This document shows, in pieces, positions 1 to 64,000 of a stretch of 64,000 nt of DNA. Location of the stretch: positions 17,629,381 through 17,693,380 of the forward strand of contig NC_136019.1 in NCBI RefSeq assembly GCF_048128805.1, given 5' to 3'. The DNA comes from Centroberyx gerrardi (Eukaryota > Chordata > Actinopteri > Beryciformes > Berycidae). The position numbers and the translations under genes are program-made. Under the pieces are notes generated by a model. That model was not told the DNA's origin, searched no databases, and saw nothing but the letters and a program-made list of their open reading frames with translations. Each line of letters begins with the position of its first letter. Position 1 is the first letter of the stretch.

Positions 1-94
1 ATGACAGTGACCACACAGGGTGGGGTGGGGGGGTGTAAACATCACTTCCTGTGGCATGATTAACAGGAAGAACCACCTCAGTGTTGCATGAGAG

Positions 95-392
95 CAAGGG
101 CGGATATTTCATTTCACTGTTGGGGGGGACAATAAACAGAAAAATTTCTCAAGAGCAATTCCTGAAGGGGACACCAAAGGTGCCGCCAAAAGTACTGTTG
201 TATTAAATGTATATAGAGGTCCATTATGAAACATTTCCATAAGCACTTCATTCCTTTCTTATGAAGATTTTATCAAATTGCCTTTGATATTACTGGGGTC
301 TTTCTACTTGGCGTTTCGGTGCACTGAAAAGTGATCGGATGTCTGTTTTTCTTTTCTCTGCCATTTTAACTGACCTGGCTGGCTGACAAATA

Positions 393-425
<33 letters not shown>

Positions 426-1465
426 CATGCAGGTTATTTACAGTAGTAGGTGAGATGCAACACCCATTAACTGAACTAACGCTAATATATGCCTAATTAG
501 ATTTTGTTTTCCCGAAAAAGCAGATCTCTAATGTTTTGCTGTCAATGTGTAAAAGTCCAGAACGCTATGAAGCCTGTCAGAAACTTACTTATATTGAACA
601 TAATGTTTGTTGTAATTATGTCTTTTTTATTAATTAAGTCTTCATTTATTTCCAAAATTATGAACAAAATAACATAGTGGCAGCCATTTTACATGCAGTA
701 AGAAAAAAATAATATACTTAGAACCTAATTACATAGGGTAAGTTAATCTTAAATATTATATTATAGAAATATTACTGTTACCATCTACAAAAGATAAAGT
801 ATTTTGGTATGAAATCCCGCATTTTAATTTAACCAAGTATCCTGTATCATAAATACATGTCTGGCATTTGTAACAAACCAAACCGCTTGAAAATCGGTCG
901 AAAATTCAGCGAGTTATGAGGATTTTAATTGTGGATAGACCTCCTGCCTCCACACACACACATGCATTAGGAGACGCGGCTCCGTACCAACACGCTGACG
1001 CACAAGATTCAACCGCGAGGTAACGGAACAAAATGTAGTCTGGTTACAATTGTGAATGTGTTTTATTCTATTGAGTGGTAGAAGTAAAGAAAAATGTCTG
1101 ACACATCCTTTGTTTTAAGTTAACCTCAGCTACTTACTGGAGGTCTGCCACCACTGACACACTTCCAGAGATCCTCCACACACACTCGTACCGAGGGCTA
1201 ATGTGTGTGTGTGGGGGTTCGGGGAGGCAGGTAGGCAGTGGACCAAACCACTGTGAGGCGTATGAGAGAGGGACTCAATCTTTCGAAACTTAAAAACGCA
1301 TTGTTTTGCGTCTATAATTAGCACAAGTGCTTTCAATGCATATTATTATATTATTTAAAATTATATAGTTATGTTTACAATGATATATTGAGGGGGACAA
1401 CTCTCTGTTAGTCCCAGGAAGGGGGGGTCCGGACCCCCCTGTCCCCCCCGTGATTTCCGCCCCTG
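95..1465. mobile_element. Non-autonomous hAT-type DNA transposon with 8-bp TSD
   Basis: The termini CAAGGGCGGATATTTC and (inverted) CAGGGGCGGAAATCAC form imperfect terminal inverted repeats. The 8-bp direct repeat CATGAGAG at 87-94 and 1466-1473 flanks them exactly. CAGNG-like ends with an 8-bp target duplication are typical of the hAT superfamily. Poly-G/poly-C subterminal stretches (125-131 and 1422-1449) lie just inside both ends. No transposase reading frame is visible, so the element was presumably mobilised in trans. It contains a (CA)n microsatellite. Confidence 0.75.
394..424. repeat. (CA)n microsatellite
   Basis: About fifteen uninterrupted AC dinucleotides lie inside the hAT-type element. 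Confidence 0.95.
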
Positions 1466-1473
1466 CATGAGAG

Positions 1474-2396
1474 CTGCTGAGATGAACATGAGTTGGTCTC
1501 ACATTTGTAGCATCCAGTCTGAACGTCGACTCTAGCACTTTGAGCACTTGGAAACACACCTTAAACTGATCTTTGCTTTTACAGGGGGCGTTTGCGTGCT
1601 GATGAAAGCTGGCACAACGACATCACCTGACAGCACCGATCAGCCAATAACAAAATTAAATTGCAATAGCCAGATTTCAACCAGTAGAATGCATATTTAT
1701 AACACAATCGAATCTAACAACTTTGCACTAAAATGTCAAGATTTGGACCTGAATCCATCGATAACACTACTAAATACCCAAATATATCGGTTGTCAGCTG
1801 AAAAATGTTTTGGGGTTTAGTTACTCTTAAATCAAAATAAAATAAAACACCTGTTTCAGGCCTGGGTCCAGACACATAAAACAAAAACTGAATTGGATAT
1901 GCATATGCAGTAGTTTCTTCAGATTATGCTTACGTGGTGTTAACGCATTGTTCCCACCATTAGTTATGAATAAATGTCAACACAGCACTGTTTTACCTGG
2001 TTTGGACATAAACGGACAGAAAATCAGGCAACATTCTCTAACAGCGCCAAAGCAGCCCTTGCATCATTATGCACAGCTATATATTGTGAGAGTAATAGTG
2101 TATTGATAGATAACACGAGTAGGTTTAATCTATGATCGGATGTGCATTATTCTATTTCCCACATCACTGTACAATTTGGGTGACAATGTGTAAACCTATT
2201 TACTTTAGGATGTTAAACGCACACATCTATAAATGTTATGATATGCAACTCTATTGAGACCTAACAGGCTACTGTGCTGCACTGAAAAGATTAAGGCTTC
2301 AAATAAAATGGTGCCCAAATTTTTTCTCTTTGCCACCTTGCTATATCACACTCAGCTCAGCAGACTCATAAAAGTCTGTGTACGCATGGTGTACAG
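1474..2396. other. Intergenic stretch, nothing recognised
   Basis: AT-rich sequence follows the 3' target duplication of the first transposon. Open frames here are short and have no recognisable domain. The last 8 bases before 2397 may be the left target duplication of the next hAT element, but the matching right side was not found. Confidence 0.5.
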
Positions 2397-3712
2397 CAGT
2401 GGTTCCCAAACGGTGTGCCGCGGCACACTGGTGTGCCGTGAGGCAAGTCCAGGTGTGCCGTGGGATTTTGTGACAACCATACATTATTATTGCAAATATA
2501 CAACTATACAAAAAGTTGTGAGTGAATTTTTAATTTACTATATCAGTACTTTGTACGCACTCATTTCCCAATACAGAGGTAAATTCTATACCCTAAAAAA
2601 ATTATTTTAAAAACTTTCCGTCAAAGCGAACCCCAGTTTTCGCCATTCGTGCGCTTGTGGCGGGAGTGTGAAGGAGGATAACAACATTAAAACAGAGAAA
2701 TACATGACGGGGGAAATGGATCGCTTTCTTGTGCGGAGCAAACCACAACTAACCACCAGTGCAGATGACCCAGCACCACCTAAAGAAAAGAGAAAAAAAA
2801 CTGTCAGTAGACAGTATCACGAAAGCTACCTGTCTTATGGCTTCAGCTGGACCGGGGATGTCAACAGCCCTCAGCCCGAGTGCGTCATCTGTCGGGAGAA
2901 GTTGGCTAATGCTAACATGGTGCCAAGCAAGCTGAAGAGGCACTTGGAAACCAAACATCCCTTCCACGTTGAGAGAAACTTGGCCTACTTCAAAAGAGCG
3001 GGATCTGAACCAGAGGCAGCAAGACCGTTTGTTGGATTGTGTGAAAGTATCTGATAAGGCGATGGAGGCAAGTTATATGCTTGCGGAGCTTATTGCAAAG
3101 CAGAAGAAACCTCACACAATAGAGGAGACACTCATCCTCCCCGCTTGCAAACAAATAGCAGGTGTCATGTTAGGTCCAGATGCCGCAAATGCGCTATCAA
3201 AAGTGCCTTCGTCTGACAATACAATCATGGAAAGCCATACAACAGGAGAAGAAATATTCAGGGTAACTGATATACTATTTAAAAGAAAAGAAAAAAGTCT
3301 GACCTGGGATATGTGCGTCAGTCTTTGCACGGATGGTGCGGCATGCATGACGGGGAGAGTGAGAGGATTTATTGCCAAGGTGAAAGCACAAAACCCAAAT
3401 ATTGTGACGAACCACTGTATTTTGCATCGAGAGGCATTAGTTGCCAAAACCATGCCCCCGGAGTTGGCTGAGGTGCTGGGTCAGGCTGTGCAGGTGGTGA
3501 ATTACATCAAATCAAGGCCCCTAAAGTCTCGCCTCTTCTCCCAACTGTGCGCTGAGATGGGAGCTGACCACCAAAGCCTTATCCTCCACACAGAGGTACG
3601 TTGGCTGTCACGGGGGAAAGTCCTGTCCCGTCTTTATGAGCTTCGAGAAGAGCTTTTGGAATTTTCAAGTGAACACGCTGTCCCACATAAGGACAGTGTT
3701 GTCACTTGTTAG
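2397..3712 (+). pseudogene. Broken hAT (ZBED/FAM200-like) transposase and its 5' terminus
   Basis: The left end CAGTGGTTCCCAAACGG is a typical hAT/Charlie-like terminus. From 2668 the frame encodes a BED-type zinc finger (CVICREKLA ... LKRHLETKHP) and runs to about 2992. The remainder (KVSDKAMEASYMLAELIAKQ, then LCTDGAACMTGRVRGFIAKV and VRWLSRGKVLSRLYELREEL) continues in a second frame to 3712, so there is a frameshift between about 2990 and 3040. Family knowledge suggests that the segment with the first catalytic aspartate should lie between LSKVPSSDNTI and TTGEEIFRVTD. Here these are almost adjacent, which indicates an internal deletion. The 3' end is missing: at 3713 the sequence switches to a block also found at 22500-22610. 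The element cannot be autonomous. Confidence 0.8.
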
Positions 3713-3855
3713 GAGCGCTTGATTTTATGCAACGGATGTCACTAATGAACATGCGGCAGAATCGTTGTCATTTAGGAATGAGATCGCACAGAGGTATGAA
3801 TAGAGATCGTGATTTTAATACGATTATCTATTATATACGATCGTGCAGCCCTACT
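3713..3855. repeat. Duplicated remnant ending in a hAT-type terminus
   Basis: 3713-3800 matches 22515-22610 (shared motifs CTTGATTTTATGCAACGG and GTCATTTAGGAATG). It then runs into ATACGATCGTGCAGCCCTA, the inverted form of the TAGGGCTGCACGAT terminus also seen at 21671. This is the stub of a non-autonomous hAT-like element abutting the truncated transposase gene on its right. Confidence 0.55.
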
Positions 3856-4998
3856 TGACGGCGTTCAATACTGGACTGTACAACAAACAGACTAGTGCAA
3901 ACTTTCTACTCGCAGACAACGCTGGGTTCTTGTCTTCGATGTTCCACTCACGGCAAACGTCCTGCAGTAAAACTGCTAGATTATTCCCTGTGTGAGCCTC
4001 GTTGAACACTCTGGTCTGTAGAACGTGGTTTTGCAAAACCCACTCGTCATCAATGTAGTGTGCCGTGACCGTGACATACGAGTCAGTGGCGCAAGACGTC
4101 CAGCCATCAACTGTTATTGCAACTCTTTGGGCATTGCTCAGCGACTCAGCTATCTCTCGTCTCACTTTGTCATACAGAACAGGGATTTGTTTTTCGGTGA
4201 ATAGCTTCCTATTTGGTATGTGGTACCTCGGCTCTAAGATGTGGAGGAGGTATTGGAAGCCCTTGTTCTCTGTAACACTGTAAGGCTGGATATCTTTACA
4301 AATAAAGAAGGCGATGGCGTCGGTTATTGTCTTAGAACGGGTTGAGCTGTTAGCCAGCGGGGCATGAAAAAAAGTTGCAATACTTTGCTCACCAGCCTTG
4401 CTAATGGTACCGCTGGGGCTAGCTAGAGCTGAATCCGAGGGGGAGGGGGAGGCAGACGTCTCATGTCGCCGCTTCAGGTGAGTATTTAAGTTCGTCGTGC
4501 TGCCTGTATACTTTATAGCGGCGCGGCATATTTTGCAAATTGCATGCGTCTTGTCAAGTTGTCCGTCTCTCTTGAAAAAGTGTTGCCAAACATTTGATTT
4601 GTAGGAATTCTTCGGTGGATTGTGTACCTCTTCCTCCTCCATGTTGATCTCTAATGTGACACGCCTCGGCCTCCATAGTAGCCTCTGACCTCTGACGTCG
4701 GACAGCAGTGGAGATGAGAGAGCACGCTTGAGAAACAGTTTAGAGAGGAGGAATCAATCTAAATATCAAATTACTGGTCACAAATTATTGGTCACATTTC
4801 TAAATAATAAAGGTATAGGGCCTCTACAAATAATTATATATAAATAAAGCAGATTTTACCGATGCAAAGATGTTAGAAACGATGCATCGCGAGTTCATCC
4901 CAAATTGTATCCGGTGCACACTTTTTTAATCGGGGCAATTGCATCTTGAACTTTTATGCCGGTGCACCGATGCGAATCGGTGAATCTTACCATCCCTA
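3851..4998 (-). pseudogene. hAT (Ac/ZBED1-like) transposase, N-terminal half
   Basis: A 263-residue frame on the minus strand begins at 4642. It has a BED zinc finger (Cys36, Cys39, His55, His60), the hAT-typical QPYSVTENKGFQYLLHILEP region, and the first catalytic aspartate in ITVDGWTS (about residue 179). Full proteins of this family are roughly 600-700 residues, so the second half with the remaining catalytic residues and the dimerisation domain is missing; the frame stops where it meets another element's terminus near 3855. Upstream (4998 down to 4860) is the element's outer end, beginning TAGGGATGGTAAGATTCACC on the minus strand. It is not functional as it stands. Confidence 0.8.
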
Positions 4999-6450
4999 CC
5001 GCCCAGCACTACCTACGAAGGTAGTGCAAATTTCTGTGCACCTAAGAAACGGTGCACGGAAATTGATATCAGCATTCCAGCTTTGAATTGTCTCAGTGCA
5101 GCAGAATATAACGTGATGCTGCTTGTCATTACTGCTATGGATGTGAATGTCACTCTCACTCCACTGGGACCCTCTGACCCAATGTGACCCCCTCCCCCCC
5201 CCCCTCCCCCCAACAGACCCTTGCAGACTTGGGGAGTAAGCCCCCTATAATCCTTCCCAGTCTGTTTCATGTCCCTGTGGTAGGTTGACATTTTTCCCAA
5301 GCACCACTACATTTTTTATATATATTCTTATCTTTTTATATAAATTTATATTAGTGTAGAAGTGGCAGGAAAGTTGAGACAGACAACTTCTCTCGTTGAC
5401 TACACCAACTTGTGTGTCATTTATTTCTTAGCCAAAAAGGAAGACAATTTACTTCGCGCTCAAAAACACAACATACGTCGAGCTGACGTCAGACTCAGAA
5501 AACCAGATTTTCTTAAACGGACCGTGTCTCCTTAACCCTGAGAAGCACATAATATAACTGTGTGTGTTAAACATACCCAAACCACAGATTATGGTGAATA
5601 ATATCTATAGAGTCCGCCACATTAGTTTATATTAGGATGATATTACACTGTAATGTACTTCGACTAGCTTGGTGTCTCGTGGCTAGAAGTAGTCCTATTA
5701 GCGGTCCCTTTAGCTTAGCTGATAGCTAGCGGCTGGCTGATTTATTTTTCTCTTTTTTTAGTCCGGTGGTGTTTGGCTGTTGGTACTGTGTGGCTGCGAG
5801 GGTCCTTATTATTTTCCCTGTTATTACCAGGCCAATACGTCTGACTTGGGCATCTTTTACAAAAAACACAACACAGAGTTAACGGCGCTACATCACCATT
5901 CCTCAGACGGAGAGCACTACCACTAGACAGGGTTTTCCAGTGATGAGGAGCTAGCTACAGTCTTGCTACACTAGTAAGTAAACTCTTGATACCATTACTA
6001 TGCTAGTCAGTGTTAGCATGCTAGCTAGCCAGCAAGGTTAGGTTTTGCTAAAGACAAACATTCTGTTTACATTCTGAGGCCTATATTTTTGTAATTCCTC
6101 CACACAGCCACGAAAGGGAGCACAAAGACTGCCAACACTTAGGGGTGTCTTCATATGCCCGTCTACTGTACAATGGTGAACTGCAGGTCTGTTAAGCTGA
6201 TGAGTGAAGATGCTGTCTGCTGTTCTTTGTGGCAACTTAAGGTTTTGTCTCAAATTGCATCTGATACAGAGTAAGATGGCATCATCAGATTTAAATGTTG
6301 AATTTCCTACGACAGCTCTGAAAGAGGTAGTTTTTAAAGCCGGTAGCTTCTCTGTTCTGTTGAGAGTAGATTTGACTTTTTTCAACAGGCTTGTATTTTT
6401 GGGATTGTGTGCTTGAATTATCAAGTCACATGGGCTGAAGAATAACTTTG
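4999..6450. repeat. Upstream region of copy 1, duplicated at 15650-21300
   Basis: 5003-5180 matches 15652-15800 and 5745-6450 matches 15815-16080 plus 20527-21302. The second copy is interrupted by the Harbinger element. The extra sequence at 5190-5745 is present only here. It contains a C-rich tract (5188-5213) and a candidate solo LTR. Confidence 0.8.
5355..5621. mobile_element. Candidate short solo LTR (fossil)
   Basis: A 267-bp block begins TGTAGAAGTGGC and ends GTCCGCCACA. This gives TG...CA ends with short inverted termini. TTAG flanks it directly on both sides (5351-5354, 5622-5625). It is absent from the paralogous segment near 15800. No internal coding region is present. The family was not identified, and a 4-bp duplication is weak evidence. 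Confidence 0.35.
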
Positions 6451-6623
6451 TCTCGTACGTATATGATATGATGTCGCATTAACACTGTTTTCAAAACGCA
6501 TTTATGTGGCCTGTGTGATCGCACACATAAACAGCATAAAATACCCCGCCTCTTTCCATTGAAACCACCTCACTGGAGTTCAGTTATATTAAGAGCCATT
6601 GCAGTGATACGGTCATATGCACA

Positions 6624-7992
6624 ATGATGAGCTATACCTTGGTAACAGCTTTACTTCTCTGCAACCTGAGTAAGTACTGGTATTCAATTATTCACTAACT
6701 GCACCGCTAACTTCTCAGCAATAGAGTAACCCAGCAGAATTGAAACTTATTAATTACTTATTAATACTTAATTTAGAGTTCTCTATATTTCTCCCACTCA
6801 CTCAGAGTGGTTCAGACTGGTCAGCAGATCCGAGCCCTGCTGCATCTCCGGTATGTTCTGCTCTGATGAAACCGCTTCTTTCTGTGATGGTTTTCAAAAA
6901 TTTGAAATGAGATCCAGTGTCTCTACTGTCTTTCTCAAAATCAAGCAAGTGGATTTATCTGACTCTGGGCTGTATTTCTGTGGGTTTTACATAGATGGAC
7001 ACACAGTCATTGCCAATGACTGTCATGACTGTTATGTCTTTGCCGTTATATCTCAAATCCTTACAGTAGCCTCAAACATTAACATACAGATAAAATGTAA
7101 CTAATATGTGGCCTATTTCATCATTGTCAAAATAGGATTATGTGTTATACAGACTAAATACAATCAAGATTAAGTTTTATTGTTATCTTTTTTAAAGGCA
7201 GTGGCGAATGTGATGACGAAGTGGACAAGTGTACAAGTAAGATTCCCACTCCCTCTCATAAAGATTTCTTCCATTGTGTGTGATATTTGTCAATTGTTTG
7301 AAGGTAAAACAGATTATATACAGTCAGTTTTGTCCATTTTAGCATTAGCCAGTTCTAAACCACTAGAGGAGAGTTCAGAGAGTCTAATTTAATAATCCTT
7401 CTTGTAGAAGACCCTGATGGAATAACAAGCCTGGCTTGTGCTTTCCTGGGTGGTGTGACTGTTTTCCTCATTATGGTCATCATCGGTCTGGTTCTCAAAA
7501 TCAGACAACTTGAGATAGGTACATTTTAGGAGCTATCTGTTATATTTTATTGCACATTCTCTTTTAATTTGTGTAAATATAATGGACAAATCCAAAAGTC
7601 ACTGCTGCACCAAAATGCATTGACAACAGCAATGTTTTTGGACAATGATAATTAACTGACTAGACTGATTTTCCCTGTTATTTAGCTGCTGAAGAAGAAA
7701 TGCAGGCACAAACAAGTGAGGTGAATCCAATTTTAAGATTTATTTTTAAATGTTCTATTGTTTAAAAGGTGCTGGAATCTTTTCAAGTCATGATTATGCT
7801 ATAAAAGATGTTTGTTTTTCTGACAAACTCATGTGAGATGTGTGTGATTGTGTGTACTCTTATTTACAGAATCTGGACTCAGATGAGCTGAAGTACGCAG
7901 CACTGAGTTTCCATCCAAAACCAAAGAGAAGCAGGAGGCCCGCATCAGAGAAAGAGGTGGAACCTAATGTTGTGTATGCTGCCACCAGATAG
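6624..7992 (+). pseudogene. Ig-receptor copy 1: V exon truncated at both ends
   Basis: The leader exon (6624-6669, [18 protein letters not shown] donor) is intact, as are the four 3' exons: connector 7198-7236, transmembrane 7408-7518, juxtamembrane 7686-7720, and ITIM tail 7870-7992. The V exon is broken. Its acceptor and first half are gone, and sequence homologous to the other copies starts at about 6791 (CCCACTCACTCAGAGTGG). Its last codons and donor are also lost, since about 7018 jumps directly into what is intronic sequence in the other copies. The surviving part still carries the CDG motif and [10 protein letters not shown]. Skipping the V exon would keep the frame (phase 1 to phase 1), giving a V-less membrane stub, but a pseudogene is more likely. 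Confidence 0.85.
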
Positions 7993-9880
7993 GACCATGA
8001 AGACACTGGAAATGCAACTCAGGGTGGAACTGATGCTTTGTTGCACTATTCTTGTTTTATTGTCACTGGAAGAAAAAAATGTAATAAAGATCCAATGTTC
8101 ATGCAAAATTTACGTGCAGTTTTGATTCTCACCTTGTCAAAATTCTCACTTTGTCAAATCAGCCTTCCTCTAATTTTGCCTAATTTAGATCTTAATCTGA
8201 AAGCAAAAGAATATGATTGATGTTTGAAGTAGGAGGGGTCAGTAATTCCCTTATAGAGAGAGTTAGATGGGCGTCTGCAACAGGGGAGGAGCAAGTTAGG
8301 TAGACATCATTTCTTTGACAGGAAGAGAGAAGAGAGAACTCAAGGAAGAACTGATTAACTTTTCGCACCGATTGGCCAAAGGGGGAGTGTGGCAGTGGGT
8401 GTGGCTTCTCATAAAAAGGCATATAACTTCTGAAAGGACGGCCATGAACTGCTGCCTTGTGCATGCACCATCTGAAACTGCTGGTCTAAAACTCCTGCTC
8501 GTTTGAAAATGTGGCAAATTTAAAAGTTAAACTTTAATGTACTTACTTTGCCAAATATACAGACTATAAAGAATTAACAAAAGTTAATTTGGTCAACTAT
8601 CCGATGTGGAAATGGCATATCTTTACAACTGCTGGCGTTGTTGGAGGTATGCACTCTACTGAGTGCCATCTTTATAGATTTCCGCTGCGGTGACAAACAG
8701 CGCTGTCTATCTCAGCCAGCAAGGTCTCAACCACAGGAAGACTGGCCTTCAGCTCTCTGAATCGTAACCACACACAACAAAGGCCTCGCTGTTTCCACTC
8801 AAGAATGATACTACTTGATCAAAGACAATTTCTTATCTTTTAAAATGTGCAGATCATTTTTGTGTTGCATTTGTAGAGTTAGCGTTGTGTTATTACAGGC
8901 CAAACCAAATACTTCACACAACCTCACTTAACTATCTTTCTGTCTAAACATTGTACATCAGCTTCCGCTTTCAAATTTGCAGCAAAGATCCCCGAGGCAA
9001 CCAACACTGCTACAACCAGATCAACCATGTGGATGTCTGTCTCAACCAGAACAAGATCTTGTAAATTGTGTCAATATGATGGACAAATCCAAAACTTCCT
9101 GCTACGCCAAAATGCATTAACAACAGCAATGTTTTTAATCAATTATTATTGATTATTAAATATTATTATCCATTTCTTTTCAAACAACGTTGTTCCATTC
9201 ATCCCAGACCAAACCAAACACTTCACACAGGCTCACTTCACTCTCTTGTCTAAACATTATGCATCAGCTTCTGCTTTCAGATTTGCAGCAAACATCCCTG
9301 ACGCACCCCAACACTTCTACAACCAGATACGAAAGGCTTACCGTGTGAAAAAGAGATGTCATACACTGTTGGACCTGAATGCAGTGGCCTCGCTGTTTCC
9401 ACAGAACAACAATGATACTACTTGATCAAAGACAATTTCTTTATTTATAAGATGTGCAGTTAATGTTTGTGTTGTATTTGTAGAGATTCATACAATGGAA
9501 ACGTTGTTCCCTTTATCACAGGCCAAACCAAACACTTCACTTCACTCTCTTGTCTAAACATGGTGCATCAGCTGCCGCTTTCAAATCTGCAGCAAAGATG
9601 CCTGATGCAACCCAACACTTCTATAGGCAGATATGAAAGATTTACACTGTGAAAATGAGATGTCATACACATGTACAACTAAACAGAAAATGACTTCATG
9701 ACTTCACAATTTTCTGCCACCAACTGCCACCTCACTCCATCGGCTCAAGTATCAGCACCCTGCTGAGAGGCAGGACCACTGCTATCGCACTCAGACTCAC
9801 TTGTCCTTCAAGCAGCCTAGGGCCCCAAAGACTAACTGCTGCCCCCTGAAGCCTATAAAGGTTGTGATGCCAGGAACTGA
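7993..9880. repeat. 3' flank of copy 1, unit sequence
   Basis: A polyadenylation signal follows the stop. 8192-8520 is a diverged version of the antisense-open block found after the other copies, but 8330-8480 contains a short interspersed segment that recurs near 57760-57900. 8640-9660 holds two diverged copies of a block with a TTTGTAGAG motif followed by a conserved GGCCAAACCAAACACTTCAC stretch. This block also occurs near 35100, 44880, 50060, 50400 and 63250. I do not recognise a gene in it. Confidence 0.6.
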
Positions 9881-10160
9881 AGGTCTAGGTCCGGCCTGTC
9901 ACTTTTCCCAGCAGCAGCTCAGTTACTGAGCAGCTCACACCTCTGACCCTGGGTTACAAGCGGCAATTCTGATGCCAGCCCCTAGTCTTCAGCTGGGTCA
10001 AAATGACCATGGTGAACAACCTGGAAAAAGCTCAGGCCATAAACCTAGAGTTGTCTGCCCTCTTGGTAAAAGTAGCTGTACCTCACTACAAACAGTTTCT
10101 TCGTTTTGCCTTCCAAGTCTGACATTTTCAGTTTAAGAAAAAAAGAAGAGAAAATCCGCA
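9880..10160 (+). mobile_element. DIRS-like reverse transcriptase fossil fragment
   Basis: The stretch includes the motif NNLEKAQ-N-ELSALLVK, then a segment resembling HYKQFLRFAFQ. This is the reverse transcriptase start region of fish DIRS/tyrosine-recombinase retrotransposons. It is a short, broken remnant with several breaks and no terminal repeats. The same piece recurs in other units (35345, 41340, 46460, 52320), so it was carried along by segmental duplication. It is old. Confidence 0.6.
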
Positions 10161-12074
10161 CACCGCGTTTGTGTTCCCAAGCATGATTTATTATTTTTTT
10201 TGTCAGGTAACGCTTAGTGAGATGTCGCTTCGTGAGATGGTCTCTAGAGGGCGTCTTTGACTAAGAGATGGCATCTCGCCTATGGGCTAAATGCCACATT
10301 GATTCCCATACACTGATGCCATACTGGATCTCACACATTGACTTACACTCTCCGCTGTCAGTTTACAGACGTCCACATCTTCTGCTGTCCTGCAAACCTT
10401 AATGGTAGGTAATGTTATTACCTGTGGTATTTCAGACATCCCACCTCTCCCGGAAGCTCCGGGAGTCTCCCGTATATGACCATTAGCTCCCTGACACCCG
10501 CTAGTGATGACAAATCTCCCGCATATCCCCGACCCAATCTACAGATGACAAAAAAATTAAATCCCAATTTTTCTCCCCAATATGCTTCACCCACCCTGAT
10601 TGGTCCCTGTTCATGTCAGTCTTGTTAGCTGACCTAACAAGGGCTTACTAACCCATGAAACGCGCTGGACTTCCCGAGTCTGTCTGTCAAACTGCTCGCG
10701 CACTCCAAAATATAAACATGCCAAGCCTCCAAAAAAGTAAGTATAAAGTAGAAGTATAAAATCCACTTCTCATCTGATTAGATGAAGGCGTACCTCTGCC
10801 TGAAGCCTGTTAAAAACAATGAGAGCTTTGTGATTTTTCTGATGCCCACGGTGATGGGCAACAGAATTTAATTGAATTGAAAACTGTTTTCTCTCATTTG
10901 ATACAAGGAACCAGGTTAGATTAAATTGCTTTAACATGAAAGAAGGCCTAACATACCTGAAGAGATAAAGAAAATAATCAATTTGGCACTTGCCGCATAT
11001 TGTCAGGTCAGTCACACACCTCCCTGAAATCAGTTTTTCTAGGGTGGGATGTCTGGGTATTTAAGTGACATTGGTGGAATAGGTAATTTAACTGATGAAC
11101 GCGTCGCACTATCTGAGCATTTTCAAGTTTTCTGCTGCCCTACGTACTTTAACGGCAGGTAACGTTATTACCTGTGGTATTTAAGTAACGTTAGCCGCAA
11201 CGACACTGATCCGTTGTGTCTGTCCGTCTCCATCATTTTCAATAGACAGACAGACAGCACTGATGATGCGTCCCTCTCTGTCAGATTTCCATCCATTTTG
11301 AAGGACGGATGGATTCGTCACCATCTGTTATCAAATCAGAGGCATTCCTACATTTGTTTTGGAAAAAATAGTGGCGCTCACAGACACAACGGTACAGCCA
11401 AAACAAAGATAACACGGAGAAAACTTGTTATAACGTTGGGATGACTGGAGGTTTTCCAGGTCAGTTTCTTATTTAATTTATACTGTATAGTCTATAGTTT
11501 GTTTCTTCTTTTTTCTATGAAGTAGCACTGCTATGAGCAAAGCAAGGCTACTGTATTTCTGCCTCTCCCACCATGCTGACATTCCAAAACAGCCCAGTGG
11601 ACAGAAATCTATCCGTCAATAATTCTGTCCGTTTTCCGATGGATATAATGTGGCCACAGCTAGTGGAATTCAACACACGTTCCGTGGGCCTGTACAGGGT
11701 CTGTACTTTTTTATTCTTGATTTAAAGTTAGCAGCTCTGAACTGTCCTGTGAGTTCATTTTTAAAGCAAAGATCAACAAAAGTTTAGGTTGTCTTCCCTG
11801 TTGTGTTGAGAATCGACAGGCTTTGATGTATTTTATATCCATTTTTGGACATATGTTGAAACATGAGCAAGAATTATCAAATAACATGGGCTGAAGAATA
11901 ACTTTCCCTCGTACTATAAACTTTATAATTCAACTCAATTATCCAAAAGCATTCATGTGACCAGTGTAAGCGAACAAATAAACAGCAAAACACGCCCCGC
12001 CTCTTTCCAATCAAACCCCCACACTGGAGCTCAGTTACATTAAGAGTCATTGCAGTGATACAGTCATATGCACA
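10160..12074. repeat. Upstream region of copy 2, shared with copy 7
   Basis: 10200-11460 matches 52855-54290 in order, including GGTAATGTTATTACC-type blocks (10409, 11160) and a block beginning TGTGTCTGTCCGTCTCC. 53490-53810 in the copy-7 unit is extra. 11690-12074 is the immediate upstream region common to all copies. No supported gene is present. Confidence 0.7.
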
Positions 12075-13652
12075 ATGATGACCTATACCTTGGTAACAGC
12101 TTTACTTCTCTGGAACCTGAGTAAGTACTGATATTCAATTATTCTCAACACTAACTGCATTGCTAACTTCTCATCAATAAAGTAGCCCAGCAGAATTAAA
12201 ACTTATTAATTACCAATTAATAACTTAATTTAGAGGAATTGTTTAGGTTCCTGTTGCGTCATCAACCTATGAATAAATCAGTTGTTCTCTCTGGTGTTTG
12301 TTTCAGGCTGGATCCCTGTCTCGGTTTCTGAGTCTCAGACTGTGGAGGTCCAGCCTGGTGAAGAAGTCACGTTGATGTGCACCAAAATTTCCAGTTCTTC
12401 CACTTACTCAGAGTGGTTCAGATTGGTCAAGAGATCCAAACCCTGCTGCATCTCCACTATGTATGGCTCAAAAGACACTTCATTCTGTGATGGTTTTAAA
12501 AATGGCAAATTTGAAATGACATCCAATGTCTCCACTGTTTTTCTCAAAATCAAGCAAGTGGATTTATCTGACTCTGGACTTTATTTCTGTGGGTTTTATC
12601 TAAGCGGACACACAGTCATTGTCAATGCAACTTATTTAAAGGTTCAAGGTAAGATCATCATTAAGTCTTGTCTGTCTTTTGGTTTTGTCTTTCTCATAAT
12701 GCTTACTGTATATCTCAAATACTCGCAGTAGCCTCAAACATCAATATATAGATAAAAGGTAACTAATATGTGGCCTACTTCATCATTGTCAAAATAGGAT
12801 TATATGTTATACAGTCTAAATAAAATCAAGATGAAGTTTTATTGTTATCTTTTTTGAAGGCAATGCTGAATTTGTTGACGAAGTGGATGACAAGTCTAAA
12901 AGTAAGATTCTCACTCCCTCTCATAAAGATTTCTTTCATTGTGCAGGTTGCTATTTGTCAATTGTTTGAAGGTAAAAGAGCAGTCAGTTTTGTCCATTTT
13001 AGCATTAGCCAGGTCTAAAACCACTAGAAGGGAGTTCAGAGTCTAATTTAATAATCCTTAGTTCTTGTAGAAGAGCCTGATGGAATAACAAGCCTGGCTT
13101 CTGTGATCCTGGGTGGTGTGACTGTTTTCCTTGTTATGGTCATCGTTGGTCTGGTTCTCAAAATCAGGCAACTTCACACAGGTACTTTCTGAGAGCTATA
13201 TGTCATATTTTATTCTCTTTTAATTTGTGTAAATATAATGGACAAATCCAAAAGTCACTGCTGCACCAAAATGCATTGACAACAGCAATGTTTTTGGACA
13301 ATGATAATTAACTGACTGGACTGATTCTGTCTGTTATTTAGCTGCTGAAGAAGAAATGCAGGCACAAACAAGCAAGGTGAATCCAATTTTAAGATTTATT
13401 TTTAAATGGTCTATGGTTTAAAAGGTGCTGGAATCATTTCAAGTCATGATTATGCTACTAAAGATGTTTGTTACTCTGACAAACTCAGCTACGTGAGATG
13501 TGTGTGATTGTGTGTACTCTTATTTACAGAATCTGGACTCAGATGAGCTGAAGTACGCAGCACTGAGTTTCCATCCAAAACCAAAGAGAAGCAGGAGGCC
13601 CGCATCAGAGAAAGAGGTGGAACCTAATGTTGTGTATGCTGCCACCAGATAG
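12075..13652 (+). CDS. Ig-receptor copy 2: single V domain, ITIM-bearing membrane protein
   Basis: Six exons: 12075-12120, 12307-12648, 12860-12901, 13071-13181, 13342-13376 and 13530-13652 encode about 232 residues without interruption. All splice sites are GT-AG. The V domain has the canonical disulfide pair (TLMC ... LYFC), Trp in SEWFRL, and the extra cysteines PCC and FCDG. Two N-glycosylation sites present in the sister copies are missing here (NIS is KIS, NRS is KRS); SNVS and NATY remain. The connector is acidic (EFVDEVDDKSK). The transmembrane exon has about 25 hydrophobic residues from [11 protein letters not shown] on. The tail carries the ITIM LKYAAL and the variant VVYAAT. The juxtamembrane exon (AAEEEMQAQTSK) differs from that of copies 4-8. 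The leader reads LLLWNLS. A poly(A) signal lies at 13742. Role inferred: inhibitory leukocyte receptor that recruits SH2 phosphatases. Confidence 0.88.
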
Positions 13653-14228
13653 GACCATGAAGACACTGGAAATGCAGCTCAGGGTGGAACTGATGCTTTG
13701 TTGCACTATTCTTGTTTTATTGTCACTGGGGAAATTTTTTTAATAAAGATCCAATGTTAATGCAAAATTTGCATCCTCTTGCTAGTGCTGAGGTTTGATT
13801 CTCACCTGTTTATTTATCTTTCTCTCTCTCACTCAAACTAAATCTTCCTCTAATTTTGCCTAGCTTAGACCTCAATCAGATAGCAAAAGAATATGATTGA
13901 TGTGTGACAGAGGAGGGGCCAGTATCGCTGTCCAAATTCCCTTATAGAGAGTGTTAGATGGGCGTCTGCAGCAGGGGAGGAGCAAGTTAGGTAGACATCA
14001 CTTCTTTGACAGGAAGAGACAGCACAGTGTGGCCTGAGAACAACTGAAGTGAAAACCATGAGGCCTGTCATGTCAAAGCTTTGTAACGGGTCAAAGGAAG
14101 CAGTGAATACTGACGTACTTGCTTCTGTTATGTAAACAAAATATGGCCAGTCTCTACATTTGTGTTGAAGTTCTGACATCAGTGTATAAATGGTATTCTA
14201 TAGCGTTTGTATCTGTTATTGAATATTT
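13653..14228 (-). repeat. 3' flank block with antisense open frame, conserved in every unit
   Basis: Downstream of each copy lies a block that stays open on the minus strand for 83-104 codons: 13865-14179, 28961-29260, 34256-34570, 44196-44501, 49315-49566, 57141-57395 and 62618-62872. The translations share SFDMTGLMVFTSVV and SDVYLTCSSPAADAHLTL. No domain is recognised. The conservation may simply reflect recent duplication. An exon or leader of an opposing gene is conceivable, but no GT donor follows the MTGLMVFTSVV segment, so I do not call a gene. Confidence 0.5.
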
Positions 14229-14394
14229 TCCCCATGGATGTGAAGGATTTCTGGGCGAGATCCATGTCTGAACCAGTAGACACTGTGTTCTCCATCACAG
14301 GTCCCAGTTTGTACTGTACAGTTCAGAGTCACAGAGGCTCCTGGCTGGACGGACTCAGACACTGGCTGCTGGACAATCTCTATGAGGTTTGTTC
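14229..14394 (-). pseudogene. Antisense fragment of a different V-type immune receptor (NITR-like)
   Basis: On the minus strand, a TTTCAG acceptor (14395-14400) opens into a reading frame with IEIVQQPVSESVQPGASVTL, then NCTVQTGTCDGEHSVYWFRH. This is a textbook first half of a V-set domain: first cysteine in LNC, Trp in VYWFRH, and an extra CDG cysteine. It is clearly distinct from the array genes. It stops at about 14229, where the shared 3' flank of the unit resumes, so the breakpoint cut the exon in half. The missing half, donor, leader and tail were not found nearby. The wording of the motif resembles teleost novel immune-type receptors. It is a relic, not an expressed gene. Confidence 0.75.
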
Positions 14395-14400
14395 CTGAAA

Positions 14401-15649
14401 CCACAGGAAATAAATTAGCAAAGAAGCTGTTGAACCTAAATGAAAACAGTGACTGTAATATTCCTTATATAACTCTGCTTGGCCTTTCTAATATTTTTAT
14501 CTTATTGGGCAAATAAATATCTTATTTAATTTTAGCTATTCTTCTTCTGCTGTTCTGTTACCTTGAGTAATAGCTAATGTTGATCCGAATATACCAATAA
14601 ATGTATCTGTATTGAAACGTGACTGTCTTTTATGTGCTGAATCAGTTACATGGCACTGATGCCTATGAAGTCAATTCAAAATTAATGGTCATCAATCTGA
14701 AAATGACATTCTTTAAAATATAAATCCCTGTCTTTATGGAGACACTAGGTTTTAATCTGACAGCAGCACATCAATGCAATCATCATATGGCTCTGGGGCT
14801 GGTGTTGACAACTATCTTAAGTGTTCGATTAACTCTGATGGGTGTGGACACTAGAATACTGTCAATTTTTACACTTTCAGTTAAATTAACACTGGAGAGT
14901 TTTCTGCGAGTGACTTCTATGATCATACGATAAAGGTCCCATATTCTACACTTTCCAGTGTTTTATTTTATGTTTTGAGGTCCATTCAAAGCTGTGTGTG
15001 TGGTGTCATGTACCAAAAACACCCTCAATCCATTTTTACACGTTCATTTTCCAGCATCTTTCTGAGCCTTACCAAGAACAGGCTGTTTCTGTCGCTATGC
15101 CTTTAGGGCTCATTAATATTAACAAGCCCTCTGTTCTGATTGGCTAACCGTTTCAAGAGTGAAACATGAGACACCGCAGAGCCGGCAGCTGCAGACAGCG
15201 AGAGGCAGGGAAAACCCTCCGTTAATAAACAATGACACCCGCTCAAACGCTTTGAAAAAAACATTTTGTTAAACTATTATTTCTTACAAAAATGATAATG
15301 AGCGAATCTTTGTGATGCCACAAAGTTACAGAAGTCCAAACGGCTCATTTAGAGGCTTGATTATCTAATATGGATTGTGTGGATTTAGTTGGCTACCGTC
15401 CTTTTGATACTTTCACAGTGTTTAGGTAGCACAATGGTAATTCTAATACCATACACCTATTTGACAATTTATGGAAAAAAAACTATTTTTTAAAATTCTT
15501 TTATTGTATATTTATATCAAAATCACATTTTTACATCTATATTTTCAGTTGATGGAATAGATTTATATACTGTCATAGGTTTTATAAGGCAATTTTAAAT
15601 TTTAAAAATTACCATTGCGTGAAACCATACCAGTATACCCAAAAAGATC
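14401..15649. other. Intergenic, with repeat remnants
   Basis: 14930-15180 resembles a common fish interspersed repeat (AAGGTCCCATATTCTACAC start). 15425-15640 ends in ACCATTGCGTGAAACCATAC, which looks like the terminus of a MITE. The rest is AT-rich with no gene seen. Confidence 0.4.
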
Positions 15650-16080
15650 GCCCAGCACTACCTACAAGAAACAATGCACGGAAATTGATATCAGCATTCC
15701 AGCTTTGAATTGTCTCAGTGCAGCAGAATATAACATGATGCCACTTGTCATTACTGCTATGGCTTTGAATGTCACTCTCACTCCCCTGGGACCCTCTGAC
15801 CCCTTAATGTTTCTCTTTTTTTAGTCCAGTGGTGTTTGGTTGTTGGTACTGTGTGGCTGCCAGGGTCCTTATTATTTTAGATTGGATTGGCATCTTTTAC
15901 AAAAAACACAACACAGAGTTAACGGCGTTACATCAGCATTCCTCAGACGGAGAGCACTACCACTAGACAGGGTTTTCCAGTGACGAGGAGCTAGCTACAG
16001 TCTTGCTACACTAGTAAGTAAACTCTTGATACCATTACTATGCTAGTCAGTGTTAGCATGCTAGCTAGCCAGCAAGGTAA
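15650..16080. repeat. Left part of the duplicated copy-1 upstream region
   Basis: Matches 5003-5180 and 5745-6036. It ends in TAA (16078-16080), the target duplication of the Harbinger element. Confidence 0.8.
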
Positions 16081-16423
16081 GGCTGGCTTTACACGGTGAA
16101 ACTTTCACGCAACTAGTTGCAGGTTGCAAATTGCATGAAACATAATTTCCATGCAACTTGACAGTTACACGAAGCAATTCAAAAATAATCTAGTCTCATG
16201 CAACACGATTTAATAGTTTATTTCACTAAAATTAGCTAGCTAGATAGGTAATTTTTCATCAGTTGTATTGTTTTCTCGCTAGATTATATCAAGCGGGAAG
16301 TGTCATTGTAACTACATTTGCATCTTTGTATCTTATTTCGTATCGTTTTCTCGCTGGATAATATCAATTCGGACGTGTTGCATCGCTTTTTCTTCTGGCA
16401 CTGGCTGGCTACTTTGTTTCATA

Positions 16424-18224
16424 ATGGCTGTCCCGGAGAATAGGAAGAGAGCTATCGGTGCATTAATGCTTATTGATATGCTGGAGGAAAAAACACGACC
16501 TAAAAAGGCTAAACGTCTGTGGGTGAAGGACTGGCTACTCAAAAGAGAGACCAATGGATCATTTCACACTCTATTCAAGGAGCTCGATCCAATGAGCCTC
16601 CGGTGAGTGCATTCTCCCTTTGATTCAAGGAAAATAAATAAATAAATAGCTCTTTGTTGCCACCTTGTGACATCAGTATGAAATTGTAGCTTGACGTGAT
16701 TGTATTGTAGATAACAGCTCTGATTCTCATCAAAACTTTATATTAAAGCATTAGTGAACATTTGTTTCTAAACAGTTATGTGACCACTATACTTCACAAC
16801 ATGTTAATATTATTTTGTTTTTAACCCATGTAGATCCTGGCTCCGCATGGATCAGAGTACATTCCAGGCTCTGCTAAGTATGGTGGCACCTCACATCACA
16901 AAAACAGACACAGTGATGAGGGAGACCGTCAGCGCTGCAGAGAGACTGGCTGTCACCCTCAGATTTGTGGCAACAGGGGAATCATATGCATCTCTGTCGT
17001 TTGCATTTAGAATAAGTGGTCCTGCCATCTCTGCCATTGTGATTGAGACCTGCAACGCAATCTACAAGGTCTTTTTCCCCCACAATTTTTAACAACTAAT
17101 TTTGTGTAATATTTTGAGCCAAAGCACACATTAACCCTTAAATCAAGAAATTGAATGGGAATATTGTTAATAGAAGAAAAAAAAAAACTAACAGAGGTAT
17201 TGTTGGTTATACTGTATACCGGGATGCATATCTGACTTATAACGATTTGTCTTTCCATCTATGTGCACAAGGTCCTGAGGCCAGTCTATCTGAAAGTGCC
17301 CAGCAGCGGTCCTGAATGGAGAGCAATTGCCCAGGGCTTTGAGGAACAGTGGCAATTTCCCAACTGTTTGGGTGCACTGGATGGGAAGCACATTGTAATG
17401 CAGTCGCCTAAACATAGCGGGTCTCATTTCCGCAACTACAAGGGCACCAACTCAGTCGTGCTCATGGCTCTTGTGGATGCAGACCTAAGATTCATCTACG
17501 TGGATGTGGGCACCAACGGCAGAGTCAGTGATGGTGGTGTATGGAACAAGAGCAACCTTGGGACAGCTCTCCAGAGAGGGACCCTCCGGCTACCAGACCC
17601 AAAACCTCTGCCATCCAGGACCACACCAGTGCCTTATGTGGTGGTAGCTGATGAAGCATTTGCCCTGAAGACAAATGTGATGAAGCCTTATAACAGGGCA
17701 CACCTCAACAGAGAGACCAGAGTTTTCAACTACAGGTCAGTTTTTCACATTAACTTGACTGTATTGTAGTATTTGTGTTAGAAATTTTACTCTGATGACC
17801 AGGATAATTGTGATGCTTTACGTGATTTTATGTTTTGTTCAGGCTTTCGAGAGCGAGGAGATGTGTGGAAAATGCCTTTGGCATCATGGCCAATCGGTGG
17901 AGGGTGTTCCACACCGTTATCCTCCTGGAGCCAGAGAAAGTCAGGGATCTGGTTCTTGCTGCTGTGGCACTGCACAACTACCTCCGGAGCCAGAGGAGCA
18001 CCCGTCAGGTCTACACCCCACCTGAGCTGATGGACAGGGAGGATGTTGTCAGTGGAGAAGTGATCCCTGGGGAGTGGCGTCTGGATGCACCTGCACATTC
18101 TATGCTACGTGTTAGATCAGCCTGCAACAACTACACCACAGCAGCAAAGGAGGTCAGGGAGGAGTTAAAGAACTTCTTCAACAATGAGGGCGCTGTCAGC
18201 TGGCAAGCAAACCTGAACCACTGA
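16424..18224 (+). CDS. Harbinger DDE transposase (HARBI1-like nuclease)
   Basis: Four exons (16424-16602, 16834-17068, 17272-17735, 17843-18224) join in frame, all GT-AG, to give about 419 residues. Exon 2 begins with the family-typical SWLRMDQSTFQALLSMVAP. The catalytic triad is visible: Asp175 in GALDGKHI, Asp265 in VVVADEAFAL, and Glu302 in RRCVENAFGIM. The following NRWRVF ... ALHNYL is the usual C-terminal signature of DDE_Tnp_4. The length is normal for the family. No stop or frameshift was found, so the gene could be recently active. It would act in the nucleus together with the element's MADF protein. Confidence 0.9.
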
Positions 18225-18571
18225 AGACATCAGATTCCTGAATCCTTTGTAAATAATGTAAATATTAATCATCAGTATGAATAAAAACAGTATTGACTAC
18301 AAACTTTTGTTTTGTAATTTCCCTCATTCTTGCTGTATTAATGTCAATTGCTGCTATGCTGATAAACTGTTAAACAGTTTCACTCTGGGGGAAAAATAAA
18401 TAAATAATCCAGAATTTTGGAAAAATAATTATTTAATAAATAAATTAGAATACAAAGTGTTAAATAAATAACAAATAACATACAAAGAAGATGAAACCTA
18501 TTAACGTTACAGAAGGGGAGACAGATGTGGTCCTGGACGAGCTTGCTGCTCTACTCAGTCAACTTTACATT

Positions 18572-20204
18572 TCACTCATTACCCAAGTCATTAAAAAGGT
18601 GTTTCAACATAACCTGCTGAATCTCAGCTTTGCAGAGCTCCCTGTTCCGAAACCCCATGCCCTTCAGAGTTTCAGCAACATATTTGCCAAAGGTATCAGT
18701 GGGATCTACTACTGTTGGCCGCTGCAGACAACTAAGTATGCTACTATAAATTTCCATCTTGGTGGCATCATTCTCTTTATTATCATCTGCTCTTCTTTTG
18801 CTTTTTTTTGGTGTTGGTGCTTCAGGGGTTGTCAAGCTGGAGTCACTGGTACTTGGACCGCTGTTGGCACTGGTGTCCCCATGATCCTGTTTACCCTCTT
18901 CCTCCTATAAAATGATATATAAAAATATATAAAATGAAGTGTTCAGTGGTGGCTGTGTCAGGATTATGTCCAGAAAGGGCTTAAAGTCATTCAAATACTG
19001 GTGTAAACACCCCTAAAAAGGATCTGAGATGTTATCTCCCCAAACTAGAGCTGTTGGCAGTTTGAGAAAAAAGACTACTACAATACTTCTTATTTACACC
19101 AGTGTTTAAATATGTCTTCAAAATCTCTCTAGAGGGATGCCAGGAATGTCTCCCATCTGCATAGATGCCTACTCTCCAAGCTTGTCTCCAGAACCGGGTT
19201 TGTGCTCCATGTTGTCCTGGCTTGGCCCCACTTTAAACACATCCCTCAGAAACTGCATCTGACTGAAGTGGACCCAGCATGGCACATATACAGTATCAGT
19301 CCCAGCACCAGATCGCTGTGAGCTTTCCACTTTCTTGGCCTCACGGTTGAAGATGGTCCTCATGTTGTGGAACTTGTCTTTAACGTCTGTGCCTGTTAAG
19401 TAAAGTTAGATAACGTTAGCTGGATACAACCAGAAAAGGCCAGCTAGATGACTACCTACTGTGAAGTACTATTATTTTATTTATTTATTTAGCCTATATT
19501 TATTTATATGAATGTGGTTCTTGTCTGTTTGTCCAGTTTTTATCTGTCCTTTGTTTAGCCTACTGATGCACATTACTGTAGCCCTAATCGAAATTGCCCC
19601 AAGGGAATACAGTTGTATATTTCACATCATGTTTCAGCTCAATGTTAATCATTTCACCTAGGCTAGTGGGTTACCTTTTTGATTACTTTATCACACATCA
19701 TAACATTTGTAAATTCATGTTTTAAGTAGCCACTTACGGTTGTAGCTGATGCCTCGCTCATCCTGTCCAAGTAGAGCAGCAAGTTCATCCAGGACCGCAT
19801 CTCTGTCTCCCCTTCTGTAATAGGTTTCATCCTTCGGGTCCCAAAGGAATCTCCGCTCTGTGTAAAATTAAGCGGGTGTCAAGAGAGGAGGAATTTAATA
19901 ACCTAACGCTATATAGATTGCGATAACAGCAGCAGATTTCAGAAGATTAGCTAACAAAACAGACAACAAACGTTAGCAAAATGTTCAAACAACCGTCATG
20001 TTAACGTTAACTAAGCTAGCAGTAACGTTAGCCACCGGCTAACTGCAATTTAAACAAAATGTATCTAGCTCACGTTTGTTGACATGGCTCAGCTGTTTGA
20101 CAAAATGAAAAACTTTAGCATTACCAACCTTGCATGAAGTCTATGAGGATAATCTCCTTCTGAAGCGTCCAAGAGACCATATTCTGTTTTATTATTTTGT
20201 TCAT
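18572..20204 (-). CDS. Harbinger accessory MADF/Myb-like DNA-binding protein
   Basis: Minus-strand exons: 20204-20129 (MNKIIKQNMVSWTLQKEIIL), 19857-19738 (FLWDPKDETYYRRGDRDAVL), 19392-19173 (KDKFHNMRTIFNREAKKVES, then VYVPCWVHFSQMQFLRDVF) and a last exon from about 18904 to the stop at 18572. The first three form a MADF domain, with the spaced tryptophans and MRTIFNREAKK typical of the second Harbinger protein, which imports the transposase and binds the termini in related elements. The last exon has a basic stretch (PKKSKRRADDN) that could be a nuclear localisation signal. The splice phase between the third and last exon does not fit with the sites I chose, so either another small exon exists or there is a small indel. 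It converges on the transposase gene. Confidence 0.72.
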
Positions 20205-20526
20205 GGTGATAAGCCGTTGTCGCGTTTAAATTAATCAGTTGAAATCGGTTGAAATCATCAACGGTAATTTGCCTAGCTCACGTTCGTTTGTTGACATGGC
20301 TCAGCTGTTTGACGTCGTCATGTGACACGTTATCAGCGTTTTGATTGGCTGTTGCGTGAAACTAGTTTCACAAAGTTGAGAGTTTTGCAACTGTTGCGGC
20401 TGAGTTTCAGACAAATTTCAAGTGCGTTGCAGAGGGCTTTACACCATGCAACTCAATTGCAACTTAGTTTCACCTAAGTTTCAACCAACTAAAGTTGCGT
20501 GAAAGTTTCACCGTGTAAAGCCAGCC

Positions 20527-21302
20527 TAAGGTTTTGCTAAAGACAAACATTCTGTTTACATTCTGAGGCCTATATTTTTGTAATTCCTCCGCACAGCCAC
20601 GAAAGGGAGCACACAAACATAAATCAAGTAGAAATCGTAGTTTGTTTTAAGTAACCCCCCCCCCACACACACACACACACACACTTAAATTAATTTTGGT
20701 CTGCAATTAGGCTCTAGATATACAGTGGACAGAAGCACTGTCAGTAAGTCTCTCTTGAGGTGTTATGTGGTACTACCAGTGGCTAAAGTATGCTTTCTTT
20801 GCCTTACATTTAATGGGGGCTAGACTGAGAAAAAGAGCGAGGCTGGCTATATTTCACCTCTGTCTCACATACTGTAAAACAAATTGTTCCGTCTGTCACA
20901 AAGACTGTGGCAGCCAACAGTTAGGGGTGTCTTCATATGCCCGTCTACTGTACAATGGTGAACTGCAGGTCTGTTAAGCGGATGAGTGAAGATACTGTCT
21001 GCTGTTCTTTGTGGCAACTTAAGGTTTTGTCTCAAATTGCATCTGATACAGACATACAGTAAGATGGCATCATCAGATTTAAATGTTGAATTTCCTACGA
21101 CAACTCTGAAAGAGGTAGTTTTTAAAGCCGAGGTTAGCAAACCTTAGAAGTAGCTTCTCTGTTCTGTTGAGAGTAGATCTGACTTTTTTCAACAGGCTTG
21201 TATTTTTGGGATTGTGTGCTTGAATTATCAAGTCACATGGGCTGAAGAATAACTTTGTCTCGTACGATATGATGTCGCATTAACACTGTTTTCAAAACGC
21301 AT
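20527..21302. repeat. Right part of the duplicated copy-1 upstream region, without a gene
   Basis: Continues the match to 6037-6505 up to TTTTCAAAACGCATT (21302). There it departs, just before the promoter and leader exon that follow in copy 1. 20630-20890 is extra relative to copy 1 and includes a C-rich/(CA)n tract at 20655-20684. Confidence 0.75.
20655..20684. repeat. C-tract followed by (CA)n microsatellite
   Basis: A run of C followed by about ten CA dinucleotides. Confidence 0.9.
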
Positions 21303-23209
21303 TCCAGTGTTCTCCTAGAATGGAGTTGTAGCAGCGGAGGTGTAAAATAGCTGATATATCCTATCCATAAACACAAATTGTCACTTATTGAGCCAAGCAA
21401 GCCAATGTCTAAGAAAACATACAGTGAAGCCAGAGCCACTTTGTCAGACAAGCTTGTTCTGAAGAACAAAAAAAAAAAACAGGTTGCCAGTCGCGTTCAA
21501 ATGTTTCAGCACCGAGGCGGTTCAGCACCACAGCGACACCACCACACAGACAGCTGTCTATCGGCGGTGGTGCTGAACGCCGACAGGCCAGGTGCGTCTC
21601 AGTACCATGTCTTTCTTACACGGGAATAACATAAACATAAAATAGACACAGTGGTCTACAACACTATACTAGGGCTGCACGATTCTGGATAAAATGACAA
21701 TCTTGATTTTCTTGCTTAGAATTGAGATCACGATTGTCTCTCACGATTCTTAAGCAAAACCATTTTTATTATACATTTCTACTGCACTCTTTATGCCTGA
21801 TACAGACAGAAACAACAAAAGATATGATAATGACTGTAATGGGACTGTCATATCAACTTTGCGGGTCAAATGGGCTTCACACAGAGTACACACACAATGT
21901 ATAGATTAAATTCCAATGAAATTTAAATTGAATTAACGGTATTAAACTTCTCCAATCTCCAGCTGGTTTATCCTGCCATCTATACATTACATTCTGCGCA
22001 CACTGACTGCACAGTGCAGCGTTAAGTATAGCCTTAGTTACGAGTCTTTGGAAATTTACCGGGCAGTCGCAGGTTGAAAAAAACCTGACCCGCGCATCAC
22101 TAACAGTAGATAACTTGTAATCTGCTGCCCTACAAACGTTAACGGTAGGTAGCATCATTACCTTGTGGTATTTAAGTAATGTTAGTGGAATTAGGTAGTT
22201 GAATTGATAACCGTATGACAGTGCATTGAATTGAGTTCAAAACACGCGCTGTCGGCCTGTCAAAGATATGCGCTTGTTTTTTAACAGACAAAATAGCTTA
22301 ATTCAAATGCTTGATGAATCCAACACTTATCATAAAAACAATCAACTTACATCTCTCTTCTCTTATTTAGAACACAAGCTTTGAACAAGTGTTGTGTGTG
22401 TCTACTGTTCTCCGTCATGTCTCTCTCTGGAGTTGTTTTCCATCCTGCCGGTTTCTGCCCGCTCTGCATGTGCGCATTTCGTCACGTGGTGTAACACAGT
22501 GTTGCCACTTGTTAGGCGCGCTTGATTTTATGCAACGGGTGTCCCTAATGAACATGGCAGAATTTCGTTGTCATTTAGGAATGTGGTTGCATAGAGGTAT
22601 GAATCAAGCCACTCAGTAGGGGGGCCCCTACTGAGCGTGGGCCCTGGGGCGGTCGCCCCCTCTGCCCCCGCGGTCGCTCCGCTTATGTTCTTAAGTGTCC
22701 TTTTTTCCAGAATTAACTTGCATCACCACACTGTTGTATTATCAAACAGTGTTAATTTACTTAAATGTAATGACATTTTCAATGATAAAATAACTTACAT
22801 TTATGACGTTTCTTTAAGGGAATCCTATCCAAATAATATGTAACGTTAATATCTCTGTGAGGGAATCTGTCAGTTGTCTTTGAGATTGACAGCTTTCGCG
22901 CGTCACGGTGGCCCTCACGCATAGTCAGGACCGCCTCCAGGAAGAAGAAAACAATCACTGCATGTGGAATACCTACTATCTTTGTATCAAGATGGATCTT
23001 CCAAATGTTGTTTATTTCACAGATATGGGTTTCCTTGCATATTCTTATCAAACGATTGCGTTTGCTGTAACGTTACTGTGCGATACTCACGTGAAGTTGC
23101 AGGACTGTTTTCCCTTCGGCGAATGATAATCCTGAATCCGTGATCAGCATTGCTTGCTTCATTGTTGACATCTACCCGGTGCTTGTTGTTATAATCGTTG
23201 TGCTGACAT
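21303..23209. other. Intergenic, repeat remnants, no gene seen
   Basis: 21513-21587 has a short inverted repeat (GGTTCAGCACCAC with GTGGTGCTGAACGCC). 21671 starts a hAT-like terminus TAGGGCTGCACGATTCTGG. 22120-22215 is a copy of the dispersed block with GGTATTTAAGTAA. 22500-22610 is shared with 3713-3800. 22618-22680 is GC-rich. Frames here are short and without domains. Confidence 0.45.
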
Positions 23210-24166
23210 CTGAGGGGTATTCCAGAAAGACGGTTTAAGAAATCCTAAACTAAATCCTGAATTCTGACTTGAGTGAGCTAGACACGGCATAGCGGGAATT
23301 TTCGGTTCCAGAACAACTAATTCAGATTTCAGTGATCGGGCTTGATCAACTCCGGATAGGTTGAGACTGAACTATGCGCGTTCACGGTGAATTTATAAAG
23401 CCATCCTCAATCGAGGACTGAAAATAGGATTAATCATGGATTCAGAGGCGACAAGCAGAGCAGAGCGTCATATTTCACTCCAGCTGAACAAGAAATATTA
23501 ATGACAGCTTGTAGCGAATTTCAGCAAAAAAATAAAATAAATACACATCAGCAACACTTGTGAGACTTGGCATGGCAAAAAATTGTAGATAGAGTTAATG
23601 CGTGAGTTAACTATCAAGTTTAATGCTTGTTTTAGTCATTCAACATTTAACATACCTCTGTAAACTAATGTTTAATTAATAGGAAGGATGCAACATAGGC
23701 TATTGCCTGAATTGTACACTCTTAATTATTTTTTTTACATTTAATTTAGGTGTAGCCTAATCCAGGCGGCATGAAATGCACTTGGCAACAAATTTTTAAA
23801 AAAAGTATAAGAACATAATTCAAACTCGTAGGAGCTGGCCCTATCTTTGAACAGTGGTAGATAACTGATGGCATGAAGGAGCACATCAGAGCCAACTACT
23901 ACGCCCAGGACACACTTGCCAACATAAAGGCTAGGTTTATCACATTCATAATTAATATTTATCTCTTATCTCTATCTACAATGCTATCTCTATCTACAAG
24001 CTAACCTGCCACAGAGCAGGTTAGCTTGAGAACATAAATTGCCATAGTAACTGATCTAGATTTACTTTGATCTCAGTTTTTGGAACAGAAAATCCTGGAT
24101 TTCTGTGAATTCTGAGTTAACAGATCTGGATAACTTGCCAATCCTGCTTTCTGGAATACCCCTCAG
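23210..24166 (+). mobile_element. Non-autonomous DNA transposon with 20-bp TIRs and SANT-like remnant
   Basis: The left end CTGAGGGGTATTCCAGAAAG and right end CTTTCTGGAATACCCCTCAG are perfect inverted repeats. Near the left end, 23460-23530 translates to a piece like FTPAEQEILMTACSEFQ. This resembles the start of the SANT/Myb-like protein of Harbinger or ISL2EU elements. This looks like an internal deletion derivative of an autonomous element. No clear target duplication was seen. Confidence 0.7.
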
Positions 24167-24275
24167 GTAAGCGCAAAGTTTCTCGTTTATATGCTTTACT
24201 CACAGGTGTGAGAATTGATCTGGATATTAAGCGTCCGTAGCGCAAAATAATATAACGTTAGTTTCTAAAGAGATA

Positions 24276-24322
24276 AGACGGAGCCCTCTCCTCTCCTCCT
24301 CTCCTCCTCTCTTCTCCTCTCA
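24276..24322. repeat. CT-rich simple repeat
   Basis: Repeats of CTCTCCTC-type units. Confidence 0.85.
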
Positions 24323-24469
24323 TATGCTTACAGGAGGCAGTACAGTTCCTCCTGTAAGCATTGGAGGGGAACGCAATGCATTCAGCCCCAGACAGCGTGT
24401 GGCTGAAAGCAAATCAAAAAAGTCAACTGTCTGCAACTGTAGATACAAGGCACATTGTTCCATCGTAAC

Positions 24470-26503
24470 TGTTACGGGAAGATGAGCTGGTGAACCCAAG
24501 TGCAGGACACAGAGGCGAGGAGACAGGACTATAGTTAGATATGTATTTATTGCAGGGTAGGGGGAAACTGGGATGGAGAGCCAGGCAGTGAGCGGAGCTG
24601 GGGAAAATGGTTGGATGAGTGGAGAGCCGGGCTGGCAGCTGGCAGTGGGAAGCAGAGGGAGAGCTGGGGGCTGAGCAGAGCGGGGGTCCAGGGCTGGGAA
24701 GCAGGGCTGAGGAGTAGCGGAGCTGGGAAGCAGGGCAGACGAGATGAGGGACGGGAGACAGGGCAGACGGGACTGCGAGGGAGAGAGGACAGGGTCAGGT
24801 CAAGGAAACAGGCTAGCAGAATGGCTAGAAATGATGATAGGCAAAAATGGCTAGAAGCATAGACTGACTGAGCAGAGGCTACAATCTGGCAGCGTGGATG
24901 TGGCAGGGCTGAGTATTTGTAGGAGTCTTGATTATGAGACGAGATGCAGCTGGTGGGGCTCTGCTCCGCCTCCAGTACACCGGTCTCCACTCAGACAATC
25001 ACACACTCACAGACACACAGGGAGAGAGAGGGAGAAAGCCACTGGGGGAGTGGCAACAGGTTAGGGAGACACAGGCTGCGGTCGAATAGTCAAAAAAATA
25101 CGTCCTAACTCCTATTCCTAACCACTTTTCCTTGACCCCGTTGGAAAACGTCATGAGGTCAAGGAAAGATGTGAAGGAGAATTCATAAGGACTTAGGAAA
25201 AGACAACCGCGGTGCTAAGAGAATCCGACTGCACTTACACTAGGCTACGTAATTATGCGACGGCGGATGTTAATGACGTGGGTCTGCCGTGGTGAAACTA
25301 CAATGTTCCGGAGATGGACTACTAAAAGCGCATCTTAGATACTTCGCCCCGCGCCCCGTTCGCACCGTGTTGTTTCATGCAGGCTATATAAATGTGGACA
25401 ACCCAGTGAAAAATATTGCTTCATCACCAAGGTTGGAATTGAAATAAAAAAGGAATATAGGCTACCAGTCACAAAAGTGAAACGGGTTAGGGGTTGTCAC
25501 ATTGAGAATGGTTGCTCACGCTCACCGTCCTGTCCACTCATATTTATCGACATGAATCCCAATTAGTATGATTGTATGAAAAGTATTGTTAAATTCATGC
25601 AAGATTGGCATAACTTGTTAGGCCTACAAATCTACTACTGTACATATAATCATTCTTAAGTTTCAAACATGTTGAATTAAAAACATCATCTGGCTAAAGA
25701 CGTCTCATATCCCTTTTTCTTGAAAGACAGACTTCTGTGTTATGGTTAATATGCGGATTATGATCTGATTATAAGCCTATGCATATAATAGCTTAAGAAC
25801 CACCACACAACTCAGTAAACACCTTGAAATGTTGACTTGATTGTGCTTTGAAGTTGTTATGGCTGATACAGGCCTCTATTAAGGCAAGGGTTTCAGCATC
25901 TGTGACTGAAGTAAAATTAATTAGTGATATTCCTAAAGGCTGGCAATACAACAACGCTCAGAATGAAGAAATAACTAATGCAAACTGAGCATAGGTTACA
26001 CTACAACGTTAACTTCACTTTGATCATTTTACAACAGCAGCGTAACGTTCATAGTTCGCCTCTATGGGTTTAACATATTGGTGACAGTTCAAAACATATA
26101 AGCATATTAGCAAGTTATGGCATAAGATGGAACATGCTTAATAAGCAACGGTAACTTGCATGATGATCTGCGTCCCTTGTCGGTCATGATCGTTTGGTTT
26201 CGTGAACAGCCGAATGGTGCGTCGTTGCTGCCGCAAAGAATTGTGGGACGGCATTATCTCCTTTCCTTTCGTAAAGGATGGTCCAGTGTATCCTATGCTA
26301 AAGGAGCTAAGTAAGGAAGCATTGAAGCACCTTTCCTTAGCATGTAGAGAATTCGAACAGCTCTTATCATGGCTGCCACTTAGGTACTTCCGGGTCATTT
26401 CACTCAGTTAGGAACCTTCCTAAGCAAAAAAGACTATTCGACCGCAACCACAGAATGGGAAGTGGAGGGCGTGTCCGGGGAAGAAGCAGGGGCAGATGTA
26501 ACA
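24470..26503. mobile_element. Solo LTR (fossil), split by a MITE
   Basis: The element begins TGTTACGGGAAGATG and ends GCAGATGTAACA, i.e. TG...CA with inverted TGTTAC/GTAACA ends. A 5-bp duplicate GTAAC flanks it (24465-24469, 26504-26508). The flanking unit sequence continues across, as in the uninterrupted paralog near 59975. Without the inserted MITE the LTR is about 660 bp, purine-rich with GGGCTG-type low-complexity repeats at 24540-24800. No internal region remains, so it is the product of LTR-LTR recombination. A Ty3/gypsy-type origin is likely from the 5-bp duplication but unproven. Confidence 0.75.
25075..26448. mobile_element. MITE-like element inserted in the solo LTR
   Basis: The left end GCTGCGGTCGAATAGTC and the right end GACTATTCGACCGCAAC are inverted repeats with one mismatch. 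CACAG flanks both sides (25070-25074, 26449-26453). LTR sequence resumes on either side. About 1.37 kb with no supported coding region. The superfamily was not determined. Confidence 0.7.
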
Positions 26504-27060
26504 GTAACTGTCTACATGTTGGTTATTACCTCGAATTCTGCAGCCTGTGTCTAGTTCTTCAGAAAGACCAGACTCAGATTTAAACGTTAAATTTGGTCTA
26601 AGGTGAGTATGACGTAAACGCGACGTCCTGGGTTCAAATCCCCCTCTCTCTCCCAATCTTTCCTGTCTATCTTTACTTAAAACTTTCAAATAAAGGTGAA
26701 AATGGCCAAAAAAAAATCTCATAAAAAAAAAAAAAAATCCTACAACAGCTCTGTACTGTCCGATGAGGTCTTTTTCAAAACTGAGCTTAGCAAAACTTAG
26801 GGCTCTTCCTGTTGTGTTGAGAATCAATTTGACTTTTTTTGGTCACATGGTGGAGCAAGAATGATCAAATAACATGGACTGAAGGATGAATTTGTCTTGT
26901 ACTATAAACTTCATAACTCACTCAATTATCCAAACGCATTCATGTGGCCAGTGTGAGCGAACAAATAAACAGCATAAACACCCCGCCTCTTTCCAACGAA
27001 ACCGCCTCACTGGAGTTCAGTTATATTAAGAGCCATTGCAGTGATACAGTCATATGTACA
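26504..27060. promoter_or_regulatory. Upstream region and likely promoter of copy 3
   Basis: Apart from the SINE remnant, 26860-27060 matches the immediate upstream region of all copies (see the promoter entry near copy 7). The GC-box-like CCCCGCCTC is at 26980 and TATATTAAGAG at about 27022. Confidence 0.5.
26590..26745 (+). repeat. tRNA-derived SINE remnant (plus orientation)
   Basis: It contains a B-box-like GGTTCAAATCC after GACGTCCTG. A C/T-rich body (CAATCTTTCCTGTCTATC) follows, then the tail AATAAAGGTGAAAATGGCC and A-rich sequence. The same insertion is present upstream of copy 8 (60080-60230), another sign that copies 3 and 8 are sisters. Confidence 0.6.
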
Positions 27061-28756
27061 ATGATGAGCTATACCTTGGTAACAGCTTTACTTCTCTGCA
27101 ACCTGAGTAAGTACTGGTATTCAATTATTCACTAACTGCATCACTACTCATCAGTACACTGACCAATCACAATTGAAACTTAATCATTTGTTCTCTCTGG
27201 TGTTTGTTTCAGGCTGGATCTCATTTTCTGAGTCTCAGACTGTGGTGGTCCAGCCTGGTGAAGAAGTCACGTTGATGTGCACCAACATTTCCAGTTCTCC
27301 CACTCACTCAGAGTGGTTCAGACTGGTCAACAGATCCAAGCCCTGCTGCATCTCCTCTATGTACTACTCTGATGAAACTGCTTCATTCTGTGATGGTTTT
27401 CACATGGCAAATTTGAAATGAGATCCAACATCTCCACTCTCTCTCTCTCAAAATCAAGCAAGTGGATTTATCTGACTCTGGACTTTATTTCTGTGGGTTT
27501 TACCGAGATGCACAGACCGTCATTGTCAATGCAACATTTTTAAAGGTTCAAGGTAAGATCACCATAAATTCTTGTCTGTCTTTTGGCTCCCATTCATGAC
27601 TATTATGTCTTTATCATGATACTTATGTCTCAAATACTCACAGTAGCCTCAAAACAACATATAGACAAAAAGTAACAGATATGTGGCCTATGTAATTAGT
27701 GTCAAAATAGGATTATGTGCTACACAGTCAAAATAAAATCAAGATGAAGTTTTATTGTCATATTTTTTAAAGGCAATGGCGACTTTGATGACGAAGTGGA
27801 TGACAAGTCTAAAAGCAAGATTCTCCCTCTCTCTCATAAAGATTTCTTACATTGTGCAGATTGGTATTTGTCAATTGTTTGAAGGTAAAACAGATTCTCT
27901 GCAGTCAGTTTTGTCCATTTTAGCATGAGCCAGGTCTAAAACCACTAGAGGAGAGTTCAGAGAGTCTAATTTAATAATCCTTAGTTCTTGTAGAAAAGCC
28001 TGATGGAATAAGAAGTCTGGCTTCTGTGATCCTGGGTGGTGTGACTGTTTTCCTCGTTATGGTCATCGTCGGTCTGGTTCTCAAAATCAGGCAACTTCAG
28101 ACAGGTACTTTCTGAGAGATATGTGTCATATTTTATTGCACATTCTCTTTTAATTTGTGTCAATATGATGGACAAATCCAAAACTTCCTGCTGCACCAAA
28201 ATGCATTGAAAACAGCAATGTTTGTGGACGATGATAATTAACTGACTAGACTGATTTTCCCTGTTATTTAGCTGCTAAAGAAGAACTGCAGCCACAAAGA
28301 AGTGAGGTGAATCCAATTTTAAGATTTACTTTTATATGTTGTATGGTTTAACACTAGTAAGAAAAAAAATGCTATTCGCACACTTCTGTCAGATGCAAAA
28401 GTACTATTTATTCAGCTATATTTTCGGTCAATGGGCCTTACTTTGATGAAGCATTTTCCTCTTTCTAGTGTTATGCCTTATCTTCCAGCACCTTCATTTT
28501 TGGGTGTGCGGTTGATTCTGTATTAAATGTTCTATGGTTTAAAAGGTGCTGGAATCACTTCAAGTCATGATTATGCTACTAAAGATGTTTGTTACTCTGA
28601 CAAACTCAGCAATGTGAAATGTGTTATTTACAGAATCTGGACTCAGATGAGCTGAAGTACGCAGCGCTGAGTTTCCATCCAAAACCAAAGAGAAGCAGGA
28701 GGCCCGCATCAGAGAAAGAGGTGGAACCTAATGTTGTGTATGCTGCCACCAGATAG
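27061..28756 (+). pseudogene. Ig-receptor copy 3: frameshifted V exon
   Basis: Exons: 27061-27106, 27213-27552, 27773-27814, 27994-28104, 28272-28306 and 28634-28756. Compared with copy 8, its closest sister (both start the V exon as WISFSESQTVVVQPG), the V exon has lost one base in GGTTTTCACATGG (about 27398) and gained two in a CT run near 27446. The net shift is +1, so the frame is lost before LYFC. The connector exon also ends in a GC donor (AAAA|GCAAG) instead of GT. The tail exon is intact and nearly identical to the other copies. A non-functional gene is the simplest reading. Confidence 0.85.
28352..28532. mobile_element. Small insertion in intron 5 (MITE-like), shared with copy 8
   Basis: Relative to copies 2 and 4-7, intron 5 contains about 180 extra bases starting ACACTAGTAAGAAAA and including TCTAGTGTTATGCC (short inverted ACACTAG/CTAGTGT). 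The same block lies at 61921-62100 in copy 8 and nowhere else in the array. Confidence 0.65.
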
Positions 28757-29641
28757 GACCATGAAGACACTGGAATTGCAACTCAACTGATGCTTTGTTG
28801 TACTATTCTTGTTTTATTGTCACTGGGGAAAAAATTGTAATAAAGATCCAACGTACATGCAAGATTTACATCCTTTTGCTAGTGATGAGGTTTGATTCTC
28901 ACCTGTTTCTTCATCTTTCACACTTTGCCAAAACCAAATCTTCCTCTTATATTGCCTACCTTAGACCTCAATCTGAAAGCAAAAGAATATGATTGATGTG
29001 TGACAGAGGAGGGACCAGTATCTCTGTCCAAATTCCCTTATAGAGAGATTTAGATGGGCGTCTGCAACAGGGGAGGAGCAAGTTAGGTAGACATCACTTC
29101 TTTGACAGGAAGAGACAGCACAGTGTGGCATGAGAACAACTGAGGTGAAAACCATGAGGCCTGTCATGTCAAAGCTTTGTAACGGGTCAAAGGAAGCAGT
29201 GAATACTGACATACTTGCTTCTGTTATGTAAACAAAATATGATAGAAGTTCTGACATCAATGTAGAAATGGTATTCTATAGCATTTCACTTCTGATATAT
29301 CCTTATGTGTCCTTGGTCTATACTGTTAAGTCAAATGTGTGAATGAAAAATACAAAGATACAGCAGCATTTCAGTTTTGTAACCTGGGTGTGTTTGGATG
29401 CACATGTGGACATGCAACAAGTCTTTATGCCCTCTCTCATTTTCCACTGCAGTGACAAACAGCACTGACTATCTGAGCCAACAAGGTCTCAACCACAGGA
29501 AGACTTGCCTTCAGCTCTCTGCATCGTAACCACACACAACAAAGGCCTTGCTGTTTCCACACACAACAATGATACTAGTTGTTCAAAGACAATCAATTTC
29601 TTTATTTATAACTACTAAGTGTTGTGGTGTATTTGTATTCC
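28757..29641. repeat. 3' flank of copy 3
   Basis: It contains the AATAAAGATCCAACG polyadenylation region, the antisense-open block (28961-29260), and 29370-29600, which matches the block after copies 4, 5, 7 and 8 (CCACTGCAGTGACAAACAGC). No recognised gene. Confidence 0.6.
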
Positions 29642-30081
29642 GGTAACACCGGGCGGCCCCATTCCCTCTCTACTGCAATAGAAACCTAGGGGCATACACG
29701 ACAGTCTTTGAAAACTATGATAAACGTTTTACAAAACACAACGCTCACAGTATAATCATATTGGTGTCAGTATGTTATCTTGGAAAGTGTAAAAAACCAA
29801 GCGTTCTGTCAGCAGTTATTTTTGGAGACAGTGGCATTCTTCTGGCTCTCGTGGACGCTTACACCGGCTTAGAAGGTAGTGCATCTTTGAGAAAAAATAG
29901 TTCCTATCCAAATAGCACACAACTATTGACAAAGTTTTTCAAGATAACATACTGACACCGGTATGATTATACTGTGAGCATCATGTTTTGCAAAACAACG
30001 TTTATCGTAGTTTCAAAGACTGTCGCGTATGCCTCTAGGTTTCTACTGCAGTAGAGTGGGAGGGGGCTTCCCGGTGTTACC
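29642..30081. mobile_element. Foldback (long inverted repeat) element, 440 bp
   Basis: The first ~150 bases starting GGTAACACCGGG are the inverse of the last ~150 ending CCCGGTGTTACC, with a few mismatches. Internal matches include GTCAGTATGTTATCTTG and CAAGATAACATACTGAC. The central ~140 bases encode nothing recognisable. The whole can form a long hairpin. No target duplication was identified. Confidence 0.75.
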
Positions 30082-30389
30082 AGACAGAAGGAGCAGGCAG
30101 CTAGCGAAGTTATGGTTTCTACTAATAGGGATCATGATGGAAAACATGTTATTTGGGCCCAGGGTTCAAAATACCGTACTATCACTTTAAGGGGCTAACT
30201 GTGCTCTTAAAAGCTCAAGGTCATTTTTAAAGCTGAGGCTGAAGAACAATTTTGTCTTGTACTATAAACTTTAGAACTCACTCCTTGAGGCTATGATTTT
30301 GCATAGGTATGATTTTGCACCACTCCAGCCCAGCCAGGCATACAGACTGTCTCTCGGGCTGCAGCTCCCTCTCTGGACCACGCCCCCCT
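30082..30389. repeat. Block duplicated at 35690-35885
   Basis: 30165-30390 matches 35690-35885 (shared GAGGCTATGATTTTGCATA and GGCATACAGACTGTCTC), including the sequence into which the LINE pieces run. Confidence 0.7.
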
Positions 30390-32370
30390 GCCTGATGCTG
30401 CAATCACTCTTTGTTTTTTGATGCAGTCTTGTTTCCAGAATACATCAATAACATAAGAACTGTTAAGAGACACTATCTCCATCCCAATGCAGCCGACATG
30501 TTTGCTCATCATTTCCCAGGCCGTGGCCTACAGTCACATCCTGTGATGACCTTGTACAACAATTTAACGTTACCTTAATGAACATTAAGGACCCAAAAGT
30601 AGTATCTGGAAAACAAAATCCCCATGGAGAACTGGTGAGGAGGCTAAGAAAGGAGTGTCAGAGGGCTGAGCGCAAATGGCGAAAGACCAATCTTCAAATT
30701 CACTATGACATATATAAGGACAGACGACTCTTGCCAAACAATCCTATTTCTCAAAAATTATAGATGACAAAAACAATGCATAACATATTCCTTTCTCTGC
30801 AACTGACTACCTGTAAACCCCCCCCACTATCAATCCCAAATGACCTTCTCTCAGCAGCAACGTGTGACAAATTTGCTACCTTCTTTAACAACAAAATAGC
30901 ACACATAAGGCATAATATAGTTAAATCACGCCCTGATAAAAAAAAGTCGATCCTCTCTTCGTACCACAAAAGTGTACCCTTGAGGCTGTATGTCACATTT
31001 CTCCATTATTAACTCTAGAGATCTTGAAGAGATTGCACGCCAGCTTAGACTTTAGTCAGTGCAGACGCTAAGAGGCTCTCAGTTCTAGTACTGTTGCACC
31101 TGAGTGCAGCCTTTGATACGGTGGATCACAACGTATTAATCCAAAAACTGGAAAGCTGGGTCGGCCTATCTGGCCCAGTTCTAAATTGGTTTGCCTCTTA
31201 TCTGAGCGGTCGTAATTTCTTTGTCACCCTTGGAAATTTAAAGTCTATAAAAGTAGACATTGTGTGTGGAGTCCCACAAGGGTCAGTTCTTGGACCACTG
31301 TTATTCAATCTGTACTTGCTCCCTCTTGGATCTGTCATTCGACACCATAATATACAGTATGTTATCACAATTACGCAGATGATACACAACTTTACATCTC
31401 TTTGTCCCCCTGTAATCTGGGACCTGTCACCTCACTAATCAAACGCATAGAGGACATCAAACACTGGATGTCCTAAAATTTTCTTAAATTAAACAAAAAT
31501 AAGAAAGAGATACTTGTGTTGGGTGCAGAAGCACAGAGACAGGAAATGTCTGCTTATCTAGATTCTCTCTCAGTGACCATGTCAGAAATCTTGATGTAAT
31601 TATGGATGCAGATCTGAACTTCCTTCCTTATCAACAACATCACTAGAACCACTTTTTACCATTTAAATAACATTTCCAAATTAAGAGGTTTTTTAATCAC
31701 AGTCACACTTGTACATGCCTTTATAACAAGTAGGCTAGATTATTGTAATGCCCTCTTCTCCGGTCATCCTAAAAAGAATGTGGGGCAACTGCAGCTTATT
31801 CAGAATGCTGCAGCTAGAGTTTTGACCAGGACGAGGAAAATGGAACACATCACACCCATTCTTAGGTCATTGCATTGGCTCCCTGTGTGTTACAGGGTTG
31901 AATTTAATATTCTACTTCTAGTATATAAAGGATTAAATGCCATGGACTTGCTCCAAAATATATTTCTGACTTACTTAGTGGTTATGAGCCATCTAGGCCT
32001 CTCAGGTCGATCATCTAGCACCAATCTCCTAGCTGTTCCAAGGACAAATTCAAAATCTGGCGAAACAGTTCCAGTGCTCCCGGTTTCTGGAGCAGACTGC
32101 CAGAAGACCTGAGATGTGCCCCTACCATACACATTTTTAAAAGGCGACTCAAAACTTTAATTTTTTCTAAAGCCTATGAGTAGTTTTTGTATGTGTGTGT
32201 GGGGTTTTTTGTTTTATTCCACTGTGTGAAGGTATGTACTGTATATATATGTGTATTTGTACAATTTGTGCTGTTTTTGTATGCTTATAAGTTTTGCTTT
32301 TATGTGTAGCACACTGAGTTTTCCTGTGTAGGAAATGTGCAATACAAATTAACTTTTACTTACTGACTGA
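30390..32370 (+). mobile_element. L2-like LINE, 5'-truncated and degenerate
   Basis: The translation shows a non-LTR reverse transcriptase in pieces: AERKWRKTNLQIHYDIYKDR (~30670), FATFFNNKIAHIRHNIVKSR (~30880), LSAAFDTVDHNVL and VCGVPQGSVLGPLLFNLYLL (31100-31320), YADDTQLYI in a shifted frame (~31372), ITSRLDYCNALFSGHPKK (~31725) and AARVLTRTRKMEHITPILRS (~31810). At least three frameshifts or stops separate them, so it is dead. The 3' end has the L2-style GTGCAATACAAATTAAC followed by ACTTACT/ACTGACT microsatellite (32340-32372). The endonuclease part is missing here but survives at 35886. Confidence 0.85.
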
Positions 32371-32520
32371 CTTACTTGCATAAACCCAATTATCCAAACG
32401 CAGGTCAGTGTGAGCGAACAAATAACATAAAACATAAAATGCCCCGCCTCTTTCCACTGAAACCCCCTCACTGGAGCTCAGTTATATTAAGAGCCATTGC
32501 AGTGATACAGTCATATGTAA
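32371..32520 (+). promoter_or_regulatory. Promoter region of copy 4
   Basis: Common upstream block with GCCCCGCCTC at 32441 and TATATTAAGAG at about 32483. The block is shorter here because the LINE lies directly upstream, so the minimal conserved promoter is about 150 bases. Confidence 0.5.
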
Positions 32521-34038
32521 ATGATGACCCGTACCTTGGTAACAGCTTTACTTCTCTGCAACCTGAGTAAGTACTGGTATTAAATTATCCTCAACACTAA
32601 CTGCATTGTTAACTTCTTACAGTAACCCACCAGAATTGATACTTTTTGATTAGTATCGCTTAGTTTCTCTGATATTTGTTTCAGGTTGGATCCCTGTCTC
32701 AGTTTCTGAGTCTCAGACTGTGGAGGTCCAGCCTGGTGAAGAAGTCACGTTGATGTGCACCAACATTTCCAGTTCTCCCACTTACTCAGAGTGGTACAGA
32801 CTGGTCAACAGATCCAAGCCCTGCTGCATCTCCTCTATGTACAAGTCAGATGACAACGCTTGGTTCTATGATGGTTTTCAAAATGGCAAATTTGAAATGA
32901 GATCCAACATCTCCACTCTCTTTCTGAAAATCAAGCAAGTGGATTTATCTGACTCTGGACTTTATTTCTGTGGGTTTTACAAGGACACACAGACAGTCAT
33001 TGTCAACGCAACTTACTTAAAGGTTCAAGGTAAGATCATCATTGAGCCTTGTCTGTCTTTTGGTTCCAGTTCATGACTGTTATGTCTTTCTCATGATACT
33101 TAGATGTCAAATGTATCCTCACAGAAGCCTCAAAACAACATATAGACAAAAAGTAACTGATATGTGGCCTATTTAATCATTGTCAAAATAGGATTATTTG
33201 TTATACAGTCAAACTAAAATAAAGATGAAGTTTTCCTTTTTTAAAGGCAATGCCGGATTTGATGACGAATTGGATGGCTTGTGTAAAAGTAAGATTCTCC
33301 CTCCCTCCCATAAAGATTTCTTTCATTGCGCAGATTGATATTTGTCAATTGTTTGAACGTAAAACAGCTTATCTCAAGTCAGTTTTGTCCATTTTAGCAT
33401 TAGCCAGGTCTAAAACTACTAGAGGAGAGTTCAGAGAGTCTAATTTATCCTTAGTTCTTGTAGAAAAGCCTGATGGAATAACAAGCCTGGCTTCTGTGAT
33501 CCTGGGTGGTGTGACTGTTTTCCTTGTTATGATCATCATCAGTCTGGTTCTCAAAATCAGGCAACTTCAGACAGGTACCTTCTGAGAGATATGTGTTATT
33601 TTATTGCACATTCTCTTTTAAGTTGTTTCAATAGGATGGACAAATCCAGAACGAAAATGTATTGACAACAGCAAAGTTTTTGGACGATGATAATTGACTG
33701 ACTAGACTGATTCTCTCTGTTATTTAGTTGCTAAAGAAGAACTGCAGCCACAAAGAAGCGAGGTGAATCCAAGTTTAAGATTTACTTTTATATGGTCTAT
33801 GGTTTAAAAGGTGCTGGAATCATTTCAAGTCATGATTATGCTACTAATGATGTTTGTTTCTCTGACAAACTCAGCTATGCGAGATGTGTGTGATTGTGTG
33901 TACTCTTATTTACAGAATCTGGACTCAGATGAGCTGAAGTACGCAGCGCTGAGTTTCCATCCAAAACCAAAGAGAAGCAGGAGGCCCGCATCAGAGAAAG
34001 AGGTGGAACCTAATGTTGTGTATGCTGCCACCAGATAG
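32521..34038 (+). CDS. Ig-receptor copy 4: single V domain, ITIM-bearing membrane protein
   Basis: Exons 32521-32566, 32685-33029, 33247-33288, 33464-33574, 33728-33762 and 33916-34038 encode 233 residues. The signal peptide is about residues 1-24. The V domain has Cys40-Cys111 as the core pair, Trp52, and DSGLYFC at 105-111. The membrane helix is about 150-174, the ITIM is LKYAAL (Tyr202), and the second motif is VVYAAT (Tyr229). Sequons are Asn42, Asn57, Asn90 and Asn123. Two oddities stand out. The extra cysteine before DG is Tyr77 here (FYDG), leaving Cys62/Cys63 without that partner. The connector carries a new Cys143 (ELDGLCK), which could allow a covalent dimer. Introns 1-4 are phase 1 and intron 5 is phase 0. 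A poly(A) signal lies at 34128. Role inferred: inhibitory receptor on leukocytes. Confidence 0.88.
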
Positions 34039-35344
34039 GACCATGAAGACACTGGAAATGTAACTCAGTGTGGAACTGATGCTTTGTTGCACTATTCTTG
34101 TTTTATTGTCACTGGGCAAAAATTTGTAATAAAGATCCAACGTACATGCAAGATATACATCCTTTTGTTAGTGCTGAGGTTTGATTCTCACCTGCTTCTT
34201 CATGTTTCTCTCTCACACTTTGCCAAAACCAAATCTTCCTCTTATTTTGCCTACCTTAGATCTCAATCTGAAAGCAAAAGAATATGATTGATGTGTGACA
34301 GAGGAGGGACCAGTATCTCTGTCCAAATTCCCTTACTGAGAGAGTTAGATGGGCGTCTGCAGCAGGGGAGGAGCAAGTTAGGTAGACATCACTTCTTTGA
34401 CAGGAAGAGACAGCACAGTGTGGCAAGAGAACAACTGAGGTGAAAACCATGAGGCCTGTCATGTCAAAGCTTTGTAACGGGTCAAAGGAAGCAGTGAATA
34501 CTGACGTACTTGCTTCTGTTATGTAAGCAAAATATGATTGGCCTCTACATTTGTGTAGAAGTTCTGACATCAGTGTGTAAATGGTATTCTATAGCATTTC
34601 TATATTCACTTCTGATATTGTGTTATGTGTCTTTGGTCTATACTGGTAAGTCAAATGTGTGAATGAAAAATACAAAGATACAGCAGCATTTCAGTTTTCT
34701 ATCCTTGGTCCTGCTTCTGTGTGTCTTGTGTGCTTTTCCTGATGTTTGTCTTATATCATTCTGTTCTACGATTGATTGTTGATCAGTTAGATCTAGTTAG
34801 GTTAATTCTCTGTAAAGTCCTTTGAAACATGCATGTGATACAGGGTTATATAAACAAACAAACTTAAACTTGGACATGCAACAAGTCTTCATGGCCCTCT
34901 GCCATTTTCCACTGTACAAACAGCACTGTCTATCTGAGCCAGCAAGGTCTCAACCACAGGAAGACTGGCCTTCAGCTCTCTGCATCGTAACCACACACAA
35001 CAAAGGCCTCGCTGTTTAGACAGAACAAGAATGACTCTACTTGATCAAATACAATTCATTTCTTTGCTTATAAGATGTGCAGCTAATTTTTGTGTTGTAT
35101 TTGTAGAGATGCAATCAGTTAGCATCATGGCAACTATGTCTCCATCTCTTTTCAAACAATGTTGTTCCCTTCATCACAGACCAAAACAAACACTTCACAC
35201 CTCACTTCACTCTCTTGTCTGAACATGGTGTGAAAATGATATGTCAATTCAACAGAAAATGACTTTGAAAAAAAGATGATGAAAATGCTCAAGATTTTCA
35301 TGGGATATAGTTATATTTTCTGTTTGAGATGTAATTCCACTACT
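34039..35344. repeat. 3' flank of copy 4
   Basis: It includes the antisense-open block (34256-34570), an L2-like 3' tail (34700-34865, with TCCTTTGAAACATGCATGTG and TATATAAACAAACAAAC; also after copy 6 at 49755-49915), and a version of the unrecognised unit block (34870-35240). No supported gene. Confidence 0.6.
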
Positions 35345-35690
35345 ACAATACTAACATGAATACAAAGCCTCACACTGGAACCAGGCAAATTCTTCGGCAT
35401 CACCGCTCAGCAGGCACTCAAAGCCTGCCATTCAGACAAACCAGACCAGACAGCAGTTTTGAGGCCTTTGCAGGGACCTTCCTGCCACCGGTCCCCCTCA
35501 GTCTCCCTCCTGGCAGCTTCCAACTGCCATCTTGTTCCATCTGCCACCCCAAGTATCAGCGCCCTGCTGAAAGGAAGGACCACTGGGGGCTATATAACCT
35601 GGGGGTAACCTGGGTAACCATAACATATTTTCTTGTCAAAAAGAAAGACGGTGGTTTTCACCCAGTTATGAATTTAAGGAGCTAAATGTG
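35345..35690 (+). mobile_element. DIRS-like fossil fragment
   Basis: Short remnants include TYFLVKKKDGGFHPVMNLRS, the start of a reverse transcriptase of DIRS/tyrosine-recombinase elements, preceded by a Pro-rich piece (FLPPVPLSLPPGSF). It is broken and lacks terminal repeats. Confidence 0.55.
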
Positions 35691-35885
35691 TTCTTAAATG
35701 CTCAAGGTCATTTTTAAAGCTGAGGCTGAAGAACAGTTTTGTCTTGTACTATAAACTTTAGAACTCACTCCTTGAGGCTATGATTTTGCATAAGTATGAT
35801 TTTGCACCACTCCTGCACAGCCAGGCATACGGACTGTCTCTCGGGCTGCAGCTCCCTCTCTGGACCGTGCCCCCCGCCTCCCCCT

Positions 35886-36360
35886 CTGAAATGTTAATCT
35901 TATGTTCTACTTCTCACTGTTTATCACCCACCTAACCACACAGGTGGTTTCTTAGATGAATTTGCTGCTGTCTAAGATCTCTACAGAGTTCAACTATATT
36001 ATAATTTCTGGTGACTTCAACATTCATACTGACAATTCTACTAATTCCAAAACAAAACAGTTCATCAGTTAATTAGAGTCCTTTGATCTCTCACAGCATG
36101 TTTCTGGGTCTATTCACAAAGAGTCATACTTTGGACCTGGTCATTTCTAAAGGCCTTGACCTCACAGTAACTGCCATTCTTGATGCTGCAATCACTTCTG
36201 TTTGTTTTTTGATGCAATCTTGTTTCCAGAATAGATCAATAGCATAAGAACTGTTAAGAGATACTTTCTCCCTCCCAATGCAGCCGACATGTTTGCTCAT
36301 CATTTCCCCAGGCCATGGCCTACAGTCACATCCTGTGATGACCTTGTAAAAACAAATTTA
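35886..36360 (+). mobile_element. L2-like LINE endonuclease remnant
   Basis: It translates in pieces to the apurinic-type endonuclease of L2-like LINEs (YRPPNHTGGFLDEF-like, then IISGDFNIHTDNSTNSKTKQ). Its last part (36185-36360) matches 30395-30560 at the start of the other LINE. The two loci are therefore duplicate descendants of one insertion, each having lost different parts. It is degenerate, with several stops. Confidence 0.75.
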
Positions 36361-36450
36361 TCATTAGTTTAATGAACATTGTGGACGACATCACCCAAAA
36401 GTAAACAAGCACAGATCCTGTACAGACCCACGGCGCGTAAGTTCAATTCA

Positions 36451-36712
36451 ATAGGCCCTTTTCACATCGTCATGGTAACAGCTTCCATGCTGAGAAACCG
36501 GTGCATCACAACTTCCTGTGGCAAGTTTCTTTTTGCGACTTATTGACAAACAAATTCAACAAAGACAACAAAAACAACAAAATTGTAATGGTTACTAGCA
36601 CTAGATACATAATGTAACAAATTAAAATTTTTGGGCAGGTTGTGGAGCAATTTAGTGAAGGCCATAGCTGGCAACAGGAAGTTGTAATGCACCAGAATGT
36701 GAAAAGGGCCTA
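36451..36712. mobile_element. MITE with ~17-bp TIRs
   Basis: The left end ATAGGCCCTTTTCACAT and the right end ATGTGAAAAGGGCCTAT are perfect inverses, about 260 bp apart. The flanks (CAATTCA ... TTCAGTGCACTG) match an uninterrupted paralog at 58410-58440, giving the empty site. No coding region. Confidence 0.8.
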
Positions 36713-36879
36713 TTCAGTGCACTGAAACATTACGACACGGTTATCGGTTAAATAATTCCACTAACATCACTTAAATACCACAGGTAATAACGTTACCTTA
36801 CGTTAAAGTTTATAGGGCAACGGAAGACGTGGACGTATGTAAATTAACGGAAGATAGCGGGGCTCAGTGCAAACTAGGA
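36713..36879. repeat. Dispersed block, inverted
   Basis: It contains TTAAATACCACAGGTAATAACG, the inverse of the block seen at 10410, 11160, 22130, 53070 and 53990, and also present at 58490 in this orientation. Confidence 0.6.
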
Positions 36880-37086
36880 TTTTTTTTTTTTTTAAAGATT
36901 TATTTTAGGCATTTTATGCTTTATTGACAGAGATAGTGTGAGAGAGAGACAGGAAGGTATGGGAGAGAGAGAGAGGGGAGGACATGTAGCAAATGACCGC
37001 GGGCTGGACTCGAACCCGGGTCGCTGCGGGAAGGACTGAGCCTTATATGGTATGCGCTGTACTCGGTGAGCCACCGGGGCGCCCCG
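36880..37086 (-). repeat. tRNA-derived SINE, near full length
   Basis: On the minus strand the head reads GGTGGCTCACCGAGTA (A-box-like) and later CCGGGTTCGAGTCC (B box). A C/T-rich body follows, then the tail CAATAAAGCATAAAATGCC and poly-A (poly-T on +, 36880-36893). This arrangement is that of a tRNA-related pol III SINE. It is not a functional tRNA gene: there is no cloverleaf 3' half. The tail resembles those of the remnants at 26590 and 60080. Confidence 0.8.
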
Positions 37087-37139
37087 ACAACCGCATTTAT
37101 GAATGAGAGTGAATGAGAATAAAATTACCAGACTGTATG

Positions 37140-40110
37140 TACGTGTAACCGGTGAAATTCTGCAGCCCCATTCTTGCCTCAGAGGCAAGCGGACGTGTGT
37201 GAGAACAGTCTTTCTCACACAGCGTTGTCAACGCTGTTTTCCCTCTCCGCCGTTTACCCTCTCCGCCGCCTACTCTGCTTCGAAGACACAGGAAATTCCT
37301 GCGTTTTGCCTTTCAGGGGGTAGCTTACGAGTACAACAGACTACCGTTCGGCTACTCCCTGGCCCCCCACACTTTTTCAAAGTGTGTGGACACGCCGCAC
37401 GCACCCCTGCGCCGCCAGGGAATACGGGCCCACTCGAAACAATGGGCTATTTCCCACACAATACAATTGGTGCAGCACTTAACCAGGTTAGGTTTTGCCA
37501 TCAATTGGAGAAAGAGCGCACCCATACCAAGCCAACAGGTGGTGTATTTGGGAGTGCAGCTGGACTCTCTCACACTATGGGCGTGTCTGTCAGATCCCAG
37601 ACAGACGGCCGTGTTGTAGGAGGCGGTACGGCGGGCAAGACAGGGCGGAACAGTGACGGCTTTGACCGTCATGCAGCTCCTGGGTCTCATGGCGGAGGCT
37701 CACCCTGTGGTTCCACTGGGGCTGCTCCATATGACACGCCTTCAGAGATGGTTTGCCAGATTGCATTTGGATCCACAACGTCACAAACATCACATGGTAA
37801 CCATCCCCCAACAGCCAGGGAGGACCTGGCATATTGGGGGACCCCCCAAATACTGGCGAAGGGAACACCGCCGGGGAGAGTGACCTCCTACGTGTCGGTG
37901 TTCACAGATGCCTCCCTGACGGGTTGGGGGGGAACCTGCCTGGGGAAGTCAGTCGGTGGTGTGTGGCCTTCAGGGACAAACCAGCACATCAACCTACTAG
38001 AGTTGACTGCAGTCATGCTGGTCCTACAGCACTTCCTGCCTCTGTTACAGGGGAAGGATGTGCTAGTGAGGACCGACAACCGTTCGACGGTGGCCTACAT
38101 CAACAGACAGGGCCGAGTGCGATCCGCACCGTTGTTGAAGGCTGCTGAGAACCTGTGGCGCTGGGCCACAGAGCACCTCCGTTCTCTCAAGGCGCTGCAT
38201 ATTCCAGGCCTGGAGAACACGGGGGCTGACCTCATATTGAGGGGCGGGCCCCTGGAGGACGAATGGAGATTACATCCCGACATAGTGGACCAGATTTGGT
38301 CCCGATTTGGGAGGGCGGAAGTGGACCTGTTCGCCACCCGGCAGAACGCCCACTGTCCCCTGTGGTTCTCTCTGTTTCCCCGAGACGCTCCCCCATTGGG
38401 GGTGGACGCGTTCGGACACGCGCCATGGCCAGGAAAGCTGCTGTATGCTTTTCCTCCCCTTCGTCTCATTCCTCCCCTGCTGGCGAGAGTGAGAGTGGAG
38501 AGACTGTCGCTCATTCTGGTGGCCCCGGACCGCACAACGGCACCATGGTACGCGGAGATGAGACAGCTGCTGCTGGCTCTGCCCTGGACAGTTCCCCAGT
38601 TTTGGGGGGCATTGTCTCAGGCGAATGGAGCGATAGGCACGATGCCCACCCTGGGACAGCCTCTCATGGTTTGGTTCCTGAGAGGGACAGACTGATGCGC
38701 GCTGGACTGGCTGTGGATGTGGTGCAGACCATCCAGGGCGCGAGGGCTCGATCCACCATTGATAGCTACAAGGCTAAATGGTTGGGCTTTCAGAAATGGT
38801 GCGGGGAGCGGAACATCGATCCTTTGAACTGTTCAATTGGATCTGTTCTCTTTTTCCTCCAGTGCCTGCTGGAAAGCGGGCTGGCGCACTCCACTATTAA
38901 AGTGTATGCGTCGGCAATCTCTTCCTGCCATGAGGGGTTTGGAGAGAGGTCGGTTTTCGGCCACCCCCTCATGAAGCGTTTTGTGCAGGGGGCTAGGAGA
39001 AAACGCCCAGTGGTGCGTTCCACCGCCCCCCCAGTGGGAACTGCCTTTGGTCTTGGCGGCTCTGTCTAAGGAGAACCGATCTTGAACCGATTAGGCAGAC
39101 TTGACCTCAGCTAAGAGAGTGAGTGACTTGTGCGTTCTTTCGGTCCATCCCAGCTGTTTGCTGATACGTGGGGACCTGAGTGGCGCCACACTCAGACAGA
39201 ATCCATCTTTTGCACCCAAGCACATCAATAGTTCTTTTCGGTCTAGGACGATTCAGCTAGAGGCTTTCTATCCTCCATTCCAACGTTTATGCCCCGTGCG
39301 TGCGTTGGCATGTTATGTGGAACGCACAGCCATGGTGAGGCGCACACAGCAGCTTTTTGTGTGCTATGCAGTGTGGACAGTGTGGCTGGCAAGCCCCTGT
39401 CAAAGCAGAGACTCGCCAACTGGCTCTGTGAGGGAATATCACAGGCTTATGTGAAGCCAGGATAAATTGAACACACAACTTCAAATTTATTTTGTGGGGA
39501 CTTTATTTCCTTTTCTGTATAGCAAAAAATGATAAACAAAACAAAAACACATGTAGCAAAAATATACAGCAGTGGCACCTCTATAAACGGAAAAACACAA
39601 ACATATTCACCACACTGCCATTTCAGTTAACAAACAAAAATACAAAACAGCAAACAGAAACAATCAACAAACTGTTGCATACTGAATTCACCGCCAGCAA
39701 ACTGCCTGCACGTGTGCGGTTTTCAGTCCACAACCATCTGCAATCCGTTGTAACCAGTGGCCATCGCCAACGAAAAGTAGCGCATTATACTTCCTGTATT
39801 TTCCCAGCATTCCCTGACCACCCAGCAGGCATAGCGCTCCAGGAAATGGTGAACCCACACCCCCTGCTGTCCAAAGTAAGCATCCCCAGCCAGATCGCAG
39901 CAACGGAGAACTTCATTCACATGGATTTTATTTCCCATAGATATTATTTTACCACCTGGTTACATATGTGCTGGCAGGTAGGGACCCTCCTGCAGTCAAC
40001 ACGGAGTGTGGCTGCGTCGACGGCACTGTTCAGTGGAACAGGTGTGGAGGAGATCTGCACAGCGGCGTCCTGGTCGACACACATGTTCAACTCAACAGAA
40101 AATGACTTCA
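37140..40110 (+). mobile_element. DIRS-like tyrosine-recombinase retrotransposon (fossil)
   Basis: In order: reverse transcriptase remnants (37290-37620), a long RNase H and downstream region (to about 38695; marks include FTDASLTGWGGTCLG, INLLELTAVML and VRTDNRSTVAYINRQGRV), a tyrosine recombinase (about 38700-39450; ARARSTIDSYKAKWLGFQKW, LESGLAHSTIKVYASAISS), and what looks like its C-terminal piece near 40020-40090 (GVEEICTAASWST). This order (RT, RNase H, YR) is characteristic of DIRS. The element is broken, with several breaks, and 39470-39990 separates the last piece as a probable insertion. Terminal repeats were not found. The RNase H region stays open over a long stretch, so this copy is younger than the short DIRS fossils in the gene units. 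Confidence 0.85.
39470..39990. other. Unrecognised insert in the DIRS-like fossil
   Basis: AT-rich at the left, then a more mixed part with minus-strand open frames of about 71 codons (QQGVWVHHFLERYACWVV). I do not recognise the family. A nested DNA element is possible. Confidence 0.35.
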
Positions 40111-40315
40111 TGACTCCACAATTTTCTGCCAACAACTGTCACCTCGCTCTATCAGCCACCCCAAGTATCAGCACCCTGCTGAGAGGCAGGACCACTGCCA
40201 TCGCACTCAGACTCACTTGTCCTTCAAGCAGACTAGGGCCCCAAAGACTAACTGCTGCCCCCTGAAGCCTATAAAGGTCGTGATGCCAGGAACTGAAGGT
40301 CTAGGTCGGCTGTCG
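40111..40315. repeat. Unit block preceding the hAT-type insertion
   Basis: Matches 9690-9890, 45110-45330, 50600-50790 and 63490-63709 (shared CTAGGGCCCCAAAGACTAAC and TGCCAGGAACTGAAGGTC). Confidence 0.8.
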
Positions 40316-41246
40316 TAGAGCCCTGCACGGGTCTCAAATTTAGGCCCGAGCCCGGCCCGAGTCCTAAGGCTTATGAGAATTCTCAGCCAGAGCCCGACAC
40401 GAGCCCGATGTATTTTATTTTATTTTTTTTACATATAAACCTAATATGTTTGATCAATTTCGAATAGCCTATTAAATCAACACCATACAAAACACTTCCA
40501 AAGCATTACCAGTATTAAATGTGTCAGTTTTGGCCGAGCGCAAAGTAGGCTACCATAAAGCCGGATCAGAGCCGTCAGTTAACAAAATAGAGGATACATG
40601 AACCAATGTCGCTTAAATAAATGTTGGACATGAGGTTATCCACGGATAGCTGCTGAGAAGCTTCTATTTGGCAACAGTACACCTACACTCAAAAAAGTGA
40701 CATAAGTACTCCTCTATGGTACATTAATGTTCCTCACAGTACAACGTGAGTTGTTTATAGAACAATAAGCAAAACTAGATAACTGTGTTCTCTTACCCAT
40801 AGCCTAGGTAAAAAAAACCTAGATAAGCGCAACAGAACGGGCTGACCGTAACGGAGCTGGTGTAGCAGCTTGGATACGCAAACGGAACGCATGCTGTGTA
40901 CGATGATCAAAAGCTTCACCAAAGAACATGGCTAAAGTCCATTTTCTCAAGAACATTCCAAGAACAGTAATGTGCTTGCTTGGAAGCGACGACAGGGCAT
41001 GTGTGTGTGCACCAGGCAGACTGTGTGTGTATGTGATAGGCAAAACATTTTTCTAACTTAACTTTGTTTTATAATCAATTTTTATTTATTTTCTTAAATT
41101 AGTAGTTTCTTTGATTGATATGCCTATTGATTTCAAGCCAAAAAGCCAGAGCCCGATCTAGTGATGTGAAAATCGGCCCGAAGCCCGGCCCGCGTCTGTC
41201 AATAGCTTCGGGCTCTGTCGGGCTCGGGCTGGAATGCAGGGCTCTA
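40316..41246. mobile_element. hAT-type element with GC-rich ends, copy A
   Basis: The ends TAGAGCCCTGCA and TGCAGGGCTCTA are inverse. Subterminal GGCCCGAGCCCG-type repeats face each other at both ends. The 8-bp flanks GGCTGTCG (40308-40315) and GGCTGTTG (41247-41254) are a target duplication with one change. No transposase gene is visible. Unit 1 (about 9900) shows no insertion at this position. Confidence 0.85.
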
Positions 41247-41720
41247 GGCTGTTGGTCACTTTTCCCAGCAGCAGCTCAGTTACTGGGCAACTCACACCTC
41301 TGACTCTGGGTTACAAGTTTCAATTCTGATGCCAGCCCCCAGTCTTCACATGGGTCAAAATGACCATGGTGAACAACCTGGAAAAAGCTCAGGCCCTAAA
41401 CCAGGAGTTATCCACCCTCTTGGTAAAAGTGGCTATTGAACCTGTGGACCCCCTGATACAACCTGGGGTGTTGTATTCCACTTATTTTCTCATCAAAACG
41501 AAAGACGGTTGTTTTCACCCAGTTCTGAATTTAAAGGGGCTCAATATGTTCTTAAAAGCTGTAACGTTCCACATGTTAAGGACGGCAGACGTTCTTCTGA
41601 CAAAAAAAGAGAAAACCCGGACACCGCGTTTGTGTTCCCAAGCATGATATTTTTTGTATTCTTACATACTGTGAACATGACAGTGTTTGATTTCATACCA
41701 ACATAACATGATTAAAAAAA
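41247..41720 (+). mobile_element. DIRS-like reverse transcriptase fossil fragment upstream of copy 5
   Basis: A 95-codon open piece (41360-41647) includes LNQELSTLLVKVAIEPVDPL, then YSTYFLIKTKDGCFHPVLNL and FHMLRTADVL. This is the reverse transcriptase start region of fish DIRS-like elements. It is truncated, without ends, and identical in the copy-6 unit (46480-46767), so it moved by tandem duplication and not by transposition. Confidence 0.75.
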
Positions 41721-42417
41721 AGAAGTTGACTGATAAAATAACTACAGGTAATAACAATAATAATAATGACAACGTAAATCAATTAGGACAAAACAATACA
41801 ACTGTAACAAACAAAAAGACGAGGACGTCAGCAATACAGTTTCTCCTGTAAGCATTGGAGGGAAACTCAACGCATTCAGCCTCAGGCAGCGTGCGGCGAC
41901 ACAATCGGACGATGATCCTGTCAGAAAGTAAAAACCTGAAAAAAGCAAATCATACAAGTCAACTGTCTGCAACTGCAGATACAAGTCATCTTGAGTTCTG
42001 TAGCTTGTCTAGTTCTTCAGTCATAGAAAGACCAGACTCAGATTTAAAGTTATATTTCCTAGCAGCTCTGAACTGTCCTGTGAGTTCATTTTTAAAGCAG
42101 AGATCAACAAAAGTTTAGGTTGTCTTCCCTGTTGTGCTGAGAATCGATTTGACAGGCTTCGATGTTCCATTTTTGGTCACATGTTGGAACATGAGCAAGA
42201 ATTATTAATTAACATGGGCTGAAGAATAACTTTCCTCAAACTATAAACTTTATAATTCACTCTTTTTGAGGCTATGATGAACCCAATTATCCAAAAGCAT
42301 TCATGTGGTCAGTGTAAGCAATAAACAGAATAAAACGCCCCGCCTCTTTCTATTGAAACCCCCTCACTGGAGCTCAGTTATATTAAGAGCCATTGCAGTG
42401 ATACAGTCATATGCACA
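41721..42417 (+). promoter_or_regulatory. Upstream region and promoter of copy 5
   Basis: AT-rich sequence, then the common unit segment from about 41990. The GC box GCCCCGCCTC lies near 42336 and TATATTAAGAG near 42380. No gene in between. Confidence 0.5.
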
Positions 42418-43975
42418 ATGATGAGCTATACCTTGGTAACAGCTTTACTTCTCTACAACCTGAGTAAGTACTGATATTATATTATTCTCAACACTAACTG
42501 CATCACTAACTTCTCATCAATACAGTAACCCACCAGAATTGATACTTATAAATAATTAATAACTTATCAACCTAGGATTAAATCACTTGTTCTCTCTGGT
42601 GTTTGTTTCAGGCTGGATCCCTGTCTCGGTTTCTGAATCCCAGACTGTGGAGGTCCAGCCTGGTGAAGAAGTCACGTTGATGTGCACCAACATTTCCAGT
42701 TCTCCCACTTACTCAGAGTGGTTCAGACTGGTCAACAGAGCCAAACCCTGCTGCATCTTCTCTATGTCCAAGTCAGATGACGACGCTCGGTTGTGTGATG
42801 GTTTTCAAAATGGCAAATTTGAAATGACATCCAATGTCTCCACTGTCTTTCTCAAAATCAAGCAAGTGGATTTATCTGACTCTGGACTTTATTTCTGTGG
42901 GTTGTACATAGACGGACACACAGTCATTGTCAATGCAACTTATTTAAAGGTTCAAGGTAAGATCATCATTAAGTCTTGTCTATCTTTTGGTTCTAGTTCA
43001 TGACTGTTATGTCTTTCTCATGATACTTATATCTGAAATGTATCCTCAAAGTAACCTCAAAACAACATAAAGACAAACATATGTGGTCTATTTAAATATT
43101 GTCAAAATAGTATTACGTCTAATATAGTCAAAATAAAATCAAGATTAAATTATACCGTCATCTTTTTTAAAGGCAATGGGGACTTTGATGATGAAGAGGA
43201 TGACAAGTCTAAAAGTAAGATTCTCCCTCCCTCTCATAAAGATTTCTTTCATTGCACAGGTTGATATTTGTCACTTGTTTGAAAGTAAAACAGTTTATCT
43301 CAAGTCAGTTTTGTCCATTTCAACATTAGCCAGGTCTAAAACCACTACAGGAGAGTTCAGAGAGTCTAATTTAATAATCCTTAGTTCTTGTAGAAAAGCC
43401 TGATGGAATAACAAGCCTGGCTTCTGTTTTCCTGGGTGGTGTGACTGTTTTCCTCGTTATGGTCATCGTCGGTCTGGTTCTCAAAATCAGCCAACTTCAG
43501 ACAGGTACTTTCTGAGAGCTATCTGTTATATTTTATTGCACATTCTCTTTAAGTTGTGTCAATATGATGGACAAATCCAAAACTTCCTCCTGCACCAAAA
43601 TGCATTGACAACAGCAATGTTTTTAGTCAATGATAATTAACTTATTGGACTGATTCTCTCTGTTATTTAGTTACTAAAGAAGAACTGCAGCCACAAAGGA
43701 ACGAGGTGAATCCAAGTTTAAGATTTATTTTATATGTTCTATGTTTTAAAAGGTGCTGGAATCATTTCAAGTCATGATTATGCTAACGCTAACCTTCTCT
43801 TACAAACCCAGCTATGTGAGATGTGTGTGATTGTGTGTACTCTTATTTACAGAATCTGGACTCAGATGAGCTGAAGTACGCAGCGCTGAGTTTCCATCCA
43901 AAACCAAAGAGAAGCAGGAGGCCTGCATCAGAGAAAGAGGTGGAACCTAATGTTGTGTATGCTGCCACCAGATAG
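42418..43975 (+). CDS. Ig-receptor copy 5: single V domain, ITIM-bearing membrane protein
   Basis: Exons 42418-42463, 42612-42956, 43173-43214, 43394-43504, 43671-43705 and 43853-43975 join without a break to 233 residues. Distinctive points: the loop after PCC reads IFSMSKSDDDARLCDGF, so the FCDG cysteine is kept but the loop is charged. The sequon NRS is NRA, leaving three sites. The CDR3-like end is [13 protein letters not shown], as in copy 6. The transmembrane exon reads SVFLGG, and the usual KIRQLQT is KISQLQT, removing one membrane-proximal basic residue. The juxtamembrane exon starts VTKEELQ. ITIM LKYAAL and VVYAAT are unchanged. A poly(A) signal lies at 44061. It is the near-identical tandem sister of copy 6. 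Confidence 0.88.
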
Positions 43976-45330
43976 GACCATGAAGACACTGGAAATGCAA
44001 CTCAGTGTGGAACTGATGCTTTGTTGTACTATTCTTGTTTTGTCACTGGGGAATTTTTTTAATAAAGATCCAATGTTAATGCAAAATTTACATCCTCTTG
44101 CTAGTGCTGAGGTTTGATTCTCACCTGTTTCTTCATCTTTCTCTCTCTCACTTTGCCAAAACCAAATCTTCCTCTTATATTACCTACCTTAGACCTCAAT
44201 CTGAAATCAAAAGAATATGATTGATGTGTGACAGAGGAGGGGCCAGTATCACTGTCCAAATTCCCTTATAGAGAGTTAGATGGGCGTCTGCAGCAGGGGA
44301 GGAGCAAGTTAGGTAGACATCACTTCTTTGACAGGAAGAGACAGCACAGTGTGGCAAGAGAACAACTGAGGTGAAAACCATGAGGCCTGTCATGTCAAAG
44401 CTTTGTAACCGGTCAAAGGAAGCAGTGAATACTGACGTACTTGCTTCTGTCATGTAAAGAAAATATGGCCGGCCTCTACATTTGTGTTGAAGTTCTGACA
44501 TCAGTGTGTAAATAGTATTCTGTAGCGTTTGTATCTGTTATTGAATATTTTCACTTCTGATACAGCCTATATGCCTTTGGTCTATACTGGTAAGTCAAAT
44601 GTGTGAATGAAAAATACAAAGATACAGCAGCATTTCAGTTTTCTATCCTGAGTGTGTTTGGATGCACATGTGGACATGCAACAAGTCTTTATGGCCCTCT
44701 GCCATTTTCCACTGCAGTGACAAACAGCACTGTCTATCTCAGCCAGCAAGGTGTCAACCACAGGAAGACTGGCCTTCAGCTCTCTGAATTGTAACCACAC
44801 ACAACAAAAGCCTCACTGTTTCCACAGAACAACAATGATACTACTTTATCAAAGACAATTTCTTTGCTTATAAGATGTGCAGATCATGTTTGTGTTGTAT
44901 TTATAGAGATTCAAATGATGGAAATGTTCCCGTTATCACAGGCCAAACCAAACATTTCACACCTCACTTTGCTCTCTCGTCTAAACATGGTGCATCAGCT
45001 GCCGCTTTCAAGTTTGAAGCAAAGATGCCTGATGCAACCCAACATTTCTATAGGCAGATATGAAAGGGTTACATTGTTAAAATGAGATCTCATACACATG
45101 TTCAATTCAACAGAAAATGACTTCATGACTCCACAATTTTCTGCCACCAACTGTCACCTTACTCTATCGGCCACCCCAAGTATCAGCACCCTGCTGAGAG
45201 GCAGGACCACTGCTATCGCACTCAGACTCACTTGTCCTTCAAGCAGACTAGGGCCCCAAAGACTAACTGCTGCCCCCTGAAGCCTATAAAGGTCGTGATG
45301 CCAGGAACTGAAGGTCTAGGTCGGCTGTTG
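43976..45330. repeat. 3' flank of copy 5
   Basis: Antisense-open block (44196-44501), then 44620-44800 (CCACTGCAGTGACAAACAGC) and 44870-45080, both repeated after the other copies, then the block ending in the target site GGCTGTTG (45323-45330). No recognised gene. Confidence 0.65.
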
Positions 45331-46366
45331 TAGAGCCCTGCACAGGCCTCAAATTTAGGCCCGAGCCCGATGTATTTTTGGGGTTTTTTTTACACATAAA
45401 CCTAATATGTTTGATCAATTTCGAATAGCCTATTAAATCAACACCATACAAAACACCATACAAAACACTTCCAAAGCATTACCAGTATTAAATGTGTCAG
45501 TTCTGGCCGAGCACATAGGCTACCACAAAGCCGGATCAGAGCTGCAACTCTGGAGATACACAACACTTCAACGCAACACTACTACGCATCCGTCTGTTCT
45601 GTATTTTAGCCATATAAATGTATATAAATGCCAATAGTTTGCTTATTGTAGTCATTTATCACCATGTCAGTTAACAAAATAGAGGATACATGAACCAATG
45701 TCACTTAAATAAATGTTGGACATGAGGTTATCCACGGATAGCTGCTGAGAAGCTTCTATTTGGCAACAGTACACCTACACTCAAAAAAGTGACATACGTA
45801 CTCCTCTACGGTACATTAATGTTCCTCACAGTACAACGTGAGTTGTTTATAGAACAATAAGAAAAACTAGATAACTGTGTTCTCTTACCCATAGCCTAGG
45901 TAAAAACCTAGATAAGCGCAACAGAACGGGCTGACCGTAACGGAGCTGGTGTAGCAGCTTGGATACGCAAACGGAACGCATGCTGTGTACGATGATCAAA
46001 AGCTTCACCAAAGAACATGGCTAAAGTCCATTTTCTCAAGAACATTCCAAGAACAGTAATGTGCTTGCTTGGAAGCGACGACAGGGCGTGTCTGTGTGCG
46101 CCAGGCAGACTGTGTGTGTATGTGATAGGCAAAACATTTTTCTAACTTAACTGTTTTATAATCAATTTGTATTTATTTTCTTAAATTAGTAGTTTCTTTG
46201 ATTGATATGCCTATTGATTTCAAGTTCCAAGCCAAAGAAAAAAGAAAAAACAGGCCCGAGCCCGACCTGAGCCCAAGCTAATGATGTGAAAATCGGCCCG
46301 AAGCCCGGCCCGAGTCTGTCAATAGCTTCGGGCTCTGTCGGGCTCGGGCTGGAATGCAGGGCTCTA
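45331..46366. mobile_element. hAT-type element with GC-rich ends, copy B
   Basis: Same ends as copy A (TAGAGCCCTGCA ... TGCAGGGCTCTA) with a perfect 8-bp duplication GGCTGTTG (45323-45330, 46367-46374). It is about 105 bases longer than copy A, mainly from extra sequence at 45540-45665. It was inherited through the 5.1-kb duplication. Confidence 0.85.
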
Positions 46367-46850
46367 GGCTGTTGGTCACTTTTCCCAGCAGCAGCTCAGT
46401 TACTGGGCAACTCACACCTCTGACTCTGGGTTACAAGTTTCAATTCTGATGCCAGCCCCCAGTCTTCACATGGGTCAAAATGACTATGGTGAACAACCTG
46501 GAAAAAGCTCAGGCCCTAAACCAGGAGTTATCCACCCTCTTGGTAAAAGTGGCTATTGAACCTGTGGACCCCCTGATACAACCTGGGGTGTTGTATTCCA
46601 CTTATTTTCTCATCAAAACGAAAGACGGTTGTTTTCACCCAGTTCTGAATTTAAAGGGGCTCAATATGTTCTTAAAAGCTGTAACGTTCCACATGTTAAG
46701 GACGGCAGACGTTCTTCTGACAAAAAAAGAGAAAACCCGGACACCGCGTTTGTGTTCCCAAGCATGATATTTTTTGTATTCTTACATACTGTGAACATGA
46801 CAGTGTTTGATTTCATACCAACATAACATGATTAAAAAAAAGAAGTTGAC
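46367..46850 (+). mobile_element. DIRS-like reverse transcriptase fossil fragment upstream of copy 6
   Basis: Near-identical duplicate of 41247-41720. Confidence 0.75.
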
Positions 46851-47536
46851 TGATAAAATAACTACAGGTAATAACAATAATAATAATGACAAAGTAAAAC
46901 AATTAGGACAAAACAATATAACTGTAACAAACAAAAAGACGAGGACGTCAGCAATACAGTTTCTCCTGTAAGCATTGGAGGGAAACTCAACGCATTCAGC
47001 CTCAGGCAGCGTGCGGCGACACAATCGGACGATGATCCTGTCAGAAAGTAAAAACCTGAAAAAAGCAAATCACACAAGTCAACTGTCTGCAACTGCAGAT
47101 ACAAGTCATCTTGAGTTCTGTAGCTTGTCTAGTTCTTCAGTCATAGAAAGACCAGACTCAGATTTAAAGTTATATTTCCTAGCAGCTCTGAACTGTCCTG
47201 TGAGTTCATTTTTAAAGCAGAGATCAACAAAAGTTTAGGTTGTCTTCCCTGTTGTGCTGAGAATCGATTTGACAGGCTTCGATGTTCCATTTTTGGTCAC
47301 ATGTTGGAACATGAGCAAGAATTATCAATTAACATGGGCTGAAGAATAACTTTCCCTCAAACTATAAACTTTATAATTCACTGTTTGAGGCTATGATGAA
47401 CCCAATTATCCAAAAGCATTCATGTGGTCAGTGTAAGCAATAAACAGAATAAAACGCCCCGCCTCTTTCTATTGAAACCCCCTCACTGGAGCTCAGTTAT
47501 ATTAAGAGCCATTGCAGTGATACGGTCATATGCACA
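46851..47536 (+). promoter_or_regulatory. Upstream region and promoter of copy 6
   Basis: Duplicate of 41740-42417, nearly base for base. GC box near 47455 and TATATTAAGAG near 47499. Confidence 0.5.
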
Positions 47537-49077
47537 ATGATGAGCTATACCTTGGTAACAGCTTTACTTCTCTGCAACCTGAGTAAGTACTGATATTATA
47601 TTATTCTCAACACTAACTGCATCACTAACTTCTCATCAATACAGTAACCCACCAGAATTGATACTTATAAATAATTAATAACTTATCAACCTAGGATTAA
47701 ATCACTTGTTCTCTCTGGTGTTTGTTTCAGGCTGGATCCCTGTCTTGGTTTCTGAATCCCAGACTGTGGAGGTCCAGCCTGGTGAAGAAGTCACGTTGAT
47801 GTGCACCAACATTTCCAGTTATCCCACTTACTCAGAGTGGTTCAGACTGGGCAACAGATCCAAGCCCTGCTGCATCTCCACTATGTACAAGTCAGATGAC
47901 AAGGCTTGGTTCTGTGATGGTTTTCAAAATGGCAAATTTGAAATGATATCCAATGTCTCCACTGTCTTTCTCAAAATCGAACATGTGGATTTATCTGACT
48001 CTGGACTTTATTTCTGTGGGTTGTACATAGACGGACACACAGTCATTGTCAATGCAACTTATTTAAAGGTTCAAGGTAAGATCATCATTAAGTCTTGTCT
48101 ATCTTTTAGCTCCCTTTCATGACTGTTATGTCTTTCTCATGATACTTATATCTGAAATGTGTCCTCATAGTAACCTCAAAACAACATAAAGAGAAAATTT
48201 AAATATTGTCAAAATAGGATTGTGTCTTATATAGTCAAAATGAAAATCAAGATGAAATTATATCGTCATCTTTTTTAAAGGCAATGGGGACTTTGATGAC
48301 GAAGGGGATGACAAGTCTAAAAGTAAGATTCTCCCTCCCTCTCATAAAGATTTCATTCATTGCGCAGGTTGATATTTCTCAGTTGTTTGAAAGTAAAACA
48401 GTTTATCTAAAGTCAGTTTTTTCCAACATTAGCCAGGTCTAAAACCACTACAGGAGAGTTCAGAGAGTCTAATTTAATAATCCTTAGTTCTTGTAGAAAA
48501 GCCTGATGGAATAACAAGCCTGGCTTCTGTGATCCTGGGTGGTGTGACTGTTTTCCTCGTTATGATCATCATCAGTCTGGTTCTCAAAATCAGGCAACTT
48601 CAGACAGGTACTTTCTGAGAGCTATCTGTTATATTTTATTGCACATTCTCTTTAAGTTGTGTCAATATGATGGACAAATCCAAAACTTCCTGCTGCACCA
48701 AATGCATTGACAAAAGTGATGTTTTTGGTCAATGATAATTAACTTATTGGACTGATTCTCTCTGTTATTGAGTTACTAAAGAAGAACTGCAGCCACAAAG
48801 GAACAAGGTGAATCCAAGTTTAAGATTTATTTTATATGTTCTATGGTTTAAAAGGTGCTGGAATCATCTCAAGTCATGATTATGCTAACGCTAACCTTCT
48901 CTAACAAACGCAGCTATGTGAGATGTGTGTGATTGTGTGTACTCTTATTTACAGAATCTGGACTCAGATGAGCTGAAGTACGCAGCGCTGAGTTTCCATC
49001 CAAAACCAAAGAGAAGCAGGAGGCCCGCATCAGAGAAAGAGGTGGAACCTAATGTTGTGTATGCTGCCACCAGATAG
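47537..49077 (+). CDS. Ig-receptor copy 6: single V domain, ITIM-bearing membrane protein
   Basis: Exons 47537-47582, 47731-48075, 48281-48322, 48497-48607, 48773-48807 and 48955-49077 give 233 residues. Although a recent tandem sister of copy 5, its V domain differs in the exposed loop ([16 protein letters not shown] against FSMSKSDDDARLCDGF) and in RLGNRSK, ISSYPT and KIEHVDL. All four sequons are kept. The connector reads [11 protein letters not shown]. The acceptor before exon 5 is TTGAG instead of TTTAG, a weaker polypyrimidine context that could favour skipping. Skipping this 35-base exon would shift the tail out of frame and remove both tyrosine motifs. A poly(A) signal lies at 49167. 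Confidence 0.85.
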
Positions 49078-50795
49078 GACCATGAAGACACTGGAAATGC
49101 AACTCAGTGTGAAACTGATGCTATTGTATTGTCACATTTTTGCTTGTGTGTTCTCTTCATCATTGGAATAAACAGTCAAATTTTGTTATAAAGATCCAAT
49201 GTTCATGCAAGATTTATATCCTCTTGCTAGAGCTGAGGTTTGATTCTCACCTGTTTCTTCATCTTTCTTTCTCTCACTTTACCAAAGCAACATCTTCCTC
49301 TTATTTTGCCTACCTTAGACCTCAATCTGACAGCAAAATAATATGATTGATGTGTGACAGAGGAGGGGCCAGTATCTCTGTCCAAATTCCCTTACTGAGA
49401 GAGTTAGATGGGCGTCTGCAGCAGGGGAGGAGCAAGTTAGGTAGACATCACTTCTTTGACAGGAAGAGACAGCACAGTGTGGCAAGAGAACAACTGAGGT
49501 GAAAACCATGAGGCCTGTCATGTCAAAGCTTTGTAACGGGTCAAAGGAAGCAGTGAATACTGACATACTTGCTTCTGTTATGTAAACAAAATATGATAGA
49601 GTTTTGACATCAATGTAGAAATGGTATTCTGTAGAATTTGTATTTTGTATTGGATATTTTTACTGCTGATATAGCCTATGTGTCTGTGGTCTATACTTGT
49701 ATGTCAAATGTGTGAATGAAAAATACAAAGATACAGCAGCATTTCAGTTTTCTATCCTTGGTCCTGCTTCTGTGTGTCTTGTGCTTTTCCTGATGTTTGT
49801 CTTATATCATTCTGTTCTACGATTAATTGTTGATCAGTTAGATCTAGTTAGGCTCATTCTCTGTCAAGTCCTTTGAAACATGCATGTGATAAAGGGCTAT
49901 ATAAAGAAACAAACTTGAACTTGGACATGCAACAAGTCTTTATGGCCCTCTCATTTTCCACTGAAGTGACAAACTGCATCGTCTATCTCAGCCAGCAAGG
50001 TGTCAACCACAGGAAGACTGGTAAAAATGTGCAGATCATGTTTTAGTTGTATTTGTAGAGGTGCAATCAGTTAGCATCATGGCAACTATGTATCCTTCTC
50101 TTTTCAAACAACGTTGTTCCATTCATCCCAGACCAAACCAAACACTTCACACAGGCTCACTTCACTCTCTTGTCTAAACATTATGCATCAGGTTCTGCTT
50201 TCAAATTTGCAGCAAACATCCCTGACGCACCCCAACACTTCTACAACCAGATACGAAAGGCTTACCTTGTGAAAAAGAGATGTCATACACTGTTGGACCT
50301 GAATGCAGAGGCCTCGCTGTTTCCACAGAACAACAATGATACTACTTGATCAAAGACAATTTCTTTATTTATAAGATGTGCAGTTAATTTTTGTGTTGTA
50401 TTTGTAGAGATTCATACGATGGAAACGTTGTTCCCTTTATCACAGGCCAAACCAAACACTTCACTTCACTCTCTTGTCTAAACATGCTGCATCAGCTGCT
50501 GCTTTCAAATTTGCAGCAAAGATGCCTGATGCAACCCAACACTTCTATAGGCAGATATGAAAGATTTACATTGTGAAAATGAGATGTCATACACATGTAC
50601 AACTCAACAGAAAATGACTTCATGACACCAACTGCCACCTCACTCGGCCAGCACCTGCTGAGAGGCAGGACCACTGCTATCGCACTGAGACTCACTTGTC
50701 CTTCAAGCAGACTAGGGCCCCAAAGACTAACTGCTGCCCCCTGAAGCCTATAAAGGTCGTGATGCCAGGAACTGAAGGTCTAGGTCGGCCATTGG
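49078..50795. repeat. 3' flank of copy 6
   Basis: Antisense-open block (49315-49566), L2-like 3' tail (49755-49915), two copies of the unrecognised unit block (50030-50300 and 50390-50580), then the common block up to the next insertion site. No gene recognised. Confidence 0.6.
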
Positions 50796-52311
50796 CAGTG
50801 ATGTAAATAGGTTTTCAATGTAGTGAGTCCCCGGGACCCACAGGTGGTAATTTGAGTGGGTCCCGGGGAAATTGAGTGGGTCCCCAATAAAATTTGTGTT
50901 TTTTGACAAATTGTAGTGTTAAACTCGTGTTTGATGTTATATGGTTATAATTATGGTTATATTCATGTATGCTGACTTAATTTTACCTACTCCTACTTAT
51001 ATATTTGATTGCAATGTTACTCTAGTATATCTTTAATTGTACATACATTTTTTGTTTTTATTTCACACTTGCTTTGGCAATGTAAACGTATGTTTCCCAT
51101 GCCAATAAAGCCCCTTTGAATTGAGAGAGAGAGAGAGAGAGAGAGACGCAGGGGGGCTGTGTGTGCCCAGCAGCCTGTGTGACACAGAGCTTCAGGAGAA
51201 AGCGAGGAGCATAAAACATTGTGCTTTTTTCCACGCATGAAAAAAAAACAACCAAGCCCGACCCGACCTGAGCTCGACATACAGTTGTAACAGTCGCAAA
51301 TATGCCTACTATGCTTTTGGAACATTGTTTGGTTGCAGTAACAGATTAAGTCACTGGGTTGCACTTTTTTACTGAGACTGAGTTACAGCAACAGGTTGAG
51401 TAGGCTACTACCAACTACTCCCAGTCTACCCAATACTGACGTCGTCTCGCTCTGTCATGCTATCCAGGAGTAACGTTAGCCTACTTCCCTAAAGCTAACA
51501 AGCACAAAGCTAATGTAAGCTAAGACACAACCAAGCGCGTTACAGTCTCGGGTCCCGTCGGGCTCGTGTCGGGTTGCAGACCTCTAATGTGTAGTAAATG
51601 AAACGACTAGTTAGTGAAATCAAAGTCCTATGTTGCAAACAGAATGGGCATTTTTATCTTGTGGCCATCCACAATGATATGAATCGATTTGAAGAAACAT
51701 AGTGGCTGATGCACAGACATGTCAATCATGGCTTTTTTTCCCCGAATAATAACAAGCAACTTCGGGTAGAAGAAATATCTGTTTCCATCGCATTAGCCTA
51801 TCTGTGCTTTCCCGAATAATGGATTCGGATTCGGGTACATCCCTACCTGCAATAGTTTGTTGGCCAGCAATATGTTTGATCTTTTTCTTTGGTGGCATTT
51901 TAAAACGTTTTCCTTTCACTCATTGAGACTGAACAAAACGGGAGATATGCGCGAGATATATGCGCAGACGGTGAGAAAATCGCGGCCGGTGGATTTTTTT
52001 TTTTTTCAACACGGCGCGTCCCCTGGACGGTAAAGCATCATCGGGTCATCATCGACATGAGTGAATACAGCATCCACGTGAGTTTATTTACCAATTACCA
52101 AGTTTGTAGCCTTGTTGAAATGAAATCTGTGCAGCGAAAGTAGCATTGGATGCAGGCCCAGCAAGGGCATTAAGTCTCTCCCGCGATGATTGAGACTATT
52201 TTCTAGGAAAAAATAGGGTGCGTCCCCTGGACGCGTCGATAGTGAGTTTACTGCGTCCTTTCGGATTTTAACGCGTCAGAGACACAGGACGCGCACCTAT
52301 TTACATCACTG
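50796..52311. mobile_element. DNA transposon with CAGTGATGTAAATAG ends, containing nested remnants
   Basis: The left end CAGTGATGTAAATAG and the right end CTATTTACATCACTG are perfect inverses. CATTGG occurs directly on both sides (50790-50795, 52312-52317). Inside are GAGTGGGTCCCGGGG repeats, a (GA)n run (51123-51146), a right end like the GC-rich hAT element (GGGTTGCAGACCTCTA at about 51590), and CGGATTCGGGTACATCCCTA (51850), another hAT-like terminus. No intact transposase frame. The ends look hAT-like but the visible duplication is only 6 bp. Confidence 0.7.
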
Positions 52312-52760
52312 CATTGGTCACTTTTCCCAGCAGCAGCTCAGTTACTGGGCAGCTCACACCTCTGACCCTGGGTTACAAGCGGCAATTCTGATGCCAGCCC
52401 CCAGTCTTCACATGGGTCAAAATGACCATGGTAAATAACCTGGAAAAAGCTCAGGCCCTAAACCTAGAGTTATCCGCCCTGGGGTGTTCTATTTGACTAA
52501 TTTTCTCATCGAAGAGAAAGACTGTGGTTTTCACCCAGTTCTGAATTAAAAGTGGCTCAATGTGTTCTTAAAAGCTGTAACGTTCTACATGTGAAGCACA
52601 GCAGACATTCTTCTGGCGGTTGCCCGAGAAGATTATCAGCTTGAAGAATGCCTATTTTCATGTTCCCATTGCACCTCACTACAGACAGTTTACTCGTTTT
52701 TCCTTCCAAGTCTGCCATTTTCAGTTTAAGAAAAAAAGAAGAGAAAATCCGCACACCGCT
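52312..52760 (+). mobile_element. DIRS-like reverse transcriptase fossil fragment upstream of copy 7
   Basis: Contains NNLEKAQALNLELSAL and, from 52620, SLKNAYFHVPIAPHYRQFTR and FQVCHFQFKK, the next block of a DIRS-like reverse transcriptase. It extends further into the polymerase than the pieces near copies 5 and 6. Broken and old. Confidence 0.7.
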
Positions 52761-55290
52761 TTTGTGTTCCCAAACATGATTTATTTTTCCCACGGCGCAG
52801 CCGAGGGCATCACAAGGCAAGTTCAGGTCAGGCAGTCAGTCAATCATTCAGTCAGTCAGGTAACGCTTAGTGAGATGTCGCTTCGTGAGATGGCCTCTAG
52901 AGGGCGTCTTTGACTAAGAGATGGCATCTCGCCTATGGGCTAAATGCCACATTGATTCCCATACACTGATGCCATATTGGATCTCACACATTGACTTACA
53001 CTCTCCGCTGTCAGTTTACAGACATCCACATCTTCTGCTGTCCTGCAAACCTTAATGGTAGGTAATGTTATTACCTGTGGTTATTTCAGACATCCAACCT
53101 CTCCCGGAAGCTCCGGGAGTCTCCCGTATATGACCATTAGCTCCCTGACACCCGCTAGTGATGACAGATCTCCCTCAAATGCCCGAACCAACGCACAGAT
53201 GACAAAAAAAAAAATCCCAATCTTTCTCCCCAATATGCTTCACCCACCCTGGTTGGTCCCTGTTCATGTCAGTCTTGTTAGCTGACCTAACAAGGGCTTA
53301 CTAACCCATGAAACGCGCTGGACTTCTCATCTGATTAGATGAAGGCGTACCTCTGCCTGAAGTCTGTTAAAAACAATGAGAGTTTGAATTGAAAACTATT
53401 TTCTCTCATTTGATACAAGGAACCAGGTTAGATTAAATTGCTTTAACATGAAAGAAGGCCTAACATACCTGAAGAGATAAAGAAAATAATAAATTATTGT
53501 GTCAAGTTATATGATCCTAGCTTATTCAGCTTTGTTGACTATCAAGTTTAAGTGGTTCATTATTAAAATGAAGTACAATCCTGTACCATTTACAGATAGG
53601 AAGAACAGGGCATAGGCTACTTTATGAGAAAAGCAGAAAGAAATGAACCTAATGAAACATTTATTATTGATTGCAATTAAATAAAATGAAGAATTGAAGC
53701 ACCTAAAGTATTTATCAGTGATAACAAGAGCAGCAGACTGTACAGAGCATAGAGATAAGAGCAAGAACTACACAGACTAGAGAAAAAAGCCTGCCGCTAA
53801 CCACTAACCCTGCATTCGCCGCATATTGTCAGGTCAGTCACACACCTCCCTGAAATCAGTTTTTCTAGGGTGGGATGTCTGGGTATTTAAGTGACATTGG
53901 TGGAATAGGTAATTTAACTGATGAACGTGTCGCACTATCTGAGCATTTTCAAGTTTTCTGCTGCCCTACGTACTTTAACGGCAGGTAACGTTATTACCTG
54001 TGGTATTTAAGTAACGTTAGCCGCAGCGACACTGATCCGTTGTGTCTGTCCGTCTCCATCATTTTCAATAGACAGACAGACAGCACTGATGATGCGTCCC
54101 TCTCTGTCAGATTTCCATCCATTTTGAAGGACGGATGGATTTGTCACCATCTGTTATCAAATCAGAGGCATTCCTACGTTTGTTTTGGAAAAAATTGTGG
54201 CGCTCACAGACACAATGGTACAGCCAAAACAAAGATAACACGGAGAAAGCTTGTTATGACGTTGGGATGACTGGAGGTTTTCCAGGTCAGTTTCTTATTT
54301 AATTTATACTGTATAGTCTGTTTCTTGTATTTCTGCCTCTCCCACCATGTTGACATTCCAAAACAGCCCAATGGACAGAAATCTATCCCTCAATAATTCT
54401 GTCTGTTTTCCAGCGGATAAGTGTAAAATAACTACAGGTAATAACAATAATAATAAAAATGACAAAGTAAAACAATTAGGGCAAAACAATACAAGTGTAA
54501 AAAATAAATAAAAAAAGACGACGACTTTGGCAATACAGTTTCTCCTGTAAGCATTAGAGGGGAACTCAACGCATTCAGCCACAGACATCGTGTGGCGACA
54601 CAATCGGACGATGATCCTGTCAGAAAGTTAAAATCAGTGCTCAAGTACTGGTTTTTGACTCTAATAATTGAAATGGTTGTCCCCTTGATGAAATAAATTT
54701 ATGTTTTGAACATCAGCAATATCTCCTAGTATCTTTAATTCACTGTAGAAATTCAAAATGTAATATTTAATGATTTGCTGATACCGGCCGATACACATGC
54801 CAACATGCGAATAAGGGGAGTACCGGCGCTTATTTTTTTCCACTTCAAGCACTGGTTAAAACCTGATAAAAAGCGAATCACACAAGTCAACTGTCTGCAA
54901 CTGCAAATATACAAGTCACATACAAGTTGTTCCATCTTAACCACCCAGATGTTGACAGTTATAGAAAGACCAGACTCAGATTTAAAGTTATATTTCCTAG
55001 CAGCTCTGAACTGTCCTGTGAGTTCATTTTTAAAGCAGAGATCAACAAAAGTTTCGGTTGTCTTCCCTGTTGTGCTGAGAATCGATTTGACTTTTTTAAA
55101 CAGGCTTTGATGTATTTTATATCCATTTTTGGACATATGTTGAAACATGAGCAAGAATTATCAAATAACATGGGCTGAAGAATAACTTTCCCTCGTACTA
55201 TAAACTTTATAATTCACTGTTTGAGGCTACGATGAACCCAATTATCCAAAAGCATTCATGTGACCAGTGTAAGCGAACAAATAAACAGCA
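52761..55290. repeat. Upstream region of copy 7, shared with copy 2
   Basis: Parallels 10160-11990. Blocks include GAGATGTCGCTTCGTGAGAT (52874), GGTAATGTTATTACC (53061), and GGTAACGTTATTACC (53985). 53490-53810 is private. 54420-54950 resembles the copy-5 upstream sequence (TAATAACAATAATAAT; CAATCGGACGATGATCCTG). No gene found. Confidence 0.65.
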
Positions 55291-55377
55291 TAAAACGCCC
55301 CGCCTCTTTCCATTGAAACCCCCTCACTGGAGCTCAGTTACATTAAGAGCCATTGCAGTGATACGGTCATATGCACA
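55291..55377 (+). promoter_or_regulatory. Likely core promoter of the Ig-receptor genes (copy 7 shown)
   Basis: The GC-box-like GCCCCGCCTC (55297) is followed by TACATTAAGAG (about 55338), which reads TATATTAAGAG in most copies and is a plausible TATA-type element. About 30 bases further on lies the ATG. The stretch is conserved before every copy (near 6545, 11994, 26980, 32441, 42336, 47455, 55297, 60479), while sequence further upstream differs between units. An out-of-frame ATG (in CATATGCACAATGATG) sits 7 bases before the start codon, so the real transcription start decides whether it matters. Inference from conservation only. Confidence 0.45.
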
Positions 55378-56882
55378 ATGATGAGCTATACCTTGGTAAC
55401 AGCTTTACTTCTCTGCAACCTGAGTAAGTACTGATATTCAATTATTCCCAACACTAACTGCATTGCTAACTTCTCATCAATAAAGTATGCCTATGAATAA
55501 ATCAGTTGTTCTCTCTGGTGTTTGTTTCAGGCTGGATCCCTGTCTCGGTTTCTGAGTCTCAGAGTGTGGAGGTCCAGCCTGGTGAAGAAGTCACATTGAT
55601 GTGCACCAACATTTCCAGTTCTTCCACTCACTCAGAGTGGTTCAGATTGGTCAACAGATCCAAACCCTGCTGCATCTCCTCTATCTACGGCTCAAATGAT
55701 GCTTTGTACTGTGATGGTTTTCAAAATGGCAAATTTGAAATGACATCCAATGTCTCCACTCTCTTTCTGAAAATCAAGCAAGTGGATTTATCTGACTCTG
55801 GACTTTATTTCTGTGGGTTTTATCTAAGCGGACACACAGTCATTGTCAATGCAACTTATTTAAAGGTTCAAGGTAAGATCATCATTAAGTCTTGTCTGTC
55901 TTTTGGTTCCCATTCATGACTATTATACCTTTCTCATAATGCTTACTGTATATCTCAAATCCTCGCATTAGCCTCAAACATCAATATATAGATAAAAGGT
56001 AACTAATATGTGGCCTATTTCATCATTGTCAAAATAGAATTATATGTTATACAGTCTAAATAAAATCAAGATGAAGTTTTATTGTTATCTTTTTTGAAGG
56101 CAATGGTGAATTTGTTGACGAAGTGGATGACAAGTCTAAAAGTAAGATTCTCACTCCCTCTCATAAAGATTTCTTTCATTCTGCAGGTTGCTATTTGTCA
56201 GTTGTTTGAAGGTAAAACAGATTATATCGGTATATAGGTCTAAAACCACTAGAAGAGAGTTCAGAGTCTAATTTAATAATCCTTAGTTCTTGTAGAAGAG
56301 TCTGATGGAATAACAAGTCTGGCTTCTGTGATCCTGGGTGGTGTGACTGTTTTCCTTGTTATGGTCATCGTCGGTCTGGTTCTCAAAATCAGGCAACTTC
56401 AGACAGGTACTTTCTGAGAGCTATATGTCATATTTTATTGCACATTCTCTTTTAATTTGTGTAAATATAATGGACAAATCCAAGTCACTGCTGCACAAAA
56501 ATGCATTGACAACAGCAATGTTTTTGGACAATGATAATTAACTGACTGGACTGATTTTCCCTGTTATTTAGCTGCTAAAGAAGAAATGCAGCCTCAAAGA
56601 ACTGAGGTGAATCCAATTTTAAGATTTATTTTTAAATGTTCTATGGTTTAAAAGGTGCTGGAATCATTTCAAGTCATGATTATGATACTAATGATGTTTG
56701 TTACTCTGACAAACTCAGCTATGTGAGATGTGTGTGATTGTGTGTACTCTTATTTACAGAATCTGGACTCAGATGAGCTGAAGTACGCAGCGCTGAGTTT
56801 CCATCCAAAGCCAAAGAGAAGCAGGAGGCCCGCATCAGAGAAAGAGGTGGAACCTAATGTTGTGTATGCTGCCACCAGATAG
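55378..56882 (+). CDS. Ig-receptor copy 7: single V domain, ITIM-bearing membrane protein
   Basis: Exons 55378-55423, 55531-55872, 56100-56141, 56296-56406, 56572-56606 and 56760-56882 encode 232 residues. The closest relative is copy 2: the V exon is one codon shorter than in copies 4-6 and the CDR3-like end is [13 protein letters not shown]. Unlike copy 2 it keeps all sequons (TNISS, VNRSK, SNVS, NATY). The loop reads SSIYGSNDALYCDGF with the extra cysteine kept. The connector is EFVDEVDDKSK and the juxtamembrane exon AAKEEMQPQRTE, intermediate between copy 2 and copies 4-8. ITIM and VVYAAT are unchanged. A poly(A) signal lies at 56973. It should be a functional type I inhibitory receptor. 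Confidence 0.88.
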
Positions 56883-58165
56883 GACCATGAAGACACTGGA
56901 AATGCAACTCAGGGTGGAACTGATGCTTTGTTGCACTATTCTGGTTTTATTGTCACTGGAAGAAAAAACTGTAATAAAGATCCAATGTTCATGCAAAATT
57001 TACATGCAGTTTTGATTCTCACCTTGTCAAAATTCTCACTTTGTCAAATCAGTCTTTCTCTAATTTTGCCTAACTTAGATCTCAATCTGAAAGCAAAATA
57101 ATATGATGTCTGAAGTAGGAGGGGCCAGTAACGACATCGATCACTGTCTTAATTCCCCTATAGAGAGAGTTAGATGGGCGTCTGCAGCAGGGGAGGAGCA
57201 AGTTAGGTAGACATCACTTCTTTGACAGGAAGAGACAGCACAGTGTGGCATGAGAACAACTGAGGTGAAAACCATGAGGCCTGTCATGTCAAAGCTTTGT
57301 AACGGGTCAAAGGAAGCAGTGAAAACTGGCATACTTGCTTCTGTCATGTAAAGAAAATATGGCCGGCCTCTACATTTGTGTAGACGTTCTGACATCAGTA
57401 TGTAAAAGGTATTCTATAGCATTTGTATATGTTTTGAATATTTTCACTTCTGATATAGCCTATATGTCTTTGGTCTATACTGTTAAGTCAAATGTGTGAA
57501 TGAAAATTACAAAGATACAGCAGCATTTCAGTTTTGTAATCTGGGTGTGTTTGGATGCACATGTGGGTATGCAACAAGTCTTTATGGCCCCCTGTCATTA
57601 TCTCCGCCAACGGAGTTGGATAGCGGTTGTTTTCGTCCCATTACGTTCGTTTGTTTGTCTGTTAGCAGGATAACTCCAAAAGTTATGAACGGATTTGCAT
57701 GAAACTTTGTGGAAAGTTTGGTCATGGGGTAAGTAAGAACCTAACTTTTCACATCAATTGGCCAAAGGGGAGGTGTGGCAGTGGGCGTGGCGTCTCATAA
57801 AAAGGCATGTAACTTCCAAAAGGATTCACTCAACACCATGACACTTTGTGGAAAGGTTGGCCAACAACTGCTGCCTTGTGCATGCACTATCTGAAACTGC
57901 ATGTCTAGAACTGCTGCTCTTTTGAAAATGTAGTAAATGTATAAGTTGCTCATGGGGCTATGTTTTCGCCCCATTCCATCTTTTTGTCTGTTAGTTTGTT
58001 AGCAGGATATCTCAAAAGCCTATTTTCATTGCACCTTACTACAAAGAGTTAATTTCTTCGTTTTGCCTTCTAAGTCTGACATCTTCAGTTTAACTGTTTG
58101 TATTGCACTCAATATAAGCTGCTTATATTGAGTGAAATATTCAAATACAATGTTTTTATGGCTGC
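56883..58165. repeat. 3' flank of copy 7
   Basis: Antisense-open block (57141-57395). 57597-57900 is a common fish interspersed repeat (TTGTTTGTCTGTTAGCAGGA, AGTTATGAACGGATTTGCAT), a part of which also occurs at 8370-8480. 58015-58100 is a trace of the reverse-transcriptase fossil. Confidence 0.6.
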
Positions 58166-59640
58166 ATCATTACATCAAATGGAAAAAATCTAGATGTTTG
58201 TGCATCATTTTATACACGTTTCCCTGTAATTCAGCATGACATATTTGGTATCTTTGGGATCTTGGCTTGAATTTAAAATAAAGTTCTGTGGGTTTGAACA
58301 AAGCTTGGGTGCACAATATGCGTTTGTAATGATGGTCCAGCTGGTGGAATCGTGGGGTTTTAACAGTTAAGAAAAACATGCACAGATGCTGTACAGACCC
58401 ACGGCGCATGTGTTCAGTTCAATTAAATGCACTGAAGCATTGCGACACGGTTGTCGGTTAAATAATTCCTCTAACATTACTTAAATACCACAAGGTAATA
58501 ACGTTACCTACCGTTAAAGTTTGTAGGGCAGCAGAAGAAGTAATCAGGTTACGGTTTACAAATCCTGTTACTAACACAATCGAGTTTGGAGCAAATTGTA
58601 GAACGTTAAGTTTCACTTCTGTTTTCACAGCTGGAGACTGGAGTACAATGCTGCTGGTCTGTGCATCTCCAAATGACAAACATGACAAGATGTGATATCA
58701 GGCGGATTAGAGATCGATTTAGATTATTTCTCTACATTGACCAACTTTTTGCCGGGCCCATGGGACCGGCCTAGAACAGTGAAAGTAGCTAACTGACTGA
58801 CTGACTACCCATTGTTGAAAAGAGAAGTGGCGTCAAGACACAGTTATGGTGATATACGTGATATTGCGTTGTTTGCACTGTTAGTGTTTGCTCATATTAT
58901 GACGTGCCTTCATTGTCTCCTACGAAAAAAATAACTTCAAAAATACAAACCCGACACAAAAAAATATTGACTCAACTTTTTTCTCTTTGTTGCTTTCACA
59001 CACTATCGTGGTTTGCAGATAAATCTATGAACAAACGAGAAGTGATTTGTCTTGGCTGCACAGTCGCATCCCAGATAGCAAGACAACATTGAATCAATGT
59101 TGAATTAACATCAGATGAAGTACTGATTCAGTGTTGATCTCTGATATTGATTCAGCGTCCAGGTGCTCATCGATTTTACTTTGAATCAACGCATTGAAAT
59201 AACGTTGAAACAACGTTGATGTTAACAATGGATTGACTGATTGTATTTCTCCTTTTATCACTACATTTTTACCAGTCAAAATATACATATGCACCTCTGC
59301 TAAATATACATATGCACCTCTGCTAAAATACAGCATGAATGAATCATGTACAAGTAACTCTGGGTATACGTAATAACACCTGCACCTGGGAGTGCACAAC
59401 TACCTTTCATTGTATGTGTACCTGTGCACTTTACAATGACAAAAAAGTTGAATTGAATTGAATATCAAAATGTTTGTTTACACCCACTTCCCAGGCAGGA
59501 ACCCTTAAAATTGTACAAAGTGCCACTTATAGTATATCACTACAATGCAGAGGGCAGTACAGAACACGTATTACACTAGGGTGCGAAAGCCAAGAGGAGG
59601 CGTTACATTGCACTAGGTCAACCTAGTCTTGTTATTTTGT
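58166..59640. other. Intergenic, with dispersed repeats
   Basis: 58380-58560 matches 36415-36445 plus 36713-36840. 59085-59220 holds a palindrome-rich repeat (GAATCAATGTTGAATTAA; ACGTTGAAACAACGTTGA). 59285-59330 has a 26-base direct repeat (TATACATATGCACCTCTGCT twice). No gene seen. Confidence 0.5.
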
Positions 59641-60079
59641 GCCTCTGTATGGGAAACACTGCATCTCTTAGTCAAAGACGCCCTCTAGAGGCCATCTGAC
59701 GAAGCGACATCTCACTAAGCGACTGCTGACTGACTGCCTGACCTGATTTTGCTTTGTGATGCCCTCGGCTGCGCTGTGGGAAAAAGAAAGAGAAAAAGAA
59801 AGAAATGCCCGCACACCGTCTTTGTGTTCCAAAGCGTGATTTCTTTTTGGCGTTGGCAGTACAGTTCCTCCTGTCAGCATTGGAGGGGAATGCAATGCAT
59901 TCAGCCACAGACAGCGTGTGGCTGAGAGCAACTCACATAAGTCAAGTGTCTGTAACTGTAGATACAAGGCACATTGTTCCATCTTAACTGTCTACATGTT
60001 GACTATTATCTCAAGTTCTGTAGCCTGTGTCTAGGTCTTCAGTCATAGAAAGACCAGACTCAGATTTAAACGTTCAATT
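59641..60079. repeat. Inverted copy of the 52730-52915 block, then unit sequence
   Basis: 59655-59790 is the reverse complement of about 52780-52915 (TCTTAGTCAAAGACGCCCTC against GAGGGCGTCTTTGACTAAGA). From 59850 the normal upstream orientation resumes (GCATTGGAGGGGAATGCAAT), as before copy 3 (24360). Confidence 0.7.
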
Positions 60080-60235
60080 TGGTCTAAGGCATGTACCATG
60101 TAAACACGACATCCTGGGTTAGAATCCAACCCTTTGTCGTATGTTATGTCCCACTCTCCCAATCTTTCGTGTCTGTCTCTGTTTTCGAATAAAGGTGAAA
60201 ATGCCCAAAAAATAATGTTAAAAAAAAAAAAATCA
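60080..60235 (+). repeat. tRNA-derived SINE remnant upstream of copy 8
   Basis: Same family and same position as the one before copy 3: ACATCCTGGGTTAGAATCC, C/T-rich body, GAATAAAGGTGAAAATGCCC and an A-rich end. Confidence 0.6.
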
Positions 60236-60557
60236 TAAACCACCTCTGTCCAATGAGGTAATTTTCAAAACTGAGGATAGCAAAACTTGGGACTCTTCCT
60301 TGTAGTGTTGAGAATCGATTTGACTTTTTTTTGGTCACATGTTGGAACATGAGCAAGAATTATCTAATAATATGGGCTGAAGAATGACTTTGTCTTGTAC
60401 TATAAACTTGATAACTCACCCAATTATCCAAACATATTTATGTGGCCAGTGTCAGCGAACAAATGAACAGCATAAAACGCCCCGCCTCTTTCCATTGAAA
60501 CTCCCTCACTGGAGTTCAGTTATATTAAGAGCCATTGCAGTGATACAGTCATGCACA

Positions 60558-62346
60558 ATGATGAGCTATACCTTGGTAACAGCTTTACTTCTCTGCAACC
60601 TGAGTAAGTACTGATATTCAATTATTCACTAATTGCATTGCTAGCTAATCATCAATACAGTAACCCTCCAGAATTGAAACTTAATAGTTACTTATTAATA
60701 ACTTAATGTAGAGGCATTGTTTAGGTTTCGATTGCGTTATCAACCTAGGAATAAATCACTTGTTCTCTCTGGTGTTTGTTTCAGGCTGGATCTCATTTTC
60801 TGAGTCTCAGACTGTGGTGGTCCAGCCTGGTGAAGAAGTCACGTTGACGTGCACCAACATTTCCAGTTCTCCCACTCACTCAGAGTGGTTCAGACTGGTC
60901 AACAGATCCAAGCCCTGCTGCATCTCCTCTATGTACGACTCTGATGAAACTGCTTCGTTCTGTGATGGTTTTCAAAATGGCAAATTTGAAATGAGATCCA
61001 ATGTCTCCACTCTCTTTCTCAAAATCAAGCAAGTGGATTTATCTGACTCTGGACTTTATTTCTGTGGGTTTTATCGAGACACACAGACCGTCATTGTCAA
61101 TGCAACATTTTTAAAGGTTCAAGGTAAGATCATCATAAATTCTTGTCTGTCTTTTGGTTCCCATTCATGACTATTATGTCTTTCTCGTGATACTTATGTC
61201 TCAAATCCTCACAGTAGCCTCAAAACAACATATAGACAAAAAGTAACAGATATGTGGCCTATGTAATTAGTGTCAAAATAGGATTATGTGCTACACAGTC
61301 AAAATAAAATCAAGATGAAGTTTTATTGTCATATTTTTTAAAGGCAATGGCGACTTTGATGACGAAGTGGATGACAAGTCTAAAAGTAAGATTCTCCCTC
61401 TCTCTCATAAAGATTTCTTACATTGTGCAGATTGATATTTGTCAATTGTTTGAAGGTAAAACAGATTATCTGCAGTCAGTTTTGTCCATTTTAGCATGAG
61501 CCAGGTCTAAAACCACTAAAGGAGAGTTCAGAGAGTCTAATATAATAATCCTTAGTTCCTGTAGAAGAGTCTGATGGAATAACAAGTCTGGCTTCTGTGA
61601 TCCTGGGTGGTGTGACTGTTTTCCTCGTTATGGTCATCGTCGGTCTGGTTCTCAAAATCAGGCAACTTCAGACAGGTACCTTCTGAGAGATATGTGTTAT
61701 ATTTTGTTGCACATTCTCTTTTAATTTGTGTCAATATGATGGACAAATCCAAAACTTCCTGCTGCACCAAAATGCATTGAAAACAGCAATGTTTGTGGAC
61801 GATGATAATTAACTGACTAGACTGATTTTCCCTGTTATTTAGCTGCTAAAGAAGAACTGCAGCCACAAAGAAGCGAGGTGAATCCAATTTTAAGATTTAC
61901 TTTTATATGTTCTCTGGTTTAACACTAGAAAAAGAAAAAAAATGCTATCCGCACACTTCTGTCAGATGCAAAAGTACTATTTATTCAGGTATGTTTTCGG
62001 TCAATGGGCCTTACTTTGATGAAGCATTTTCCTCTTTCTAGTGTTATGCCTTATCTTCCCTCACCTTCATTTTTGGGTGTGCAGTTGATTCTGTATTAAA
62101 TGTTCTATGGTTTAAAAGGTGCTGGAATAAATTCAAGTCATGATTATGCTACTAAAGATGTTTGTTACTCTGACAAACTCAGCTACGTGAGATGTGTGTG
62201 ATTGTGTGTACTCTTATTTACAGAATCTGGACTCAGATGAGCTGAAGTACGCAGCGCTGAGTTTCCATCCAAAGCCAAAGAGAAGCAGGAGGCCCGCATC
62301 AGAGAAAGAGGTGGAACCTAATGTTGTGTATGCTGCCACCAGATAG
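60558..62346 (+). CDS. Ig-receptor copy 8: single V domain, ITIM-bearing membrane protein
   Basis: Exons 60558-60603, 60785-61123, 61344-61385, 61565-61675, 61843-61877 and 62224-62346 give 231 residues. The V exon lacks two codons at its start (WISFSESQTVVVQPG), a signature shared only with pseudogene copy 3. The V core reads TLTC ... LYFC, and the loop [16 protein letters not shown] keeps the extra cysteines. The CDR3-like end is FYRDTQTVIVNATF, nearer to copy 4 (FYKDTQTV) than to copies 2 and 5-7. Four sequons are present. The connector is DFDDEVDDKSK and the tail is standard, with LKYAAL and VVYAAT. Intron 5 is lengthened by the small insertion at 61921-62100. It is the functional counterpart of copy 3. 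Confidence 0.88.
61921..62100. mobile_element. Small MITE-like insertion in intron 5 of copy 8
   Basis: Same block and same position as 28352-28532 in copy 3, with the inverted ACACTAG/CTAGTGT ends. Confidence 0.65.
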
Positions 62347-63709
62347 GACCATGAAGACACTGGAAATGCAACTCAGTGTGGAACTGATGCTTTGTTGCAC
62401 TATTCTTGTTTATTGTCACTGGGGAATTTTTTTTAATAAAGATCCAATGTTAATGCAAAATTTACATCCTCTTGCTAGTGCTGAGGTTTGATCCTCACCT
62501 GTTTCTTAATTTTTCTCTCTATCACTTTGCCGAAACCAATCTTCCTCTTATTTTGCCTACCTTAGATCTCAATCTGCAAAATAATGTGATTGATGTGTGA
62601 CAGAGGAGGGGCCAGTATCACTGTCCAAATTCCCTTACTGAGAGAGTTAGATGGGCGTCTGCAGCAGGGGAGGAGCAAGTTAGGTAGACATCACTTCTTT
62701 GACAGGAAGAGACAGCACAGTGTGGCAAGAGATCAACTGAGGTGAAAACCATGAGGCCTGTCATGTCAAAGCTTTGTAACGGGTCAAAGGAAGCACTGAA
62801 TACTGACGTACTTGCTTCTGTCATGTAAAGAAAATATGGTCGGCCTCTACATTTGTGTTGAAGTTCTGACATCAGTGTGTAAATAGTATTCTGTAGCGTT
62901 TGTATCTGTTATTGGATATTTTCACTTCTGATACAGCCTATATGTCTTTGGTCTATACTGGTAAGTCAAATGTGTGAATGAAAAATACAAAGATACAGCA
63001 GCATTTCAGTTTTCTATCCTGAGTGTGTTTGGATGCACATGTGGACATGCAACAAGTCTTTATGGCCCTCTGCCATTTTCCACTGCAGTGACAAACAGCA
63101 CTGTCTATCTGAGCCAGCAAGGTCTCAACCACAGGAAGACTGGCTTTCAGCTCTCTGAATTGTAACCACACACACAACAACAAAAGCCTCACTGTTTCCA
63201 CAGAACAACAATGATACTACTTTATCAAAGAGAATTTCTTTGCTTATAAGATGTGCAGATCATGTTTGTGTTGTATTTGTTGAGATTCAAATGATGGAAA
63301 TGTTGTTCCCTTTATCACAGGCCAAACCAAACATTTCACACCTCACTTCGCTCTCTTGTCTAAACATGGTGCATCAGCTGCCGCTTTCAAATTTGCAGCA
63401 AAGATGCCTGATGCAACCCAACATTTCTATAGGCAGATATGAAAGGGTTACACTGTTAAAATGAGATGTCATACACATGTTCAACTCAACAGAAAATGAC
63501 TTCATGACTCCACAATTTTCTGCCACCAACTGTCACCTCACTCTATCAGCCACCCCAAGTATCAGCACCCTGCTGAGAGGCAGGACCACTGCTATCGCAC
63601 TCAGACTCACTTGTCCTTCAAGCAGACTAGGGCCCCAAAGACTAACTGCCGCCCCCTGAAGCCTATAAAGGTCGTGATGCCAGGAACTGAAGGTCTAGGT
63701 CGGCTGTTG
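62347..63709. repeat. 3' flank of copy 8 and start of a further unit
   Basis: Antisense-open block (62618-62872), then the blocks that follow copy 5 in the same order (62980-63170 and 63240-63460). The last part ends with the target site GGCTGTTG at 63702-63709. A poly(A) signal lies near 62435. Confidence 0.65.
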
Positions 63710-64000
63710 TAGAGCCCTGCACGGGCCTCAAATATAGGCCCGAGCCCGATGTATTTTTTGTTTTGTTTTTTACATATAAACCTAATATGTTTGATCAATT
63801 TCGAATAGCCTATTAAATCAACACCATACAAAACACTTCCAAAGCATTGCCAGTATTAAATGTGTCAGTTCTGGCCAAGCGCAAAGTAGGCTACCATAAA
63901 GCCGGATCAGAGCCGCAACTCTGGAGATACACAACACTTCTATTTTTGACGGACTACTACACATCCATCTGTTCTGTATTTTAGCCATATAAATGTATAT
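63710..64000. mobile_element. hAT-type element with GC-rich ends, copy C (runs off the window)
   Basis: Starts TAGAGCCCTGCACGGGCC after GGCTGTTG, exactly as copies A and B, and matches copy B up to the window end. Confidence 0.8.

Follow-up and report, generated by a model that had tools for sequence, protein, structure and literature searches.

Some CD300 members join one V domain to an ITIM tail. Among fish receptors, NITRs have been defined by the end of their V domain, with FGXGTXLXV as the J motif and either FGXG or TXLX(V/L/I) as a J-like motif (PMC2442602). The same source describes one-V forms, with no I domain required of them, and places men1 next to the NITR cluster of zebrafish chromosome 7 (PMC2442602). 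For the TREM/NKp44-like NILTs, PMC3022915 gives exons of 40/345/117/117/35/132 nt in Dre-NILT1, CX3C, CX6C or CX7C pairs in the Ig domains of salmon NILTs, and one ITIM in Dre-NILT1 versus four to five in salmon NILT1-6. Gibel carp DICPs, likewise ITIM receptors of fish, are reported to recruit SHP1 (PMC8662705). DICPs, as fish inhibitory Ig receptors, are set beside the present locus by description. Here, we describe an array of one-V, ITIM-bearing receptor genes of Centroberyx gerrardi, which probably represents a divergent NITR-type subfamily.

The window, a stretch of 64,000 nucleotides, holds eight copies on the plus strand at 6624-62346; as in the preliminary description, copies 2, 4, 5, 6, 7, and 8 are open and copies 1 and 3 are broken. 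A genome search revealed that the array runs past the window edge, with 9 further copies and a total of 17 on C23, of which 14 are open and 3 broken. Each copy comprises six exons, encoding a leader, one V domain, a short acidic connector, a membrane span, and two tail segments. The identical structure and phases that had been noted were borne out in the six open window copies, with exons of 46 / 339-345 / 42 / 111 / 35 / 123 nt, GT-AG borders, introns 1 to 4 in phase 1, and intron 5 in phase 0. The connector, described before as of the FDDE type, reads FDDE in four of these six copies and FVDE in the other two.

The open copies are copy 2 (12075-13652; exons 12075-12120, 12307-12648, 12860-12901, 13071-13181, 13342-13376, and 13530-13652), copy 4 (32521-34038; exons 32521-32566, 32685-33029, 33247-33288, 33464-33574, 33728-33762, and 33916-34038), copy 5 (42418-43975; exons 42418-42463, 42612-42956, 43173-43214, 43394-43504, 43671-43705, and 43853-43975), copy 6 (47537-49077; exons 47537-47582, 47731-48075, 48281-48322, 48497-48607, 48773-48807, and 48955-49077), copy 7 (55378-56882; exons 55378-55423, 55531-55872, 56100-56141, 56296-56406, 56572-56606, and 56760-56882), and copy 8 (60558-62346; exons 60558-60603, 60785-61123, 61344-61385, 61565-61675, 61843-61877, and 62224-62346). 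Copy 1 (6624-7992; exons 6624-6669, 7198-7236, 7408-7518, 7686-7720, and 7870-7992, with a V remnant at 6789-7021) has lost the acceptor, the 5' part, and the donor end of its V exon and retains an intact tail exon. Copy 3 (27061-28756; exons 27061-27106, 27213-27552, 27773-27814, 27994-28104, 28272-28306, and 28634-28756) has a V exon with a frameshift and in-frame stops, and GC replaces GT 3' of its third exon. An AATAAA or ATTAAA hexamer resembling a poly(A) signal begins 82 to 90 nt beyond the stop codon in all eight window copies, e.g., at 62435-62440 on the plus strand, 3' of copy 8. A minus-strand ORF of about 110 amino acids found 3' of copies (e.g., 13865-14197) was not treated as a gene, because the one scanned had no Pfam match and copies 1, 5, 7, and 8 show stops or frameshifts in it. 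A search for viral relatives gave 104 pattern matches, none of which was confirmed.

The architecture does not set the array apart from other fish families, contrary to what had been proposed: the six-exon, phase 1-1-1-1-0 layout is also that of published NILTs (PMC3022915) and of a one-V NITR lying about 224 kb upstream. This NITR, in L011 (6427-7706), was read by eye; it is organized as leader, V, connector, membrane span, and two C exons with phases 1, 1, 1, 1, and 0, and carries FGPGT. An I-domain exon was found in none of the array copies, either in the gene models or by a genome search for I domains.

The array borders an NITR cluster. At least 30 NITR I-domain places lie at C23:17.36-17.63 Mb and end beside the array, the nearest NITR V frame being 7.4 kb from copy 1; the array is thus encoded in or beside the NITR gene cluster. 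A second, small group of at least four NITR I-domain places was found on C16. Within the array itself, a truncated NITR I-domain exon lies on the minus strand at 14219-14464 (E value of 7.1e-18 at C23:17643599-17643775, corresponding to window positions 14219-14395), and most of this relic falls in a segment (14229-14931) that shares 92% identity with an NITR gene on the minus strand, immediately upstream of the window. The men1 gene is located on the same chromosome as the array, but 3.2 Mb away.

The tail provides a further link to NITRs. The ITIM noted before, one per receptor, reads LKYAAL in all eight window copies and LKYAAL or LKYTAL in all 14 open copies genome-wide, and a second tail tyrosine is present in 13 of these 14. 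Tail exons of the eight window copies encode the same residues, with nucleotide differences at three third-codon positions. Across the 24 residues scanned at the membrane span, a Lys at the inner membrane border is the sole charged residue (14 open copies), so the receptors combine an ITIM tail with an uncharged membrane span, as inhibitory NITRs do. Tail profiles were built from 6 of the 17 listed NITR tail exons, chosen as representatives. When these were withheld one at a time, the array tail scored 31 to 41 bits and exceeded the left-out NITR tail in four of six cases. The C3-family tail, the one non-NITR control, scored 14 to 21 bits and once surpassed the left-out NITR tail (14.2 versus 13.8). 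A genome search with the array tail at E values up to 1 retrieved the 17 array tails only and no NITR tails.

The preliminary description had assigned the copies one V domain without a J motif. A single V domain stands; copy 4, the one copy scanned against Pfam, gave a significant V-set match (6.3e-12). FGxG is indeed missing from all 14 open copies; all 14, however, retain the half motif TxLx(V/I). The V end is therefore J-like only, which places it within the published definition of an NITR V end, and one NITR V on C16 likewise ends without FGxG. Array V domains additionally bear extra cysteines, a CC...C group that is absent from the NITR V domains read here; in copy 4, Tyr stands in place of one of them. 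In all open copies the core Trp is followed by F or Y and then R, never by cysteine. The possibility that V exons act as rearranging segments was dismissed, since none of five RSS heptamer spellings occurs within 60 nt of any of 15 V ends.

The CDR-like loops vary freely over a constrained framework and tail. The pN/pS ratio was 1.07 in the loops, whose borders were chosen after the alignment was seen, 0.42 in the framework, and 0.30 in the tail. Segment distances between copies correlate at -0.43 to 0.37, and gene conversion among copies is likely. Because pN/pS was summed over related pairs and conversion is likely, we make no claim of selection above 1.

Similarity searches with the V domain point toward NITRs. 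Outside the array, the highest-scoring genome match, at 44.3 bits, was the V domain of an NITR in the adjacent cluster, and NITR10/11 chains were the top natural nonantibody matches among the best 60 of 1967 PDB matches. The check proposed earlier, a profile search and phylogeny, took the form of three trees, with rows from NITR V and I, unassigned C3 and C7, TCR-like C13, and human pIgR. Clear nesting in a named family was not found; as anticipated, the array V domains formed their own clade, nested in none of the sampled families. Array rows were reduced to 5 of 14 in both later trees. The third tree included C16 NITR members and omitted one near-duplicate C3 row as well as L021p, an NITR V row interrupted by a gap. 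In the first two trees, seven NITR V domains grouped apart from the array (support of 90/87 and 81/80); in the third, the array joined a long C7 row (81/84). AU tests rejected no placement tried, with p values of 0.21 for array plus NITR V, 0.30 for C3, 0.24 for TCR-like C13, and 0.25 for pIgR, and with 0.21, 0.26, and 0.43 for array plus NITR V across the three rounds. As none of the three trees placed the array, V phylogeny was abandoned as a classifier.

Taken together, location, the NITR relic, and the NITR-type tail favor an NITR offshoot over other identities. We consider it probable that receptors with one V domain, no I domain, and uniformly inhibitory tails originated inside the NITR cluster or next to it and gave rise to the array by a lineage-specific expansion. 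They share the exon plan and phases of the neighboring one-V NITR, an ITIM plus ITIM-like tail, and a J-like V end with one-V NITRs, and differ from these in their CC then C group, short acidic connector, and missing FGxG. Evidence against NITR identity includes V domains not nested among NITR V domains, FGxG missing in 14 of 14 copies, the additional cysteines of the V domain, the lack of an I domain, and the tail search that retrieved no NITR tail. A separate family, with V domains of non-NITR origin and either NITR-type tail exons gained by exon shuffling or simple adjacency to the NITR cluster, is possible but unlikely. It would account for the V clade on its long stem (1.15 to 1.59 changes per column in the three trees), the cysteine group and lack of FGxG, and the nearly equal profile scores of the C3 V family (43.7 bits) and the best NITR V (49.6 bits); location, relic, exon plan, and tail in common with NITRs argue against it, and the missing nesting weighs little because the nine NITR V rows of the third tree themselves hardly cluster (30/7).

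Membership in the NILTs appears improbable. Array and NILTs resemble each other in their clustered genes, one V domain, ITIM, six exons, identical phases, and most exon sizes (46/345/42/111/35/123 nt in the array, near those of Dre-NILT1; PMC3022915), but the neighboring one-V NITR has the same exon number and phases, so the exon plan is not diagnostic of NILTs. By the description in PMC3022915, salmon NILTs differ from the array in cysteine spacing, as 12 to 14 residues separate the extra cysteines of open copies in place of a CX3C, CX6C, or CX7C pair, and the array has the location and tail of NITRs. A PDB search with pIgR gathers pIgR, CD300, NKp44, and TREM, none of which is among the best 60 of 1967 matches to the array V. 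Assignment to CD300/pIgR-type receptors is hardly credible: the V-set ectodomain and the ITIM tail known from some CD300 members would fit, whereas the cysteine beside the core Trp (WC of strand C) is lacking in all 14 open copies, and human pIgR D1 reached only 12.8 bits on the array profile, on which a gapped NITR V scored 11.4 bits. A decaying, nonfunctional duplication array could explain the 3 broken copies out of 17, yet the other 14 have open reading frames and GT-AG borders, constraint is evident in both framework and tail, and the poly(A) signal-like hexamer is kept throughout the window, which makes decay very improbable.

Whereas gene structure, copy number, location, tail similarity, and the pattern of variation are observations, the expression, ligand binding, phosphatase recruitment, and cell type proposed here are inferred. 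Each gene would give rise to a type I membrane protein carrying its V domain on a short acidic stalk, with the variable CDR-like loops contacting ligand. Upon binding, a Src-family kinase would phosphorylate the LKYAAL ITIM and perhaps also the ITIM-like VVYAAT, and the phosphorylated tail may recruit SHP-1/SHP-2, dampening activation in whichever lymphoid or NK-like cell bears the receptor. The unit may have been copied by unequal crossover or conversion, the loops diversifying while framework and tail stay fixed.

No published description of the array was recognized in literature searches, and five family peptides gave no match in literature text, a weak negative since sequences are seldom printed in running text. 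It is possible but unlikely that a non-NITR V acquired NITR signaling exons at the NITR locus and expanded to 17 copies as a distinct germline family, its loops varying freely over an almost unchanged inhibitory tail; if so, it would be a fish counterpart, in organization, to KIR-like birth-and-death repertoires. The array fits best as a new branch of the known NITR kind, one that varies quickly, and not as a novel kind of system. Under this NITR-type reading, the NITR locus of one fish grows by 17 copies, whose kinship to NITRs could be overlooked for want of FGxG and an I domain. By parting free-varying loops from a near-constant tail, the array offers a compact system for questions of recognition by NK-type inhibitory receptors of fish and of array turnover.

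We show here that the window carries eight plus-strand repeats of a single gene unit, spaced 5.1 to 15 kb from start to start, with exon positions obtained by aligning the repeats to the exons of copies 4 and 6 as references. The window corresponds to C23:17629381-17693380. With the exons mapped, the preliminary description of six open and two broken copies proved correct, copies 1 and 3 being the broken ones, but the array is larger than it had noted: nine further copies follow downstream of the window on the same strand, giving 17 altogether, 14 open and 3 broken (1, 3, and 13). A search of the genome (778.9 Mb, 278 contigs) with the array tail, in which 17 first-look candidates were scored, hit precisely 17 places at E up to 1, every one within the array; more distant tails would escape such a search, as the NITR tails of this genome did. 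Proteins predicted from the six open window copies comprise 231 to 233 residues, ordered as leader, one V domain (V-set, 6.3e-12 against Pfam in copy 4, the sole copy scanned), an Asp/Glu-rich connector of about 14 residues, a membrane span with an uncharged core, and a tail with LKYAAL followed by terminal VVYAATR. Copy 9 (C23:17697103-17697225) has Cys for the second tail tyrosine (VVCAATR), with the ITIM kept.

Upstream of the array lie open frames that encode V and I domains along with J motifs, FGNGT among them; we assign these frames to NITR genes because the J and I-domain features match those in the medaka NITR paper (PMC2442602). An I-domain search, with 150 of 377 candidates scored, gave at least 55 matches, with at least 30 strong places at C23:17.36-17.63 Mb, at least 4 places on C16 at 21.07-21.09 Mb, and at least 20 weak matches with E no better than 1.7e-5; three of these weak matches fall on V domains of the array itself (26-31% identity). 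Immediately upstream of the window is a minus-strand NITR whose V and I frames are both open; the V frame starts at C23:17628587, a distance of 7.4 kb from copy 1. The I-domain search also found, between copies 2 and 3, a partial minus-strand match at window 14219-14395, belonging to a partial minus-strand copy of this neighbouring gene (14219-14931) that comprises the first half of the I-domain exon and flanking DNA; the 0.7-kb piece at 14229-14931 is 92% identical to the neighbour and stops where unit-2 homology stops.

Sequences resembling mobile elements are also present: BED zinc-finger frames on both strands at window 2611-4753 (the plus-strand one scoring under the curated threshold), of the kind found in hAT-type transposons; a Harbinger-like transposon at 16283-18224, between copies 2 and 3, with a DDE_Tnp_4 frame at 17236-17769 (8.5e-19); and, ahead of copy 4, a LINE-like reverse transcriptase region at 31049-32112 with an RVT_1 fragment at 31049-31438 (8.7e-11). 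The GC-rich stretch at 37103-39454, between copies 4 and 5, has an RNase H-like match and a sub-cut-off phage-integrase-type match and is perhaps a DIRS-like retroelement.

A second, small NITR cluster on C16 (loci L036 and L037, 21.06-21.08 Mb) parallels the zebrafish layout of two clusters, the larger one adjoining men1, as described in the medaka paper (PMC2442602). Here, men1 shares C23 with the array and lies at 20.93 Mb, which is 3.2 Mb past it. The frames flanking the array downstream contain RRM, FHA, and KH domains and look like ordinary genes, presumably of the RBM4, TIFA, and FMR1 types. About 47 kb beyond the last copy, a 610-residue open frame from C23:17789107 onward (L035) resembles a fish NACHT/NLR protein.

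The array is most likely an NITR-type subfamily. Its exon plan and phases equal those of a one-V NITR (locus L011, 6427-7706; C23:17.412 Mb), in which leader, V with FGPGT, connector, membrane exon, and tail exons C1 and C2, with phases 1,1,1,1,0, were read by eye. Salmon NILTs have this exon plan as well (PMC3022915); being common to both, it is not discriminating by itself. Like the array tail, the NITR tails of this genome start with a phase-0 exon. In leave-one-out profiles of six representative NITR tails, with a C3 tail as sole control, the array tail scored above the left-out NITR tail in four of six, and the C3 tail, at 14-21 bits, did so in one of six, by 0.4 bits; in an earlier run with five NITR tails, the array tail ranked higher in three of five. 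Simple pairwise alignment scored the array tail at 46-61 against the six NITR tails versus 44 against the C3 tail. Contig C3 also harbors, at 8276000-8285000 (L024), what is apparently a further one-V inhibitory family: a pair of almost identical one-V frames accompanied by a tail exon with an ITIM (DEDGVCYAAL).

The V profile search and phylogeny proposed in the preliminary description, run with NITR and human pIgR, recovered the array as its own clade but did not yield a placement by trees or AU tests. Among the best 60 of 1967 hits, the best natural non-antibody PDB entries were NITR10/11, named as catfish receptors in the medaka paper (PMC2442602). A genome V search (at least 74 matches, 150 of 297 candidates scored) gave as best non-array matches NITR V of the adjoining cluster (44.3 bits, 33%), followed by C7 (37.3), C13 (35.0), and C3 (34.7 bits), intermixed with weaker NITR V. 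The profile from all 14 open copies scored the best NITR V at 49.6 bits and others at 11.4-43.5, C3 at 43.7, the C13 rows, presumably TCR-like, at 17.8-39.1, C7 at 37.1, NITR I domains at 17.9-28.8, and human pIgR domains at 0.5-12.8; a gapped NITR V row fell below human pIgR D1. In all three trees, array V domains formed one clade on a long stem that no tree places; the third joined it with a long C7 row (81/84), and AU tests rejected none of the placements tried. Seven NITR V domains grouped without the array in the first two trees (90/87 and 81/80). With the C16 NITRs added in the third, nine NITR V domains barely grouped (30/7; p 0.52 when held together), and thus the V domain cannot decide NITR membership either way. 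Like the array V, one C16 NITR V is without FGxG, ending in STYLLLKG.

Among the six open window copies, identity was 99.0% in the tail exon, 91.6% in the V exon, 85.4-92.5% in introns, and 90.5% in the 400 nt 3' of the stop. Across the 14 open copies, variation touched 27 of 31 columns in the loops versus 27 of 83 in the framework (Fisher p 1.3e-7, treating columns as independent), and pN/pS was 1.07 in loops, 0.42 in framework, 0.57 in the membrane span, and 0.30 in the tail. Since synonymous change in the tail exon was also low (pS 0.046 versus 0.085 in framework), tail identity may owe partly to homogenisation besides constraint. Inter-copy distances correlated weakly across segments (V versus 3' flank, 0.12; V versus tail exon, -0.32), as expected if pieces are exchanged among copies.

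None of the 14 open copies has a charged residue inside the membrane span, and the spans thus are without the charge that would suggest an activating partner. ITIM receptors have an established inhibitory action through SHP phosphatases. Considering this and the recruitment of SHP1 by fish LITRs and gibel carp DICPs, reported in PMC8662705, the array receptors would likely mediate ligand-dependent inhibition via SHP phosphatases. NITR biology offers a guess at their cell type, in that nitr genes of zebrafish have served as NK-like cell markers (PMC5340972). Among fish immune arrays, this one is of an ordinary kind and takes an informative form.
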